From positions 90,261 through 154,260 of the forward strand of contig NZ_SOHM01000025.1 in NCBI RefSeq assembly GCF_004403945.1: a stretch of 64,000 nucleotides of DNA. The letters run 5' to 3'. Below the pieces are notes generated by a model. That model saw only the letters and a program-made list of their open reading frames with translations, was not told the DNA's origin and ran no database searches. Positions 1 to 64,000 of the stretch are shown here, piece by piece. A program made the translations under genes and the position numbers. Source of the stretch: Cryobacterium lactosi. GTDB taxonomy: Bacteria; Actinomycetota; Actinomycetes; Actinomycetales; Microbacteriaceae. Every line of letters begins with the position of its first letter. The stretch's first letter is position 1.

Positions 1-94
1 GGTATCTGTGTTGTTCGTTATCGATCGAGCGGGCAGGCTGGTGGAAGACGCCGGTTCATCACACGGCGCTCACCCGCACTACAGGAGGCACGGC

Positions 95-1819
95 ATGGCT
101 CAGGATTCATCGGTTTTGGATGAGAAGGTCGGAGCCTTCGGCTCCGGTGCGCTGGGCTCGCCCCGTCGCTCGGCCGACCGGGTGGTCGAATGCCTTGAGG
201 CCTACGGTGTCAAGTGGGTCTTCGGCGTTCCCGGCGCCAAGATCGACCCCGTCTACGACGCCCTCCTCGATGGTGGCCCGCAGATGATCGTGGTGCGCCA
301 CGAACAGAACGCCGCGTTCATGGCCGCCGCCGTCGGCCGCCTCACCGGGGAACCCGGCGTGGTGCTCGTCACCAGCGGCCCCGGCACCGCCAACCTCGCC
401 ACCGGGCTGCTCACAGCTACCACCGAGGGCGACCCTATGGTCGCCATCTGCGGCGCCGTCTCGCGCGGTGACCGGCTCAAGCGCACCCACCAGTCGATGG
501 ACGCCGTCGGCATGCTCTCCGCCGTAGCCAAGTCCGCCGGCGAGGTCAGCGTCGCCAACAATGTGCCGGAGGCCATCGCCAACGCCTTCCGCCAGGCGGT
601 GCAGGAGCCCAAGGGCGCCGCCGCCGTGGTGCTGCCCTACGACGTGCTCACCGACTCGACCACGGTGTCGATGACCACCCCGCACTGGGTGCCGCAGCTC
701 GGCGCCGCCCCGGCCGCGAGCATCCGCGAGGCCGCCGACCTGCTCCGCACGGCGCAGTTCCCGGTGATCCTCGCCGGCGCCCGGTCCGGCTCCGACCGGG
801 CCGTCGCGGCCCTGCACCGGCTGCTCGGCGCCGCCAAGCTCCCCGTCGTCGAGACCTTCCAGGCCGCGGGTGTCATCTCCCACGACCTCGAAGAGCACTA
901 CCTGGGCCGGGTCGGCCTGTTCCGCAATCAGCCCGGCGACGTGCTGCTGCACAAGGCCGACCTGATCCTGGCGATCGGCTACGACTTCGTCGAATACGAA
1001 CCGTCCAAGTGGAACAAGGACCACCTGCGCCGCATCATCCACCTCGACGAGCTCTCGGCCGACCTGGACGACTACTACCGTCCCACGGTCGAGCTGCGTG
1101 GCGACGTGGCCGAGACCATGGATGCCCTCGCCCGCGAGATCGACGGCCTCACCCTGTCGGCATCCGCCTCGGCGGTCGTCGCCACCGAGCGGGTCCGCCT
1201 GGCCGAAGCGGACTTGCCCGTCCACCGTGACGACGAGTCCGAGGGGGTGCATCCCGCCGAGTTGACCCTGGCGATGCGCGCCCTGCTGCCCGACGACACC
1301 ACGGTGCTCTGCGATGTGGGCTCGCACTACATCTACATGGCCAGGCACTTCCGTACCTATCACCCGCGCACCCTGCTGTTCTCCAACGGCCAGCAGACCC
1401 TCGGCGTTGCTCTGCCCTGGGCGATCGCGGCGACCCTGGTGCGCCCAGGCACCCCGGTGGTCTCGGTGTCCGGTGACGGCGGCTTCCTCTACTCCGCCAT
1501 GGAGCTGGAGACCGCCGTGCGGCTCGGCTCCAAGTTCACCCACATCATCTTCAACGACGGCACCTACGACATGGTCGCGTTCCAGCAGCAGGGCAAGTAC
1601 GGCCGTACCTCCGGCGTGCAGCTGGGCGACTACGACGCCGTGCAGTACGCCGAATCGTTCGGCGCCCACGGCTACCGCGTCACGCACCTGGATGACTTCG
1701 CCGCGGTGCTCGAGCAGGCCATGAGCGATGACGGCCCGAGCATCATCGACGTGCGGGTGGACTACCGCAACAACCGGGACGAACTTATGGCCGACCTGGA
1801 AAGCGATGTGCTGCTGTGA
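95..1819 (+). CDS. alsS: Acetolactate synthase, catabolic type (acetoin pathway)
   Basis: A thiamine-diphosphate enzyme of 574 residues that condenses two pyruvates to 2-acetolactate. The ATG at 95 was chosen because AGGAGG lies at 83-88 and homology begins soon after; an in-frame ATG at 8 is upstream but has no such site. The catalytic Glu70 sits in RHEQNAAF, and the ThDP/Mg motif starts with GDG at 460-462 and continues to the Asn-Asp of IIFNDGTYD. The stretch [13 protein letters not shown] resembles the FAD-independent catabolic enzymes (AlsS/BudB) rather than the biosynthetic IlvB. The GTG of the decarboxylase gene overlaps its TGA stop, so the two are translationally coupled. That pairing is the main reason for assigning acetoin formation instead of branched-chain amino acid synthesis. 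Confidence 0.9.
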
Positions 1820-2547
1820 ACGACATCACCGTTTCCAGGCACGAGATCTTCCAGACCAGCCTGATGAGCGCCCTGCTCGACGGCGTCTACGAGGGCGAGA
1901 TGACTGTGCGCGACCTGCTCGGACACGGCAGTTTCGGCATCGGCACCTTCAATGGGCTCGACGGCGAAATGCTCATCGTCGACGGCAAGTGCTACCAGCT
2001 CCGCGCAGACGGCGGCGTGACCAAGGCCGACCTCAGCGCCTACACGCCGTACGCCGTCGTGACGAACTTCGTGCCGCACATCGAAAGCCAGCTGCCCGAC
2101 AACGTGGTGCGCTCCGAGGCATCCGCCTTCATCGACCACATGACGGCATCCGAGAACTACATGTATGCGCTGCGCATCGATGGCGACTTCGAGTGGATCC
2201 GGATGCGCACCGTTGTGAAGCAGGAGAAGCCGTACCGACCAATGGTGGAGGCCACCGACGAGGACGCCATCGTAGAGTTGCACGACGTGTCCGGCTCCCT
2301 CGTGGGCTTCCGCACCCCGCTCTACGAGCAGGGCATCGGCGTGCCCGGCTGCCACACCCACTTCATCACCGACGACCGCACCGGCGGCGGTCACGTGCTC
2401 GACTTCAAACTTAAAAGCGGCAGCGCGGCGCTCTGCCTGGGCACCGACCTTCGCCTGCAGCTGCCGCTGACGGATGCGTTCCGCGACGCCAACCTGTCGC
2501 CGGAAGACCTCGCTCGGCAGCTGGCCAAGACCGAGCAGCACGCCTGA
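1816..2547 (+). CDS. alsD: Alpha-acetolactate decarboxylase
   Basis: 243 residues, the normal size for the BudA/AlsD family, which decarboxylates 2-acetolactate to acetoin in the cytoplasm. The zinc-binding histidines are visible in CHTHF and the following GGGHVL. The N-terminal stretch [14 protein letters not shown] through [32 protein letters not shown] is typical of the family. It starts with GTG overlapping the TGA of alsS (GTGA). The two genes form a two-gene acetoin operon that diverts pyruvate to a neutral product, usually against overflow acidification. The stop lies inside a run of short imperfect repeats described separately. Confidence 0.93.
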
Positions 2548-2593
2548 TTCTGAGCGACTGATCCTGTGCGTCTGATCTTGCACGACTGACCGA
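2539..2593. repeat. Imperfect 14-bp tandem repeats at the alsD stop
   Basis: Successive units GAGCGACTGATCCT (2552-2565), GTGCGTCTGATCTT (2566-2579) and GCACGACTGACCGA (2580-2593) follow a related 13-base unit that contains the alsD stop codon. Each unit carries a CTGA core, so the stop context is repeated several times. No function is known. Confidence 0.6.
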
Positions 2594-2607
2594 AAGTTCG
2601 GCGCGCT

Positions 2608-2631
2608 CCGGGGCCGCTCCAGAGGCCCCGG
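2608..2631. terminator. Hairpin between alsD and tRNA-Cys
   Basis: CCGGGGCC (2608-2615) pairs perfectly with GGCCCCGG (2624-2631) around an 8-base loop. It lies between the convergent alsD and tRNA-Cys genes, where a terminator is expected. There is no T tract on either strand, so its strength as an intrinsic terminator is uncertain. Confidence 0.5.
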
Positions 2632-2641
2632 CGGGCGAGCG

Positions 2642-2712
2642 ACGCGATGGCGGGAATCGAACCCGCGTACACAGCTTTGCAGGCTGCTCCCTGGCCTCTC
2701 GGGCACACCGCG
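2642..2712 (-). tRNA. tRNA-Cys (GCA)
   Basis: Read on the minus strand the 71 bases fold as a cloverleaf. The acceptor CGCGGTG pairs with CATCGCG (one G-U), followed by discriminator T. The D stem is CCC/GGG. The anticodon stem GCAGC/GCTGT encloses the loop CTGCAAA with anticodon GCA. The T arm is GCGGG-TTCGATT-CCCGC. CCA is not encoded. U73 and the GCA anticodon both fit cysteine. Confidence 0.93.
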
Positions 2713-2763
2713 ATGGGGTGGTTCACACGAGGCGACCGGCTCGTGTTGAGAGCCAGTCTGACA

Positions 2764-2785
2764 ACCCGTCGACCGGTCGACGGGT
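2764..2785. promoter_or_regulatory. 22-bp perfect palindrome, candidate operator
   Basis: ACCCGTCGACC is followed directly by its exact reverse complement with no spacer. It sits between the divergent tRNA-Cys gene (start 2712) and the ABC importer operon (start 2983), about 200 bases before the importer gene. The lack of a loop argues against a terminator and fits a dimeric repressor site. The regulator is unknown; the winged-helix protein at the end of the importer operon is one candidate. Confidence 0.45.
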
Positions 2786-2922
2786 ATGTGACGAAGGAAG
2801 ACGAGATCGCGCCCGGCGGCCCGCGCCGAGGGCGAAAAGCCGGCCCGGCGGCTTTGTTGCGCTTCCTAACACTTCGCGACGCCGCGTGACCTGAGTGATG
2901 TTCGGCACCGGCCGAGGGTGCC

Positions 2923-2928
2923 TATATT
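2923..2928 (+). promoter_or_regulatory. Possible -10 element of the ABC/monooxygenase operon
   Basis: TATATT stands out in a very GC-rich region 55 bases before the ATG at 2983. No good -35 match is visible (TTCGGC at 2901-2906 is the closest). The rest of 2713-2982 holds the palindrome above and nothing else I can identify. Confidence 0.35.
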
Positions 2929-2982
2929 CGGACCCACCCCGTGTCGAACAGGCACAGCCGTCACCGAGGAGTCCCGTCTTTC

Positions 2983-4617
2983 ATGTCTCGTACTCGCAGC
3001 ACAACAACAGCCCTGATCACGCTGGGCGTGGTGTCCGCCCTCAGCCTGTCGGCCTGCGCATCCGCCGCGCCCGCCAGCACGGCCACCCGCGTCGACGGCG
3101 GCACCATCGTCTACGGCCACCAGCAGGAACCGGCCTGCGTCTTCGGCGGCTGGATCGAGCAGGCTTACCTCTCGTCCCAGGTGCTCGACGGCTTGGTCTC
3201 GCTCGACGAGAACCACCAGGTCGTGCCGTGGCTGGCCGACTCCTGGAGCGTCTCGGACGACCAGCTCACCTGGACCTTCACGCTCAAGGACGGCGTCACC
3301 TTCACCGACGGCACGCCGCTCACGGCCGCGGTAGTGGCGTACAACTTCGACTACTGGCTCGCCGGCGGCAACAGCACCGCCAGCGTCTGGCTGGCCGGCT
3401 ACTACGCCTCCGCCCAAGCCGTTGACGACCGCACTCTCACCGTGAACCTCTCCGCGCCCTACCCGCGCCTGGCCGACAACCTCACCCAGGGCTACTTCGG
3501 CATCCAGTCGCAGCAGGCCCTGGAGACCCGCACCGACGAGGAGAACTGCGAGGCGCCGATCGGCTCGGGCGCGTTCGTCGTGGACCACTGGAACCGGGGC
3601 GAGGAAATCGTGCTGGTGCGAAACGAGGACTACACCTCGCCGCCCGCCAACGCCAAGCACACGGGCGTCGCCTACGTCGATCAGATCGACTGGAAGTTCG
3701 TGGCCGACCCCACCACCCGCGCCGCCTCGCTCAGCGCGGGCGAGACCGACGTCATCTACGACGTTCCCGCCGTGGCCTGGAAGACCCTGGAGAGCGCGGG
3801 CTTCCAGCTGGAGAAATACATCACCCCCGGCCGGCCACAGCAGCTCACCTTCAACACCTCGACCGGACCGTTCGTCGACGAGAAGGTGCGGCAGGCGTTC
3901 GCCTACAGCCTGGATCGCAAGTCCCTCGTCGAGACGATCGGGCAGGGCGTCATCCCCTACGAGGGCAACGGCGGCGTCAGCCAGGCCACCCCCGGCTACA
4001 GCGAGACGGCCGCGGACCTCTACAGCCCCGATACCGACACGGCCGACAGCCTGCTGGATGCCGCCGGCTGGACCGGCCGAGACGCCGACGGCTACCGCAC
4101 GAAGGGCGGGGAGACGCTCGACGTGGTGCTGCCCTACGGCGCCGGCTCGATCGTGAACGCCGACGGCGCCTCCATCCTGCAGGGCCTGCAGGAGCAGGCC
4201 AAGGCCACCGGCTTCAAGGTCGAGCTGATTCCGGTGCCGCAAAGCGCCCTGTTCGCGGGCGAGTACTCCCAGCCCGACGAGAAGGACATCACGGTGGGCT
4301 ACTGGACCGCGGTGACCAGCGGCATCCTCGCCATCAACTGGAAGCAGGGCACCCCGGAGGCGCCGAACTACAACAACGCCTCGTTCACCAACTACCCCGA
4401 GCTCGAGAGCATCATCCTCGAGGCCAACTCCACCGTCGACCCGGATGCGCAGAACGCCCTGTACGAGAAGGCGCAGGAGTACATCGCCGAGCACGCCCTG
4501 GCGATCGGGGTCTACGACCGGCTGAGCACGCTGGCCGTATCTCCGACGCTCAAGGACGTCTGGCAGGAAAACGCACAGGGAGGACCGATCTTCTATGACG
4601 CGTACTTCGTCGAATAG
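2983..4617 (+). CDS. ABC transporter substrate-binding lipoprotein, family 5 (peptide/nickel type)
   Basis: 544 residues. The ATG at 2983 is preferred over the GTG at 2941 because GAGGAG precedes it and the signal peptide then starts normally with MSRTRSTTT. The N-terminal hydrophobic stretch ends in LSACAS, a lipobox, so the protein is anchored outside the membrane by Cys. Motifs typical of SBP family 5 follow (TWTFTLKDGVTFTDGTPLTA, and VRQAFAYSLDRKSLV). It binds the substrate for the importer encoded by the next three genes. The first permease gene begins inside its 3' end. The substrate cannot be read from sequence; the linked flavin monooxygenase suggests something other than simple peptides. 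Confidence 0.9.
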   Translation: MSRTRSTTTALITLGVVSALSLSACASAAPASTATRVDGGTIVYGHQQEPACVFGGWIEQAYLSSQVLDGLVSLDENHQVVPWLADSWSVSDDQLTWTFTLKDGVTFTDGTPLTAAVVAYNFDYWLAGGNSTASVWLAGYYASAQAVDDRTLTVNLSAPYPRLADNLTQGYFGIQSQQALETRTDEENCEAPIGSGAFVVDHWNRGEEIVLVRNEDYTSPPANAKHTGVAYVDQIDWKFVADPTTRAASLSAGETDVIYDVPAVAWKTLESAGFQLEKYITPGRPQQLTFNTSTGPFVDEKVRQAFAYSLDRKSLVETIGQGVIPYEGNGGVSQATPGYSETAADLYSPDTDTADSLLDAAGWTGRDADGYRTKGGETLDVVLPYGAGSIVNADGASILQGLQEQAKATGFKVELIPVPQSALFAGEYSQPDEKDITVGYWTAVTSGILAINWKQGTPEAPNYNNASFTNYPELESIILEANSTVDPDAQNALYEKAQEYIAEHALAIGVYDRLSTLAVSPTLKDVWQENAQGGPIFYDAYFVE

Positions 4618-5626
4618 CCCGCCCCGCCCGGCTCCGGGCACTCGACCGGTCGTTCCCACCCTGCGGCGGTCGCCCACGCTCACCTGGCCCCGGCTGCGCC
4701 GGATCGTCGAGAAGATCGGCGGCGCAGTGGTGGTGCTGTTCGGGGCGGCCACGGCCGCGTTCGCCGCCCAGGCCGCCCTGCCGGGGGATCGGGCCACGGT
4801 GATCCTCAACATCCGCGCCGGTCAGGCCATCGAGCGCACCCCGGCGGAACTGGCGCAGATCAATGAGCAGTACGGCCTGCAGAACCCCCTGGTCGTGCAG
4901 TACCTCGACTACATCGGGGGGCTCCTCGTCGGTGACCTCGGTACTTCGTATCAGCAGTTCAAGCCGGTCAGCGAGGTGATCCTGCAGCAGATCGGCCCGA
5001 CCGTGGCCCTCACGCTCACCGCGGTCGCGTTGTCCTGGCTGATCATGATCGCCTGGGTCACCCTCACGGCCGGCCGCACCGGGCGGTTGGCCGGGGCGGG
5101 GGCCGTGGTCGACACCACCGCGGCCGGGCTGCCGCACTACTGGCTGGGCATCATCCTGCTGCTCGTCTTCTCGCTCGGTCTGGGTTGGTTCCCCGTGATC
5201 AGCGGACCCTCGGCTATCGGGATCGTGCTGCCGGCCCTCACCCTGGCGATCCCGCTGGCCGGGTTCATGGGCCAGGCCACCCGCACCGAGTTCGAGCGGT
5301 CGCTGGAGCAGCCGTTCGTGATCTCGGCACGGATGCGAGGCATGGGCGACACCGGGGTACGGCTGCGGCACGTGCTGCGGCACTCCGTGCTCCCGGCGAT
5401 CACCCTGTCGGGCTGGGCGCTGGGAGCCACCATCTCCGGCGCCGTGGTCGTGGAGACCGTGTTCTCCCGGCCCGGCATCGGCAAGGTGCTCGTCGGCGCC
5501 GTCAACTCCCAGGACCTGCCCGTCGTCACCGGCATCGTCATCCTCATCGCGGCACTGTACGTCGTGGCCAACCTGCTGGTCGACCTGGCGTACACCCTCG
5601 TCGACCCGAGATTGAAGAGCGCATGA
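4595..5626 (+). CDS. ABC transporter permease (DppB type)
   Basis: 343 residues with a 30-residue Pro/Arg-rich N-terminus before the first membrane helix and about six helices in all. The binding-protein-dependent transport (EAA) loop is near RMRGMGDTGVRLRHVLRHSVLPA, where permeases contact the ATPase. The gene starts 23 bases inside the binding-protein gene and ends in an ATGA overlap with the next permease. It forms one half of the membrane channel of the importer. Confidence 0.9.
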   Translation: MTRTSSNSPPRPAPGTRPVVPTLRRSPTLTWPRLRRIVEKIGGAVVVLFGAATAAFAAQAALPGDRATVILNIRAGQAIERTPAELAQINEQYGLQNPLVVQYLDYIGGLLVGDLGTSYQQFKPVSEVILQQIGPTVALTLTAVALSWLIMIAWVTLTAGRTGRLAGAGAVVDTTAAGLPHYWLGIILLLVFSLGLGWFPVISGPSAIGIVLPALTLAIPLAGFMGQATRTEFERSLEQPFVISARMRGMGDTGVRLRHVLRHSVLPAITLSGWALGATISGAVVVETVFSRPGIGKVLVGAVNSQDLPVVTGIVILIAALYVVANLLVDLAYTLVDPRLKSA

Positions 5627-6495
5627 GCACCATCGAACGCCAGACTCCGCCCACCGCAGCCGTTCAGACCCCGCGGGCCCGGAGACGCGCCGCCCCGCCG
5701 GCGGGCCTAGTCGTCGCCAGCGGCGCCCTCCTGCTCTTCGCCACCGCCCTGGTCGCGCCGGGTCTGCTCGCCACCCACGACCCGTATGCGCTGAATCTGG
5801 CGGATGCGTTGCACGCGCCGTCTCCGGAGTACTGGTTCGGCACCGACGAGGCCGGCCGCGACCTCTACAGCCGCGTGGTCTACGGCACCCGGGAATCCCT
5901 GGTGATCGGGCTCGGGGCCACGGCAGTGAGCCTGACCCTCGCGCTGGTCCTCGGAGCGCTGGCCGCGCTCGGCGGCCGGTTCGTTGCCGGAACCGTGAAC
6001 CGGGTGATCGAGGTGCTCCTGGCCTTCCCGACCCTGCTGTTCGCGCTGCTGCTGGTGGCCATCACGGGCCCGTCGGCGCTGTCGCAGGTGTTCGCGGTGG
6101 GAGTGGGCAGCGCGCCCGGCTACGCCCGCATCATCCGGGGCCAGATCCTCTCGGCCAAGAACAGCGGCTACGTCGAGGCGGCCGTGGCCCTCGGCCACAG
6201 CGACGGCCGGATCCTGCGGCAGCACATCGTGCCCAACGCGGTGCGGCCGCTCGTGGCGATCATCGCCCTGTCGGTCGGCCAGTCGATCGTCTGGGCCTCC
6301 AGCCTGTCGTTCCTCGGCCTCGGCGTGGCCCCGCCCTCGCCGGAGTGGGGCGCGCTGCTCGACGCCGGCCGGGTCTACATCACCCAGGCCTGGTGGCTTA
6401 CCGTCATCCCCGGCCTCGTGATCGTGGCCCTGGCCCTCGCGGCCACCACCCTCGGCAAGCACATCCAGAACACCTTGGAGAAGGGCGAGAAATGA
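5623..6495 (+). CDS. ABC transporter permease (DppC type)
   Basis: 290 residues. After a basic N-terminus and a first helix it has the DppC hallmark FGTDEAGRDLYSRVVYGTR, then five more helices and the EAA loop around YVEAAVALGHSDGRILRQHIVPN. It pairs with the preceding permease. It overlaps both neighbours by ATGA (start 5623, stop shared with the ATG at 6492), so all these genes are coupled in translation. Confidence 0.9.
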   Translation: MSTIERQTPPTAAVQTPRARRRAAPPAGLVVASGALLLFATALVAPGLLATHDPYALNLADALHAPSPEYWFGTDEAGRDLYSRVVYGTRESLVIGLGATAVSLTLALVLGALAALGGRFVAGTVNRVIEVLLAFPTLLFALLLVAITGPSALSQVFAVGVGSAPGYARIIRGQILSAKNSGYVEAAVALGHSDGRILRQHIVPNAVRPLVAIIALSVGQSIVWASSLSFLGLGVAPPSPEWGALLDAGRVYITQAWWLTVIPGLVIVALALAATTLGKHIQNTLEKGEK

Positions 6496-8237
6496 CCTCC
6501 ACGATCGACAGTGTCCACGCCCCGGCCGCGCGCACCCCGACGCCTCGGGCGGATACCCCGGCGCCGAAACGCGGACGGCTGAGCGTCGCCAACCTCTCCG
6601 TTGCTTTCCGTCGGAACGGCATCCTGCACCAGGTGGTGCACGACGTGAGCTTCTGCCTCGAACCGGGGCAGTGCGTGGCCATTGTGGGCGAGTCCGGCTC
6701 CGGCAAAAGCGTTACCGCGCGCAGCATCGTGGGGCTGACCGGCAAGAACTCGGTCGTCGATGCGCAGTCGATCCTGCTCGACGGCGACGACCTGCGCGCC
6801 GCGACCAAGCGGCAGTGGCGGCGGATCCGCGGGCGGCGCATCGGCTTCATCCTGCAGGACGCCCTCGTCTCGCTTGACCCGCTGCGCCCGGTGGGCAAGG
6901 AGATCGCCGAAGCCCTCGCGCTCCACCACTGGGGCAACAGGCGCCAGCGGGCCGCGAAAGTCATCGACCTGCTGCGCGCCGTGGGGGTTCCCGCCCCGGA
7001 GAACCGGGCCCGGCAACGCCCGGACGAACTCTCCGGGGGCCTGCGGCAGCGGGCGCTGATCGCCTCTGCCCTGGCCCTTGACCCCGAGATCATCATCGCC
7101 GACGAGCCCACCACGGCCCTCGATGTGACGGTGCAGGCCCAGGTGCTCGCGTTGCTGGCCGAGACCAAGGAACGTGGGGTATCGGTGATCCTGATCAGCC
7201 ACGACCTCTCGGTGGTGGCGCACCTGGCCGACCACATCCTGGTGATGAAGGGCGGCCGGGTGGTGGAGAGCGGCAGCGCCGACCAGGTGCTCAACGACCC
7301 GCGGCACGAGTACACCCGCAGCCTCATCAACGCGGTGCCCAGCGAGTTGACCCGCGGCAAGCGCCTCGGTGCGGCTCCCTCGGACACGGCCACGACGCCG
7401 GCCGCGGACGCGGTCGCGGTGTCCATCGCCCCGCGACCCACGGACCATGACTGCTCCGGCCCGGTGCTGCAGGCGGTGGACCTGGTCAAGCGGTTCACCA
7501 CTCCGGACGGCACCGTGACCACGGCCGTCGACCACGTCTCGTTCGCCCTGGAGCGGGGCACCACCCTCGGCATCGTGGGGGAGTCCGGCTCGGGCAAGAG
7601 CACCACCGCCCGGCTCGCGCTGGCGCTGTCGTCGCTGGACTCCGGCACCGTCACCCTGCTCGGCCAGGACTGGTCGAGCCTGTCCGAGCCCCGCCGCCGG
7701 GCGCTGCGCCGGGAGATCGCGGTGGTCTACCAGGATCCGCTGAGCTCGTTCGACCCGCGCTGGAACGCGGAGCGGATCCTGCTCGACAGCCTCACCGACG
7801 CCGCCGGCCTGTCCACGGCCGCGAAGAAGGCCCGGGTGGTCGAGCTCGCGCGCCAGGTGGGCCTGCCGCAGGAGATCCTGCAGCGTTTTCCGCTGAACCT
7901 CTCCGGCGGGCAACGCCAGCGCATCGCCATCGCCAGGGCGCTCGCCCCGAACCCGTCGGTGATCGTGCTCGACGAGGCCGTGTCGGCGCTCGACGTGTCG
8001 ATCCAGGCGCAGATCCTCGACCTGCTGGTGGACCTGCAGAGGCAACGCGGGCTGAGCTACCTCTTCATCTCGCACGACCTCGGCGTCATCAACCACCTCA
8101 GCGACCAGGTGCTCGTCATGAAGGACGGCGTCGTCGTCGAACGCGGCACCCCGGACGACATCTTCAACCGGCCGGCGCATCCGTACACTCGTGAACTCAT
8201 CAGCTCGCTGCCCGATCACCCCAGGAGAAACCCATGA
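6492..8237 (+). CDS. ABC transporter ATPase, DppD-DppF fusion
   Basis: 581 residues containing two complete ATPase domains. Domain 1 has Walker A GESGSGKS at about 66-73, signature LSGGLRQR and Walker B IIIADEPTTALD. Domain 2 has GESGSGKSTT, LSGGQRQR and VIVLDEAVSALD. Each domain ends with the oligopeptide-transporter C-terminal segment (NDPRHEYTRSLI, NRPAHPYTRELI). In many bacteria these are two genes, dppD and dppF; the second importer in this window has the same fusion. It powers the importer in the cytoplasm. The stop overlaps the ATG of the monooxygenase gene. Confidence 0.92.
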   Translation: MTSTIDSVHAPAARTPTPRADTPAPKRGRLSVANLSVAFRRNGILHQVVHDVSFCLEPGQCVAIVGESGSGKSVTARSIVGLTGKNSVVDAQSILLDGDDLRAATKRQWRRIRGRRIGFILQDALVSLDPLRPVGKEIAEALALHHWGNRRQRAAKVIDLLRAVGVPAPENRARQRPDELSGGLRQRALIASALALDPEIIIADEPTTALDVTVQAQVLALLAETKERGVSVILISHDLSVVAHLADHILVMKGGRVVESGSADQVLNDPRHEYTRSLINAVPSELTRGKRLGAAPSDTATTPAADAVAVSIAPRPTDHDCSGPVLQAVDLVKRFTTPDGTVTTAVDHVSFALERGTTLGIVGESGSGKSTTARLALALSSLDSGTVTLLGQDWSSLSEPRRRALRREIAVVYQDPLSSFDPRWNAERILLDSLTDAAGLSTAAKKARVVELARQVGLPQEILQRFPLNLSGGQRQRIAIARALAPNPSVIVLDEAVSALDVSIQAQILDLLVDLQRQRGLSYLFISHDLGVINHLSDQVLVMKDGVVVERGTPDDIFNRPAHPYTRELISSLPDHPRRNP

Positions 8238-9658
8238 GCCAGAACCCCGCTCAGCCGCCCAAACGGCTCATCCTCAACCTCTTCGAGATGAACTGCGTCA
8301 GCCACATCACCCACGGACTGTGGCGGCTGCCCGGCAACAACCGGCAACGGTTCAACGACATCGACTACTGGATCGAGCTGGCGCAGCTGCTCGAGGCCGG
8401 CGGCTTCGACGCTGTGTTCCTCGCGGACGTCATCGGCGCCTACGACGTGTTCCGGGACGGCCCGGAGACGGCGCTGCGGGAGGGACTGCAGATCCCGAGC
8501 AACGACCCGCTGCTGGTGATCCCCGCGATGGCGGCGGTCACCAAGCACCTCGGCTTCGGGGTCACCTTCTCGACCAGTTACGAACCGCCCTTCGCGTTCG
8601 CCCGCCGGATGAGCACCCTCGACCATCTCACCAAGGGGCGGGTGGGCTGGAACATCGTCACGTCGTATCTGCCCAACGCCGCGCGCAACTTCGGCCACGC
8701 CGACCAGATCGCGCACGACCACCGCTACGAGATCGCCGACGAGTACCTCGACGTGCTCTACAAGCTGTGGGAGGGGTCCTGGGACGACGACGCCGTGGTG
8801 GCGGATGCCGAGAACCTCGTCTACACGGACCCGGCGAAGGTGCGCTACATCAACCATGTCGGCGAGCACTTCTCGGTGGCCGGGCCGCACCTCTCCGAAC
8901 CGTCGCTGCAGCGCACCCCGGTGCTCTTCCAGGCCACGGCGTCGAAGGCCGGAACCGCCTTCGCCGGCAAGCACGCCGAGGTGGTGTTCACGGGCGGGCC
9001 CACACCGGCCGGAGTCCTGGCGGGTATCCAGGCGATGCGGGACTCGGCCGTCGAGCAGGGCCGCGCGGCCGCCGACATCAAGTTCATCGTGCAGGCCGGT
9101 GTGGTGGTGGGCCGCACCGAGGAGGAGGCGGCCGAGAAGCTGCGGGCCTACCGGGAGCTGGCCAGCGTGGAGGGCCGGCTCGCGCACGCATCGCTGCCCT
9201 TCGACCCCACGGCCCACCCGCGCGACATCACGGTGCGTGAGGCCCTGGCCCGCGAGGGCAAATCGGATGCCCCCGGAGCGGCCTACCTGCCCCAGGACCA
9301 GAGCGTGGGGGAGTTCCTCGACGCCATCGCGACCTCGTGGGACGAGCAGTTCTTCGTGGTGGGCACGCCCACAGTCGTGGCCGACGCCATCGAGAGCTGG
9401 CTGGACGACATCGGCATCGACGGGATCAACCTGCGCCAGTACCACTCCTTCGGCACGGCGCAGGACTTCATCGAACTGGTCGTGCCGGAGCTCCGCCGCC
9501 GCGGCCGGCTGCGAGAGGCGTATGTCGACGGGGAGACCCTGCGAGAGCGCATCTTCGGCGGGCCGGCCCGGCTGCAGCCCCCGCACGTGGCGACCCGCTA
9601 CCGCAATGGGCAGAACCTCGAAGAGTCCGCCCTGCTCGAGACCGCTTCCAGGGTGTGA
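8234..9658 (+). CDS. LLM-class flavin monooxygenase, NtaA/SnaA/DszA family
   Basis: 474 residues, the usual length for FMN-dependent monooxygenases of the nitrilotriacetate/dibenzothiophene-sulfone group (luciferase-like TIM barrel). Family stretches include YWIELAQLLEAGGFDAVFLADV, LTKGRVGWNIVTS, NFGHADQIAHDHRYEIADEYLDV and PVLFQATASKAGTAFA. Such enzymes use reduced FMN supplied by a separate reductase; none is encoded nearby. The gene is joined to the importer ATPase by an ATGA overlap, so the imported compound is probably oxidised by this enzyme. Known relatives act on aminopolycarboxylates, sulfones and similar small molecules; the true substrate here is not known. Confidence 0.9.
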   Translation: MSQNPAQPPKRLILNLFEMNCVSHITHGLWRLPGNNRQRFNDIDYWIELAQLLEAGGFDAVFLADVIGAYDVFRDGPETALREGLQIPSNDPLLVIPAMAAVTKHLGFGVTFSTSYEPPFAFARRMSTLDHLTKGRVGWNIVTSYLPNAARNFGHADQIAHDHRYEIADEYLDVLYKLWEGSWDDDAVVADAENLVYTDPAKVRYINHVGEHFSVAGPHLSEPSLQRTPVLFQATASKAGTAFAGKHAEVVFTGGPTPAGVLAGIQAMRDSAVEQGRAAADIKFIVQAGVVVGRTEEEAAEKLRAYRELASVEGRLAHASLPFDPTAHPRDITVREALAREGKSDAPGAAYLPQDQSVGEFLDAIATSWDEQFFVVGTPTVVADAIESWLDDIGIDGINLRQYHSFGTAQDFIELVVPELRRRGRLREAYVDGETLRERIFGGPARLQPPHVATRYRNGQNLEESALLETASRV

Positions 9659-9659
9659 C

Positions 9660-10163
9660 ATGGACTGGGCAGGGGGCGCGGCGGGTGTAGGTCACGACGG
9701 TGACGAGGTGCGCGGGTTCGGTTTCTTCGTGCGCCTCGACGGCGATGCCGCGCCCCGGGAGGCGCTCGCCGCGGCGCTGACCGACGTCGTGGCACGTCTG
9801 GCCCCGGATGCCCAGGTGCACGTCGAGCCGGAGCCCGGCCCCGGCGGCGGCGCGGCTGCAGGTGAAGGCGTCCTCATCGACGTGGGCCGCCAACTGCTGC
9901 TCGTCGACGGGCTGCCCGTGCAACTCAGCTACCGCGAGTTCCGGTTCCTCTGCTATCTGGTCCTGCATCCGGGCCTCACCGTGGGCCGGGCCGAGCTGAT
10001 CGAAGCGCAGCGCACCTGGTCGCCGGTGACCAGCCCGCGCACCATCGATGTGCACATCCAGCGCCTGCGCGTGAAGCTCGGCGCCTACGGTGACATCCTG
10101 CGCACCGAGCGAGGCACGGGCTACCGATACGACGCCCACGCTGACGTGTGCATTCGGCGCTGA
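9660..10163 (+). CDS. Winged-helix DNA-binding protein (OmpR-type C-terminal domain)
   Basis: 167 residues. The last 90 form a Trans_reg_C winged helix, seen in LSYREFRFLCYLVLHPGLTVGRAEL, the recognition-helix segment TSPRTIDVHIQRLRVKLG, and RTERGTGYRYD. The N-terminal 75 residues are not a receiver domain: there is no phospho-acceptor Asp pattern and it is rich in Ala/Gly/Pro. It starts one base after the monooxygenase stop (TGACATG) and is thus the last gene of the importer operon, which makes it a candidate local regulator. The binding site is unknown. Confidence 0.8.
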   Translation: MDWAGGAAGVGHDGDEVRGFGFFVRLDGDAAPREALAAALTDVVARLAPDAQVHVEPEPGPGGGAAAGEGVLIDVGRQLLLVDGLPVQLSYREFRFLCYLVLHPGLTVGRAELIEAQRTWSPVTSPRTIDVHIQRLRVKLGAYGDILRTERGTGYRYDAHADVCIRR

Positions 10164-10181
10164 GCGGGATACCGTGGGGGC

Positions 10182-10673
10182 ATGGCAACAGGGACCCCCG
10201 CCGACCGGACCGACCACGAGGCCGCCGACGACGAGGTGCGCGCCTTCGTCGACGCCGTCCCCGGCGCCACCCGGCGTCGGGATGCGGAGACGCTCCTGGC
10301 CTTGTTCGGGCGGATCACCGGCGAGCCGGCGCGGCTCTGGTACTCGTCGATCATCGGCTTCGGTCAGTACCACTACAAGTACGAGAGCGGGCGGGAGGGC
10401 GACGCGGGCGCGGCGGGCTTCTCACCGCGCAAGGCGTCGATGTCGATCTACTTTCCCGACGGACTCGGCGCCTACACCGATGAGCTCGCTCGGCTCGGAC
10501 CGCACAAGGCCGCACTGAGCTGCCTGTACATCACCAACCTCGACAAGGTCAACCTGGATGTGCTCGAGCGGATGGTCGAGACGTCATATCGCGCGGTGAC
10601 CACGGGCGAGTACTTCGGGCACCGCGCCCGGGAATCCGACGGAGGCCGCCCGGAACCGCGCGAGCCGGAGTAG
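10182..10673 (+). CDS. DUF1801 domain protein
   Basis: 163 residues with the DUF1801 (YdhG-like) fold signature: LWYSSIIGFGQYHYKYESGREGD, SPRKASMSIYF, and LGPHKAALSCLYITNLDKVNLDVLERMV near the end. The function of the family is not established; related small proteins include iron-chaperone-like folds. It lies 18 bases after the winged-helix gene and may be read through from it, but it has no clear part in the transport system. Confidence 0.85.
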   Translation: MATGTPADRTDHEAADDEVRAFVDAVPGATRRRDAETLLALFGRITGEPARLWYSSIIGFGQYHYKYESGREGDAGAAGFSPRKASMSIYFPDGLGAYTDELARLGPHKAALSCLYITNLDKVNLDVLERMVETSYRAVTTGEYFGHRARESDGGRPEPREPE

Positions 10674-10686
10674 CCCGTTCCTTCGC

Positions 10687-10752
10687 GAGTTGCCCCTGTG
10701 CGGACGAGTTGCCCCACCGTAGTGGGGCAAATCGTCCGCACGTGGGCAAGTC
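10687..10752. terminator. Large imperfect hairpin, two-way terminator
   Basis: Arms of about 30 bases (GAGTTGCCCCTGTGCGG... and the complementary ...CCGCACGTGGGCAAGTC) pair with few mismatches around CCAC-CGTA-GTGG. It lies between the convergent DUF1801 gene and the hydrolase gene. There is no long T run. It is not a member of the 61-bp palindrome family described below. Confidence 0.65.
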
Positions 10753-10777
10753 GGTGCGTGTTCTATCTGTGCGTGGG

Positions 10778-11407
10778 TTAGTGCCCGCGAGCGAGCCAAG
10801 CCGGCAGGTCGGGAGCCTCGGCGCCGATCGTGGTGGACTCGCCGTGCCCGGTGTTCACCACGGTGTCGGCCGGCAGGGTGAGCAGCTTGCCCGTGATCGA
10901 CTCGATGATGGTGGGGAAGTCGCTGTACGAGCGCCCGGTGGCGCCCGGCCCGCCGTGGAACAGCGTGTCGCCGCTGAACAGCGTGCCGAAGGCGGGCGCG
11001 TACAGGCAGACCGAGCCGGGAGAGTGCCCCGGGGTGTGGATCACCTGCAGCTCGATCCCGGCCACAGCGATGGTGTCGCCGTCGGCGAGCTCGCGGTGCG
11101 GCGCGGCATCCGGGTAGACGACGTCCCAGAGCAACCGGTCGTCCGGGTGCAGGTAGACCGGCGCATCCGTGGCGGCCGAGACCGCCCCGGCGGCACCGAT
11201 GTGGTCGTTGTGCGCATGCGTGCTCAGGATGCCCAGCAGCCGGCGGTCGCCGACCGCCTGAAGGATCGCCTCGGCGTTGTGGGCGGCATCGATGACGACG
11301 CACTCGGTGTCGTCACCGACGATCCAGACGTTGTTCTCCAACGCCCAGCTGCCGCCGTCGAGGTCGAAGGTGCCCTCGGTGACGAGGTGTTCGATGCGTG
11401 CGGTCAT
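10778..11407 (-). CDS. Metallo-beta-lactamase fold hydrolase (formaldehyde/mycothiol pathway)
   Basis: 209 residues with the metal-binding signature THAHNDHIG, a further His in HTPGHSPGS, the bridging Asp in FSGDTLF and a final His in NTGHGEST, as in glyoxalase II. The ATG overlaps the stop of the dehydrogenase gene upstream (TGATG), so it is coupled to it. In Mycobacterium tuberculosis the same pair is, from memory, Rv2259-Rv2260. The likely role is hydrolysis of an S-acyl mycothiol, perhaps S-formylmycothiol, giving formate and free mycothiol; this last step is inferred from context, not proven for the family. Confidence 0.85.
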   Translation of the reverse strand: MTARIEHLVTEGTFDLDGGSWALENNVWIVGDDTECVVIDAAHNAEAILQAVGDRRLLGILSTHAHNDHIGAAGAVSAATDAPVYLHPDDRLLWDVVYPDAAPHRELADGDTIAVAGIELQVIHTPGHSPGSVCLYAPAFGTLFSGDTLFHGGPGATGRSYSDFPTIIESITGKLLTLPADTVVNTGHGESTTIGAEAPDLPAWLARGH

Positions 11408-12501
11408 CAGAGCACCACCACCGAACGCAGCACATCGCCGGACGCCATCTTGGCGAAGGCCGCCTCGATCTCGTCGATGCGGATGCGTTCACTCACGAAG
11501 TCGCCCAGCGGCAGCCGGCCCTGCAGGTAGAGCTCGGTGAGCATCGGGAAGTCCCGCTCGGGGAGGCAGTCGCCGTACCAGGAGCTCTTGAGCGAGCCGC
11601 CGCGGCCGAAGACATCCAGCAGCGGGATCTCGAGCGTCATCTCGGGCGTCGGTACGCCGACGAGCACCACCGTGCCGGCCAGGTCGCGGGCGTAGAACGC
11701 CTGCCGCCAGGTCTCCGGGCGGCCGACCGCATCGATCACGACGTCGGCGCCGAAGCCGCCGGTGAGCGCTTGCACGGCCGCGACGACCCCGTCTTCGTCG
11801 AGGCTCGACGAGTCGACCGTGTGCGTGGCGCCGAATTCGGCGGCCTTGGCCAGCTTTTTGGCGTCCCGGTCGATCGCGATGATGGTGCCGGCGCCGGCCA
11901 GCTTCGCGCCGACCACGGCGGCGTCGCCCACGCCGCCGCAGCCAATGACGGCCACGGAGTCGCCCGCGCTGACGTTGCCGGTGTTCATGGCGGCGCCGAT
12001 GCCGGCCATGATGCCGCAGCCGAGCAGTCCGACCGCGGCGGGGTCGGCATCAGGGTTCACCTTGGTGCACTGGCGCTCGTGCACCAGGGTCTTCTCGGCG
12101 AACGCGCCGATACCCAGCGCCGGGCTGAGCTCGGTGCCGTCGACCAGGGTCATCTTCTGGCTGGCGTTGAAGGTATTGAAGCAGTACCAGGGTTCGGCGC
12201 GTTTGCAGGCCCGGCAGTCGCCGCAGACGGCGCGCCAGTTGAGCACCACGAAGTCACCGACGGCCACGTGCGTGACGCCGGCGCCGATGATGCTCACCCG
12301 GCCGGCAGCCTCGTGGCCGAGCAGGAACGGGAAGTCGTCGTTGATGCCGCCTTCCTTGTAGTGGAAGTCGGTGTGGCAGACGCCGCAGGTCTCGATGTCG
12401 ACGACGACCTCGCCGGGTCCGGGATCGGGGATGACGATGTCGGTGAGCTCAACGGGAGCCCCCTTCGAGCGGGCGATCGCGCCTTGAACGGTGATGGGCA
12501 T
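11407..12501 (-). CDS. mscR: S-(hydroxymethyl)mycothiol dehydrogenase
   Basis: 364 residues, a zinc-dependent medium-chain dehydrogenase. The catalytic zinc Cys is in [12 protein letters not shown], with GHEAAG following. The structural zinc site is C-x2-C-x2-C-x(7)-C in [15 protein letters not shown]. The NAD site is [12 protein letters not shown]. The close fit to actinobacterial AdhE2/MscR, not to plain alcohol dehydrogenases, and the partner hydrolase support a role in mycothiol-dependent formaldehyde oxidation and S-nitrosomycothiol reduction. It implies that the organism makes mycothiol. Confidence 0.88.
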
Positions 12502-12608
12502 GGAGCTCCTCGTGAGTTGCCGGGGCAGCCGGTGTGGCAGGCATCCAACTTATCGAAGCATCCTGACCGGGTGTTGGCGCGGCTCGGTCCGGGCGTGCCG
12601 CGGGATGC

Positions 12609-13631
12609 TCAGCGGCCGGCTCGTGACCAGGCCAGCAGCTTCTCGACCGGCCAGGTTGTCACGATGCGTTCGTGCGGTACCCCGGCGTCGGCGGCACGTT
12701 CGGCGCCGTAGGCCAGGAAGTCGAGGTGGCCTGGCGCGTGCGCGTCGGTGTCGATACTGAACAGGCAGCCGGCCTCGAGCGCGAGCGTGATCAGGTCGGC
12801 CGGCGGGTCCTGCCGCTCCGGCCTGGAGTTGATCTCGACAGCAACGTCGTTCTCGGCGCAGGCGGCGAACACCCGCTCGGCGTCGAAGTCCGACGGCGGG
12901 CGGGTGCCGCGCGACCCGGACACGAGCCGCCCGGTGCAGTGGCCGAGCACGTTGGTGTGCGGGTCACGGATGCCCGCCAGCATCCGCCTGGTCATGGTGA
13001 TCGAGTCCTCGCGGAGCTTGGAGTGCACGCTGGCGACGACCACGTCGAGCCGGTCCAGTAGCTCGGGGGACTGGTCGAGCCGGCCGTTCTCGAGGATGTC
13101 GACCTCGATACCGGAGAGCAGCCGCACCCCATCGGGGCGAGCGTCCGTGTTGAGGTCGGCGACGACGCCGAGCTGCTCCTCCAACCGGTCGGCGGTTAGA
13201 CCGTGCGCGACGGTGAGAGCGGGGGAATGGTCGGTCAGCGCCAGGTACTCCCGGCCGAGCAGCCGGGCCGCGGAGCGCATCAACTCGATCGACGTGGTGC
13301 CGTCCGACCAGTCGCTGTGGCTGTGCAGGTCCCCGCGGAGCGCGTCGCGCAGCTCGGCGCCGCGGGCGGCGAGGGGTTCGGCGCCGCGCCGGCGCAGGTT
13401 GTCGAGGTAGTCGGGCAGGCCGTACAGCGACTGCCCGATCACCTCGGCCGTGCGGTCCCCGATTCCCTTCATCGCCCGGAGCCGGCCGTCATGCACCCGA
13501 TCGGCCAGCTCCGCGGGGTCGAGGTCGCCTATCAGGCTGGCAGCCCGGCGGAACGCCTGCACCTTGAAGGTCGGGGCGAGGTCGCGCTCCAGCCAGAAGG
13601 CGATCTCGGAGAGGTCATCGACGGAATCCAT
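12609..13631 (-). CDS. PHP-domain phosphoesterase with N-terminal helix-hairpin-helix region
   Basis: 340 residues. Residues 1-95 match the N-terminal part of family X polymerases (AFRRAASLI, then the hairpin LRAMKGIGDRTAEVIGQSL). From about 100 the PHP domain follows: GDLHSHSDWSDGTTS, LALTDHSP, LLSGIEVDIL, VASVHSKL and FSIDTDAHAPGHLDFL, which supply the metal ligands. The polymerase catalytic palm of full PolX (over 550 residues) is missing, so this is a PolX-like protein lacking the polymerase core. It may be a nuclease or phosphatase; the substrate is unknown. Confidence 0.85.
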   Translation of the reverse strand: MDSVDDLSEIAFWLERDLAPTFKVQAFRRAASLIGDLDPAELADRVHDGRLRAMKGIGDRTAEVIGQSLYGLPDYLDNLRRRGAEPLAARGAELRDALRGDLHSHSDWSDGTTSIELMRSAARLLGREYLALTDHSPALTVAHGLTADRLEEQLGVVADLNTDARPDGVRLLSGIEVDILENGRLDQSPELLDRLDVVVASVHSKLREDSITMTRRMLAGIRDPHTNVLGHCTGRLVSGSRGTRPPSDFDAERVFAACAENDVAVEINSRPERQDPPADLITLALEAGCLFSIDTDAHAPGHLDFLAYGAERAADAGVPHERIVTTWPVEKLLAWSRAGR

Positions 13632-13680
13632 GCAGCCATGATCGGCCCGAACCTGTAGAAACGGGAGCCCGGGCGTCGAA

Positions 13681-13719
13681 AAAACGGGCGCCGAAGAAAC
13701 GGGCGCCGAAGAACCGGGG
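13681..13719. repeat. 15-bp tandem repeat
   Basis: AAAACGGGCGCCGAA (13681-13695) and GAAACGGGCGCCGAA (13696-13710) are followed by a partial unit GAACCGGGG. They lie just after the stop of the small monooxygenase-like gene and before the PHP gene start, both on the minus strand. No coding role. Confidence 0.7.
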
Positions 13720-13721
13720 TA

Positions 13722-14042
13722 TCAGGCCACGTCGAAGTGAGCCACCGTGAATTCACGATCGATGAGGAACCCGTCGTCTTGCGGATAGAAGACCGCCATC
13801 TCGATGTCATCGCCGGCGAAGGCGACGATATCGGCGTAGTCGCGCCAGAACGAGACCGTGCGCACCTCGCACCGGCCGTCCGGCAGGTCGCGGAACACCG
13901 TGGCGGCGCCCAGATTGCCCCGGGTCGACCTGTAGTCAGCCAGCCCGGTGCGCTCCATATAGCCTGCGTAGGCCGCACGATCCTCCGGCCTGATCCAACC
14001 GGTCCAGCTGCGCATCACGCTGCCCGCAGGGATGTCGAACAT
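13722..14042 (-). CDS. Small dimeric alpha-beta barrel protein (antibiotic biosynthesis monooxygenase-like)
   Basis: 106 residues. The ATG at 14042 was chosen because AGAGGAGG precedes it; the longer reading from 14075 adds an unlikely tail. MFDIPAGSVMRSWTGWIRPEDRAAYAGYMERTG and VSFWRDYADIVAFAGDD resemble the ABM/NIPSNAP-like fold. These proteins are often heme- or quinone-related monooxygenases, but many have no known substrate. No neighbour suggests a role. Confidence 0.7.
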   Translation of the reverse strand: MFDIPAGSVMRSWTGWIRPEDRAAYAGYMERTGLADYRSTRGNLGAATVFRDLPDGRCEVRTVSFWRDYADIVAFAGDDIEMAVFYPQDDGFLIDREFTVAHFDVA

Positions 14043-14185
14043 GTCAGCCTCCTCTGGCCGGGGCCCTCGCTGCACGGTGCTTTCGGATGGGGCGCTCCGG
14101 TTGTCGCCATGGTGGACCCCCGATGCCGTGCTGCCAACCCGCAGCGCACCCTGCGGATCTGTCCAGGCGGTGCGAGACTGGGCTG

Positions 14186-14773
14186 ATGACGCTGCACCTC
14201 ACCGGCGATACCGCCGCAGACACCCTCCTCAGCGACGACCCATTCGCGCTCCTGCTCGGCATGCTCCTGGACCAGCAGATCGCCATGGAGACCGCGTTCG
14301 CTGGTCCGGCGAAGATCCGGGACCGGATCGGCGGCCTCGACCCGTCGGTGATCGCCGCGTACGACCCCGAAAAGTTCGCCGCGATCTTCAAGCAGACCCC
14401 GGCAGTACACCGTTTCCCCGGCTCGATGGCCGCGCGGGTGCAGACCCTGGCCGGCGTGGTCGCCCAGGACTGGAACGGTGACGCGGCAGCCATCTGGACC
14501 GAGGCCGGTCCGGACGGTGCCGCTCCAGACGGCGCCGAGGTGTTGCGCCGGCTGAAGGGACTTCCGGGGTTCGGTGAGCAGAAGGCCAAGATCTTCCTCG
14601 CCCTGCTCGGCAAAAGGCTCGGCGTCACCGCACCAGGCTGGCGCGAGGCATCCGCCCCCTATGGCGAGGAGGGCTCGTTGCGGTCGGTGGCCGACATCGT
14701 CGACCCGGAGTCGCTGGGCAAGGTTCGGGAGAGCAAACGAGCGGCCAAGGCCGCGGCTAAGGAAGCCAAGTAA
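14186..14773 (+). CDS. HhH-GPD type base-excision repair protein
   Basis: 195 residues; the ATG at 14186 directly begins the conserved N-terminus LHLTGDTAADTLLSDDPFALLLGMLLDQQIAMETAF. The helix-hairpin-helix is LKGLPGFGEQKAKIFLALLGKRLGV. The typical Asp/Lys glycosylase residues are less obvious than in Nth or AlkA, as is common for this short actinobacterial group. The C-terminus ends in a Lys/Ala-rich tail (SKRAAKAAAKEAK). It probably recognises damaged bases in DNA; substrate unknown. Confidence 0.8.
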   Translation: MTLHLTGDTAADTLLSDDPFALLLGMLLDQQIAMETAFAGPAKIRDRIGGLDPSVIAAYDPEKFAAIFKQTPAVHRFPGSMAARVQTLAGVVAQDWNGDAAAIWTEAGPDGAAPDGAEVLRRLKGLPGFGEQKAKIFLALLGKRLGVTAPGWREASAPYGEEGSLRSVADIVDPESLGKVRESKRAAKAAAKEAK

Positions 14774-14859
14774 CCGTCGGGCCGTATTAGGCACGGGCCA
14801 GCGACGCGCTCGGTGCCGGCCGCGAGAGAATGGACGGACGTGACCGAAGGAGCGTGCAG

Positions 14860-15576
14860 GTGGGCCCCCATTTCAGCGAGCAGACGTTCGACTTTCTCGA
14901 GGAGCTCGAGCACCGCAACAACCGCGAGTGGTTCGAGGAGCACCGGAGCGTCTACGAGACCGAGCTGAAGGCCCGGATGCTGGAGGTGATCGACGCGATC
15001 AACCTCCGTCTGGACGCTTTCGCGCCCGACTATCTGCGGCCGGCGCCGAAGGCGATGTTACGGATCTACCGCGACGTGCGGTTCTCGAACGACAAGACCC
15101 CGTACAAGACCCACCTTGCGGCGAACTGGCCCCGGCAGGGCCTGGAGAAGACCGGCGGGGCCGGGTTCTTCCTGCAGGCGGGGGTGCACGGGGTGATGGT
15201 CGCCGCCGGCGCCTATTCGCCGGGTTCGCCGCAATTGCACGCGATCCGCGAGTACCTGCTCGACCACCACGACGAGATGCGCAGCCTTCTCGCCGCGCCG
15301 CCCGTGGTGCGGTTGGCGGAGCCGCTGGAGGGACGGCCGCTCCTCCGCGCGCCCAAGGGGTTTCCCGCCGAACATCCCGCCGCAGACCTGCTGCGGGTGC
15401 GCAGCTGGGCACTGTTCGCCCGCTTGCCTGGCGACGCCGCGCTCACCGACGGTTTCGTCGACGCCGTCGTCGCACGATTCGAGGCACTGGCCCCGCTGGT
15501 CGACTTCCTCAACATTCCGCTGGCGACCGTCACCCCGCTGGAGCGGGAGGCAGCTGCCGGTCGCCGCCGCGCCTGA
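14860..15576 (+). CDS. DUF2461 (TIGR02453 family) protein
   Basis: 238 residues from a GTG at 14860, chosen because GAAGGA lies 8 bases before it and the family begins with FSEQTFDFLEELEHRNNREWFEEHR. Other conserved stretches are RIYRDVRFSNDKTPYKTHLAA, GFFLQAGVHGVMVAAGAY and FPAEHPAADLLRVRSWALF. The family is widespread and uncharacterised. A reading from 14830 or 14854 would only add a few residues. Confidence 0.85.
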   Translation: MGPHFSEQTFDFLEELEHRNNREWFEEHRSVYETELKARMLEVIDAINLRLDAFAPDYLRPAPKAMLRIYRDVRFSNDKTPYKTHLAANWPRQGLEKTGGAGFFLQAGVHGVMVAAGAYSPGSPQLHAIREYLLDHHDEMRSLLAAPPVVRLAEPLEGRPLLRAPKGFPAEHPAADLLRVRSWALFARLPGDAALTDGFVDAVVARFEALAPLVDFLNIPLATVTPLEREAAAGRRRA

Positions 15577-15669
15577 TCGGTTGACCGCTGGCCCGGCGGA
15601 TGCGGGACAATGGCAGGGAAGAGTGGTCGCGGCCGAACCGGTCCAACGGGCCATCGAAGGAGCTCACAA

Positions 15670-15978
15670 GTGAATGACCCTCGTGCGAAGATGGACGGTA
15701 ATCGCCTGCTCTCGTTGGGTGCCCCGCAGTCGGACTGGACGAAAACGCCTGGCCGGCTGCCCGGTTTCTGGGTGGCGGCTCTCGGGCTCATCGTCGCCGT
15801 GGTGTATCCGGTTCCCGCGCTGATCGTCGGCGCCGTCGGGCTCATGTTCACCCTGCAGGCATACAGAGTCATCCCCGCGGGAGCGCGGGGCCGTGGCCTC
15901 GTCGTGGCAGCGTTGGCGCTGGCCGGGGCAACGGCCGGTGTGGTGGTGCTGCAGTTCGTGCTCGCCCTGCTGATGTGA
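15670..15978 (+). CDS. Small membrane protein, two helices
   Basis: 102 residues from a GTG preceded by AAGGAG at 15657-15662. After about 35 polar residues there are two close hydrophobic segments (FWVAALGLIVAVVYPVPALIVGAVGLMFTLQAY) and a third, GLVVAALALAGATAGVVVLQFVLALLM, at the C-terminus. The layout resembles DUF4190-like proteins, but I do not recognise a specific family. Function unknown. Confidence 0.7.
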   Translation: MNDPRAKMDGNRLLSLGAPQSDWTKTPGRLPGFWVAALGLIVAVVYPVPALIVGAVGLMFTLQAYRVIPAGARGRGLVVAALALAGATAGVVVLQFVLALLM

Positions 15979-16026
15979 TGGCAGCCCGATAGACCCCCAG
16001 CCCGACCAACCTAAGGTGACGATGCC

Positions 16027-16455
16027 ATGTTTCTTGCCGAGCTCAACTGGTGGGCCGTTCTTGTGGCCACACTGGCCGCCTTCGTCGCCGGGGCGATCTG
16101 GTTCGGGCCGAAGACCTTCTTTCCGCTCTGGTGGAAGCTCATGGGTAAGGGGCCGACCGAGCAGCCGGGTGCGACCGGCAACATGGCGGTGGTCTTCGGA
16201 GCGACATTCGTTGCCGCGCTCGTGGAGGCGATCGCGGTGGCCTCCGTCATCCACTTCGTCGCCGCCACGGATCCCGGCTTCGGCACTGTGCAGGGTGGAC
16301 TCACGGGGTTGCTGCTCGGCGTCGGTCTGGCGGCGGCGGCCTCACTCTCGCACCGGCTCTTCGCCGGCCACGGCTTCAGGGTCTGGCTGATCGAAGTGGG
16401 AAGCGATGTCCTGAACCTCACCATCATGGGCTTGATCCTGGGCAGCTGGCGGTAG
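16027..16455 (+). CDS. DUF1761 membrane protein
   Basis: 142 residues with four hydrophobic segments. The N-terminal pattern LNWWAVLVATLAAFVAGAIWFGPKTFFPLWWKLMG is diagnostic for DUF1761. The family is unstudied. The gene is alone between a small membrane protein and the acetyl-CoA synthetase remnant, with no sign of an operon. Confidence 0.85.
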   Translation: MFLAELNWWAVLVATLAAFVAGAIWFGPKTFFPLWWKLMGKGPTEQPGATGNMAVVFGATFVAALVEAIAVASVIHFVAATDPGFGTVQGGLTGLLLGVGLAAAASLSHRLFAGHGFRVWLIEVGSDVLNLTIMGLILGSWR

Positions 16456-16506
16456 GCTCCTGATCCGGCCCTATGCCCGGCCGGGTAGTAGGGGTTTCAT
16501 GGGGGC

Positions 16507-18098
16507 ATGACGGCAGGAATCAACGCCTCACCCTCCGCCTCGGCATCGCGCTGGCCGCCGATCCAGAAGGACCCGACGACCTTCGCAGTGCGGCCCAACC
16601 TTCTCGACTATGAACGGACCAGGGCAGAGTTCAGCTGGGACACGGCTCGCCAGGCGCTGTCCGGGCTGCCGGGCGGCCGCGGGGTCAACATCGCCTACGA
16701 GGCCGTGGACCGGCACGCCGCCGGGCCTCTGGCCACGCATGAAGCGTTGAGGTTCGTACGCTCCGACGGCCCGACCAGGTCGCTCAGCTACGCCGAGCTG
16801 GCCGAACAGAGCGGCCGGTTCGCCAGTGTGCTGGACAGACTGGGTATCGAGCGAGGTGACAGGGTCTTCTCCCTGTGCGGGCGCATCCCGGAGCTCTATC
16901 TCGCCATCCTCGGCACCCTCAAGAACGGCAGTATCTTCTGCCCGCTTTTCTCCGCGTTCGGGCCCGAGCCCGTGCGGCAACGCTTGAAGCTCGGCTCCGG
17001 CCGGGCGCTGGTCACCACCCGGGCGTTGTACCGAAAGAAGGTCGCACCGATCCGAGCCGAGCTGCCCGAGCTCGTGCAGGTTCTGCTCGTTGATGCCGAC
17101 GGTGATCCGGAGCCCGGCACCCTCGATCTGGCGGCGCTGATGGCCGAGGCGCCTCCGTACGGCGACCTGGTGGCCATGCAGCCTGAGGACATGGCTCTGC
17201 TGCACTTCACCAGCGACACCACCGGCACGCCCCAGGGAGCGGTGCACGTCCACGACGCCGTCACCTCGCATTACGCCACCGGCCTCTACGCGCTCGATCT
17301 GCACCCGGACGACATCTACTGGTGCACGGCCGATCCCGGCTGGGTGACCGGCACCTCATACGGCGTGATCGCGCCGCTCGTGCACGGGGTGACCACTGTC
17401 GTCGACGAGGACGAGCTCGACGTCGACCGGTTGTACCGAATCCTCGCCGAGCAGCGGGTGAGCGTCTGGTGCACCGCGCCGACGGCGTTACGGATGCTTA
17501 TGAAGGCCGGCGCCGCACGCGCCGCAGGCCACGACCTGTCTGCGCTGCGTTTCGTGGCGAGTGTGGGTGAGCCGCTGAATCCCGAGGTGGTGTTGTGGGG
17601 CCAGGAGGCGTTCGGGCATCCGGTGCACGACACCTGGTGGCAGACCGAAACCGGCGGGATCATGATCGCGAACTTCGCCGCCACCCCGATCCGGCCAGGA
17701 TCGATGGGCCGGCCGCTGCCGGGTGTCGAGGCGGCTCTGGTGGCACGGAACGCTGCGGGAAGCCCGGTACTGGCCGATAACGGGCAGGTTCAGCTGGTGA
17801 CCGAACCGGATGCCCTGGGCGAACTGGCGCTCCGCCCGGGCTGGCCCTCGATGTTCCGGGGCTACCTGCACGACGAAGAGAGTTACCGGCGCTGCTTCGT
17901 GGGCGGCTGGTACCTCACCGGCGACCTGGCCAGGCGAGATGCCGACGGGTACTACTGGTTCGTGGGCCGGGAGACGATGTGATCACCTCCTCCGGCCATC
18001 TGATCGGTCCGTTCGAGGTGGAGAGCACTGTAATGAACACGAGGCCGTGGCCGAAGCCGGTGTGATCGGCATCCCGGACCCGTGGCCGGCTGGGTCGG
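16507..18098 (+). pseudogene. acsA: Acetyl-CoA synthetase (AcsA type), frameshifted and truncated
   Basis: The open frame runs from the ATG at 16507 to a TGA at 17980-17982 and matches AcsA from its N-terminus to WFVGRE. It contains YWCTADPGWVTGTSYG, the AcsA hallmark. The frame then shifts by one base. In the next frame DVITSSGHLIGPFEVEST continues the protein from about 17976. A second one-base shift near 18030 is followed by HEAVAEAGVIGIPDP, after which homology ends at the 3' end of the convergent gene. The last 90 or so residues, including the acetylatable Lys region, are absent. The AMP-binding loop, normally TSGTTGKPKG, reads TSDTTGTPQG. Both facts point to a decayed gene. Sequencing error could explain the shifts but not the truncation or the loop changes. 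Confidence 0.85.
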
Positions 18099-19871
18099 CT
18101 AGGGGGCCGGCGGGAACGGCCGGGCGCCGAGCGCCAGGAGATAGGCGGCGACCCCGTCGAGGTCGGTGCCGCCCGACCGGTACCCCACATAACCGTCCCA
18201 ACGCAGCAGGTAATGGGCGGTGCCGGGCCGCCTTCGGGAGGTGGCGGCCGCACGTGGAGCGGCGGACCAGCGCGACCGTGGGGCGGACGGGGTCAGTTCC
18301 ACGGTGAGCACGTGCGCCCAGCGCGCCTGGAAATCCCGCATCCTGCGCTCTGACGGGCCGTCCGACCAGTCGGTGGCCGGTCCGCAGAGCAGCAGCCTGA
18401 AGACCGGCGGGTGCGAAGCCCTGCCGACGTCTGTCGCGTCGAAGGGTACGACCGGCGCCGCCCCCATCCCGGGTTGAGGGAATCGTTCGCCCGGCCGCGG
18501 CCCCCGGGTCAAGCGGGGGAGTCCCTCGACGGACAGTCCCGCGCGCGCACCTTTGTCGGCCGAGCGTGGGCTGCGCGGGTAACGGATGCTTAGTTCGGAG
18601 ATCAGCCGGAAGCTGGCCCGGCGCACCCGAGCGCTGCGCAGCAGCAGCGCGGCAGCTGGAATGACGGGCCCGGCGCGCAGGCCCCGCAACAGCGGGTGCT
18701 GGCTGGTCGCCACCCTGAAGGCACGGTCGGTGAAGGCCAGCACCGAGCGTGCCACCGGCATCCGCTCCCGCTCGTAGCTGGCCAGCAGGTCCGCGCCGGC
18801 GTCACCACGGCAGACCAGCGCGAGTTTCCAGCCGAGGTTCACGGCATCTTGAATGCCGGTGTTCATGCCCTGGGCGCCGGCCGGGCTGTGGATATGGGCG
18901 GCATCACCGGCCAGGAACACCCGGCCGCGCGCGAAGCGGTCGGCGAGTCGGCTGCTGATGCTGAATTCGGTCAGCCAGACCGGGTGGTGCACCAGGATGT
19001 CCTGCCCGGTGTACCGAGTGACGGCGGCTTGCGCCAGCGAGAGGGTGACGGGGCCGGTGCGGCTGCCCGGCGGCAGCATCACCAGGAGCCGCCAGCCGGC
19101 CGGTGAGCCCAGCGGGAACAGGAACAGCCCTCCGGCTCCGGACAGGTACACGTGCACCCCTCCGGTCTCCAGGCCGTCGGCCTCGAGGTCGGCGAGGAGG
19201 AAACGCTGCGGGAACGCGTGGCCGCTGAAACCGATGCCGGCCAGGTGCCGGGTGGCGCTGTGGGCGCCGTCGCAGCCCACAACGTAGCGGGTGCGCACGG
19301 TCCGGGCCGGCACACCAGGGGATTCGAGGGTGCAGGTGACGCCGTCGTCGTCCTGGCTGAGTCCGGTCAGCGTGAGTCCTCGACGGATGCCGACACCCGC
19401 GCTGGCCAGGCGGTCGACGAGCACCCGTTCCGTGCCGGCCTGCGAGAGGAACAGCAGGAACGGGAAGCGGGTGTCGCCGATGGCCTCGTCGAACAGTGGC
19501 ACGGCATGGCTGGGTGCTCGACGGCTGGGTGCTGGATGGTCGGGCGCAGCGCGGCTGCGCGCGTGGGCGCTGCCGCGGCGCCGGCCGCGACCGTGCAGCA
19601 GCAGGGTCCCGGTCGGATTGCCCGCCGTCACCAGGTCGTCCGCGAGGGAGTTGCGATCGAGGACCTCCAGGGTGCGCGCCTGAATGGCCAGCGCACGGGA
19701 CTCGTGCACGGCATCCGGTGCGCTGTCGACGATCATCGCGGCGACACCGAGGCTGTGCAGTTCACGGGCGAGGGCGAGCCCGGTGGGTCCGGCGCCCACG
19801 ATCAGGACGTCGGCATCGAAGGCGGTACCGGTACCGACCCTCCCGTTCGCAGCGTTCCCGGCACCCGCCAT
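18099..19871 (-). CDS. FAD-dependent aromatic monooxygenase-like protein (PheA/TfdB type)
   Basis: 590 residues. FAD motif 1 is DVLIVGAGPTGLALARELHSLG near residue 20-40. The DG-type motif is YVVGCDGAHSATRHLAGI, and the GD motif GRVFLAGDAAHIHSPAGAQGMNTGIQDAVNLGWKLA is complete, so FAD binding should be intact. These enzymes hydroxylate phenols or polyketides with NAD(P)H. Between LLLHGRGRR and VPLFDEAIGDTRF there is an extra stretch of about 25 Arg/Ala/Pro/Ser residues matching a 15-bp repeat in the DNA, absent from typical homologues as I recall them. The gene is convergent with the AcsA remnant and touches it. Confidence 0.85.
   Translation of the reverse strand: MAGAGNAANGRVGTGTAFDADVLIVGAGPTGLALARELHSLGVAAMIVDSAPDAVHESRALAIQARTLEVLDRNSLADDLVTAGNPTGTLLLHGRGRRRGSAHARSRAAPDHPAPSRRAPSHAVPLFDEAIGDTRFPFLLFLSQAGTERVLVDRLASAGVGIRRGLTLTGLSQDDDGVTCTLESPGVPARTVRTRYVVGCDGAHSATRHLAGIGFSGHAFPQRFLLADLEADGLETGGVHVYLSGAGGLFLFPLGSPAGWRLLVMLPPGSRTGPVTLSLAQAAVTRYTGQDILVHHPVWLTEFSISSRLADRFARGRVFLAGDAAHIHSPAGAQGMNTGIQDAVNLGWKLALVCRGDAGADLLASYERERMPVARSVLAFTDRAFRVATSQHPLLRGLRAGPVIPAAALLLRSARVRRASFRLISELSIRYPRSPRSADKGARAGLSVEGLPRLTRGPRPGERFPQPGMGAAPVVPFDATDVGRASHPPVFRLLLCGPATDWSDGPSERRMRDFQARWAHVLTVELTPSAPRSRWSAAPRAAATSRRRPGTAHYLLRWDGYVGYRSGGTDLDGVAAYLLALGARPFPPAP
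19508..19552. repeat. 15-bp repeat inside the FAD monooxygenase gene
   Basis: GGCTGGGTGCTCGAC (19508-19522) and GGCTGGGTGCTGGAT (19523-19537) are adjacent copies, followed by a weaker unit. On the coding (minus) strand they give the repeated APS/APDH pentapeptides in the extra segment of the protein. The frame is kept because 15 is a multiple of three. Confidence 0.7.
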
Positions 19872-19875
19872 CCTG

Positions 19876-20226
19876 TCACCGTGAAGCGAAACCCGTGGTG
19901 CCGGATCCGACCGGTCCTGCCTGGTCCTGCGGTTGCTGCCCGTCCGGAGTCGGGGCCCACGGGCCGAACGAGGTTTCCTTCACCAGCCGTCCGGCGCGGT
20001 CCCAGGTGCGCCACATTCCTACCTGATGCCCCAGGTCGAATTCCCCGGAGCGCATCAGCGAACCGTCCGGGCGGAACCACTCCCAGTGCCCGTGGAGTTT
20101 GCCGTCGAGCTCGAAACCGTTGGCCTTCACCGACCCGTCCAAGAAGTGGTCGAGACGCGGAACCGGCACGCCGACGCGCGGCGAGGGCACGGGGGACGCC
20201 GCGGGGGAGGAGGGTGGCGAGGTCAT
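19876..20226 (-). CDS. MORN-repeat-like protein (YwqK-type)
   Basis: 116 residues starting at the ATG at 20226. After a Pro/Ser-rich leader (about 25 residues) come MORN-like units: GFELDGKLHGHWEWFRPDGSLMRSGEFDLGHQVGMWRTWDRAGRLVKETSF. The name antitoxin YwqK is often attached to such repeats, but no toxin gene is adjacent. It ends 4 bases upstream of the FAD monooxygenase start, so the two are probably co-transcribed. Function unknown. Confidence 0.7.
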   Translation of the reverse strand: MTSPPSSPAASPVPSPRVGVPVPRLDHFLDGSVKANGFELDGKLHGHWEWFRPDGSLMRSGEFDLGHQVGMWRTWDRAGRLVKETSFGPWAPTPDGQQPQDQAGPVGSGTTGFASR

Positions 20227-20481
20227 GCCCCCATGCTGCCCCCGAATGTCCCATCGCTCAACGGCGGTCACCCGCCGTCTCCGACGGGCGTAGGGTTGTA
20301 ACCCAGACGGGGGTATTGCCGGTGGGGACAGCGTGAGGTCGCCCGCCGGGCCCTGTGGGCGCAGTACCGGCTGACAATCCGTTCCCGGCCTGATGACGCG
20401 CCGGTGAACGCGCGGCCGCGCATCCGGGCACACCGACGGATGCACTCGCCTGAGCGTCAACATTCACGCGGGGGAGTGACA

Positions 20482-21288
20482 ATGACCGAAACTCACAGCA
20501 CAGGTGACACCGCGGTGGCGGCTCGGGCGCTTCGCAAGACCTACGGCCGAGGTGAATCGGCGGTCGCCGCGCTCGCCGACGTCTCGGTGGACTTTCCCCG
20601 CGGTCAGTTCGCCGCCGTGATGGGACCGTCGGGGTCGGGCAAATCCACTCTGATGCACTGCCTGGCCGGGCTCGACACCGTCAGCAGCGGCACCGTCTGG
20701 ATCGACGGCACCCCGATCACCGGGTTGCGTGATCGTGGGCTCACCAGGCTCCGCCGGGAGAAGATCGGGTTCGTCTTCCAGGCCTACAACCTCGTGCCCA
20801 CCCTCACGGCCAGGCAGAACATCGTTCTTCCCCTGGCGTTGGCACGGCGCCGGGTAGACCGGGCCTGGTTCGACGAGGTCGTGCAGACCCTCGGGCTCAC
20901 CGGCCGGCTGAAGCACCGCCCGCACGAGTTGTCCGGCGGGCAGCAGCAGCGGGTGGCGGTGGCGCGGGCGCTGCTCGGCCGGCCGGCCGTGATCTTCGCC
21001 GACGAGCCCACCGGAAATCTCGACTCCGTGGCTGGGGCCGAGGTGCTCGCGCTGTTGCGCACAAGCGTGGCCCAGTGGGGCCAAACGGTGATCATGGTCA
21101 CCCACGACGCCGTCGCGGCCGCGTACTCCGACCGCGTCGTACTCCTCGGCGACGGGCGTCTCGCGGGCGAGTTGCACGCCCCGACAGTCGACTCCGTGCT
21201 CTCGGCGCTGCACGGTGTGGCGCTGCCCGGTTCGGTGCTGCCCGGTTCGGCGCTGCCTGGTTCGGTGCTGCCCGGTTCGACCCTGTGA
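20482..21288 (+). CDS. ABC transporter ATPase (MacB/LolD type)
   Basis: 268 residues; ATG at 20482 with GGGGGAG before it. Walker A is GPSGSGKST, the Q-loop FVFQAYNLVPTLTARQNI, the signature LSGGQQQRVAVARAL, and Walker B VIFADEPTGNLDS. This is the pattern of exporters that work with FtsX-like permeases. The last 21 residues are a pentapeptide repeat (LPGSV/LPGSA/LPGST) encoded by a 15-bp tandem repeat. The permease GTG overlaps the stop (GTGA), which shows the pair belong together. Confidence 0.92.
   Translation: MTETHSTGDTAVAARALRKTYGRGESAVAALADVSVDFPRGQFAAVMGPSGSGKSTLMHCLAGLDTVSSGTVWIDGTPITGLRDRGLTRLRREKIGFVFQAYNLVPTLTARQNIVLPLALARRRVDRAWFDEVVQTLGLTGRLKHRPHELSGGQQQRVAVARALLGRPAVIFADEPTGNLDSVAGAEVLALLRTSVAQWGQTVIMVTHDAVAAAYSDRVVLLGDGRLAGELHAPTVDSVLSALHGVALPGSVLPGSALPGSVLPGSTL
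21223..21282. repeat. Four 15-bp tandem repeats at the 3' end of the ATPase gene
   Basis: Units CTGCCCGGTTCGGTG, CTGCCCGGTTCGGCG, CTGCCTGGTTCGGTG and CTGCCCGGTTCGACC follow one another without gaps and end just before CTGTGA. They encode the C-terminal LPGS(V/A/V/T) repeats. The number of units could vary between strains. Confidence 0.9.
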
Positions 21289-23786
21289 TCAGGGTCCTCT
21301 TCGCCGGCCTGCGCGCCACGCTGGCCCGGCTGCTGGCGACGGGACTGGCGGTGGCACTCTCGGTGGGTTTCGTCGTCGCCACACTGACACTCTCGGCCAC
21401 CTTCACACGCACTACCGAGGACTCCCTCGCGGCGAGCATGGCCAAGGCTGACGTGCTGGTCACCCAGACGGTGGCCGAGATGGCCAGCTCCGACCCGCGC
21501 ACCTCCACGGACGTGCTGCTGACCCTGCTGCCGGAGGTGCGGGCTGCCCCAGGGGTGACCGGCGCCGACGTGGAACGGCTCGCCTACGTGGACCTCCGGT
21601 TCGGCGAGACCCGCAGTGTGGCGCAGATCGGCGCGGTGCTGGACGAGTCGGTGCGCTGGCAGACCCTCACCTCCGGCCGATGGCCCCAGACAAACACCGA
21701 GGCCACGCTCGACCAGGCGTCCGCCGAGTCGCTTCGGGTTGCCGAGGGGGACAGCCTGACGGTCGCCGCCGTCGGGTCCGGGGTGAGCCCCAGCGCCGTG
21801 ACCGTCGTGGGCATCACCGCCCAGCAGGCCGCCGGCGTAGGCACCGGCGGTCCCGCCCTCCTGATGCAGCCGAAGGCCCTGAACGACCCGGCCCTGTTCA
21901 GCCTGTCGACGTCGATCCTGGTCGCCGGCGGTGATGCGGATGCCGTCGCGGCGTCGGTGTCCGACGCCGTCGCCGGAGCGTCAGGCATCGTGGTGCAGAC
22001 CCGGACAGAGGCCGTCGATCACCAGACCGCCCAGCTCTCAGGCAGTGCCACCGTGCTCACGAGCATCCTGATGGCCTTCGCCGCGATCGCCTTGTTCGTG
22101 GCGTCCATCGTGATCGCCAACACCTTCCAGGTGTTGGTCAGCCAGCGAACCAGGGAGCTGGCGCTGCTGCGCTGTGTCGGCGCCGGTGCCGGCCAGGTGC
22201 GCCGGCTGATCCTGGGCGAGGCGCTGTTGCTGGGCTTGGTGGCCTCGGCGCTCGGAGTGGGCATCGGCGTGGCCGGGGCCGGCGTGCTGGCTGAACTCAG
22301 CCGGGACGGCGCATCCGGTGTGCACCTCGGCCGGCTCCTGATCGATCCGGCGCTGCTGGCCGTCGGGTTCGGGATCGGGGTGCTGCTCACCGTCGGGTCT
22401 GCGCTCTCCCCGGCGCACCGGGCGACCCGGGTACGCCCGGTCGCGGCCCTGCGGGCCGTCGCGGCGCCGGCCAGTGTGCGCCAGGGGGTTGTCGGTGCGG
22501 TCGTGGCCCTGGCCCTCGTCGGGCTCGGTGGAACCGGCCTGTACCTCGGGGCGACCCGGTCCGGCCTGACGCTGGCGGTTGTGTCCGGCGTGGTCAGCTT
22601 CCTCGGCATCCTTCTCGCCTCCGCCCTGTTCATCCCGTGGATTGTGCGACTGGTCGGGTCAACGATCGGCTGGACCTCGGTGCCGGCCAGGCTGGCCGCC
22701 CGCAACGCCACCCGCAATCCCGCGCGCACGGCATCGACGGCCGCCGCCCTGCTGGTGGGAGTGACGCTGGTGACGATGATGGTGGTGGGCGTCACGTCGG
22801 TGCGCACCTCGATCGGCGACAAGATCGACGAGAAACGTCCAGTCGACCTCACCGTGCAGTCGGTGGACCCGGCGGGGATGACGGTGGAGCAGATCGACGG
22901 CATCAGTGCGATGCCCGATGTGCAGTACTCCACCTCGGTGGCCTCGGCCCGGCTCACCATCACCCTGGCCGACGGAGCGTCCGTGGTGTTGCCGGCTCGC
23001 GGCGTCGACTCGGCCCAAGCGCAGCACGTGGCCCGGTCGACGGTTCTGCTGCCTGACGACGGACAACTCCTGCTCAATCCCGCGGACGCCGGCGCCATGC
23101 AGGACGGCGAGAACGTGACGGTGACCGGAGACGCCGGCAGCGCCGAGCTGACGGTGGCTTTCGCGGCGACCGCGCCGCGCAAGCAAGCGACGCTGACCAA
23201 GACCGACCTGCTCGGGTTGGTGGTGACGCCGGTCACCGGGCAGGTGCAGCTGCGGTTGGGTGACGGGATCACCAGCAGCCAGGTGCAGCAGCTGAGCAGC
23301 GACATCCTGTCGGTGAGCGAGGCGTTCACCGTGGGCGGTGGGGCGCCGGAGCGCACGTACTACGAGCAGATCCTCGACGTGATGCTGCTCATCGTGCTGG
23401 CCCTGCTCACGATGGCGGTGGTGATCGCCTGTGTGGGGGTGGCCAACACAATGGCGTTGTCTGTGCACGAGCGGCGCCGCGAGTCCGCGCTGTTACGAGC
23501 CCTCGGCCTGACCAGGGGGCAACTTCGGACCACCCTGGGAATCGAGGCGACGCTGATCACGGTGGTGGCCGCGGCCTGCGGTATCGGGCTGGGCGTGCTG
23601 TACGCCTGGGCCGGTCTGTCGGCGGTGGCGCTGCAGGCGCAGAAACTCGCGTTGACGGTGCACCTGCCGTGGACCCAATTGGGAATCGTCTTGCTGGGAG
23701 CACTGGTGGCCGGTTTGGTGGCCACCGTCGTGCCGGCCAGTGCGGCGGCGCGGCGCTCGCCGGTGGAGAGCCTCACCCACGAGTAA
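21285..23786 (+). CDS. FtsX-like ABC transporter permease (MacB family)
   Basis: 833 residues from a GTG at 21285. The N-terminal helix (GLAVALSVGFVVATLTLSATF) is followed by a large extracytoplasmic domain. Three helices lie around residues 250-390, a fourth pair near 400-480, a second extracytoplasmic domain, and three final helices after RTYYEQILDVMLLIVLALLTMAVVIACVGVANTMAL. FtsX signatures appear twice (SQRTRELALLRCVGAG and HERRRESALLRALGLTRGQL), so this is the duplicated type common in Gram-positives. With the ATPase it probably exports or extracts a lipophilic compound or peptide; no substrate is evident. Confidence 0.9.
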   Translation: MIRVLFAGLRATLARLLATGLAVALSVGFVVATLTLSATFTRTTEDSLAASMAKADVLVTQTVAEMASSDPRTSTDVLLTLLPEVRAAPGVTGADVERLAYVDLRFGETRSVAQIGAVLDESVRWQTLTSGRWPQTNTEATLDQASAESLRVAEGDSLTVAAVGSGVSPSAVTVVGITAQQAAGVGTGGPALLMQPKALNDPALFSLSTSILVAGGDADAVAASVSDAVAGASGIVVQTRTEAVDHQTAQLSGSATVLTSILMAFAAIALFVASIVIANTFQVLVSQRTRELALLRCVGAGAGQVRRLILGEALLLGLVASALGVGIGVAGAGVLAELSRDGASGVHLGRLLIDPALLAVGFGIGVLLTVGSALSPAHRATRVRPVAALRAVAAPASVRQGVVGAVVALALVGLGGTGLYLGATRSGLTLAVVSGVVSFLGILLASALFIPWIVRLVGSTIGWTSVPARLAARNATRNPARTASTAAALLVGVTLVTMMVVGVTSVRTSIGDKIDEKRPVDLTVQSVDPAGMTVEQIDGISAMPDVQYSTSVASARLTITLADGASVVLPARGVDSAQAQHVARSTVLLPDDGQLLLNPADAGAMQDGENVTVTGDAGSAELTVAFAATAPRKQATLTKTDLLGLVVTPVTGQVQLRLGDGITSSQVQQLSSDILSVSEAFTVGGGAPERTYYEQILDVMLLIVLALLTMAVVIACVGVANTMALSVHERRRESALLRALGLTRGQLRTTLGIEATLITVVAAACGIGLGVLYAWAGLSAVALQAQKLALTVHLPWTQLGIVLLGALVAGLVATVVPASAAARRSPVESLTHE

Positions 23787-23825
23787 CTGCGTCGACGGCG
23801 GGGCGGGCGCGGGGTGCCCCGACGC

Positions 23826-24569
23826 TCAGGCGTCCGGGTCGTCCGGGTTCAGGTCGTCGGCGTCCAGGTCGTCCGCGTCCAGGTCGCCGGGGCCGGGCAC
23901 CCTGAACGCGTCGGCGGCCGCTTCGGTGCAGTCGAAGATGGACCGCAGCAGGCCGGCCATGGTGGTGGACCGCAGCATCTCGACCTGGTCCAGTGGACCG
24001 ACCGGGGCAATGCCGGCCAGCTGCCAGGCGGCCTCGACGGGGTCCTCCGAGAGGGCGACGTTGGCCGACCAGGCGTCGTCGGTGAATTCGCTGGCCAGGG
24101 ACAGGGTGCGGCGCACGGTCTGCTCGGCGAGCACTCGCAGCGGGGTGAGGGCGTCGTCCCAGACCAGGGCGGGCAGCTCACGCACCACGGCCTGCGGAAA
24201 CGGGGTGTCCTGACTCCACTCGACAACCTCGATGCGCCGGTCCCCCTGCGCAACCAGGCCGACGAACCCCTCCGGCGCCACCAGCTCGAGCACCTGCGCG
24301 ACGGTGCCGGTGCTGAACCGGTGTTCGCCGCCGCCCACCTCCTGGCCGCGTTCGATGAGGACAACGCCGAACTCGGCCGGCTCCGATTCCAGGATGCTCG
24401 CCAGCATGATGAGGTAACGCTCCTCGAAGACCCTCAGCTGCAACGGCATGTACGGAAAGAGCACGGAGCCGAGCGGGAACATCGGCAGGCCCGACGTGCC
24501 CGCGGGCACACCGGCGGCCGGGGTCTCCGGGATCTCAGGCTCGTCGGGTGGTTTCCCCTGTATCGACAT
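23826..24569 (-). CDS. Lon N-terminal (substrate-binding) domain protein
   Basis: 247 residues with LPMFPLGSVLFPYMPLQLRVFEERYLIML at about 28-56, the start of a Lon-type PUA-like domain, but no ATPase or protease domain. Such stand-alone proteins are widespread and unexplained. The C-terminus is acidic and repetitive (DLDAD DLDAD DLNPD DPDA), encoded by the 15-bp repeat listed next. It is convergent with the ABC permease gene. Confidence 0.88.
   Translation of the reverse strand: MSIQGKPPDEPEIPETPAAGVPAGTSGLPMFPLGSVLFPYMPLQLRVFEERYLIMLASILESEPAEFGVVLIERGQEVGGGEHRFSTGTVAQVLELVAPEGFVGLVAQGDRRIEVVEWSQDTPFPQAVVRELPALVWDDALTPLRVLAEQTVRRTLSLASEFTDDAWSANVALSEDPVEAAWQLAGIAPVGPLDQVEMLRSTTMAGLLRSIFDCTEAAADAFRVPGPGDLDADDLDADDLNPDDPDA
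23831..23892. repeat. 15-bp tandem repeat at the 3' end of the Lon-domain gene
   Basis: AGGTCGTCGGCGTCC (23851-23865) and AGGTCGTCCGCGTCC (23866-23880) are adjacent, with weaker units on either side. On the minus strand they encode the acidic DLDAD repeats that end the protein. Confidence 0.8.
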
Positions 24570-24670
24570 GACCCCAGCGAATCACGCTCCCGGAGGAAAA
24601 CCAAGCACCTTGGCGGCTGGGAATGGCCGGGGACTCGGCATCCGGCTGACAAGTCCGCCCTGCGGGCAGA

Positions 24671-25081
24671 TCAGTCGAGCCGTTTGGAGAGCACGCGCAC
24701 GTCGGCATCCATGAACCCCAGCCGGTCGTAGAAGCCGGTGACGGCGGTATTCGTCTCGCGCACCATGAGCTGCAGCTTGACGGCGCCGCGCTCGACCAGC
24801 CAGGCTTCGGCCGCCTGCATCAGCCGGCGGCCGAGGCCCGTGCCCCGCTCGGCCATGGCCACAGCGAGGTAATAGACCCAGCCGCGGTGGCCATCGTGGC
24901 CGACCATCACGGTGCCGACCAGTCGACCGTCGAGGAATGCGCCGAGCACCGTCGACGTCGTGCCGTCCAGCGCGCGACGGAGGTCGGTGGCTGGGGGATT
25001 CCACGGGCGGGTGAGGCCGGCTTCCTCCCACAGCGCGGTCACGGCCTCGAGATCGGCGGGGGAGACATCCTTGATCTGCAT
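24671..25081 (-). CDS. GNAT acetyltransferase (YpeA-like)
   Basis: 136 residues. The acetyl-CoA loop is visible in YYLAVAMAERGTGLGRRLMQAAEAWL, and the C-terminal strand TNTAVTGFYDRLGFMDADVRVLSKRL is typical of the YpeA group. The starting segment MQIKDVSPADLEAVTALWEEAGLTRPWNPP also fits that group. The substrate is not known. It is transcribed toward the Lon-domain gene, 101 bases away. Confidence 0.85.
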   Translation of the reverse strand: MQIKDVSPADLEAVTALWEEAGLTRPWNPPATDLRRALDGTTSTVLGAFLDGRLVGTVMVGHDGHRGWVYYLAVAMAERGTGLGRRLMQAAEAWLVERGAVKLQLMVRETNTAVTGFYDRLGFMDADVRVLSKRLD

Positions 25082-25218
25082 CGCTCCATTCTGCCGGGCG
25101 TTCTGCTGGCCCTGCCGCAGGCACCTGCCGAGCGGTTCCTCACCGGGTTGCCGCGGGGCCGGACTTGGGGGCTGGCCAGCTTTTTTCCGCTACGCTTCAA
25201 GCGAAAGCTGGGGGAAGC

Positions 25219-27843
25219 ATGGACAATTCACCATTGGGTGGGAATCTCAATTCCGGAGACGATTCCGGAGCGAGCGCGGCCGGCGCAGACGGTACCGACA
25301 GCGCCGACAGCGAGGATCGTGGAGACGGCACTCCGGGCGCCGCGCTGCCGACAGCGCCGACCGGACCGACCGTGGGCACCCGCCTCGCATCCCTGGTGCG
25401 GGGAGTGCCCGGCGAGCGATTCCTCGCCGCCGCGGTCGCCTCGGCAGTGGTCTATGCAGCAGCCTGGCTGTTGACGCTGGTTTTCACCCTGCTCGTGTTC
25501 GTGGCCGCCGCGGACGCCGACCTTGACTGGGGTCTGGCCTTCCAGGCTCCCGCCCAGATCGTGGGTCTGGCGGTTGCCGGCACGCTCACCGTCGGCGCCA
25601 CCGTCATGGGAATCTCGGCGTCGGTCTCGGTGCTCTGGCTTCCGTTGCTGGTCACCGCCTTCCTCATCATCGCGACCGCGTTCGTCGCCCGCAGGGACGA
25701 ACGGATCGCGCAGAGCCCGACTCGCGGCATCCGGTGGATGCTTTCGGGACTCAGCGGTGTCGTGCTGGCGCTCCTGGTCGTCGTCATCGCGGCCGTCACG
25801 CCGCTGGCCTACTCGCTCGGTGACGGTTCCGACACCGGGTTCGGTGTCCTGACCGGAAGCGGCGGGGCCTCCTCGGCGTCGATCACCGCGTTCCTCGGCG
25901 CTCTCGTTCTGGGCACCCTCGCTTCGTATCTGGCCCGGGCCCGGGTGGCCCGACGGGCCGCCGGCATCACGCCCGCGGTCGTGGCGCCGGCCGCCACATC
26001 CGCCTTCGCGGCGGTGCGCTCGACCCTGCCGGTGGTCGGCCTGCACTTCGGCGTGCTCGCCACGTTGATCACAGTGGTGCTGCTGATCTGGTCGGTGGTG
26101 AACGGTGGCGTCAACGCGCTTCTCACCGCATTCTTCTGGTTGCCGACCGCGGTGGTCGACAGCCTGGGCCTGGTGAACCTGGTACCGGTCACGCTCGGCG
26201 GTTCTCTGGCAGCGTTGAGCGGGCTGACCGGGTCACCGGCCAATCTCTGGATGCCCACCGAACTGCCCGCATGGGCGACGGTGCTCATCCTGGTGGTGAA
26301 CGTGCTGCTCATCCTGGTGACGGGGACCGTGCTGCGCTTGCGACGCGCACAGCTGCGGTTGTCTGCGGCCATGTCGTGGGCCACCACGGTGGTGTCGTTC
26401 GCCATTGCCGGCATCGGGATCTCCATCCTGGGCACCGTCGCGGGCTGGACGAGTGTCGACATGGCCGGTGCTGAGGGCCTGGACGGCCTTCTCGGGGGTG
26501 CCGGTTCGCTGATCGAAGGCGCGGGTGCCGCCTCGGGCACCGTCGGGTTGGCGGGGTGGACGTTCATGGTCTTCGCGGCACTCGGCGCCCTCGTCGAGGT
26601 CGTTGCGCTGTTCGCGGCTCCGGCCCTCCTGCAGCTGCTGCCCGCACCCGTTCTGGCGAGGTGGGCCAAGCTCACCGGATTGGTCGGCGTGCCGTTCGCC
26701 GTGCCTGGCACTTACGTGGTGCCGGAAGCGATCGAGGTTCCGGTCACCAGTGACTCTCCAGCGGACGGCGCCGTTCCTCTCGCACGGGATGTGCCCGTCG
26801 TCAGCGATGCTCCCGTCGTCACAGGGGCGCCCGTTGTTGTGCCGATGACTCCCGAGAAGAAGCGTCAGGTGCGAATTATGCTCGCCGCCGTTGCCGGGGC
26901 CGTGGTTGTCGTCCTCGGCGCATCCATTGCCGTGTCGATCGTCAATCAGATGGTGTACAACCCGGAGAACCAGGTCGAAAGCTATCTGGACGCGATCGTT
27001 GACGGTGACGCATCGGCGGCGCTGGCACTCGGCGATGTCGACGCCTCGGCTCAGGAGCGCGTTCTGCTCACCGACAAGGTCCTGACGGCCACCAAGGGCA
27101 GGATCACCGGTTACACGATCACCGATGTCACCATCACCGGCGACACCGCTGTGGTGACGGCCAATGTCGACCAGGACGGTGTGAAGGACGAAGCGGCCTA
27201 CCAGCTGCAGAAGTCCGGAACGACGGCCCTGTTCTTCAACAACTGGACCATGGAACCGGTCTGGCTGCCAACGGTGTCGATCGTGGTTTCGCCCGGCATC
27301 GAAACGATCGATGTCAACGGCACCGCACTCGAACTGAGCGCCGAGGTCCAGGAGAGCGGCTACCTGGAGGTCCCGGCCTTCGCCGGAGACTACGTTATCG
27401 GCAGTGCCGGGGACGACGAGTGGCTGGCCGCCGAGCCGCAGACGGTTCAGGTGGGAGTTGACACCGCGTCGAGCAGCGCACAACTGAGCCTCGAGCCGAC
27501 CGCCAAGTTCGCGGCGAGCATCGATGAGCAGGTGGCCGAATACCTGGCCGGTTGTGTGGCGCAGAAGTCGCTGTACGCCGACAACTGCCCGATCTACGTC
27601 TTCGACTACGGCACAATCACCGATGTCGTGTGGAGCATCGACGAACCCGCCGTGACGTCCATGGGCAGCACGTACGGCGGCGAATGGTACGTCTCCACCG
27701 ACGACCGTGGCTCGGCCACCGTGACCTACACGAACACGGACTATCGCGGCCAGGTGGTCCCGGAGACGGCCACCGTGGACTTCTCCATCAACGGCATCGT
27801 CGAAATGGTCGACGGCGCCCCGGTGTTCTCGAGCGGATACTGA
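25219..27843 (+). CDS. Large polytopic membrane protein with extracytoplasmic C-terminal region
   Basis: 874 residues; the ATG at 25219 follows GGGGGAAG. Residues 1-60 are polar and rich in Ser, Asp and Gly. About ten hydrophobic segments follow between 70 and 490. A short polar part leads to one more helix (MLAAVAGAVVVVLGASIAVSIV) near 560. The last 290 residues should lie outside the cell: VESYLDAIVDGDASAALALGDVD looks like a DUF4878/NTF2-like start, then beta-rich segments and two Cys 15 residues apart that could form a disulfide. I do not recognise a named family. It could be an envelope stress or cell-wall-associated protein. The gene is single, with no operon partner. Confidence 0.75.
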   Translation: MDNSPLGGNLNSGDDSGASAAGADGTDSADSEDRGDGTPGAALPTAPTGPTVGTRLASLVRGVPGERFLAAAVASAVVYAAAWLLTLVFTLLVFVAAADADLDWGLAFQAPAQIVGLAVAGTLTVGATVMGISASVSVLWLPLLVTAFLIIATAFVARRDERIAQSPTRGIRWMLSGLSGVVLALLVVVIAAVTPLAYSLGDGSDTGFGVLTGSGGASSASITAFLGALVLGTLASYLARARVARRAAGITPAVVAPAATSAFAAVRSTLPVVGLHFGVLATLITVVLLIWSVVNGGVNALLTAFFWLPTAVVDSLGLVNLVPVTLGGSLAALSGLTGSPANLWMPTELPAWATVLILVVNVLLILVTGTVLRLRRAQLRLSAAMSWATTVVSFAIAGIGISILGTVAGWTSVDMAGAEGLDGLLGGAGSLIEGAGAASGTVGLAGWTFMVFAALGALVEVVALFAAPALLQLLPAPVLARWAKLTGLVGVPFAVPGTYVVPEAIEVPVTSDSPADGAVPLARDVPVVSDAPVVTGAPVVVPMTPEKKRQVRIMLAAVAGAVVVVLGASIAVSIVNQMVYNPENQVESYLDAIVDGDASAALALGDVDASAQERVLLTDKVLTATKGRITGYTITDVTITGDTAVVTANVDQDGVKDEAAYQLQKSGTTALFFNNWTMEPVWLPTVSIVVSPGIETIDVNGTALELSAEVQESGYLEVPAFAGDYVIGSAGDDEWLAAEPQTVQVGVDTASSSAQLSLEPTAKFAASIDEQVAEYLAGCVAQKSLYADNCPIYVFDYGTITDVVWSIDEPAVTSMGSTYGGEWYVSTDDRGSATVTYTNTDYRGQVVPETATVDFSINGIVEMVDGAPVFSSGY

Positions 27844-27870
27844 CCGGCCGGGCACTGGCATGCTGGACGG

Positions 27871-28359
27871 ATGACTGAAGCTGTTTTCGACCTACCCGGC
27901 GGACCATTCACCCTGCGCCGGGCGGTCGCCGGGGACGAGGCCGCGATCGTCGGCCTGCTCGCCGACGACCGGCTGCGCTCCAGCGAGGAATCCACCGCGC
28001 CGGAGGACCTCGCGCCGTACCTTGCGGCCTTCGAGGCGATCAGCCAATTGGCCGATCAGTTCCTCGTGGTCGTCGACGATCCCGCCGGGAACGTGGTGGC
28101 CACTCAGCAGCTCACCGTGTTGCCCGGGCTCGCTCGTTCCGGCGCCACCCGGCTGCAGATCGAGGCCGTGCGGGTGAGCGCGACTTTGCGCGGCAACGGC
28201 CTGGGCAGCGCGATGCTGTCCTGGGCCGTCGAGTACGGTCGCGGCCGAGGTTGCCGGCTGGTGCAACTCACCTCCGACGCCTCGCGCCTGGATGCTCATC
28301 GCTTCTACGAACGCCTCGGCTTCGCCCCGTCCCACCTGGGTTTCAAACTGCTCCTCTAG
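27871..28359 (+). CDS. GNAT acetyltransferase
   Basis: 162 residues. Motif A is IEAVRVSATLRGNGLGSAMLSWAVEYGRGRGC, followed by VQLTSDASRLDAHRFYERLGFAPSHLGFKLLL, the normal C-terminal half. It is the type often annotated as N-acetyltransferase YhdJ-like or diamine acetyltransferase-like, without proven substrate. The TAG stop lies in the first unit of a 17-bp triple repeat. Confidence 0.85.
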   Translation: MTEAVFDLPGGPFTLRRAVAGDEAAIVGLLADDRLRSSEESTAPEDLAPYLAAFEAISQLADQFLVVVDDPAGNVVATQQLTVLPGLARSGATRLQIEAVRVSATLRGNGLGSAMLSWAVEYGRGRGCRLVQLTSDASRLDAHRFYERLGFAPSHLGFKLLL

Positions 28360-28406
28360 TTTCTGAAACGGCCTAGTTTCTAGCACCGCGTAGTTGCTAG
28401 AACGGC
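28356..28406. repeat. Three 17-bp tandem repeats spanning two stop codons
   Basis: CTAGTTTCTGAAACGGC, CTAGTTTCTAGCACCGC and GTAGTTGCTAGAACGGC lie end to end. The first holds the TAG stop of the acetyltransferase; the third holds the minus-strand TAG that ends the last open segment of the HNH pseudogene. The repeats fill the space between the two convergent genes. Confidence 0.8.
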
Positions 28407-30017
28407 GGGTCCTCGGGGACTGGTGCTGTCGGTGTCCGGGTTGGCCGGTGCCGGGGCGGCATCAGGTAGCTTTCCTCCGCGGGCCGTTTCCGGCTTTTCG
28501 GACCCACGACCGGTGCTTGTGGTCGGGGTGGTCCCATCGGGTTGGCCGGGTCGGTGCGGTAGCTGCGTTTCCCGGGGGAGGTCCAGAGCAGGATTCCGCC
28601 TGGTTCCTGGGTGACCTGCCAGTGGGAGAGGTGTTTGAGTCTGTGGTGGGGTTCGCAGAGGTGGGCGAGGTTGTCGCAGTCGGTCTTCCCGCCGCCGGCC
28701 CAGTCTTCGGTGTGGTGACGTCGGACTTCACCGCGGGCCTTGAGCAGCCGGGGAATCGGCAGGTTTCGTCGCGCACCCGCAGCCATGTCTTCATGGCTTT
28801 GGTGTTCTTGTGCTGGGTTTTGCCCAGCGAGAGTACGACCCCGGTTTCGGGGTGGGTTAGCAGCCGGGTGAAGCTGGGGGCGTGTCCGGCGATCTGCCGG
28901 GCGTTCTCGGGGGAGATCGGCCCGTAGCCTTCGAGGGTGGCGGGTTCCTCGTCCAGGCCGAGGAGGGTGAGCACGGGCACGGTGATCATCACGGTGCCGC
29001 GGATCCCGGCGCCCATTCCGTCCGGGGTGATGCCGTCCAGCAGCAGGGCGCGGGTGATGTCGGCGCGGAGCTGGTCGAGGGTGCGTTTCTTCTCCTCCGC
29101 ATCCACATTCACCTCCGCATCCAGGTCCATAGGGGCGGGGTCGCCGGCTTTCTTCAGGTTCCCCGCCATGGAGTTGATCCGGTCGTAGGCGGCTTTGGTG
29201 TCGTGGGCGGTGCCGTACCAGTGCAACCAGCCCATCCCGTCCGGCGCCGCCTCCCACCGGCTGTGCCTTTCGGCGAGGGCATTGGTGGTGCGGGTCACGA
29301 TGGATTCCGGGTGCAGCCTTTCCCGGAGCCGGCGGGCCCTGTCCGTGAACCGGCCACCGGGAGTCGCTTCGCGTCCGGCAGGACTTTCTCTTCGAAGGCC
29401 TCCTGGTCTTCGGTGGGCAGGGTGCGCATCTGGTCGATGAGCACGGTGGCGTGCCGGTAGCTGATCTCCCCGCTGGAGAGCGCGTTAAAGGTCGCCGGGG
29501 CTGACAGCAGCCAGAGGGACTGCTCCATCAGGTGTTCCACGGTGCGTTCGTGCATCCGGAGCAGGCACGCGGTTTCGCTCACGATGGTGCGGCGGGCCAC
29601 CTCCCGGTCCTCCCACCGGCCATAGAAGGCTGCGCGGGCCTGGTCCTCGGTCAGGGTGGCCGCGTTCACGTCGGCCAGCCGGATGCTTTCCGGGTTGCCG
29701 TGCAGCCGGGAGGACACTTGCGGGTCCTCGCTCCAGCACTGCAGCTCCACGAGGAACTCGGCCTGCCGGGCCTGCGCGTGGGCGATGGCCCGGGCCTCGG
29801 CCGCGATCAGTGCGGTGCGGCGGGCCAGCTCCGTGCAGACCAACTCGTCCAAGGTCGGATTGGGAACGTATGGCTCGGCCGGTTCGGCCGCGGTGGACTC
29901 CGCCGACCCAGCTTGCACCGGGTCGACAGGAGCGGGGGTGTTGCCAGGTGGAGCGGACTCCGGAGAGTAATGGTCATCATCCGGAGTGGGCGGTGTTGCC
30001 TGGTCGGGGTTACTCAT
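28397..30017 (-). pseudogene. DUF222/HNH endonuclease-like (13E12 family), two frameshifts
   Basis: Three successive minus-strand frames join into one DUF222-HNH protein. Segment 1 (30017 to about 29357) begins MSNPDQATPPTPDD and carries DUF222. After KRLPV the frame slips by one base and continues in segment 2 (about 29357-28715), which has GMGAGIRGTVMITVPVLTLLGLDEEPATLEGYGPIS and DETCRFPGC. A second one-base slip near 28720 moves the HNH part (HHTEDWAGGGKTDCDNLAHLCEPHHRLKH) into segment 3, which ends at 28397. Both shifts look like single-base losses. These genes are usually multicopy in actinobacteria. Either it is a decayed copy or the two sites are sequencing errors. Confidence 0.8.
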
Positions 30018-30204
30018 AGTGAGATCGTCTCACCTACCACCGACACTGCCGCCCCCCGCGGGCACACCCCAGCCGACTCATCCGCGAACCGTGAGAAAGG
30101 CACCGAAAATCGCGAAAACATGGGGCTCAACTCACAGTTCGCGAGGGGGAGCAGGTCAGATAGACTGCACTCTCAGAAGCAGCAAACTGAATATCGGGCC
30201 ACAC
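30018..30204. other. Intergenic region between HNH pseudogene and riboswitch
   Basis: It holds one degenerate copy of the 61-bp palindrome (30083-30143, listed separately). After it, GATAGACTG (30156-30164) near TCAGATAGACTGCACTC could be part of a -10 region for the glycine-cleavage transcript. I see no gene here. Confidence 0.5.
30083..30143. repeat. 61-bp intergenic palindrome, copy A (degenerate centre)
   Basis: Outer arms CGCGAACCGTGAG (30083-30095) and CTCACAGTTCGCG (30131-30143) pair with one mismatch. The 35-base centre no longer pairs well, but read on the minus strand it aligns with copy C (AGCCCC ... TCGCG ... TTTT ... GGTGC). It lies upstream of both flanking genes, so unlike the other copies it is not between convergent genes. 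Confidence 0.8.
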
Positions 30205-30446
30205 GGTCGATGCGGGAGAGTTCGACGTCGTCAAGACGAGCGAACACCGAAGGAGCAATCCTCCCCGACAATCTCTCAGGTACTCGTACCGCATCGAACG
30301 GGCCACTCTGAAAAGCGGATGAGCACAGCGCGTCCGGGCCTCGCCTCGCGGGATCCGGTCAGAACTGCCAAGTCCCGCCCATGGTGAAAGCCGGCGTCGT
30401 GCAAGCGACCCGGCGAAGCTCTCAGGCCAGACGACAGAGGGGGAGT
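30205..30446 (+). ncRNA. Glycine riboswitch, tandem aptamers, upstream of gcvT
   Basis: Aptamer 1 shows the conserved blocks GGGAGAG (30214-30220), CACCGAAGGAGCAA (30245-30258), CTCTCAGG (30273-30280) and ACTCTG (30305-30310). Aptamer 2 shows CCCGGCGAAG (30410-30419), CTCTCAGG (30419-30426) and ACAGAGGGGGAG (30434-30445). The 5' half of aptamer 2 is less canonical and its boundary is uncertain. It ends about 70 bases before the gcvT ATG. Glycine binding normally turns on the cleavage system downstream. No clear terminator hairpin was found between aptamer 2 and gcvT, so control may act on translation. Confidence 0.9.
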
Positions 30447-30517
30447 TCCCAACGGGGTTCGAACGAGCCCCGGAGCAACTCGTCGGGCAGGTAGCCCGGC
30501 GACGAACCGGAGAACTC

Positions 30518-31693
30518 ATGACCTCGGCCAGCCCTGACCTCACCCCCTCCTCGAACGAGCCTGCCCCGACCAGCGCCGCGACCGAACGGTTCTCGCCCCT
30601 GCACGCCGCGCACGTGGCCGCCGGCGCCAGTTTCACCGACTTCGCCGGCTGGCAGATGCCCGTGCGCTATTCCAGCGACCTCGCCGAGCACCACGCCGTG
30701 CGCAAGGCCGCTGGTCTGTTCGACCTGTCCCACATGGCCGAGATCCGGGTCAGCGGCCCGCAGGCCGGCGAGTTCCTCGACCACGCCCTGGCCGGCCAGC
30801 TCTCGGTGATTGACCTTATGCAGGCCAAGTACAGCCTGCTGCTCAATTCCCGCGGCGGCATCATCGACGACCTCGTCGTCTATCGCACCGGAGAGACCGA
30901 GTTCCTCGTGGTCGCCAACGCCGGCAACCACGACCAGGCCCTCGACGCCCTCACCGCCCGAGCCGCCCGGTTCGACGTGACCGTCACCGACGAGAGCGAT
31001 GACACCGCCCTCATCGCCGTGCAGGGCCCCAACGCCCTCGCCATCGTGCAGGCCACCGCTGGTCTCAGCGTTGACGGCGATCTGGCCGGCCTCCGCTACT
31101 ACCGCTCGATGACCGGCGGATTTGCCGGCTCCCCGGTACTCATCGCCCGCACCGGCTACACCGGCGAGGACGGCTTCGAGCTCTACCTGCCGAACGCCGC
31201 CGCCCTCGCCCTCTGGGACGCGATCGTCGTCGCCGGCGCCCCGCATGACCTGGTTCCGGCCGGTCTCGCCAGCCGCGACACGCTGCGCCTCGAAGCGGGC
31301 ATGCCGCTTTACGGTCACGAGCTGACCACATCCACCTACCCCGCCCAGGCCGGCCTCGGCCGGGTTGTCAACCTCGCCAAGCCAACCGACTTCGTCGGTC
31401 GCACCGCCAGCGAGGAAGGACCCGCCGGCGACGCCCCCGTGCTCGTCGGCCTGGTCTCCGCCGGCAAGCGCGCCGGTCGCGCCGGCTACCAGATCTTCCG
31501 CAGCCCCGACGCCACCGAAGCAGAGGGTGTCATCACGAGTGGCGCACTCTCGCCCACCCTCGGTTACCCGATCGCCATGGCATACCTGCCGCCGGCGCTG
31601 GCCCGACTCGACACCGAGGTGTTCATCGACGTGCGCGGTACGCGTGCGCCGGCCACGGTGATCGCCCTGCCGTTCTACAAGCGCCGCAAATAG
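30518..31693 (+). CDS. gcvT: Glycine cleavage system T protein (aminomethyltransferase)
   Basis: 391 residues. It transfers the methylene group from aminomethyl-lipoyl H protein to tetrahydrofolate and releases ammonia. Diagnostic parts are FTDFAGWQMPVRY, AGLFDLSHMAEI, LLLNSRGGIIDDLVVYR, RTGYTGEDGFELYLP and GLASRDTLRLEAGMPLYGHEL. A 25-residue Ser/Pro/Thr-rich extension precedes the usual start. It is the first gene after the glycine riboswitch, and gcvH and gcvP follow; the lipoamide dehydrogenase (L protein) gene is not here. Confidence 0.97.
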   Translation: MTSASPDLTPSSNEPAPTSAATERFSPLHAAHVAAGASFTDFAGWQMPVRYSSDLAEHHAVRKAAGLFDLSHMAEIRVSGPQAGEFLDHALAGQLSVIDLMQAKYSLLLNSRGGIIDDLVVYRTGETEFLVVANAGNHDQALDALTARAARFDVTVTDESDDTALIAVQGPNALAIVQATAGLSVDGDLAGLRYYRSMTGGFAGSPVLIARTGYTGEDGFELYLPNAAALALWDAIVVAGAPHDLVPAGLASRDTLRLEAGMPLYGHELTTSTYPAQAGLGRVVNLAKPTDFVGRTASEEGPAGDAPVLVGLVSAGKRAGRAGYQIFRSPDATEAEGVITSGALSPTLGYPIAMAYLPPALARLDTEVFIDVRGTRAPATVIALPFYKRRK

Positions 31694-31703
31694 CGCAACT
31701 GCG

Positions 31704-31729
31704 CGCGGATGCCCGGCCCCGGGCATCCG
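31704..31729 (+). terminator. Hairpin between gcvT and gcvH
   Basis: GCGGATGCCCGG pairs with CCGGGCATCCGC around a two- to four-base loop (CCCC region). It lies inside the gcvTHP operon without a T tract, so it is more likely an mRNA-processing or attenuating stem than a full stop. Confidence 0.5.
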
Positions 31730-31807
31730 CACACCCGATGTCGCGCCGCCGCGCATCGCCCCTGAACTGATCCACCCCCTGTGATCGCCCCTTTGAGAGG
31801 AAACCCC

Positions 31808-32179
31808 ATGGCAGACAAGACCGAACTCCAGTACACAGCAGAGCACGAATGGGTGCTCGTTGACGGCGACACCGCCACCGTCGGTATCACCGCCTACGCC
31901 GCCGACAAGCTCGGCGACGTGGTCTTCGTTGAGCTGCCCGAGGTGGGCAGCGCCGTCGCCGCCGGCACCGTCGTCGGCGAGATCGAGTCGACCAAGTCGG
32001 TCGGCGAACTCTTCGCCCCCATCAACGGCACCGTCGCCGAGATCAACGACGCCGTCGTCGACAGCCCCGAACTCGTCAACAGCGACCCGCTCGGCGCGGG
32101 CTGGCTCATCAAGGTGACCTTCGAGACCCTCCCCACCCTGCTCAGCTACGCCGAGTACTCCGCCATCATCGGCGAATAA
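31808..32179 (+). CDS. gcvH: Glycine cleavage system H protein (lipoyl carrier)
   Basis: 123 residues; the ATG at 31808 follows GAGAGG and gives the normal N-terminus. The lipoylated residue is Lys63 in [12 protein letters not shown]. The protein shuttles the aminomethyl intermediate between P, T and L proteins. It lies 114 bases after gcvT; that gap holds a GC-rich inverted stretch (GCGGATGCCCGG / CCGGGCATCCGC at about 31704-31729) that may tune relative expression. Confidence 0.97.
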
Positions 32180-32241
32180 CCTCACCCGATTCCTCCAGAC
32201 CCGACCTGACCTGACCGACCCCGGAAAGAGCCTCTCCACAC

Positions 32242-35139
<2,898 letters not shown>

Positions 35140-35147
35140 ATCCCCGT

Positions 35148-35208
35148 CGCGAACTGAGAGAAAAGCCCCGAAAACGTCACGTTTTCGGGGCTTTTCTCAC
35201 GGTTCGCG
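35148..35208. terminator. 61-bp intergenic palindrome, copy B; two-way terminator
   Basis: Outer arms CGCGAACTGAGAG and CTCACGGTTCGCG enclose a perfect inner stem (AAAAGCCCCGAAAACG, then TCA, then CGTTTTCGGGGCTTTT). The inner part is a textbook two-way intrinsic terminator, a GC stem followed by TTTT on each strand. It lies between convergent gcvP and the CPBP protease gene. Confidence 0.9.
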
Positions 35209-35211
35209 GTA

Positions 35212-36027
35212 CTAGGAGGCGGGGGTCAGGAGGGCGGGCCACCAGAGGACCGCCAGGGGGTAACCGACGAACGAGAGGATGTCGAGCACCCAGTGTGCGA
35301 TCACCAGCGGCATCACCCGGCCCCAACGCAGGTAGCACCAGCCGAAGACGACACCCATCAGTGCGTTGCCCACGAAGGGGCCGATGCCCTGGTAGAGGTG
35401 GTAGCTGCCGCGCAGCAGTGCCGCCGAGACGATGATGGTCCAGGCGTTCCAGCCCAGCTCCTTCAGCCGGGTGAACAGGTAGCCCACCACGATGACTTCC
35501 TCCACCAGCGCACTGCGGAGCGCGGAGAACACCAGGATCGGGATGGTCCACCAGAAGGTGTCCAGCGGTGACGGCACCACGGCCACGGTGAAGCCGAGCG
35601 CCCGGCCGGCCAGATAGAGACCGAGACCCGGGATGCCGATGATGAGCAGCAGCGCCCCGCCGCGCAGCAGGTCCCGGCGCGGCTGGGTGAAATCCACGCC
35701 GAGTCGCCGGAAAGAGCTGCGGCCCGGCTGCCAGAGCAGGTAGAGCACCAGGGCCACCGGGAACAACGCGAAGGCGATGCCGAGGAACTGGTAGGTGAGG
35801 TCGAGCCACTCCCGCGTCGACTGGGAACCGTTGATCGTGGCCGACTGGTCGCCAAGGGCGACCTCCGCGGTCAGCCTGGAGATGATCGACACGACCGAGT
35901 ACACCGCGGATGCGCCGAGCGAGAGCCCGAGCACGATAGCGATCTCCCAGCGCAGCCTGACCCGCACCGCAGCCGGGAAGACTGCGGAAGTCGGGCCGGC
36001 CGGCCCAACGGGCCTGGCGTCGCTCAT
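35212..36027 (-). CDS. CPBP family intramembrane metalloprotease
   Basis: 271 residues, with about seven hydrophobic segments. CPBP motifs are EEVIVVGYLF (Glu176, Glu177), His210 in GSYHLYQG, and His245 in IAHWVLDI. The Arg of the usual EExxxR motif is replaced by Val, a variant I recall in actinobacterial members. Relatives cleave substrates in the membrane, such as prenylated peptides or anti-sigma factors; the target here is unknown. It overlaps the preceding DCC gene by ATGA. Confidence 0.87.
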   Translation of the reverse strand: MSDARPVGPAGPTSAVFPAAVRVRLRWEIAIVLGLSLGASAVYSVVSIISRLTAEVALGDQSATINGSQSTREWLDLTYQFLGIAFALFPVALVLYLLWQPGRSSFRRLGVDFTQPRRDLLRGGALLLIIGIPGLGLYLAGRALGFTVAVVPSPLDTFWWTIPILVFSALRSALVEEVIVVGYLFTRLKELGWNAWTIIVSAALLRGSYHLYQGIGPFVGNALMGVVFGWCYLRWGRVMPLVIAHWVLDILSFVGYPLAVLWWPALLTPAS

Positions 36028-36416
36028 GCGGCGCCCGGCATCCGGCACGCGGGGGTGCCGCCGGGCAGCCGGTACCGGTACCGGGCTACCAGGCGATATC
36101 CGCCGTCCGCCATCCACGACCACGGCGGTACCGTGGCCAACCAGCCGAGCATGCGCAAAGCCGCATGCGGTTGGCCGCGCAACAAAGCCGCGACCGCTTC
36201 GGCACCGCCGTAGCGCCGCCCAGCGGTCACGAACCACACTCTGGACCTGGCCTCCTCCTCTGTGAGCCCGAAGGCCCCGAGGTCGGCCCACTGGAATGGC
36301 ACGGTCGCGGGCACCCTGGGCATGGTGCGCTCCAGCCACCGCACGGCGGTCGTGCAGAAGCCGCAATCCCCATCGAAAATCAAGGTGGCGGGCCGTTCGG
36401 ACAGGGGGTTCGACAT
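36024..36416 (-). CDS. DCC family (DUF393) thiol-disulfide oxidoreductase-like protein
   Basis: 130 residues from the ATG at 36416. The family-defining motif is IFDGDCGFCTTAVRWLERTM. The rest (VWFVTAGRRYGGAEAVAALLRGQPHAALRMLGWLATVPP and YRLVARYRYRLPGG) fits DUF393. The two Cys in DGDCGFC suggest a redox role. It is the first gene of a two-gene unit with the CPBP protease (4-base overlap). Confidence 0.88.
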   Translation of the reverse strand: MSNPLSERPATLIFDGDCGFCTTAVRWLERTMPRVPATVPFQWADLGAFGLTEEEARSRVWFVTAGRRYGGAEAVAALLRGQPHAALRMLGWLATVPPWSWMADGGYRLVARYRYRLPGGTPACRMPGAA

Positions 36417-36718
36417 CCCTCTATCTTGCGCCCTGACGGTTGCCCGGCGCACGCGCAAAGCTGAAACCGCTCTCATGAAATCGCTTGCACATGCTGCGGG
36501 GACCAAAGTCCCAAGCATCGTGAGAGATCCTCGCAAGATTCGCAGATAAAGCTGGAAATTTCCATCTCCGCGCAAGAATCGTGCGTCTTATGTTTCTGCT
36601 CGGTAACGTTTGCCGTTACGTTTTGCACCGGGCGCGAGACCTACCTAGGGTTTTGATAACTAGAGCACCGCTATGGTCACGAACCACTGCGGCGCCAACC
36701 CTTTGCACAGGAGGAATT
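36417..36718. promoter_or_regulatory. Divergent control region before the second ABC importer
   Basis: About 300 bases without a gene. GTAACG (36603-36608) and CGTTAC (36614-36619) form an inverted repeat with a 5-base spacer, a possible operator. Just after it, TTGCAC (36623-36628) and TAGGGT (36646-36651), 17 bases apart, are a plausible sigma-70 promoter for the importer operon. AGGAGG at 36709-36714 is the ribosome site. The part from 36417 to 36600 is AT-richer than its surroundings and shows nothing else recognisable. Confidence 0.5.
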
Positions 36719-38338
36719 TTGAAGAGATCCCGCATGGGCCTCAGCGCCCTCGCGCTCATTTCGGTCAGCGCCCTGGCGCTGTCGGGCTGCGCGACATCGA
36801 ACGACGACGAGGCCACTGCGGCCGGCGACGCGTCCGCTATCGTCAGCACCAACGGCAGCGAGCCGCAGAACCCGCTGATCCCGACCAACACCACCGAGAC
36901 CGGCGGCGGCAAGATCGCCACGTCGATCTTCGCGGGCCTGGTCTCCTACAACGCCGCCGGCGAGATCGAGAACGAGGTCGCCAAGTCGATCGAGTCCGAC
37001 GACGCCACCAACTGGACCGTCACGCTCAACGACGGCTGGACCTTCACCAACGACGAGCCCGTCACGGCTTCGTCCTTCGTGGATGCCTGGAACTACGGCG
37101 CACTCTTCAGCAACGCCCAGAGCGCTTCCTACTTCTTTGACGACATCGTCGGCTTCGACTACGAGGTTGACTCCGAACTGACCGGCCTCAAGGTCGTCGA
37201 CGACACGACCTTCACGGTCGAGCTCGCTTCGCCCGAGGCCGACTGGCCGCTGCGCCTCGGCTACACGGCCTTCATGCCGCTGCCGAGCGCCGCGTACGAC
37301 GACATGGCTGCCTTCGGTGAGAACCCGATCGGCAACGGCCCGTACATGCTCGATGGCGAAGGCGCCTGGGTTCACGAGGAAAAGATCAACCTCGTGACCA
37401 ACCCGGCATACGACGGCGTGCGCAAGCCCGTCAACGGTGGCCTCGAGATCAAGTTCTACTCCACCCAGGATGCCGCATACGCGGATGTCCAGGGTGGCAA
37501 CCTCGATGTGCTCGACGCTGTTCCGGACTCCGCGTTCGAAACCTACGAAGCCGAATTCGGCGAGCGTTCGGTCAACCAGGCAGCAGCCATCTTCCAGGGC
37601 TTCAACATGCCTTACTACCTCGAGCACTGGAGCGGCGAAGAGGGCAAGCTGCGTCGTGCAGCCATCTCGATGTCGATCAACCGCGAGGAAATCACCGACG
37701 TCATCTTCCAGGGCACCCGTACCCCGGCAACCGACTTCACCTCCCCGGTCATCGACGGCTACTCCGACCAGCTCGACGGCGCCGAAGTTCTCGAATACAA
37801 CCCGGACGAGGCCGTCAAGCTGTGGGCCGAGGCTGACGCCATCGCACCGTACGGCGACACCACGTTCGACATCGCCTACAACTCCGACGGTGGCCACCAG
37901 GCCTGGGTCGATGCAGTGATCAACAGTGTCGTCAACACGCTGGGCATCTCCGCAACCGGCAAGCCGTACCCGACCTTCGCCGCAGCGCTCGAAGACCGCT
38001 CGAACGACGCACTGACCGGTGGAACGCGCGCCGGCTGGCAGGGCGACTACCCGTCGATGTACAACTTCCTCGCTCCGCTGTACCAGACCGGTGCCGGCTC
38101 GAACTACGAGGACTACTCGAGCGAAGAGTTCGACACCCTCCTCAAGGAAGGCGCCGCGGCCTCAACCGTCGAGGACGCCACCGCCAAGTACCAGGCTGCT
38201 CAGGAAGTCCTGCTCAAGGACCTCCCGTCTATCCCGCTGTGGTACTCCAACGTCAACGGCGTGTGGGCTGACACCGTCAGCGACGTGGTATTCGGCTGGG
38301 ACTCCGTCCCGCTGTACTACCAGATCACCAAGGGTTAA
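36719..38338 (+). CDS. ABC transporter substrate-binding lipoprotein, family 5 (oligopeptide type)
   Basis: 539 residues. The start taken is TTG at 36719 (reading MKRSRMG) because AGGAGG lies just upstream and Lys-Arg residues suit a signal peptide; the ATG at 36734 is an alternative. The lipobox is LSGCAT. WTVTLNDGWTFTNDEPVTASSFVDAWNYGA and LRRAAISMSINREEITDVIFQGTRTPA are typical of OppA/DppA. A stable hairpin follows the gene, then permease and ATPase genes. It precedes typA as the SBP-5 relative lpqW does in mycobacteria (from memory). Confidence 0.92.
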   Translation: MKRSRMGLSALALISVSALALSGCATSNDDEATAAGDASAIVSTNGSEPQNPLIPTNTTETGGGKIATSIFAGLVSYNAAGEIENEVAKSIESDDATNWTVTLNDGWTFTNDEPVTASSFVDAWNYGALFSNAQSASYFFDDIVGFDYEVDSELTGLKVVDDTTFTVELASPEADWPLRLGYTAFMPLPSAAYDDMAAFGENPIGNGPYMLDGEGAWVHEEKINLVTNPAYDGVRKPVNGGLEIKFYSTQDAAYADVQGGNLDVLDAVPDSAFETYEAEFGERSVNQAAAIFQGFNMPYYLEHWSGEEGKLRRAAISMSINREEITDVIFQGTRTPATDFTSPVIDGYSDQLDGAEVLEYNPDEAVKLWAEADAIAPYGDTTFDIAYNSDGGHQAWVDAVINSVVNTLGISATGKPYPTFAAALEDRSNDALTGGTRAGWQGDYPSMYNFLAPLYQTGAGSNYEDYSSEEFDTLLKEGAAASTVEDATAKYQAAQEVLLKDLPSIPLWYSNVNGVWADTVSDVVFGWDSVPLYYQITKG

Positions 38339-38355
38339 TTCCTAGTTCCAACCGC

Positions 38356-38394
38356 AGTGCAATGTCCGGGGCGTCAAGCCCCGGACATTGCACT
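38356..38394 (+). terminator. Perfect 17-bp hairpin between binding-protein and permease genes
   Basis: AGTGCAATGTCCGGGGC (38356-38372) and its exact complement (38378-38394) enclose GTCAA. No T tract follows. Stems at this place in ABC operons usually let part of the transcription stop or protect the 5' mRNA, so more binding protein is made than channel. Confidence 0.85.
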
Positions 38395-38453
38395 GACTAG
38401 ACTCATTCAGTGATTGCGATCCTCATGCATAAAAGATTCTCGGAGCTCACCTG

Positions 38454-39383
38454 ATGCTGTGGTACACAGGCAGGCGCGTCCTCCAAATGATCCCCGTCTT
38501 CTTCGGCGCGACATTCTTGATCTATTTCATGGTCTTCTCCCTCCCCGGTGACCCGATCGCGGCGCTGTACGGCGATCGTCCGCCGGCACCCGGCGTGATC
38601 GAACAGATCCGGGCCCAATACAACCTGGACAAACCGCTGCTTCAGCAGTACCTGATCTACATCGGCAACTTCTTCCAGGGCGACCTGGGCACCACATACT
38701 CCGGACGCCCTGTCAGCGACGTGATGGCCGGGGCCTTCCCGATCACCTTCCGTCTGGCCATGTTGGCACTCGCCTTCGAAGCCTTCGCCGGCGTCCTGGT
38801 TGGTCTTATCGCCGGACTGCGCAAGGGCAAGTGGTTCGACGCCAGCGCTCTCGTCGTGAGCCTGCTGCTGATCAGCGTGCCGACCTTCGTACTCGGGTTC
38901 CTCCTGCGGCTGGTCTTCGGTGTGCAATTAGGTTGGTTCAGAACCACAGTGAGCAGTGAAGCTCCCTGGGGCGAACTCATCCTTCCTGCCCTGGTCCTGG
39001 CCAGCGTGTCCTTCGCTTACATCGTGCGCCTCACCCGCGCCAGCGTGGCCGACAACCTCAACGCCGACTTCGTGCGCACCGCCACCGCAAAGGGGCTGTC
39101 CCGGCGCCGCGTGGTCACCGTGCACGTGCTGCGCAACTCGCTTGTGCCCGTCGTGACGTTCCTCGGAGTCGACCTCGGCTCGCTGATGGTCGGCGCGATC
39201 ATCACAGAGGGAATCTTCAACATCAACGGTGTCGGTGGCACCGTGTACAAGGCCATCGTGCTCGGCGAGAGCACCACGGTGGTGTCGTTCATCGCCGTCA
39301 TGGTGGTCATCTTCGTGCTCGCCAACCTGCTCGTCGACCTGCTGTACGCAGCTCTGGACCCAAGGATTCGTTATGCCAAGTAA
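38454..39383 (+). CDS. ABC transporter permease (DppB/OppB type)
   Basis: 309 residues, six membrane helices. The N-terminus MLWYTGRRVLQMIPVFFGATFLIYFMVFSLPGDP is typical; the ATPase-contact loop is FVRTATAKGLSRRRVVTVHVLRNSLVPVV. It ends with an 11-base overlap with the next permease gene (ATGCCAAGTAA). Confidence 0.93.
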   Translation: MLWYTGRRVLQMIPVFFGATFLIYFMVFSLPGDPIAALYGDRPPAPGVIEQIRAQYNLDKPLLQQYLIYIGNFFQGDLGTTYSGRPVSDVMAGAFPITFRLAMLALAFEAFAGVLVGLIAGLRKGKWFDASALVVSLLLISVPTFVLGFLLRLVFGVQLGWFRTTVSSEAPWGELILPALVLASVSFAYIVRLTRASVADNLNADFVRTATAKGLSRRRVVTVHVLRNSLVPVVTFLGVDLGSLMVGAIITEGIFNINGVGGTVYKAIVLGESTTVVSFIAVMVVIFVLANLLVDLLYAALDPRIRYAK

Positions 39384-40313
39384 GAGTGGCCAGGCCCACT
39401 TCGTCGCGGAGCTGGAAGACACCCCGGTAGCCCCGATCGATCGTCTCGACGAGTCCCAGAAGGCTCGCAGCACCTGGGCGGATGCCTGGGACTCGATGCG
39501 CCGCCGACCGATGTTCTGGATCTCCTCAGTGCTGATCCTGCTCATCGCCGTCGTCGCGCTGTTCCCCGGACTATTCACCTCGGTGTCGCCGAACCTGGAC
39601 TGCCAGCTGGCCAACAGCAACGGCGGCCCCGTCGCCGGTCACCCGTTCGGCTTCACCCGCCAGGGTTGCGATGTCTACGCGCGCACAATCTTCGGCACGC
39701 AGGCTTCGGTCACCGTCGGCCTACTGGCCACCGCGCTCGTCACCCTTTTGGGCGTCGTCGTCGGTGCGCTGGCCGGTTACTACGGCGGCTGGCTCGACGC
39801 GATCGTCTCCCGTGTCGGCGACATCTTCTTCGCCATCCCCACCATCCTCGGCGCCATCGTGCTGATGTCGGTACTGCCGGCCGCGACGCCCACCTCGGTC
39901 GCGTTCGTGCTGTCGATCTTCGCCTGGCCCCAGATCGCCCGCATCATGCGCGGTGCGGTGCTGTCGGCCACGAACTCCGACTACGTGATGGCTTCGACCG
40001 CCCTGGGCGTGTCGAAGTTCCGCATCCTGCTGCGCCATGTGATCCCCAACTCGATCGCCCCGGTCATCGTGATCGCCACAGTGTCGCTCGGAACGTTCAT
40101 CGTGGCCGAATCGACCCTGTCGTTCCTGGGTATCGGGCTGCCGTCGAACGTGATGTCGTGGGGTAACGACATCAGCCAGGCACAGACATCCCTTGTCACC
40201 AACCCGCAGGTGCTCCTGTACCCCGCGGCCGCCCTGTCCATCACGGTGCTCGCGTTCCTGATGCTCGGCGACATTCTGCGCGACGCGCTTGACCCGAAGG
40301 CGAGGGCGCTTCG

Positions 40314-40317
<4 letters not shown>
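39373..40317 (+). CDS. ABC transporter permease (DppC/OppC type)
   Basis: 314 residues. The ATG at 39373 lies inside the end of the previous gene. A 50-residue cytoplasmic N-terminus (including RRRPMFW before the first helix) is followed by six helices, HPFGFTRQGCDVYARTIFGTQAS and the EAA loop DYVMASTALGVSKFRILLRHVIPN. It pairs with the DppB-type permease. It overlaps the ATPase gene by 4 bases. Confidence 0.93.
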
Positions 40318-42062
<1,745 letters not shown>

Positions 42063-42087
42063 CTCACGAAGATTCCGCATGATCTGA

Positions 42088-42118
42088 CCGCCCTCCGGCC
42101 CGCGCCGGGGGGCGGTTT
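42088..42118 (+). terminator. Intrinsic terminator after the importer operon
   Basis: CCGCCCTCCGG (42088-42098) pairs with CCGGGGGGCGG (42105-42115) with one G-T pair, followed by TTT. It separates the importer operon from typA. Confidence 0.8.
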
Positions 42119-42259
42119 GCGGTGAGCCGGGTCTCTCGCCCGACGCGAAGTCGGCTGAGTACGGTAGCATAGACCCTTGGGTCCATAGTGACCCCACTCA
42201 TCCACTCTGCGCCGCATGCGATTTTCCGCGGCATCCATTCTTCGTAAGGATCTATTTTT

Positions 42260-44170
42260 ATGGCGATTGCTACCCGCAATAACCTCCGGAATGTTGCAAT
42301 CGTTGCCCACGTTGACCACGGCAAGACGACGCTGGTCGACGCGATGCTCCAGCAGACGAACTCGTTCGCCGAGCACTCGCACACCGAAGAGCGCGCGATG
42401 GACTCCAACGAGCTCGAGCGCGAAAAGGGCATCACCATCCTCGCCAAGAACACGGCGATCTCGTACAAGGGCATCCACGCCACCGACGGCCCCATCACCA
42501 TCAACGTCATCGACACCCCCGGCCACGCCGACTTCGGTGGAGAGGTCGAGCGCGGCCTGTCCATGGTCGACGGTGTTGTGCTCCTCGTTGACGCTTCGGA
42601 GGGCCCGCTGCCGCAGACCCGCTTCGTGCTGCGTAAGGCACTTGAGGCGCACCTGCCCGTGATCCTCCTGGTCAACAAGACCGACCGTCCCGACGCCCGT
42701 ATCGATGAGGTCGTCGAAGAGAGCCAGGACCTGCTCCTCGGCCTCGCCTCCGACATGGCCGACGATGTGCCCGACCTGGACCTCGACCTGGTCCTGAACG
42801 TGCCGGTCGTCTACGCTTCCGGCCGCGCCGGCGCTGCCAGCCTCACCAAGCCGGAAAACGGCTCGCTGCCCGACAACGACGACCTCGAGCCGCTCTTCGA
42901 AGCGATCCTCCAGCACATCCCCGCTCCCGTCTACGACGACGAGCACCCCCTGCAGGCCTGGGTCACCAACCTCGACTCCTCGCCGTTCCTCGGCCGCCTC
43001 GCGCTGCTGCGCGTCTTCCAGGGCACGATCAAGAAGGGCCAGACCGTGGCCTGGGTCAAGCACGACGGCACCGTTTCCAACGTGCGCGTGACCGAGCTCA
43101 TGATCACCAAGGCCCTCGACCGTTACCCGGCCGAGAGCGCCGGCCCCGGTGACATCGTCGCCGTCGCCGGTTTCCCCGACATCACCATTGGTGAGACCCT
43201 CGCCGACCCCGACGACGTGCGCCCGCTGCCGACCATCACGGTCGACGACCCCGCCATCTCGATGACCATCGGCACCAACACGTCGCCGCTCATCGGCAAG
43301 GTCAAGGGCCACAAGCTCACCGCCCGCATGGTCAAGGACCGTCTCGACAAGGAGCTCGTCGGTAACGTCTCGCTCCGTGTTCTCGACATCGGCCGTCCGG
43401 ACGCCTGGGAAGTCCAGGGCCGTGGCGAGCTCGCTCTCGCCATCCTGGTCGAGCAGATGCGTCGTGAGGGCTTCGAGCTCACCGTCGGCAAGCCGCAGGT
43501 GGTTGTCAAGCGCGTCGACGGCAAGATCCACGAGCCGTACGAGCACCTCACCATCGACTCGCCCGAAGAGTACCTCGGCGCGATCACCCAGCTCCTCGCC
43601 GCCCGTAAGGGTCGCATGGAGAACATGGCGAACCACGGCACCGGCTGGGTCCGCATGGAATTCATCGTCCCGTCGCGCGGCCTGATCGGCTTCCGCACCG
43701 AGTTCCTCACGGACACCCGCGGTACCGGTATCGCCAACGCGATCTTCCACGGCTACGAGGCCTGGGCCGGCACGATCAACACCCGCACCAACGGCTCGAT
43801 CGTGGCCGACCGTGCCGGTGTTGTCACGCCGTTCGCCATCATCGCCCTGCAGGAGCGCATGTCGTTCTTCGTCAACCCGACCGAAGAGGTCTACGAGGGC
43901 ATGGTCATCGGCGAGAACTCGCGCGGTGACGACATGGACGTGAACATCACCAAGGAGAAGAAGCTGACCAACATGCGTCAGTCCACCTCCGACACGTTCG
44001 AGTCGATGACGCCGTCCAAGCAGCTCACGCTCGAGCAGTGCCTGGAATTCGCCCGCGAAGACGAGTGCGTCGAGGTCACCCCCGCCGTCGTTCGTATCCG
44101 CAAGGTCGAGCTCGCCGCATCCGCTCGTCAGCGCAACGTCTCGCGTCTGAAGAAGCAGGACGCGAACTAG
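42260..44170 (+). CDS. typA: Ribosome-associated GTPase TypA/BipA
   Basis: 636 residues. GTPase motifs: G1 AHVDHGKTT (16-24), the G2 region [17 protein letters not shown]3 [15 protein letters not shown], and G4 NKTDRPDA. The C-terminal part has the TypA-specific stretches [29 protein letters not shown] and [27 protein letters not shown]. It helps late ribosome assembly and growth under stress, including cold. Upstream (42119-42259) is a promoter-like AT-richer stretch with GACCC-TT-GGGTC around 42173-42184. A strong terminator follows. Confidence 0.97.
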
Positions 44171-44186
44171 TTCACAGCAACACCTG

Positions 44187-44236
44187 ACCGCAGGCATCCT
44201 GTTCCGGCTTTCCGGCGCGGGGTGCCTGCGGTTTTT
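44187..44236 (+). terminator. Intrinsic terminator of typA
   Basis: ACCGCAGGCA (44187-44196) pairs perfectly with TGCCTGCGGT (44223-44232), followed by TTTT. The long loop contains a further small CCGG stem. Confidence 0.88.
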
Positions 44237-44282
44237 GCCACCCGCTCCCGCGTCTCGCGCGCGCCAAGCACCTGAGGACCTC

Positions 44283-44744
44283 ATGACCACTGGATTGAAG
44301 ACGACGACGTCACCGCTGCGGATGGCCCTGGCCGTGGCGGCGATGCTGGCCGTGGCGCCGGCGCTGGCCGGCTGCTCCGACGGCCAGGTGCAGGATGCCG
44401 TGAACGGCGCCGTGCAGGGTGCCACCGACGGCGATGTGAGCCTGGGCGGCGCGCTGCCGGACGGCTGGCCTGCCGAGATCCCCGTCATCGACGGGGAGAT
44501 CAAGTTCGGCGCCGGCAACACCACCAACGGCGATCAGGGCTGGGTGGTCACCGTGGCCTCCAGTGCCGCCGACCCGCTGGCCGACGCGGAACAGAAGCTC
44601 GTGGACGCCGGCTTCGTGCCCGACACCAGCGCCTCGGCCAATGTGGGCGACGTCGGGGTAGTGGCGATGACCGGCGCTACCTACGCCGTCACGATCGCCG
44701 GCACGCCCGACGGTGTGCTCTACACGGTCGCACCCGCCGCATAA
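44283..44744 (+). CDS. Small secreted lipoprotein
   Basis: 153 residues from the ATG at 44283 (GAGGA before it). The signal peptide ends in ALAGCSDG, a lipobox. The mature part has VQDAVNGAVQGATDGDVSLGGALPDGWPAEIPVIDGEIKFGAGN and a compact C-terminus with no Cys. I do not recognise a characterised family; similar short lipoproteins are common in Microbacteriaceae. It stands between typA and the efe operon. Confidence 0.75.
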   Translation: MTTGLKTTTSPLRMALAVAAMLAVAPALAGCSDGQVQDAVNGAVQGATDGDVSLGGALPDGWPAEIPVIDGEIKFGAGNTTNGDQGWVVTVASSAADPLADAEQKLVDAGFVPDTSASANVGDVGVVAMTGATYAVTIAGTPDGVLYTVAPAA

Positions 44745-44749
44745 CCCCT

Positions 44750-44810
44750 CGCGAACTGTGAGTTAAGCCCCGAAAACTCGCGTTTTTAGGTGCTTAGCTC
44801 ACGGTTCGCG
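44750..44810. terminator. 61-bp intergenic palindrome, copy C
   Basis: Outer arms CGCGAACTGTGAG and CTCACGGTTCGCG (one mismatch) enclose a centre with AAGCCCCGAAAA / TTTTTAGGTGCTTA, which pairs imperfectly. It lies between the convergent lipoprotein gene and efeB and probably terminates both. Confidence 0.85.
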
Positions 44811-44812
44811 GG

Positions 44813-46114
44813 TCAGGCGAAGAGGGGTGCGCCCACGTAGGAGCCCTCCGCGGCACCCGGGGGCACCACGAAGAGGGCCGAGCCGACGTGGCGGATGTAC
44901 TCGTTGAGGGCATCGTGGCGGGCCAGGTTCAGCTGCACGGTCGTGAAGCTCGCCGGGGTGCGCTGGAAACTGATGAAGAACAGCCCGGCGTCCAGACGGC
45001 CCAGTGAATCGTTGCCGTCGACGAAGTTGTAGCCGCGGCGCAGGATGCGGAGGCCGTCGTTCTGGGCGGGGTGCGCCAGGCGCACGTGCGCTGCGGTGTC
45101 GATGAGCGGCTGGTCGGCCCGCCCGGCGATCGTGAAGTCGGGTTCGGTGAACTCGGTGCCGCCGGACAGCGGCGCACCCTCCCTCTTGTCGCGGCCGATC
45201 ACGGTCTCCTGCTCACGCAGGCTGGTGCGGTCCCAGGTCTCGATGGTCATCCGGATGCGCCGGGCCACCAGGTAGGACCCGCCGGCCAGCCAGGCCGGCC
45301 CGTCCGACGCGCCCACCCAGAGGTGCTCGGTGGCCGCGGCGGGCTCCTCAGCCTTGATGTTGGCGGTGCCGTCCTTGAACCCGAACAGGTTGCGCGGGGT
45401 GGCCTGGCTGGTGCTGGTGGACGAGGTGCGGCCGAAACCGAGCTGCGACCAGCGGATCGCCGCCCGGCCGAAGGCGATGCGGGAGAGGTTACGGATGGCG
45501 TGCACGGCCACCTGGGGGTCGTTCGCGCAGGCCTGGATGCAGAGGTCGCCGCCGCTCCTGGTCTCCTCGAGCATGTCGCCCGGGAAATGCGGCAGCTCCA
45601 CGAGGTCCGCCGGCCGGCGGGCGGCCAGGCCGAACCTGTCCACGCCGGCCGCGTTCTGGAAGAGGGTCGGCCCGAAGCCGAACGTGATGGTCAGCCCGGC
45701 CGGCGGTAGGCCGAGGGCTTCGCCGGTGTCCTCCGGCGGCGCGTCGTACGGCCCGCTGACGGAGCCGTAGTCACCGACGTCCGCTCCCGCGGTCATCGCG
45801 GCGGCCGCCACGGTCCAGTCCTGGAGCAGTTCGATGAGGTCCGCCCTGGTGGTGCCGTCGGCGACGTCGAACGCGGCGAAGTGCAGCCGGTCCTGGGCCG
45901 GGGTCACGATGCCGGCCTGGTGCTTCTGATAGAACGGGTACACAGCTCCGGCGCTGGTCTGGGCGGAGGACGCCGCCACGGCCAGCGCGGCCCTGTCGCC
46001 GGCGATTCCCAGCCCGACACCGGCCACCCCGACCCCGGCCAGGCCGAACAGGCCTCGCCTGGACAGGCCGCGGGGTTCCTGCGCATCCGTTGTGGGGTCG
46101 GGGGAGTCGGTCAT
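44813..46114 (-). CDS. efeB: Dyp-type heme peroxidase EfeB, Tat-exported
   Basis: 433 residues. The Tat signal is SRRGLFGLAGVGVAGVGLG at 18-36, fitting export of a folded heme protein. The distal Asp/Arg region is NLFGFKDGTANIK, and the proximal His lies in ANDPQVAVHAIRNLSRIAFG. The C-terminal FVDGNDSLGRLDAGLFFISFQRTP is typical of EfeB. It is the last gene of efeU-efeO-efeB, which takes up ferrous iron; EfeB is thought to oxidise Fe(II) or deferrochelate heme outside the membrane. Confidence 0.94.
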   Translation of the reverse strand: MTDSPDPTTDAQEPRGLSRRGLFGLAGVGVAGVGLGIAGDRAALAVAASSAQTSAGAVYPFYQKHQAGIVTPAQDRLHFAAFDVADGTTRADLIELLQDWTVAAAAMTAGADVGDYGSVSGPYDAPPEDTGEALGLPPAGLTITFGFGPTLFQNAAGVDRFGLAARRPADLVELPHFPGDMLEETRSGGDLCIQACANDPQVAVHAIRNLSRIAFGRAAIRWSQLGFGRTSSTSTSQATPRNLFGFKDGTANIKAEEPAAATEHLWVGASDGPAWLAGGSYLVARRIRMTIETWDRTSLREQETVIGRDKREGAPLSGGTEFTEPDFTIAGRADQPLIDTAAHVRLAHPAQNDGLRILRRGYNFVDGNDSLGRLDAGLFFISFQRTPASFTTVQLNLARHDALNEYIRHVGSALFVVPPGAAEGSYVGAPLFA

Positions 46115-46128
46115 CGGCTGTTCTTTCG

Positions 46129-47298
46129 TTAGAGCACGAGCGTAGCGGTCAGCTGGTTCAACGGCTCGCCGAGGGCGTTCACCTGGTCGGCGAACGCCTT
46201 GATCTCGGCCGGGGTGAGCTCGGTGTAGAGGGTGAAGCCGTCACCCACGCGCTGGGCGTCGAGCAGCGCCTGCAGCTCGGCGAACTCGGTGTCGAGCTCG
46301 GCGGCCAGATCCGCGTCTTCCTCGAGCAGGATGTCGCGCACGCCGGCGTAGAGCACCGTCGCACCGTCGATGTTGGCCTGGAAGTCCCACAGATCGGTGT
46401 GTGACCAGAACTCTTCCTCGCCGGTGACCTTGCCGGTCGCGACCTCGTCGAGCAGGCCGATGGCTCCGTTGGTCTGCTGGGACAGAGTGAAGTCCAGGTC
46501 CTGCACCTTGTCGTTCAGCGTGGTGGTGTCCTCGACGAGCAGCCGGCTCAGGTCCTGGCGCTGATCGGGCGTGTAGGCGGCGAAGCCGGCCTCTGCTTCG
46601 GCCGGCCAGAGGTCCTTCTCGATGGCGTGCCAACCGGTCCAGTCCTGACCCTCTTCGAGGTCGGCCTCACGCAGGTCCAGTTGCGGGTCGAGGTCACCGA
46701 ACGACTCTGCGACAGTCTCCACCCGCTCCCAGTGAGCCCGGGTGGGTGCGTACAGGGCGCGGGCGGTGTCGTCGTCGCCGGCCAGGTAGGCGTCGGCGAA
46801 GGCCTGGGTTCCGGTGAGGAGCTGGGCGATCTGGTCGCGCACGTAGGCCGCGTAGTTGGTGTTGGCCAGGGCGACCTGGGCGTCCAGGTCGGCATCGATC
46901 ACGACGTCGTCGCCGGAATCGGTGACGGTGAATGCCTTCTGGTCCATGCCCGCGCCGACCATCCCTGGCTTGCAGGTTGTCACATAGTGACCGGGCTTCA
47001 GCTGCACGACCAGGTCGCGGCTGAGGCCGGGGCCGATGTTCTCGACCTCCCCGACGATGCGCAGGCCGTCTTCGGCGAGCAGGTAGAACTCGGTGACCTG
47101 ATCGCCGGAATTGGTCACGGCGAAGCTCACGTTGCCCGACGGGGCCTCGTCGGCCGACAGCGTGCAGGCATCCGCACTGCTGTCGACGGTGAGCGCCGCG
47201 CCGGTCGAGCCGGTGTCTGTGGCGTTGGCGACGCAGCCGGTCAGGGCCAAGAGGCCCACAGCTGAGGCGGCGACGAGGGGGAGGAGGCGGGCGCGCAT
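46129..47298 (-). CDS. efeO: Iron uptake lipoprotein EfeO (cupredoxin + M75 domain)
   Basis: 389 residues with a lipobox (LTGCVA). An N-terminal cupredoxin domain spans about 35-125, and the M75 imelysin-like domain follows, with the metal motif HWERVE (HxxE) near 190 and GWHAIEKDLWPAE. This is the long EfeO form with both domains. It binds iron outside the membrane and passes it to EfeU. It lies 14 bases upstream of efeB and 46 downstream of efeU, in one operon. Confidence 0.94.
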   Translation of the reverse strand: MRARLLPLVAASAVGLLALTGCVANATDTGSTGAALTVDSSADACTLSADEAPSGNVSFAVTNSGDQVTEFYLLAEDGLRIVGEVENIGPGLSRDLVVQLKPGHYVTTCKPGMVGAGMDQKAFTVTDSGDDVVIDADLDAQVALANTNYAAYVRDQIAQLLTGTQAFADAYLAGDDDTARALYAPTRAHWERVETVAESFGDLDPQLDLREADLEEGQDWTGWHAIEKDLWPAEAEAGFAAYTPDQRQDLSRLLVEDTTTLNDKVQDLDFTLSQQTNGAIGLLDEVATGKVTGEEEFWSHTDLWDFQANIDGATVLYAGVRDILLEEDADLAAELDTEFAELQALLDAQRVGDGFTLYTELTPAEIKAFADQVNALGEPLNQLTATLVL

Positions 47299-47344
47299 GG
47301 GTGTCCTTCGGCGAGGGGTGCGGGGTGTTCGGGAGTGAGCGGGG

Positions 47345-48202
47345 CTAATGGGCGACGGCCGCAGGTGCGGCCCGGCGTGGTGCGGCGGTGGGAACCGGCC
47401 TGGCCTGGCGGCTCTTGAGGATGAAGAGGGTCAGGGTGGGGACCGTGTAGGCGACCCAGGCGAACATCTCCAGCCAGGTCGTGGCCGGCGAGAAGTTGAG
47501 GGTGCCTTTGAGCAGGGTGCCGTACCAGCTGTCCGGAGGTATCACGGCCGAGACGTTGAAGGCCAGCGCGTTCAGCCCGGGCAGGATGCCGGCCTCTTGC
47601 AGGTCGTGCACACCATAGGAGAGGACGCCGGCGGCGACGATGATGAGGATGGCGCCGGTCCAGGTGAAGAACCGGCTCAGGTTGATCTTGAGCATGCCGG
47701 CATAGATCAGCCAGCCCAGGCCCACGGCGGTGAGGATGCCCAGGCTCGCGCCGACCAGCGGCAGCGTGGTCTCGCCTGTTGCCTGCACGGCCGCCCAGAT
47801 GAACAGTGCCGTCTCGATGCCCTCGCGGCCGACCGCGAGAAAGGCGACCAGGACCAGGCCCAGCCCGGTTCCGGCCAGGTGTTTGTCGATGCTGCCGTGC
47901 AGGTGCCCCTTGAGGTCGCGGGCGGTGCGCAGCATCCAGAACACCATCCAGGTCACCAGGCCCGTCGCGATGATGGAGAGCAGCCCGCCGATGGTCTCCT
48001 GCGCGGTGAAGCTCAGGCCGTAGGTGCCGAAGGTGAGGATGGCGCCCAGCACGAGGGCCAGGAGGACAGCGAGGCCGACGCCGGCCCACAGTCGGGGGAG
48101 GACGTCGCGGCGGCCGATCTTGACCACGTAGGCGATCAGGATCGTCACGATCAGCGCGGCTTCGAGTCCTTCGCGCAGGCCGATCAGGTAGTTTGCAAGC
48201 AC
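47345..48202 (-). CDS. efeU: Ferrous iron permease EfeU (FTR1 family)
   Basis: 285 residues from the GTG at 48202, chosen because GGGAAG precedes it and the family starts ANYLIGLREGLEAALIV. The two REXXE iron motifs are REGLE (helix 1) and REGIE (helix 4), with seven hydrophobic segments in all. It is the membrane channel of the EfeUOB system and the first gene of the operon. A DtxR/IdeR-like box lies 53 bases upstream. Confidence 0.94.
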   Translation of the reverse strand: MLANYLIGLREGLEAALIVTILIAYVVKIGRRDVLPRLWAGVGLAVLLALVLGAILTFGTYGLSFTAQETIGGLLSIIATGLVTWMVFWMLRTARDLKGHLHGSIDKHLAGTGLGLVLVAFLAVGREGIETALFIWAAVQATGETTLPLVGASLGILTAVGLGWLIYAGMLKINLSRFFTWTGAILIIVAAGVLSYGVHDLQEAGILPGLNALAFNVSAVIPPDSWYGTLLKGTLNFSPATTWLEMFAWVAYTVPTLTLFILKSRQARPVPTAAPRRAAPAAVAH

Positions 48203-48254
48203 AGAGCTTCCCGGTTGTTGTGGGTGGGTGTGGTGAGTGGGGCAATACGACAAC

Positions 48255-48273
48255 AATGGTAAGGCTTACCTTA
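48255..48273 (-). promoter_or_regulatory. DtxR/IdeR iron box upstream of efeU
   Basis: AATGGTAAGGCTTACCTTA contains the 13-bp palindrome GGTAAG-G-CTTACC and agrees with the known 19-bp DtxR/IdeR consensus (TWAGGTWAGSCTWACCTWA) at nearly all positions. Its place before an iron-uptake operon supports repression by Fe(II)-loaded DtxR/IdeR. The divergent gene at 48377 could also feel it, though it is 100 bases away. Confidence 0.85.
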
Positions 48274-48376
48274 CTCACTCACTCTACGTAGGTTCGGCGG
48301 ATGTGTCCAGCTAAGATTTGTCAGCGGCCCGTGCCGCCCTGCTATCCGCGCATCCACGTATTCTCAGGAGTCACCC

Positions 48377-49378
48377 ATGCTTAGGTCCGGAAACGGCGAA
48401 CGGGTGGTCTTTGTGCTCGATGCCCCCGGCGACGAATCGTTGCTGACCGGCGGCACCATCGCGCGGCTCCTCGCCGCCGGTGCCGAGGTCACCGTGCTGT
48501 TCGGTGCGGCAACGCCCGGCGAGAGTGCCCCGGCGGCACCGGGTTCGGGTGCGGCATCCGTCGGCGCCGCGGCCGTCGCCGCCGCCCGCACCGCCCTGGG
48601 AGAGAACGACCCCACCCGCTGGCGGGTGCTGGCTGCGACCGAGCAAGGTGCTGAGCCGCGTGAGACGCTCGTCGAAGCTTTCGCCCTGGCGGACGCCACC
48701 GCCGTCGTGGCCGCTGCCGTCGACTCCGACCTGCGCCAGGCCGTTGTGGACGCGGCCGGCGCCCACCGTGTCCAGGTCTTCCTCAGGAGCAGCGTCACGG
48801 CCGCCCCCGGTGCCCGGCTCACCGCGATCGACGTGACCGATCACCTCGACCGGAAGCTGGCCGCCCTGGCCGCGTACTCGGGCCGGTGGCAGCTCACGGA
48901 CAAGGTGGTGCGCCACGGTGACGGCACCGAGACCCTCGTCACCGGCACCGAAACCTACGCGCGCGGCACTGCTCCGGCAGGGCCAGCGGAACTCGAGCCG
49001 CCCACTGTCGGCTCCCGTGTGCTGGCCGCCCTGATGGCTTTCGCCGCCGGCTCGCTGTTCGGGGTGCTCGGCACGGTGGCGCACCAGACCACCGTCGACG
49101 TCGGCCCCCTGACCGTGCCGGTCGGCCTGGTCCTGGCGCTGCTCGCCAGCGGCACCCTGCTGCTGGGTCTCCGTCTCGTCGTGCGGGACCGGCTGGTCGT
49201 CCTCGCTGCGGGGATCGGTCTGCTGGGCACGGTTTTCCTGCTGTCGCTGCGCAGTACAGGCGGATCGGTCCTGGTGCCCGCCGGAGTGCTCGGCACCGTC
49301 TGGACGATGGCGCCCGCGCTGTTCGCCGCCCTCGTCATCGCGTGGCCACGAATTCCCGCTCGTCGGCCGAACGCGTAG
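48377..49378 (+). CDS. PIG-L/MshB-like protein with damaged active site, fused to a membrane domain
   Basis: 333 residues. Residues 9-45 (VVFVLDAPGDESLLTGGTIARLLAAGAEVTVLF) align with the start of PIG-L deacetylases such as MshB, whose motif is HAHPDDES. Here it reads LDAPGDES, so the first zinc His and the catalytic Asp are lost. The middle (to about 175) resembles a shrunken PIG-L domain. From about 205 there are four hydrophobic segments. In mycobacteria mshB lies in the same neighbourhood, upstream of fdxC-dapC (from memory). It is probably not an active deacetylase; a binding or structural role is possible. Confidence 0.7.
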   Translation: MLRSGNGERVVFVLDAPGDESLLTGGTIARLLAAGAEVTVLFGAATPGESAPAAPGSGAASVGAAAVAAARTALGENDPTRWRVLAATEQGAEPRETLVEAFALADATAVVAAAVDSDLRQAVVDAAGAHRVQVFLRSSVTAAPGARLTAIDVTDHLDRKLAALAAYSGRWQLTDKVVRHGDGTETLVTGTETYARGTAPAGPAELEPPTVGSRVLAALMAFAAGSLFGVLGTVAHQTTVDVGPLTVPVGLVLALLASGTLLLGLRLVVRDRLVVLAAGIGLLGTVFLLSLRSTGGSVLVPAGVLGTVWTMAPALFAALVIAWPRIPARRPNA

Positions 49379-49414
49379 ACTGATTATTCAGTTCGTGAAG
49401 GGAATCCTGCCACT

Positions 49415-49738
49415 GTGACGTATGTCATCGCCTTGCCCTGCGTGGACGTCAAGGATCGCGCTTGCGTCGACGAATGCCCCGTCGACTGCATTTACGAGGG
49501 TGAGCGCTCCCTCTACATCCACCCCGACGAATGTGTCGACTGTGGCGCCTGTGAACCGGTCTGCCCGGTCGAGGCCATCTACTACGAAGACGACCTGCCC
49601 GAACAGTGGGCCGATTACTACAAGGCCAACGTCGAGTTCTTCGACGACATCGGCTCGCCCGGTGGCGCCGCCAAGGTGGGCGTAATCGCCAAGGACCACC
49701 CGGTGATCTCGGTGCTCCCGCCCCAGGTCCAGCACTAA
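49415..49738 (+). CDS. fdxA: Ferredoxin, 7Fe type
   Basis: 107 residues, GTG start. Cys residues are arranged for a 3Fe-4S cluster (C9, [10 protein letters not shown]) and a 4Fe-4S cluster ([12 protein letters not shown]). The C-terminal tail [26 protein letters not shown] is typical of actinobacterial and Azotobacter-like 7Fe ferredoxins. It carries electrons in the cytoplasm. dapC begins 3 bases after the stop; this pairing is conserved in actinobacteria, though its meaning is unclear. Confidence 0.94.
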
Positions 49739-49741
49739 AAG

Positions 49742-50863
49742 GTGCTCAAGCCACTTCCCGACTACCCGTGGGATGCGATGCTGCCCTTCGCCGAGCAGGC
49801 CAGGAGCCACGCGGACGGCATCGTCGACCTCTCCATCGGGTCTCCCGTCGACCTCACCCCGTCCGTCGTGCAGGCCGCTCTGGCCTCCGCCACGGACGCG
49901 CACGCCTACCCGCAGACCACCGGCACCCCGGCGCTGCAGCACGCCATCATCGACTGGTACGCCCGCCGCCGCGGCGTGACCGGGTTGAGCGCGAAGAACG
50001 TGCTGCCCACCATCGGCTCGAAGGAGCTGGTGGCGCTGCTGCCGTTCATGATCGGCGTCGGCGAGGGTGACACCGTCGTGCATCCCCGTGCCGCGTACCC
50101 CACCTACGCGATCGGTGCGGCCATGGCCGGGGCGGATGCGTTCCCCTCCGACGACCCCGCAGAATGGCCGGAGACGACCAAGCTGATCTGGCTGAACAGC
50201 CCGGGCAACCCGGACGGACGGGTGCTGGACGTCGACGCTCTGAGCAGAGCGGTGGCCCGCGCCCGGGAGCTGGGCGCCGTGATCGTCAACGACGAGTGCT
50301 ACGCCGAACTCGGCTGGGCCACACCGTGGGACGCCGAGCCGATCCCGAGCATCCTCGACCCCCGCGTCACCGACGGGGACATGCACAACATTGTGGCCAT
50401 CTACTCGCTGAGCAAGCAGTCCAACATGGCCGGCTACCGCGGCGCATTCGCCGCCGGCAGCGACGAGGTCCTTGGCCGGCTGCTCACCGTGCGGAAGCAC
50501 GCGGGCCTGATGCTGCCCGCCCCGCTGCAGGCCGCGATGGTGGCCGCCCTGGGCGACGACGAACACGTCGCCGTGCAGCGCGAGCGCTACCGTGCCCGCC
50601 GTGAGGTGCTGCTGCCCGCGCTCGTCGCGGCCGGCTTCAGCATCGACCGGAGCGAGGCGGGCCTGTACCTGTGGGCGACCGCCGGCGGCGACGCCTGGGA
50701 GTCGATCCGGCAACTGGCCGAGTTGGGCATCCTTGCCGGCCCCGGCCCGTTCTACGGCGACTTCTATCCCGAGCACGTGCGGTTCTCGCTCACCGCCAGC
50801 GACGAGCGCATCAACGCCGCTGCAGCCCGGCTGCGGGCCTGGGCCCACCCCGCTGAGGCATAA
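49742..50863 (+). CDS. dapC: Succinyldiaminopimelate transaminase
   Basis: 373 residues, GTG start 3 bases after fdxA. It is a class I/II aminotransferase with LNSPGNPDGRVLD, VNDECYAEL, the PLP-lysine motif SLSKQSNMAGYRGAF, and the final Arg in VRFSLT. Position next to the ferredoxin and relative to dapD/dapE supports DapC, which makes N-succinyl-LL-diaminopimelate from N-succinyl-2-amino-6-oxopimelate. Without the context it would only be a general aminotransferase. Confidence 0.9.
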   Translation: MLKPLPDYPWDAMLPFAEQARSHADGIVDLSIGSPVDLTPSVVQAALASATDAHAYPQTTGTPALQHAIIDWYARRRGVTGLSAKNVLPTIGSKELVALLPFMIGVGEGDTVVHPRAAYPTYAIGAAMAGADAFPSDDPAEWPETTKLIWLNSPGNPDGRVLDVDALSRAVARARELGAVIVNDECYAELGWATPWDAEPIPSILDPRVTDGDMHNIVAIYSLSKQSNMAGYRGAFAAGSDEVLGRLLTVRKHAGLMLPAPLQAAMVAALGDDEHVAVQRERYRARREVLLPALVAAGFSIDRSEAGLYLWATAGGDAWESIRQLAELGILAGPGPFYGDFYPEHVRFSLTASDERINAAAARLRAWAHPAEA

Positions 50864-50909
50864 CTCCTGCAGGAGTTGTGCTCAGCGCGGACCTGCCTAG
50901 GCTGTGGAC

Positions 50910-51299
50910 ATGGGTGACAGCGCCGCTCACGACAGTGCAGCACAAAACGACAGGACAGCCGAGGCCTACGCGGCGAGCGTCGTCGCCCTGCATGCCCTGA
51001 TCAGTGAGCTGCCCGCGCATCCGCGGGTGACCCACGGTCGCATGTTCAACGGCGACGGCGTGATGGTGCACGAGAAGGTGTTCGCGTTCATCGGCCGCAA
51101 CGGCGACCTGGTCGCCAAGGTCCCGGAACCCCGCGTGCTCGAGATGGTGGCCCTGGAGGCCGGCGTGCCCGTCGTGATGGGCAGACGCACCATGCGCGAG
51201 TGGGTGCGACTCCCGGCCGAAGCCGGCGTGGGCGCCTGGAGCGAGCTGCTCGACGAGGCCTACAGCTTCGGTCTGAGCCGCCCGGCATCGATCCGGTAG
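50910..51299 (+). CDS. TfoX N-terminal domain protein
   Basis: 129 residues (ATG at 50910; an ATG two codons earlier is possible). GRMFNGDGVMVHEKVFAFIGRNGDLVAKVPEPRVLEMVALEAG and MREWVRLPAEAG match the TfoX_N fold. Outside competence regulators of gammaproteobacteria, the role of this domain is unknown. Here it is a single short protein with no DNA-uptake genes nearby. Confidence 0.8.
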   Translation: MGDSAAHDSAAQNDRTAEAYAASVVALHALISELPAHPRVTHGRMFNGDGVMVHEKVFAFIGRNGDLVAKVPEPRVLEMVALEAGVPVVMGRRTMREWVRLPAEAGVGAWSELLDEAYSFGLSRPASIR

Positions 51300-51569
51300 G
51301 AACCCCGCCGGCCCGCCTGATGGCGGGCAATCGGGTCCTATGGCCCTAGCGCTGCCTCGCGCGGCGGTACGCTGGAAAACATCGCGGCTGCACCGCGGAA
51401 CTGACTGTGGTGTAGTGCCAATGGACTCCGGTCGATATTGGCGGATGCAACAGTATGCCCCTCGGCGGAATAGGCTGTAGGCGGGTTATCGTTGCCAAGC
51501 ACCACGAGCGTGCTGCGGCGGACCGCCACAGACCAACAGCCGAAAGGCTTTGAAATCCAGGGAGGCGCC
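51300..51569. other. Leader region of citrate synthase gene
   Basis: 270 bases with no gene. It has an AT-richer middle (51400-51480) where promoters are likely, but no -35/-10 pair stood out clearly. GGGAGG at 51560-51565 serves the GTG at 51570. Confidence 0.5.
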
Positions 51570-52910
51570 GTGAGCGACGTCGCGCAGCGAACACCATCCA
51601 ATGAGCCGCAGTTCATCGATCGGCCCGTACCGGGCCCGCAGGTGGCCACTCTGACCTACCCGGGGGGCACGGCGCAGTTCCCGATTCTGGGCAGCACAGA
51701 CGGCCCATCCAGCATCGACATCGCGACGCTGACCAAGCAGACCGGCTACACCACGTTCGACTCCGGTTTTGTGAACACGGCGGCAACGAAGTCAGCGATC
51801 ACGTACATCGACGGTGAGCACGGGATCCTCCGCTACCGTGGTTATCCGATCGAGCAGATCGCGCAGAATTCCAGCTTTCTCGAGACCGCGTGGCTGTTGA
51901 TCTACGGTGAGCTGCCCAGCGCCAGCGAACTCAGTGGCTTCGACACCCGCATCCGTCGTCACACGCTGCTGCACGAGGACCTGCGCCGCTTCTATGACGC
52001 CCTGCCGCACAACGCACACCCCATGTCGGTGCTGTCGGCCGGCGTCTCGGCGCTGTCGACCTACTACCAGGACTCCCTGAACCCCAAGGACCCGGAGCAG
52101 GTCGAACTGTCGATGATCCGACTGCTCGCGAAGCTGCCGGTGATGGCCGCGTACGCGCACAAGAAGAGCATCGGTCACGCCTTCCTGTACCCCGACAACT
52201 CGCTGAGCTTCGTGGACAACTTCATCAAGCTCAACTTCGGCACCCTCGCCGAGCCGTACGAGGTCAACCCCGTCGTGAGCAAGGCGCTCGAGCGCCTGCT
52301 GATGCTGCACGAAGACCACGAGCAGAACGCGTCCACGTCGGCCGTGCGTCTGGTCGGCTCCACCGAGGCCAACCTGTTCGCCTCGGTCTCCGGCGGCATC
52401 AACGCCCTCTCCGGCCCGCTGCACGGCGGCGCCAACGAGGCCGTGCTCACCATGCTCAGCGACATCAAGGCCTCCGGCGAAGGCGTGCAGCGCTACGTCG
52501 AACGGGTCAAGAACAAGGAAGCCGGCGTGCGCCTGATGGGCTTCGGCCACCGGGTCTACAAGAACTACGACCCCCGTGCCAAGCTGGTCAAGGAGAGCGC
52601 CGACGCCGTGCTCGAAGCCCTCGGCGTGAAGGACGACCTGCTCGACATCGCCAAGGAGCTCGAGTTCATCGCGCTCAACGACGACTACTTCAAGGAGCGC
52701 AAGCTCTACCCCAACGTGGACTTCTACACCGGTGTGATCTACAAGGCAATGGGCTTCCCGCCGCGCATGTTCACCGTGCTGTTCGCCATCGGCCGGCTGC
52801 CGGGCTGGATCGCGCACTGGCGCGAGATGAACCTGGATGCGACCACCAAGATCGGCCGCCCCCAGCAGCTGTACACGGGCGCGGTCGCCCGCGACTACCC
52901 GCTGCGTTAG
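51570..52910 (+). CDS. gltA: Citrate synthase
   Basis: 446 residues from the GTG at 51570, selected over the ATG at 51492 because GGGAGG lies just before it. Catalytic elements: His in LLMLHEDHEQNAS, GPLHGGANEAVL, and GFGHRVYKNYDPRAKL. It condenses acetyl-CoA and oxaloacetate at the entry of the citric acid cycle. It has the length and N-terminal beta domain of type II (hexameric, NADH-sensitive family) enzymes. Palindrome copy D terminates it. Confidence 0.96.
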   Translation: MSDVAQRTPSNEPQFIDRPVPGPQVATLTYPGGTAQFPILGSTDGPSSIDIATLTKQTGYTTFDSGFVNTAATKSAITYIDGEHGILRYRGYPIEQIAQNSSFLETAWLLIYGELPSASELSGFDTRIRRHTLLHEDLRRFYDALPHNAHPMSVLSAGVSALSTYYQDSLNPKDPEQVELSMIRLLAKLPVMAAYAHKKSIGHAFLYPDNSLSFVDNFIKLNFGTLAEPYEVNPVVSKALERLLMLHEDHEQNASTSAVRLVGSTEANLFASVSGGINALSGPLHGGANEAVLTMLSDIKASGEGVQRYVERVKNKEAGVRLMGFGHRVYKNYDPRAKLVKESADAVLEALGVKDDLLDIAKELEFIALNDDYFKERKLYPNVDFYTGVIYKAMGFPPRMFTVLFAIGRLPGWIAHWREMNLDATTKIGRPQQLYTGAVARDYPLR

Positions 52911-52913
52911 CCT

Positions 52914-52974
52914 CGCGAACTGTGAGAAAAGCCCCAAGAATCTCGGATTCTTGGGGCTTTTCTCACAGTTCGCG
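52914..52974. terminator. 61-bp intergenic palindrome, copy D (perfect)
   Basis: The most regular copy. A 29-base arm beginning CGCGAACTGTGAG is followed by the 3-base loop TCG and the exact complement. The inner stem (AAAAGCCCCAAGAATC) differs from copy B but is fully paired. TTTT follows GGGGC on both strands, as in a two-way terminator. It separates convergent gltA and dapD. Confidence 0.93.
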
Positions 52975-52981
52975 GAAGGGG

Positions 52982-53980
52982 TTAGGCGTGTAGCGCCTCG
53001 TTGAGGGTGATGCCGGTGCCGGCTCGGGAGAGCACCTCGACGGCGCCGGTGAGCGAGTTGCGGCGGAAGAGCAGGTTCGGCACCCCGGAGAGGTCCTTGG
53101 CTTTGGCCGTGCGCGGGGCGCCGTCGTTCGTTCGTGCCTCATCCAGCAGCACCACCTTGGTGCCGGCCGTGACATACAGGCCCGCCTCGACGACGGAGTC
53201 GTCGCCGATCGAGATGCCGATGCCCGAGTTGGCGCCGAGCAGAGCGCGCTGCCCGATCGTGACCCGTTGGGTGCCGCCGCCCGAGAGCGTGCCCATGATG
53301 GATGCGCCGCCGCCGATGTCGGCGCCGTCGCCCACCACGACTCCCTGCGACACCCGGCCCTCGACCATCGAGACGCCCAGGGTGCCTGCGTTGAAGTTCA
53401 CGAAGCCCTCGTGCATGACGGTGGTGCCGGGGGACAGGTAGGCGCCCAGGCGCACTCTGGAGGCGTCGGCGATGCGCACCCGCTCGGGCGAGACGTAGTT
53501 CAGCAGCGGCGGGAACTTGTCCAGGCCCGTCGCGGCGATGCCGTGGCGCTGCAGCGACGGCCGCAACCTGTCGAAGTCGGCCGGCAGCACCGGGCCGGCG
53601 TTGGTCCAGACCACGTTGGGCAGGTGAGAGAAGATGCCGTCGAGGTTGATCGTGTTGGGCTTGACCAGCAGGTGAGAGAGCAGGTGCAGGCGGAGGTAGG
53701 CATCCGAGGTGCTCGCCGGCGGCGCCTGCAGCTCGATCTCCACGGTGACGGCCTCGAGGCGCACGTTGCGGCGGGCGTCCGGCCCCGCGGCCTCTTCCAG
53801 CTCGGTGGGCACGATCCACCGGTCGCGGTCCTTGGGCAGCGCGCCCAGCGTGGGCGCCGGGAACCAGGTGTCGAGCACGGTGCCGTCCCCGGCGATCGTG
53901 GCCAGGCCATACCCCCAGGCACTCGTGGCGGAGTCTTGTGCTGAGTCTGACAGGGGTTCGGGGGGAAGCGCGGTGACCAT
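52982..53980 (-). CDS. dapD: Tetrahydrodipicolinate N-succinyltransferase
   Basis: 332 residues, the actinobacterial (longer) DapD. The left-handed beta helix is seen in [59 protein letters not shown]. It transfers succinyl from succinyl-CoA to tetrahydrodipicolinate in the diaminopimelate/lysine pathway. It is divergent from dapE, with only 17 bases between the two starts. The ATG has no ribosome site in that gap, so it is probably read from a leaderless mRNA. Confidence 0.96.
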
Positions 53981-53985
53981 GGCTC

Positions 53986-53992
53986 TAGATTA
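53986..53992. promoter_or_regulatory. Overlapping divergent -10 elements for dapD and dapE
   Basis: On the plus strand TAGATT (53986-53991) lies 6 bases before the dapE GTG. On the minus strand TAATCT (53992-53987) lies 6 bases before the dapD ATG. Both distances equal the normal -10 to +1 spacing, so both genes could start transcription at their first codon from one shared element. The -35 regions would lie inside the opposite gene and are weak. Confidence 0.55.
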
Positions 53993-53997
53993 GTAGG

Positions 53998-55122
53998 GTG
54001 CCTTCAGACCTCGCCGCAGACCACTCTGCAGACCCGTCCGTTCCCGCCCTCGACCTGACCGTGTCGTCGATCGAGCTCACCCGTGTGCTGTGCGATGTGG
54101 AGTCGGTGTCGGGCAACGAGACCCCGCTCGCCGATGCGATCGAGGCGGCGCTGGCCGGGGCCGGGCACCTCGAGGTGATCCGGGATGGCGACACGATCGT
54201 CGCCCGCACCAACCTGGGCCGGGCCCATCGCGTCGTGATCGCCGGGCACATCGATACCGTGCCGTTGAACGAGAACCTGCCGACCCGGTTCGAGACCCTG
54301 GGCGACGTGGACTACCTCTGGGGTCGCGGCACCGTGGACATGAAGGCCGGCGTCGCCGTGCAACTCAAGCTGGCCGCCGAGCTCGTGGACACCAGCGTCG
54401 ACGTGACTTGGATGTGGTACGACCACGAAGAGGTCAACGCCGACCTGAACGGCCTCGGCCGGCTCGCCGCGAACCGACCCGACCTGTTCCAGGGCGACTT
54501 CGCCATCCTGGGAGAGCCGAGCAACAGCCAGGTCGAGGGCGGCTGCAACGGCAATGTGCGTATCGAGGTGCGCACCTCCGGCAAGCGGGCGCACTCCGCC
54601 CGCGCCTGGGTGGGCGAGAACGCCATCCACAAGGCCGCCCCGATCCTCGACATCCTCGCCGCCTACACACCGCGCGAGGTCGAGGTTGAAGGGCTGGTCT
54701 ACCGGGAGGGCCTGAACGCCGTGGGGATCAGCGGCGGCATCGCCGGGAACGTCATCCCCGATGAGTGCATGGTGCACGTGAACTACAGGTTCGCACCCAG
54801 CCGCACCGCCTCGGAAGCCGTGGCGCACCTGGAGGAGCTGTTCGCCGGTTTCGACATCACCGTGGTCGACCTCGCCGAAGGCGCCCGCCCCGGCCTGGAC
54901 GCCCCGCTCGCGCTGAAGTTCCTCGAGGCCGTCGGCGCCGAACCGCGCCCGAAGTACGGCTGGACGGATGTCGCCAGGTTCTCGGCCCTGGGCATCCCCG
55001 CCGTCAACTACGGCCCCGGCGACCCGCTCAAGGCGCACGCCGACGACGAACGAGTGGCGCTGACCCAGATCACCGACTGCGAGGATGCCCTGCGCGCCTG
55101 GCTGACCGCGCCCATCGGCTGA
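53998..55122 (+). CDS. dapE: Succinyl-diaminopimelate desuccinylase
   Basis: 374 residues, M20 metallopeptidase family. Zinc ligands: VIAGHIDTVP, YLWGRGTVDMKAG, and MWYDHEEVNADLNGLG with the catalytic Glu; GWTDVARFSALGIPAVNYGPGDP is the C-terminal block. It removes succinate to give LL-diaminopimelate for lysine and peptidoglycan. The GTG start has no ribosome site, fitting a leaderless mRNA. It is divergent from dapD. Confidence 0.95.
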   Translation: MPSDLAADHSADPSVPALDLTVSSIELTRVLCDVESVSGNETPLADAIEAALAGAGHLEVIRDGDTIVARTNLGRAHRVVIAGHIDTVPLNENLPTRFETLGDVDYLWGRGTVDMKAGVAVQLKLAAELVDTSVDVTWMWYDHEEVNADLNGLGRLAANRPDLFQGDFAILGEPSNSQVEGGCNGNVRIEVRTSGKRAHSARAWVGENAIHKAAPILDILAAYTPREVEVEGLVYREGLNAVGISGGIAGNVIPDECMVHVNYRFAPSRTASEAVAHLEELFAGFDITVVDLAEGARPGLDAPLALKFLEAVGAEPRPKYGWTDVARFSALGIPAVNYGPGDPLKAHADDERVALTQITDCEDALRAWLTAPIG

Positions 55123-55125
55123 CCC

Positions 55126-56367
55126 ATGGCGTCCACCCGCTCACCGGCGCTGCCTGCTCGCCGAGGCGCCTCTGGCGCCCTGCCGGCACGCTGGCGGGCC
55201 CGGTACCGGCTGGTGCCGTGGTGGCTGAAGGTCATCGTCATCTGGCTGGCCGCCAGGCTGGTGACCACCTCTTTGGTGCTGGTGCTGGCCAGCGTGCAGG
55301 GGCAGAACGCCTGGACGCCGGCCCAGCCCGGCTACACGGCGTTCGCCACCATGTGGGACGGCCTCTGGTACAACATCGTCGCTGTCGGCGGCTACCCGCA
55401 GGTGCTGCCGGTCACCGCCGACGGCCACGTCGGCGAGAACGCCTGGGCGTTCATGCCGGGTTACCCGGCGGTGGTGCGCGCACTGATGCTGCTCACCGGG
55501 GCGCCCTGGGCGACGGTGGCGGTGTTCGTGTCCGTGGTCTGCAGCCTCGGCACGGCGCTGTTGTTCTTCAGGCTGATGCGGCGGGTACAGCCGCAGTCGA
55601 CGGCGCTGTTCTCGGTGCTGCTGTTCTGCGTCGCCCCGCTGTCGCCGCTGCTGCAGTTCGGCTACGCCGAGTCGATGCACCTGCTGCTGCTCACCCTGGC
55701 CCTGTTGCTGGTGCTTCAGCGGCGGTACCTGCTGCTGGTTCCCGTGATCGCGGTGATGGCCCTGACCCGGCCCAGCGGTCTGGCGTTCGCCCTGTTCCTG
55801 GCCCTGCACGTCGGCTACCGCTGGTACAGCCGCGCCCGTGACCCGTTCCCGGTGCCAGAAGCGGTCACCGCGTCAGCCGTGGCCGTGTTCAGCGGGGTGA
55901 TGGGGCTGGCCTGGCCGGGGATCGCCTGGCTGGTGACCGGGTCGATCACCGCATACACCGACACCGAATTGGCCTGGCGGAGCGCGTACATCGGCTATCA
56001 GGAGCTGGTGCCGTTCGCGGCGTGGTTCCAGAGCGGAATCTGGTGGCTCGGGGCGCCGCTGGGCATCGCCGCAGTGCTCGCGCTGGTGATCGCCTTCACC
56101 CTGGTGATGTTCTCGCCGGCGGTGAAGAGCCTCGGCGTGGACCTGCGGCTCTGGGTGGTGTCCTACGCGCTCTACCTACTGGCGGTGTTCTTCCCGCAAT
56201 CGAGCGTGTTCAGGTTGCTGATGCCGATGTTCCCGCTGGTCGGTGCGCTCGCCCGGCCGCGACACGCCGTGTACCGCGTTGTGGTCACACTGGTGCTGAT
56301 CTGCGGCCAATGGGGCTGGCTTTTGCTCTGCTGGGGCGTGGACGGAGCCGATTGGACACCGCCCTAA
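55126..56367 (+). CDS. PIG-V-like mannosyltransferase, integral membrane
   Basis: 413 residues. A basic N-terminus is followed by about nine hydrophobic segments. The loop after helix 1 has MWDGLWYNIVAVGGYP and AWAFMPGYPAVVRAL, the WD-x-WY and FxPxYP pattern of GPI mannosyltransferase II (PIG-V)-like GT-C proteins. QFGYAESMHLLLLTLALLLV also fits. It probably uses a polyprenyl-phosphate sugar to glycosylate an envelope molecule. It starts 3 bases after dapE, so co-transcription is likely, although the functions look unrelated. Confidence 0.85.
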   Translation: MASTRSPALPARRGASGALPARWRARYRLVPWWLKVIVIWLAARLVTTSLVLVLASVQGQNAWTPAQPGYTAFATMWDGLWYNIVAVGGYPQVLPVTADGHVGENAWAFMPGYPAVVRALMLLTGAPWATVAVFVSVVCSLGTALLFFRLMRRVQPQSTALFSVLLFCVAPLSPLLQFGYAESMHLLLLTLALLLVLQRRYLLLVPVIAVMALTRPSGLAFALFLALHVGYRWYSRARDPFPVPEAVTASAVAVFSGVMGLAWPGIAWLVTGSITAYTDTELAWRSAYIGYQELVPFAAWFQSGIWWLGAPLGIAAVLALVIAFTLVMFSPAVKSLGVDLRLWVVSYALYLLAVFFPQSSVFRLLMPMFPLVGALARPRHAVYRVVVTLVLICGQWGWLLLCWGVDGADWTPP

Positions 56368-56429
56368 TTACTGTCTGACGGCCGAATGGTCGATAATAGG
56401 AGTACAGACTACGAATGGAAGGGGAGTTC

Positions 56430-56606
56430 ATGGCGGCCATGAAGCCACGGACCGGAGACGGACCAATGGAGGCTGTAAAGGAGGGGCGCCTGATCATCGT
56501 GCGTGTACCGCTCGAAGGTGGGGGTCGGCTCGTCGTCTCTGTGAACGACGCTGAAGCCAAAGAGCTTCACGATGCGCTCGCCGGCGTTGTCGCCCCGGCC
56601 GTGTAG
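56430..56606 (+). CDS. DUF3117 small protein
   Basis: 58 residues. The ATG at 56430 follows AAGGGGAG. MAAMKPRTGDGPMEAVKEGRLIIVRVPLEGGGRLVVSVNDAEAKELHDAL is the whole conserved DUF3117 pattern, found in almost every actinobacterium. Function unknown; the conservation suggests a basic role. Confidence 0.93.
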   Translation: MAAMKPRTGDGPMEAVKEGRLIIVRVPLEGGGRLVVSVNDAEAKELHDALAGVVAPAV

Positions 56607-56633
56607 TGATTCTGTAAGACAAGTTTTGAGCTG

Positions 56634-56663
56634 ATCGGCTGTGCGGTTTTCCGCACAGCCGAT
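56634..56663. terminator. Perfect 13-bp hairpin between convergent genes
   Basis: ATCGGCTGTGCGG (56634-56646) and its exact complement (56651-56663) enclose TTTT. It lies between the convergent DUF3117 and O-methyltransferase genes. T-rich bases flank the stem only weakly. Confidence 0.8.
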
Positions 56664-56681
56664 TGCTGTATCCGGATGCGG

Positions 56682-57314
56682 CTACGCGCGCAGCTTGGTG
56701 ATCTGCAGCAGGCCGTCGCCGACGGGGGAGAGCGCGCTGATCACGGCCTTGGATGAGGCGATCTCGTTGAGCAGGGTGCGGAAGCCGGTGGCGACCTCGT
56801 CACGTTGCACGGGGTCGGCCACCCGGCCGCGCCAGAGCGCGTGCGCCACCAGTACGGTGCCGCCCGGTCGGGCCAGGCGGAGACCGTGCTCGACGTACTC
56901 GATGACCGACTGCGGGTCGGCATCCACGAACACGATGTCGTAGGAGTTTTCGTTCATGCGCGGCAGCACCTCGGCGGCGCGGCCGGTGATGAGTCGCACC
57001 CGGTTGGTGGGGATGCCCGCCTCGTGGAAGTTGGCCTTGGCGTGCTGCAGGTGATCGACCTCGATGTCGATCGAGGTGAGGGTGGCACCGGGAGCGCCGG
57101 TGAGCAGCCAGATGCCGGACACGCCCGCGCCGGTGCCGACCTCGAGGATGCTGCGGGCGCCGGTCGCCGCGGCGATGACGGCGGACTGCGCGCCCACTGA
57201 TGGCGCGATGGCATCGATGCCGAGTTCGAGGGACTGCTGCCTGGCCCGTGCCAGCGCGTCGCTCTCCACCACCGAGTCGTCGGCGAATTTCCAATTCAGA
57301 TCTTTGTCAGACAT
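56682..57314 (-). CDS. O-methyltransferase (class I, SAM-dependent)
   Basis: 210 residues from the ATG at 57314. The SAM motif is SILEVGTGAGVSGIWLL, followed by LTSIDIEVDHLQHAKANF, the acidic motif YDIVFVDADPQSV, and GGTVLVAHALWRG. It belongs to the catechol/caffeoyl-CoA O-methyltransferase-like group. The mycobacterial counterpart is Rv1220c (from memory), located beside sigE; here the sigE-rseA-htrA genes are missing and tatB follows directly. The substrate is unknown. Confidence 0.88.
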   Translation of the reverse strand: MSDKDLNWKFADDSVVESDALARARQQSLELGIDAIAPSVGAQSAVIAAATGARSILEVGTGAGVSGIWLLTGAPGATLTSIDIEVDHLQHAKANFHEAGIPTNRVRLITGRAAEVLPRMNENSYDIVFVDADPQSVIEYVEHGLRLARPGGTVLVAHALWRGRVADPVQRDEVATGFRTLLNEIASSKAVISALSPVGDGLLQITKLRA

Positions 57315-57402
57315 TCCGCAACTCCAGTAGATGATTAGGTCAAGACTACAATCGTGCGCCCCGTGGTTCGGGGATGCCTCGCCGGGGGGATATTCTGAGG
57401 GC

Positions 57403-57786
57403 ATGTTCGGTCTGACGTTCGAGAAACTCCTGCTTATCGGGATCATCGCCGTCTTCCTGCTCGGACCGGAGAAGTTGCCGCACTACGCGGCCCAACTCGG
57501 CCGGCTGGTGCGCCAGCTTCGGGACATGGCCAACGGTGCCAAAGACCGGATGAAAGACGAGATGGGTCCGGAATTCGACGACGTCGACTGGAAGAAGCTC
57601 GACCCGCGTCAGTATGACCCGCGCCGCATCATCCGGGAAGCCCTGATCGAGGACGACCCGCTGAAGCCCCAATCTGCCGTGGTCGCCCGCACCGGGCCGA
57701 ATCCCGACAGCGCCTACCTGCAACGGAAGCGTGCTCGCGAGGGCGCCCTGACCGGGCCGGCACCGTTCGACTCCGAGGCCACCTAG
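57403..57786 (+). CDS. tatB: Sec-independent protein translocase TatB
   Basis: 127 residues. One N-terminal membrane helix (FGLTFEKLLLIGIIAVFLLGPEKLP) with the conserved Glu and FLLGPEKLP hinge, then an amphipathic helix (AAQLGRLVRQLRDMANGAKDRM) and a polar tail. It acts with TatC and TatA to export folded proteins, for example the EfeB encoded here. It is divergent from the O-methyltransferase gene. Confidence 0.92.
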   Translation: MFGLTFEKLLLIGIIAVFLLGPEKLPHYAAQLGRLVRQLRDMANGAKDRMKDEMGPEFDDVDWKKLDPRQYDPRRIIREALIEDDPLKPQSAVVARTGPNPDSAYLQRKRAREGALTGPAPFDSEAT

Positions 57787-57904
57787 CCCGCACGCCGAGC
57801 CCGGACTGGGGGACCCCATCGGGGTGCCGGCCCGAGCGGCGGGAGTAACCTGGGGTCACGTCGGCCCTGTGCCCAGTGCCGGTCGACGGGGGGAAGGGTG
57901 TCTA

Positions 57905-58504
57905 ATGAGTGCGTCACGAAACCGCGTAGTGATGGTGGCAGTTGTTGCTGCCGTCGCCCTGCTCGCGGTGGGAGCCACCGCGTATGCCGCCGAACAGGGG
58001 CAGTCCGCCGACACCAGCACGGCAGGAGAGCGCACGGACGGAGCCGGTACCAGCGCGGTTCCCACGCCGTCCGCTCCGGCACCCCAGCCGTCGCCCTCAG
58101 CATCGGCGACCACGGTGCCGGCCCCAGTGTCGACCCAGGCCGCTGTCGAGCCTGAGGACGTCGCAGTGGACAGCGGCGTCGAGGGGGACGGCAACGTCGT
58201 CGAGGTGCGCACGCCCAACCCCGACGCGATTCCCACCACCATCGCCGAGCGGGAGTACTTCTACGGGCTCGTCACCCAGTGCATGGCCGAGGCCGGCTAC
58301 GACTGGCAGGCGGTGGTCACGGAGACGAACGGCAGCTTCTCCGGCGTGTCCTTCACCCACGTGGGCGATATCGACCCGGCCCTGCAGGCCGGCTTCACCC
58401 TGGCGCTGTACGGGGACACCGGCAGCGGCGACTATTACCACTGGGCGGATGCCGGCTGCTGGGGCTACGCCGTTCACACGACAGGCAACGACGGCAACAA
58501 CTAG
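57905..58504 (+). CDS. Secreted or membrane-anchored protein of unknown function
   Basis: 199 residues from the ATG at 57905. An N-terminal helix (VVMVAVVAAVALLAVGATAYAAEQG) may be a signal peptide cut after AYA. Next comes a Ser/Thr/Pro/Ala-rich linker to about 100, and a small C-terminal domain with two Cys (TQCMAEAGYDWQAV and DAGCWGYAVHTTG) that could form a disulfide. I do not recognise the family. Its stop directly abuts that of the convergent aldehyde dehydrogenase gene. Confidence 0.75.
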   Translation: MSASRNRVVMVAVVAAVALLAVGATAYAAEQGQSADTSTAGERTDGAGTSAVPTPSAPAPQPSPSASATTVPAPVSTQAAVEPEDVAVDSGVEGDGNVVEVRTPNPDAIPTTIAEREYFYGLVTQCMAEAGYDWQAVVTETNGSFSGVSFTHVGDIDPALQAGFTLALYGDTGSGDYYHWADAGCWGYAVHTTGNDGNN

Positions 58505-60070
58505 CTAACGCCGCCTGGCCGCCTTGAGGGTGCGGGCCAGCAGCAGCATCGGGGTCACCAGCCGGGCGAATTCCACTCCGGTGGCCGGTAGCCTGAGCAC
58601 CCCGGTGGCCCGGGAGATCGTCACCGGGTTCACGAACCGCTTGAGCCCCTCAGGACCGTTGCGCCGACCGAGACCGGAGTCCTTCACCCCGCCCATCGGG
58701 GCGTCCACGGCGGAGAACGAGCCGCGGTAGCCCTCGTTGACGTTGACGCTGCCTGCCTCGAGCGAGCCGGCGACCCGCAAGCCGCGTCGGGCGGAGCCGC
58801 TGAGCACCGACGCGTTCAGCCCGAAGTCGCTGTCATTGGCGGCAAGGATCGCCTCCTGCTCGGAGTCGACGACCGAGACCGCCACCACCGGGCCGAAGGT
58901 CTCGCCCGCATAGCAGAGCATGCCGGGCGTGACCCCGGTGAGGATGGTCGGTTCGAAGAAGTACGGGCCGAGATCCGGCCGGGCACGGCCGCCGGCTTGC
59001 ACGGTGGCACCGTGTGCGACCGCATCGGCGACGTGCTCAGTGACCCGCGTCAGTTGCGCCTGCGACGTGAGCGAGCCCACATCCGTGCTGTAGTCGAGTG
59101 CCGAACCGATGATCAGCGCGCGGGTGACCGTGACGAATTCGCGCAGGAACTGCTCGTGCACCCCGCGCTGCACGTAGATGCGCTCGATCGACACGCACAG
59201 CTGGCCCAGCGAGGAGAAACAGGCGTATGCGGCCTGGGCGGCGGCGCGGTGCGGGTCGACGTCGTCGAGCACGATCATCGGGTTCTTGCCGCCCAACTCG
59301 AGCGACGCCCCGGTGAGGCTGCTCGCGGCCTGGGCGCCCACGCGGAGCCCGGTGGGCGTTGACCCGGTGAAGCACACGTAGTCGGCCCCGGCCGTCACGG
59401 CCTCCCCGATCACGGCACCGGTACCGGTCACGACGGCCCAGAGGTCGGCGGGCACGCCGGCGTCGATGAAGGCGCGGCGCAGCAGCAGGATGCTCAGCGC
59501 GCCCTGGTTGTCGGCCTTCTGCACAACCCCGCAGCCGGCGGCCAGCGCCGGCACCACATCCATCGCGGCCAGGCTCAACGGGAAGTTCCACGGGGTGATG
59601 ACGCCGGCGACGCCCTTGGGCCGGTAGCGCACCCGGGTGGTGACCATCAGCGGCAGGCCGGACCGGCGTGATTCGCCGCCGAGCACCCGGCGAGCGGCCA
59701 CGGCGTTGTACCTGGTGACCCCGGCAGCCTGGAAGATCTCCTCGAAGGCCTGGCCACGGGTCTTGCCGGTCTCGGTCTGCAGGGTGTCCAGTAGAGCCTC
59801 ACGGCGGGAGAGCAGCAGGTCGTGGGCTCGCAGCAGCACAGCCCGCCGGTGCGCGAAACCGGCCCGGGCCCAGCCGATCTGGGCAAGGCGGGCGCGGGAG
59901 TAGGCATCCGCCACATCGCCGACGCTGCTCACCGGCAGGGCGTGCAGCGTCTGGCCGGTGAACGGGGCGATCACGCTGACGGATTCGCCCGTGGTCGCGC
60001 GGATGTCGCGGGTCAGTTCGGTGGTGAACGAAATTGTCGGGGGCAGTGCGGAAAGCGTCGGCGCAGTCAT
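58505..60070 (-). CDS. NAD(P)-dependent aldehyde dehydrogenase, succinic-semialdehyde type
   Basis: 521 residues from the ATG at 60070 (an ATG at 60088 is possible). Family motifs: VITPWNFPLSLAAMDVVPALAAGC, FTGSTPTGLRVGAQAA, the catalytic Glu in ASLELGGKNPMIVL and the catalytic Cys in SSLGQLCVSIERIYV, then ETFGPVVAVSVVDS. It is closest to GabD2-type succinate-semialdehyde dehydrogenases of actinobacteria. It ends with a hydrophobic and basic tail that some of these have. It is not in an operon with a transaminase. Confidence 0.87.
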   Translation of the reverse strand: MTAPTLSALPPTISFTTELTRDIRATTGESVSVIAPFTGQTLHALPVSSVGDVADAYSRARLAQIGWARAGFAHRRAVLLRAHDLLLSRREALLDTLQTETGKTRGQAFEEIFQAAGVTRYNAVAARRVLGGESRRSGLPLMVTTRVRYRPKGVAGVITPWNFPLSLAAMDVVPALAAGCGVVQKADNQGALSILLLRRAFIDAGVPADLWAVVTGTGAVIGEAVTAGADYVCFTGSTPTGLRVGAQAASSLTGASLELGGKNPMIVLDDVDPHRAAAQAAYACFSSLGQLCVSIERIYVQRGVHEQFLREFVTVTRALIIGSALDYSTDVGSLTSQAQLTRVTEHVADAVAHGATVQAGGRARPDLGPYFFEPTILTGVTPGMLCYAGETFGPVVAVSVVDSEQEAILAANDSDFGLNASVLSGSARRGLRVAGSLEAGSVNVNEGYRGSFSAVDAPMGGVKDSGLGRRNGPEGLKRFVNPVTISRATGVLRLPATGVEFARLVTPMLLLARTLKAARRR

Positions 60071-60134
60071 GCCCGTCAGTTTAGACATGCTTGTCAACGG
60101 TCCGCTCGCACGGAGCATCGGCCAGTGGGAGGCG

Positions 60135-61289
60135 TCAGCGCGGGCTGATGCCGAGGCTCAGCCCGGCCAGGCCGCGGCCCCTGGTGGCCAGGGTGCCGGC
60201 GATGGCCTGGATGGCGGCTGCGGCGGGGTCGGCCGGGTCACCGAGCACCACGGGCAGGCCGGTGTCGCCGCCGGTGCGAAGCGCCACGGACAGCGGTACC
60301 TGGCCGAGCAGGGGCACGGGGCGGTCCTGGCCGGCCGAGAGCCTGGCGGCCACCTCGGCGCCGCCGCCGGCGCCGAAGATCTCCAGCAGAGTGCCGTCCG
60401 GCTGCATCAGCCCGGACATGTTCTCGATGACGCCGTAGATCTTCTGGCCGGTCTGCCTGGCCACGGCGCCGCTGCGCTCGGAGATGTCGGACGCGGCCGG
60501 CTGCGGGGTGGTGACCACGATCACCTCGGCGTGCGGCAGTAGCTGGCCCACCGAGATGGCGATGTCGCCGGTGCCCGGCGGCAGGTCGAGCAACAGGATG
60601 TCGAGGTCACCGAAGTACACCTCGGTGAGGAACTGGGTGATGGTGCGGTGCAGCATCGGGCCGCGCCAGGCGACGGCCACCGAGGTGTCGTCGACGAACA
60701 TGCCGATCGAGATGACCTTCACGTCGAAGCCGATCGGCGGCAGGATCATGTCGCCCACCTGGGTGGGCTTGACCATGCCGGGCTGGCCGCCCGGTGTCGT
60801 CGGTGGGGTGATCAGGCCGAGCAGGCCGGGGATCGAGAAGCCGTACACGTCTGCGTCGACAATGCCCACCCGCAGCCCCTTGGCGGCCAGGGCGACGGCG
60901 AGGTTGGCGGTGACGGTGGACTTGCCCACGCCGCCCTTGCCACTGGTGATCGCGTAGATCTGGGTGAGCGACTCGGGGGAGAACTGCAGGGTGCGTGCGC
61001 CCTGGCCGCCGCGGAGCTTGTCGGTCATGGCGCGGCGCTGCTCCACAGTCATCACCGACACCACCACGCGAGCCAGGCCCGCCCCGACGACGGACTCGGT
61101 GGCTTCGCGCACATCGGTTTCGATCCGGGTCGCGGCCGGGCAGGCGGCGATGGTGAGGCGGATGTTCACGGTGGCGCCGCCGTCGGCGTCCATCTCGACA
61201 CCGGAGACCATGTCCAGGTCGGTGATCGGCTTGCGGATCTCAGGGTCGATGACGCGGGCGAGGGCGGCGCGCACCCGATTCTCAGTCAA
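60135..61289 (-). CDS. mrp: Mrp/NBP35 P-loop ATPase (Fe-S carrier family)
   Basis: 384 residues from a TTG at 61289 that overlaps the end of the DUF1003 gene by 8 bases; a start further upstream would lie inside that gene and add unlike sequence. The N-terminal DUF59/MIP18 domain is VRAALARVIDPEIRKPITDLDMVSGVEM; the deviant Walker A is TSGKGGVGKST; LLLDLPPGTGDIAISVGQLLP follows. The CxxC pair that holds the Fe-S cluster in Mrp/ApbC is absent: after ENMSG the sequence reads LMQPDGTLLEIFGAGGG. Actinobacterial Mrp often lack it, so cluster transfer by this protein is doubtful. Confidence 0.88.
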   Translation of the reverse strand: MTENRVRAALARVIDPEIRKPITDLDMVSGVEMDADGGATVNIRLTIAACPAATRIETDVREATESVVGAGLARVVVSVMTVEQRRAMTDKLRGGQGARTLQFSPESLTQIYAITSGKGGVGKSTVTANLAVALAAKGLRVGIVDADVYGFSIPGLLGLITPPTTPGGQPGMVKPTQVGDMILPPIGFDVKVISIGMFVDDTSVAVAWRGPMLHRTITQFLTEVYFGDLDILLLDLPPGTGDIAISVGQLLPHAEVIVVTTPQPAASDISERSGAVARQTGQKIYGVIENMSGLMQPDGTLLEIFGAGGGAEVAARLSAGQDRPVPLLGQVPLSVALRTGGDTGLPVVLGDPADPAAAAIQAIAGTLATRGRGLAGLSLGISPR

Positions 61290-61899
61290 ACGGGTGCGTT
61301 TCGATCGCGGCCGTGCGGGGGCTGGCTTCGCGTTCGCTGCTCTCCAGTTCCCGGCTGTCCCGGTCCCTGGCGGCCTCGCGTTCCCGGCGTTCCTGCTCGT
61401 CACGCTGGTCGAGGTTGTCGAGCAGCGCGCGCAGTTCGGAGCGCAGGAAGTCCTTGGAGGCGAGGTCCTTCATGCCCAGGCGCAGCGCCACGACCTCACG
61501 GGCGAGGTACTCGGTGTCCGCCAGATTGCGTTCGGCGCGCTGCCGATCCTGTTCGAACTGCACCCGGTCACGGTCGTCCTGCCGGTTCTGCGCGAGCAGG
61601 ATCAGCGGGGCCGCGTAGGACGCCTGCAGCGAGAGCACCAGGGTGAGCGCGATGAAGCCGAGTTCGATCGAGTCGAACCGAAGGCTCACCGGCGAGAGCG
61701 TGTTCCAGGCGATCCAGAAGATCGTGAACAGGCTCAGGCCCAGCAGGAACCAGGGCGTGCCCATGCCGCGGGCCACGGCCTCGGTGAGGCGGCCGAACCT
61801 GTCGCTGCTACGGCCGCCGCGTTTGCGGCCGACGAGGTTGGTGGTGCGCAGGCCCTTGGGCGTGTCGAGGCGGAGCTCCGACTTGTTAGCTCGTGCCAT
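61282..61899 (-). CDS. DUF1003 membrane protein
   Basis: 205 residues; the ATG at 61899 follows GGAGGCACGAC. DUF1003 signatures are MGTPWFLLGLSLFTIFWIAWNTL, LGFIALTLVLSLQASYAAPLILLAQNRQDDRDRVQFEQDRQRAERNLADTEYLAREVVALR. Two membrane helices are followed by a long charged coiled-coil tail. It overlaps the MgtE-like gene by 14 bases and mrp by 8, so the three are one translationally linked unit. Function unknown. Confidence 0.92.
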   Translation of the reverse strand: MARANKSELRLDTPKGLRTTNLVGRKRGGRSSDRFGRLTEAVARGMGTPWFLLGLSLFTIFWIAWNTLSPVSLRFDSIELGFIALTLVLSLQASYAAPLILLAQNRQDDRDRVQFEQDRQRAERNLADTEYLAREVVALRLGMKDLASKDFLRSELRALLDNLDQRDEQERREREAARDRDSRELESSEREASPRTAAIETHPFD

Positions 61900-63217
61900 T
61901 GTCGTGCCTCCGTCCACCGGGTAGCGGGATGCTTCCTGTCATCAGTTGGGTCCTGGCCGTGGCACGTTTACGCACCTCGTCATTGCCGTCGTGACTTCGC
62001 CAGTCGTCGGGCAGCAGGTAGTCGAGCACGTCGTCAATCGTCACCACCCCGACGAGTCGGTGGTTCTCGTCGACCACGGGCACAGAGACCAGGTCGTAGC
62101 TGGCGAGGATGCGGCTGACTTCGGCAGCCGAGGTGTCCGCGGTGACGGGCTCGAGGCCGAGGTCCAGCAGCGTGCCCAGCCGCTCGTGCGGCGGGTAGCG
62201 CAGCATCCGTTGGAAGTGCACCATGCCCAGGAACCGGCCGGTGGGCGGTTCGTAGGGCGGCAGGGTGACGCAGATCGCCGCGCCGAGCGCCGGCGCCAGG
62301 TCGTGCCGGCGGATGAGCGCGAGTCCCTCCGCCACGGTGGCGTCGGCGGAGACGATGATCGGTTCGGTGGTCATCAGGCCACCGGCGGTGTCGGGGGCGT
62401 AGGAGAGCAGGAACCGCACGTCGTCGGCTTCCTCGGGCTCCATCAGGTCGAGCAGCTGTTCGCCACGCTCCTCGGGCAGCTGGGCGATCAGGTCGGCCGC
62501 GTCGTCGGGCTGCATGTGGTCGAGCACTTCGGCGGCGCGCGCGTCGCCGAGCCGGGTGAGGATGCCCACCTGCTCGCTCTCGGGCATCTCCTCGAGCACG
62601 TCGGCGAGGCGGCCGTCTGGCAGCTCCTCCGCCACCTCGAACATGCGCTGGCGCGGCAGGTCGAGCAGGGTGTTCGCGAGGTCGGCCGGCTTCATGTCCG
62701 AGTACGTGGCGATGAGCTGCTCGGCCGACTGGGCCTCGCCTGCCGTGACCTTCTCGTAGACCTCAGACCAGGTCGCGAACGCGGTCGCGCCCTTGGTGAA
62801 GAGCGAGGAGTTGGTCTTGGGGCGACGCACGAACAGCTGGCTGATCGCCCAGTCGCCCTGGGCGGACTCCTCGATCGCGACGTCTTCGATCGTGGCTTCG
62901 CCGGAACCGTCGTTGAACGCGACCCTGCGGCCGAGCATCTCGGCGATCACGCGCACCTCACCGCCGCGCTGCTCGAACCGGCGCACGTTGATCAGCCCGG
63001 TCGTGATGATCTGGCCGCTGCCGATGCTGGTGACCCGGCCGATCGAGACGAACACCCGGCGCTTGCCGGGAATCTCGACGATCAGGCCGACCACGCGGGG
63101 CGGGTCGTCTTTTCGGTAGACCACGAGCACATCGCGAACCTTGCCCACGCGGTCGCCCGCGGGGTCGAAGACATTGCACCCGGCCAGCCGGGCGACGAAG
63201 ACTCTGGTGTTTACCAC
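61886..63217 (-). CDS. MgtE N-terminal/CBS domain protein without a membrane channel
   Basis: 443 residues with a GTG start. Residues 1-125 have a PRC-barrel-like repeat (FDPAGDRVGKVRDVLVV). The MgtE_N superhelix follows (LLDLPRQRMFEVAEELPDGRLADVLEEMPESEQVGILTRLG and onward), then a CBS pair (PIIVSADATVAEGLALIRRHD; LVSVPVVDENHRLVGVVTIDDVLDYLLPDDW). The C-terminal membrane part of the MgtE magnesium channel is absent. It may be a Mg2+/nucleotide sensor, perhaps acting on the DUF1003 membrane protein made from the same mRNA. The mycobacterial equivalent is Rv1232c (from memory). Confidence 0.9.
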   Translation of the reverse strand: MVNTRVFVARLAGCNVFDPAGDRVGKVRDVLVVYRKDDPPRVVGLIVEIPGKRRVFVSIGRVTSIGSGQIITTGLINVRRFEQRGGEVRVIAEMLGRRVAFNDGSGEATIEDVAIEESAQGDWAISQLFVRRPKTNSSLFTKGATAFATWSEVYEKVTAGEAQSAEQLIATYSDMKPADLANTLLDLPRQRMFEVAEELPDGRLADVLEEMPESEQVGILTRLGDARAAEVLDHMQPDDAADLIAQLPEERGEQLLDLMEPEEADDVRFLLSYAPDTAGGLMTTEPIIVSADATVAEGLALIRRHDLAPALGAAICVTLPPYEPPTGRFLGMVHFQRMLRYPPHERLGTLLDLGLEPVTADTSAAEVSRILASYDLVSVPVVDENHRLVGVVTIDDVLDYLLPDDWRSHDGNDEVRKRATARTQLMTGSIPLPGGRRHDNGTS

Positions 63218-63397
63218 ACCTATAACTTAGCTTGTGCGGGCTCCACGACGGCCGTGACGGATGCGGCGGACGTGAACCTCCGGTTCCACCGCACCCCGGT
63301 CGACGGCGCGATCGTTTGCCTGATCATCGGCCCATTCTCCCAACGGATGCACAGCAAGCTCATCGGCGATTCCCGGTGGGCATGAAAGAATGGCTGC
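63218..63397. promoter_or_regulatory. Divergent promoter region before MgtE-like and stress-protein genes
   Basis: 180 bases without a gene. The AT-rich patch ACCTATAACTTAGCTTGTG (63219-63237) directly upstream of the minus-strand GTG is the likely promoter of the MgtE-like gene, leaving almost no leader. For the plus-strand gene no clear -10 was found. Confidence 0.4.
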
Positions 63398-64000
63398 ATG
63401 ACCAATCAGAGCCCATTCGGCCGTCGTGCCGCCGCCGCACTGTACCCCGTTCTGCCCAAGGGTGAGGTCGTGGCCACGTACGAGACCTACAACGAAGCCC
63501 AACTGGCCGTGGATGTTCTCGCCAAGGCGGATTTCCCGGTGAAGGAGCTGTCGATTCTGGGCAACGACCTCAAGACGGTCGAGCGTGTCACCGGCAAGCT
63601 CACCTGGAGCCGGGTGGCGCTGGCCGGCGCGGCATCCGGTGCCTGGCTCGGCGTGTTCTTCGGGCTGTTGTTCTTCATCTTCTCGCCTGACGGCGCCGGC
63701 CTGCCGTTCGTGTTCGCCGCCGTGCTGATGGGTGCCGGGTTCGGCATGCTGTTCGGCCTGGTCAGCTACGCCGTGAACCGCCGGCGCAAGGACTTCACCT
63801 CGACCATGCAGGTGATCGCCGGCAACTACCAGGTGATCGTGAACGTGGAGCTGCTGAACAAGGCCCGCAACCTGCTCGCCGGTCAGGCCGAGCCCGCGGC
63901 CGCGGCGGCCCCGCACCCGTCCGACCCGCCGCGCTCAGCGCCGGAGCCGGTTGCCCCGCCGACCGATCAGCCCACCGCGCCGCCCGCGTACGGCCAGCCC
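63398..64000 (+). CDS. General stress protein 17M-like membrane protein, 3' end outside window
   Basis: 201 codons seen, open at the window end. The ATG at 63398 starts MTNQSPFGRRAAAALYPVLPKGEVVATYETYNEAQLAVDVLAKADFPVKELSILGNDLKTVERVTGKL, the general-stress-protein 17M-like domain. Two glycine-rich helices (AGAASGAWLGVFFGLLFFIF and FVFAAVLMGAGFGMLFGLVSYAV) follow, then a strand (TMQVIAGNYQVIVNVEL) and an Ala/Pro-rich tail. The role is unknown; it is divergent from the MgtE-like gene. Confidence 0.88.
   Translation, partial: MTNQSPFGRRAAAALYPVLPKGEVVATYETYNEAQLAVDVLAKADFPVKELSILGNDLKTVERVTGKLTWSRVALAGAASGAWLGVFFGLLFFIFSPDGAGLPFVFAAVLMGAGFGMLFGLVSYAVNRRRKDFTSTMQVIAGNYQVIVNVELLNKARNLLAGQAEPAAAAAPHPSDPPRSAPEPVAPPTDQPTAPPAYGQP

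Follow-up and report, generated by a model that had tools for sequence, protein, structure and literature searches.

RAYT transposases are the usual explanation for families of REP- and REPIN-like repeats. MITEs are short, non-coding sequences with inverted ends that occur in many copies beside a coding relative, and HNH homing elements depend on a nuclease gene that spreads by cutting a site and having it repaired from its own copy. REPINs, as presented in PMC3116915, have conserved inverted ends, a less conserved spacer, a fixed length and many extragenic copies, with a RAYT gene beside copies. PMC3733652 describes GTAG- and CGTC-tagged REPs as palindromic repeats of 20–40 bp that lie between tandem and convergent genes and in some cases are terminators. 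REP13E12 (DUF222) loci are presented in PMC13061034 as gene-conversion hotspots in M. tuberculosis.

Here we analysed a 64,000-nucleotide window of the Cryobacterium lactosi genome (G000; contig NZ_SOHM01000025.1, positions 90,261–154,260) that carries four 61-bp palindromes. Measured against these accounts, the Cryobacterium family resembles REPINs (PMC3116915) in its inverted conserved ends, its variable spacer of set length, its many extragenic copies and its linked gene. Unlike REPINs in that account, however, it is accompanied by no Y1/RAYT gene in 14 genomes, its linked gene is a multi-copy DUF222–HNH gene, and pairing appears not to be selected in most copies. With the tagged REPs of PMC3733652 it shares small size, intergenic position, palindromic structure and a probable role of some copies as terminators, but it is 61 bp long rather than 20–40 bp and, judged by eye, bears neither tag. 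Multi-copy DUF222–HNH genes are a feature in common with the mycobacterial REP13E12/DUF222–HNH repeats, although the available portions of PMC13061034 and PMC10589994 mention no dispersed cognate palindrome. In the literature text accessible to us, we found no description of the palindrome family or of a DUF222-linked palindrome.

A dispersed family of 61-bp palindromes

The four palindromes lie where the sequence-only reading had placed them, and all are exactly 61 bp long; their 13-base arms carry 0–1 change each and enclose 35 bases. ORF positions also bore out the gene arrangement it had given, with A between divergent genes and B, C and D between convergent ones. Palindrome A (30083–30143) has a poorly paired centre; its neighbours are a DUF222 gene on the minus strand and gcvT on the plus strand. 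The other three are solo copies. Palindrome B (35148–35208), with a fully paired core, separates gcvP from a CAAX-protease-like gene (ORFs at 32242–35139, plus strand, and 35212–36366, minus strand). Palindrome C (44750–44810), whose centre is poorly paired, lies between ORFs at 44235–44744 (plus) and 44813–46114 (minus), and its 17-base spacer is identical at two other loci of the genome. The core of palindrome D (52914–52974) is again fully paired, and its neighbours are citrate synthase and a tetrahydrodipicolinate N-succinyltransferase-like gene (ORFs at 51492–52910, plus, and 52982–53980, minus).

A search of the genome and its relatives with the arm, as the earlier reading had proposed, found the palindrome at 87 places in C. 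lactosi when up to three arm mismatches were allowed. The family is not due to chance, because the reversed pattern gave no match. When the gap between exact arms was left free at 28–42 bases, 40 of the 41 places found measured 61 bp and one measured 60 bp. At the loci compared, the gap was 35 bases in 90 copies and 34 bases in two; four more arm pairings there, with longer gaps, were wrong pairings overlapping genuine copies. The family is extragenic, only one of 55 C. lactosi copies having been called within a gene. Among 57 Cryobacterium genomes, sets of 7–90 copies were present in 11, every one within a single clade, and the palindrome was absent from 40; genome G041 has the most copies (90). 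Copy B itself was found in 7 of 12 clade genomes and was missing from five. The proposal of a dispersed, REP/REPIN-like intergenic family therefore stands, with far more than four copies and with species that differ in the presence of individual copies. Sites common to C. lactosi and genome G038 are mostly old. Single related palindromes of 61–62 bases, with no DUF222 gene nearby, occur in another genus.

Each copy consists of two inverted half-sites flanking a fast-changing spacer of fixed length. At sites common to C. lactosi and G038, identity was 97.8% in the arms, 93.6% in the flanks and 79% in the spacer. Spacers turn over between constant arms, being shared across sites, replaced or inverted: four sets of identical spacers occur at different C. 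lactosi loci, no identical spacer was seen among G038 solo copies, and in one of 35 rows of the comparison between the two genomes the spacer is inverted in place with the arms kept. The consensus end is YYCGCG, and the flanks of solo copies read YY in about 95%.

The palindrome is the 5' end of a DUF222–HNH unit

The 61-base palindrome also forms the 5' end of a multi-copy unit of ~1.74 kb that encodes a DUF222–HNH protein. The sequence-only reading had missed this role, as well as the broken copy that adjoins palindrome A. This broken unit (28397–30143, minus strand), of the P subfamily, starts with palindrome A and ends where the reading frame stops, and both of its borders are common to five other C. 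lactosi units. Its gene is split into an N-terminal open fragment of 240 aa (29295–30017, minus), which alone has no Pfam match, and a second open fragment of 278 aa (28462–29298, minus), which contains the DUF222 part (PF02720, 29.9 bits, cut-off 24.4). In all, six units in the genome have both borders in common and unrelated flanks. Two G038 units are 98.85% identical over 1741 bp and lie at unrelated sites with matching ends. The palindrome is confined to the 5' end of the unit, whose ends read YY|CGCGAAC...GTTCT|RR, with YY in 21/21 left flanks and RR in 20/20 right flanks of the unit ends read. Three G038 units have ~17 further common bases to the left of the palindrome, so this border is blurred in some copies. 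At one site followed across 12 genomes, two have the unit, six a solo copy and four a decayed or missing copy. At the few filled and empty pairs, whose flanks have diverged, neither a target-site duplication nor a clean empty site was seen for the unit.

The multi-copy DUF222–HNH gene gave matches to PF02720 (52.1 bits) and HNH (26.2 bits), each above its cut-off, and the HNH residues are invariant across 44 relatives. A modelled structure (mean pLDDT 64.5) gave no PDB match at E ≤ 0.001 and was set aside. The palindrome lies upstream of 30 of 39 subfamily genes compared with none of 51 other DUF222 genes, a comparison set that includes 12 from C. lactosi itself. Subfamily genes are present in all 11 palindrome-rich genomes and in G042. 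Other DUF222 subfamilies have a different, sharp 5' border, and in the loci read no palindrome of their own was common to the copies.

Carriage by a plasmid or phage was rejected, as remote relatives were found in 11 and 7 records, none covering 80% of the query. The idea that solo copies are remnants of units was likewise discarded: no unit sequence lies closer than 600 bp to 50 of the 56 C. lactosi sites or to 43 of the 50 G038 sites. At these unit-free sites CATC, the complement of the GATG of the unit, lies at most six bases from an arm in 11/50 and 8/43 cases, respectively.

A predicted HNH nuclease as proposed partner of the palindrome

The RAYT-type transposase that the sequence-only reading had suggested looking for did not turn up. 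The Y1 transposase domain PF01797 was found in 0/14 Cryobacterium genomes while a control matched in 5/14, and we rejected a RAYT or IS200–IS605 origin on this search, which covered PF01797 and no other transposase family. The best reading is a REPIN-like family that has a predicted HNH nuclease as its partner in place of a RAYT. We assign a probability of about 0.45 to the proposal that the predicted nuclease acts on this family, as well as on the unit of which it forms the 5' end, by binding the half-sites, cutting the spacer and spreading both through repair. The DUF222–HNH protein would likely bind the two inverted half-sites as a dimer and would cut between them; repair of the break from other copies would then likely spread solo elements and complete units alike, with solo elements mobilised in trans. 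In favour of this model are the family size, the units with common borders at unrelated sites, the link of the palindrome to one DUF222 subfamily, the invariant HNH residues, the lack of a Y1 transposase in the PF01797 search, the site that holds a unit, a solo copy or a decayed copy in different genomes, the turnover of spacers between conserved arms, and the gene conversion described for REP13E12 loci.

Such a system would resemble MITEs in its short, non-coding palindrome with inverted ends, many copies and a coding relative, but differs in that its coding unit carries the palindrome at the 5' end alone and shows no target-site duplication at the few diverged pairs. Like HNH homing elements, it would involve a predicted nuclease gene that spreads by cutting and repair; unlike them, its gene is not inserted into the site, and its copies occupy many loci that are unrelated to one another. 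If true, the physical link of a dense REPIN-like family to a predicted HNH nuclease gene, in genomes that yielded no Y1 transposase, would reveal another way, besides RAYTs, in which palindromes can come to populate a genome. It would also hint at what DUF222 does, a large and repetitive family of actinobacteria whose role is undefined. The model lends itself to direct testing, since the proposed recognition site, the spacer and the candidate enzyme are known. More tentatively, DUF222–HNH (13E12) units may form a transposase-free selfish class in which each subfamily has its own 5' module. In this Cryobacterium clade the module would be a dimer site of 61 bases, and cut-and-repair gene conversion would propagate its solo copies as RAYTs do REPINs.

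Several observations speak against the nuclease model. The subfamily and the palindromes are confined to one clade, so their co-occurrence may reflect descent, and the 30 upstream palindromes stem from few events. The palindrome is missing at 9 of 39 subfamily genes. The lack of identical spacers among G038 solo copies, the lack of target-site duplications or clean empty unit sites, the blurred left border of three G038 units and the age of most common sites point the same way. In addition, G041 tops the copy count, yet among its listed matches the subfamily is represented by no more than a split gene.

The main rival, which we consider unlikely, is that a host DNA-binding protein with two-fold symmetry uses the sites, that selection keeps the arms, and that the DUF222–HNH unit captured one site as its 5' end. 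It is favoured because G041, with the most copies, shows only that split gene, and it agrees with arms better conserved than flanks, with the fixed half-site spacing and with the single palindromes of another genus; however, the family is restricted to one clade and absent from 40/57 genomes, 5/12 clade genomes are without copy B, and the palindrome borders a moving unit. Quite improbable, in our view, is a non-autonomous palindrome moved by some other transposase with the DUF222–HNH unit as passenger. The many sites without unit sequence within 600 bp and the presence of the palindrome at one end of the unit would fit such a passenger, but no Y1 candidate was seen in the PF01797 search, and the exclusive link to one DUF222 subfamily would be a coincidence.

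Pairing and possible terminator function

The cores of B and D are fully paired, as the sequence-only reading had noted, but this does not extend to the family: nearly fully paired hairpins (13 or more of the 15 core pairs formed) make up 9 of 54 C. lactosi copies, B and D among them, and 45 are poorly paired. The paired GC-rich stem of an intrinsic terminator is thus not a property of the family. Selection for pairing, which had also been suggested, is supported at B and D, where 89/90 core cells (six genomes) and 104/105 core cells (seven genomes) were kept paired across species, as expected of terminators. Family-wide it is not supported: at half-site positions 8, 14, 15 and 20, which vary most, pairs are no commoner than in shuffled halves. 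Hairpin pairing as a family-wide constraint was rejected for these four positions, although positions 6, 25, 26 and 28, which do pair oftener than shuffled halves, speak against the rejection, so the check for compensatory changes gave a divided answer. The covariation score was equalled by 6/500 shuffles at site S and 92/500 at site B.

Seven of the nine well-paired copies lie in a convergent setting, and U-tract halves showed no association with transcription direction (23/73 vs 11/35), orientation counts being approximate since a home-made gene caller was used that, for example, miscalled gcvT. Arm-less hairpins were seen by eye at site D in G017, G042 and G004, and the G017 core resembles that of its relatives. 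It is highly improbable that the copies are intrinsic terminators only, with no element family behind them: the AAAA–GC stem–TTTT cores kept at B and D, the arm-less hairpins and the convergent settings would suit this, but most copies are poorly paired, the U-tract halves ignore transcription direction on these approximate gene calls, the conserved 13-base arms and fixed length are left unexplained, and the palindrome borders a repeated unit. The well-paired minority look like co-opted terminators, and B and D were likely turned into bidirectional terminators afterwards. AAAA is present at both halves in five of the nine well-paired C. lactosi copies.

Size and distribution of the palindrome family

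The four palindromes of the window, A (30083-30143), B (35148-35208), C (44750-44810) and D (52914-52974), were confirmed as 61-bp elements whose arms differ by 0-1 base each. Each consists of two inverted half-sites with 13-base arms around a 35-base centre, the middle 17 bases of which are called the spacer. Copies B, C and D do lie between convergent genes and copy A between divergent ones, namely a minus-strand DUF222 gene and gcvT; a glycine riboswitch (RF00504, 30203-30301, plus strand, 64.6 bits) is located between palindrome A and gcvT.

The genome-wide search proposed in the sequence-only reading extended the arm pattern far beyond four places. In the C. lactosi genome (G000; 4.66 Mb, 53 contigs), 87 places matched the fixed-length pattern with at most 3 mismatches, and a reversed control gave 0. 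Length is nearly constant: of 41 exact-arm matches with the gap left free at 28-42 bases, 40 are 61 bp long and the remaining one is 60 bp. Across the named genome collection, exact arms (gap 30-40) gave 56 stretches, every one from Cryobacterium (C. zongtaii, C. arcticum, C. adonitolivorans, strains N22 and 1639). Among 57 Cryobacterium genomes, 11 contained 7 to 90 palindromes (G000 87, G001 72, G004 63, G005 17, G017 7, G031 20, G035 74, G038 78, G041 90, G044 81 and G056 32), 6 contained one and 40 none. Together with G042, the 11 palindrome-rich genomes form one group (citrate synthase identity to G000 of 93-100%; at most 88% for the rest). A scan of 398 Microbacteriaceae genomes from 85 genera, ten of them Cryobacterium, gave any match with at most 2 mismatches in 8 genomes of 3 genera, and more than one match only in G000, G001 and G035. 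In another genus, 4 of 7 genomes carry one palindrome of 61-62 bases each, with arms CGCGAACTGTCAG and placed between convergent genes, and a third genus has one palindrome with CGCGAAGTGTGAG; no DUF222-HNH gene of the kind described below was found near the palindromes of these two genera (loci L314-L321).

A literature search found no earlier description of this family. The palindromes work like REPINs (PMC3116915), but they differ in that no match to the expected RAYT, the Y1 transposase usual for REPINs, was found: PF01797 gave 0 of 14 Cryobacterium genomes, with control matches in 5 of 14 named genomes. By eye, the palindrome also has neither tag of the GTAG/CGTC-tagged REPs (PMC3733652).

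Anatomy and pairing of the half-sites

In 133 distinct 61-bp copies, the half-site consensus is CGCGARCYGTGAGNWAAGCMCC; after it come NNAAA and the middle, which is variable. Both bases flanking each arm on the outside are pyrimidines at ~95% of 274 flanks. If pairing were under selection, as had been suggested, variable positions should covary. Family-wide, this held at positions 6, 25, 26 and 28 (z 6.0, 6.2, 7.6 and 3.1) but not at positions 8, 14, 15 and 20, where pairing (0.47, 0.23, 0.41 and 0.51) showed no excess over shuffles (0.55, 0.32, 0.48 and 0.51) and no covariation was detected. Position 6 varies by lineage, the almost invariant position 1 likewise gave z 6.1, and positions 29 and 30 were negative. 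Position by position, these results suggest that in most copies the two half-sites keep a constant distance and are largely independent of each other.

At least 13 of 15 core pairs were present in 9 of the 54 G000 copies with context, 7 of these 9 being convergent; of the 45 copies with fewer core pairs, 19 were convergent. The full pairing claimed for copies B and D was borne out, both belonging to the paired class, and across genomes the core was paired in 89 of 90 cells at B (6 genomes) and 104 of 105 at D (7 genomes). At B, covariation alone was not significant (score reached by 92 of 500 shuffles). Changes at D may represent few events, since they form two whole spacer types. At site S (locus L113/L182), where 6 of 500 shuffles reached the score, the result favours some constraint on pairing. 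By eye, the D site carries unrelated hairpins in G004 and G042, and a similar core with the arms missing in G017. B and D are likely terminators.

A DUF222-HNH unit begins with the palindrome

The minus-strand gene adjoining copy A is part of a unit, a ~1.74-kb repeated DUF222-HNH gene with the palindrome as its 5' end, and G000 was found to hold six such units. The block common to all six runs from CGCGAAC of the palindrome to GTTCT, the last T of which is the first base of the stop codon, and the flanks are unrelated on both sides. A protein of this subfamily, P0001, has DUF222 (52.1 bits) and HNH (26.2 bits) domains, with HNH residues invariant across 44 relatives; in the window's unit the gene is broken by frameshifts. 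Two G038 units at different sites, L182 and L183, are 98.85% identical across 1741 bp, which cover the entire unit and two further bases. Among flanks read, YY preceded 21 of 21 units and RR, which also completes the stop codon, followed 20 of 20. The left border is not sharp in every copy, as three G038 units (L178, L179, L181) have ~17 further bases in common left of the palindrome. A classical MITE is ruled out, because the coding unit has the palindrome at one end only.

Among the loci listed as best matches, and scored at 21 or more of 26 arm matches, the palindrome lies upstream of 30 of 39 subfamily loci (39 of 40 had enough 5' sequence). It is missing at six loci in G017, some with visible remnants, and at one each in G056, G038 and G042. 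Among loci of other DUF222 subfamilies listed in the same way, 51 of 52 were readable and none had the palindrome upstream; 12 of these 51 are in G000. Among matches listed, subfamily genes (~60% identity or more) occurred in all 11 palindrome-rich genomes and G042, and the other 45 genomes gave at most 52% identity, or weaker or no matches. An invariant PPF closes all 44 aligned proteins (P0001 and 43 relatives), often behind acidic residues. This ending resembles the C-terminal tail of bacterial SSB, which recruits repair proteins.

Presence, absence and turnover

Three sites (B, D and S) were reached via flanking sequence, so that their comparison is unbiased for the palindrome. The predicted presence/absence differences were found: copy B occurs in 7 of 12 clade genomes and is absent in 5, and copy D occurs in 8 of 12 (at least 21 arm matches). 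Site S has the unit in G038 and G017 and a palindrome without unit (solo) in 6 genomes; in 4 others the palindrome has decayed or is missing. C. adonitolivorans carries a solo palindrome where G000 and G038 carry units.

Between G000 and G038, the palindrome is present in both at 36 rows, which stand for 35 of the 56 G000 sites because one site appears twice; one additional site is empty in G038, absences being under-counted because G038 loci were picked around palindromes. Over 35 equal-length rows, identity was 93.6% in flanks, 97.8% in arms and 79% in the 17-base spacer, with spacer agreement of 1 of 17 bases at D and 8 of 17 at B. At one of these 35 rows (L107 2888-2948 versus L313), the palindrome lies in opposite orientation at the same position in the two closely related species, whose flanks are collinear; it matches at 45 of 61 bases directly and 56 of 61 when flipped. 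Four sets of identical spacers at different loci occur among 55 G000 sites, including window copy C with two other loci and copy D with one. In G038 (50 sites), identical spacers occur only among unit copies. Units aside, 50 of 56 G000 sites and 43 of 50 G038 sites have no unit sequence within 600 bp. Palindromes 3' of 5S rRNA genes adjoin or sit in ~215-bp arrays (L072-L074, L029, L055), which also hold another dispersed repeat, GGTCTCGACARGCTCGACC; in G044 and G017 this repeat takes the place of copy B.

A possible mechanism

The simplest account of the observed anatomy, gene linkage, unit borders and turnover is cut-and-repair of palindromes driven by the DUF222-HNH protein. As a dimer, this predicted nuclease would recognise both half-sites and cut in the spacer. 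Repair templated by another copy would then change spacers while keeping arms and length, and would occasionally copy the gene along with the palindrome; we infer that solo copies would be mobilised in trans. The strongest rival explanation is that the DUF222-HNH unit captured a host binding site. Against nuclease-driven turnover, G041 has 90 copies and, among matches listed, only a split subfamily gene; the majority of shared sites are old; and a single clade confounds the co-occurrence of palindrome and subfamily. REP13E12 (DUF222) loci of M. tuberculosis are described as gene-conversion hotspots in one report (PMC13061034).

In units of another DUF222 subfamily (L211-L214, L216-L219), the 5' border is sharp and lies near CTCCACA, and the 3' border coincides with the stop codon; these borders suggest that mobility may be general among DUF222 units. 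The 5' border of these units comes with a conserved TTATCCACA, a DnaA-box sequence.
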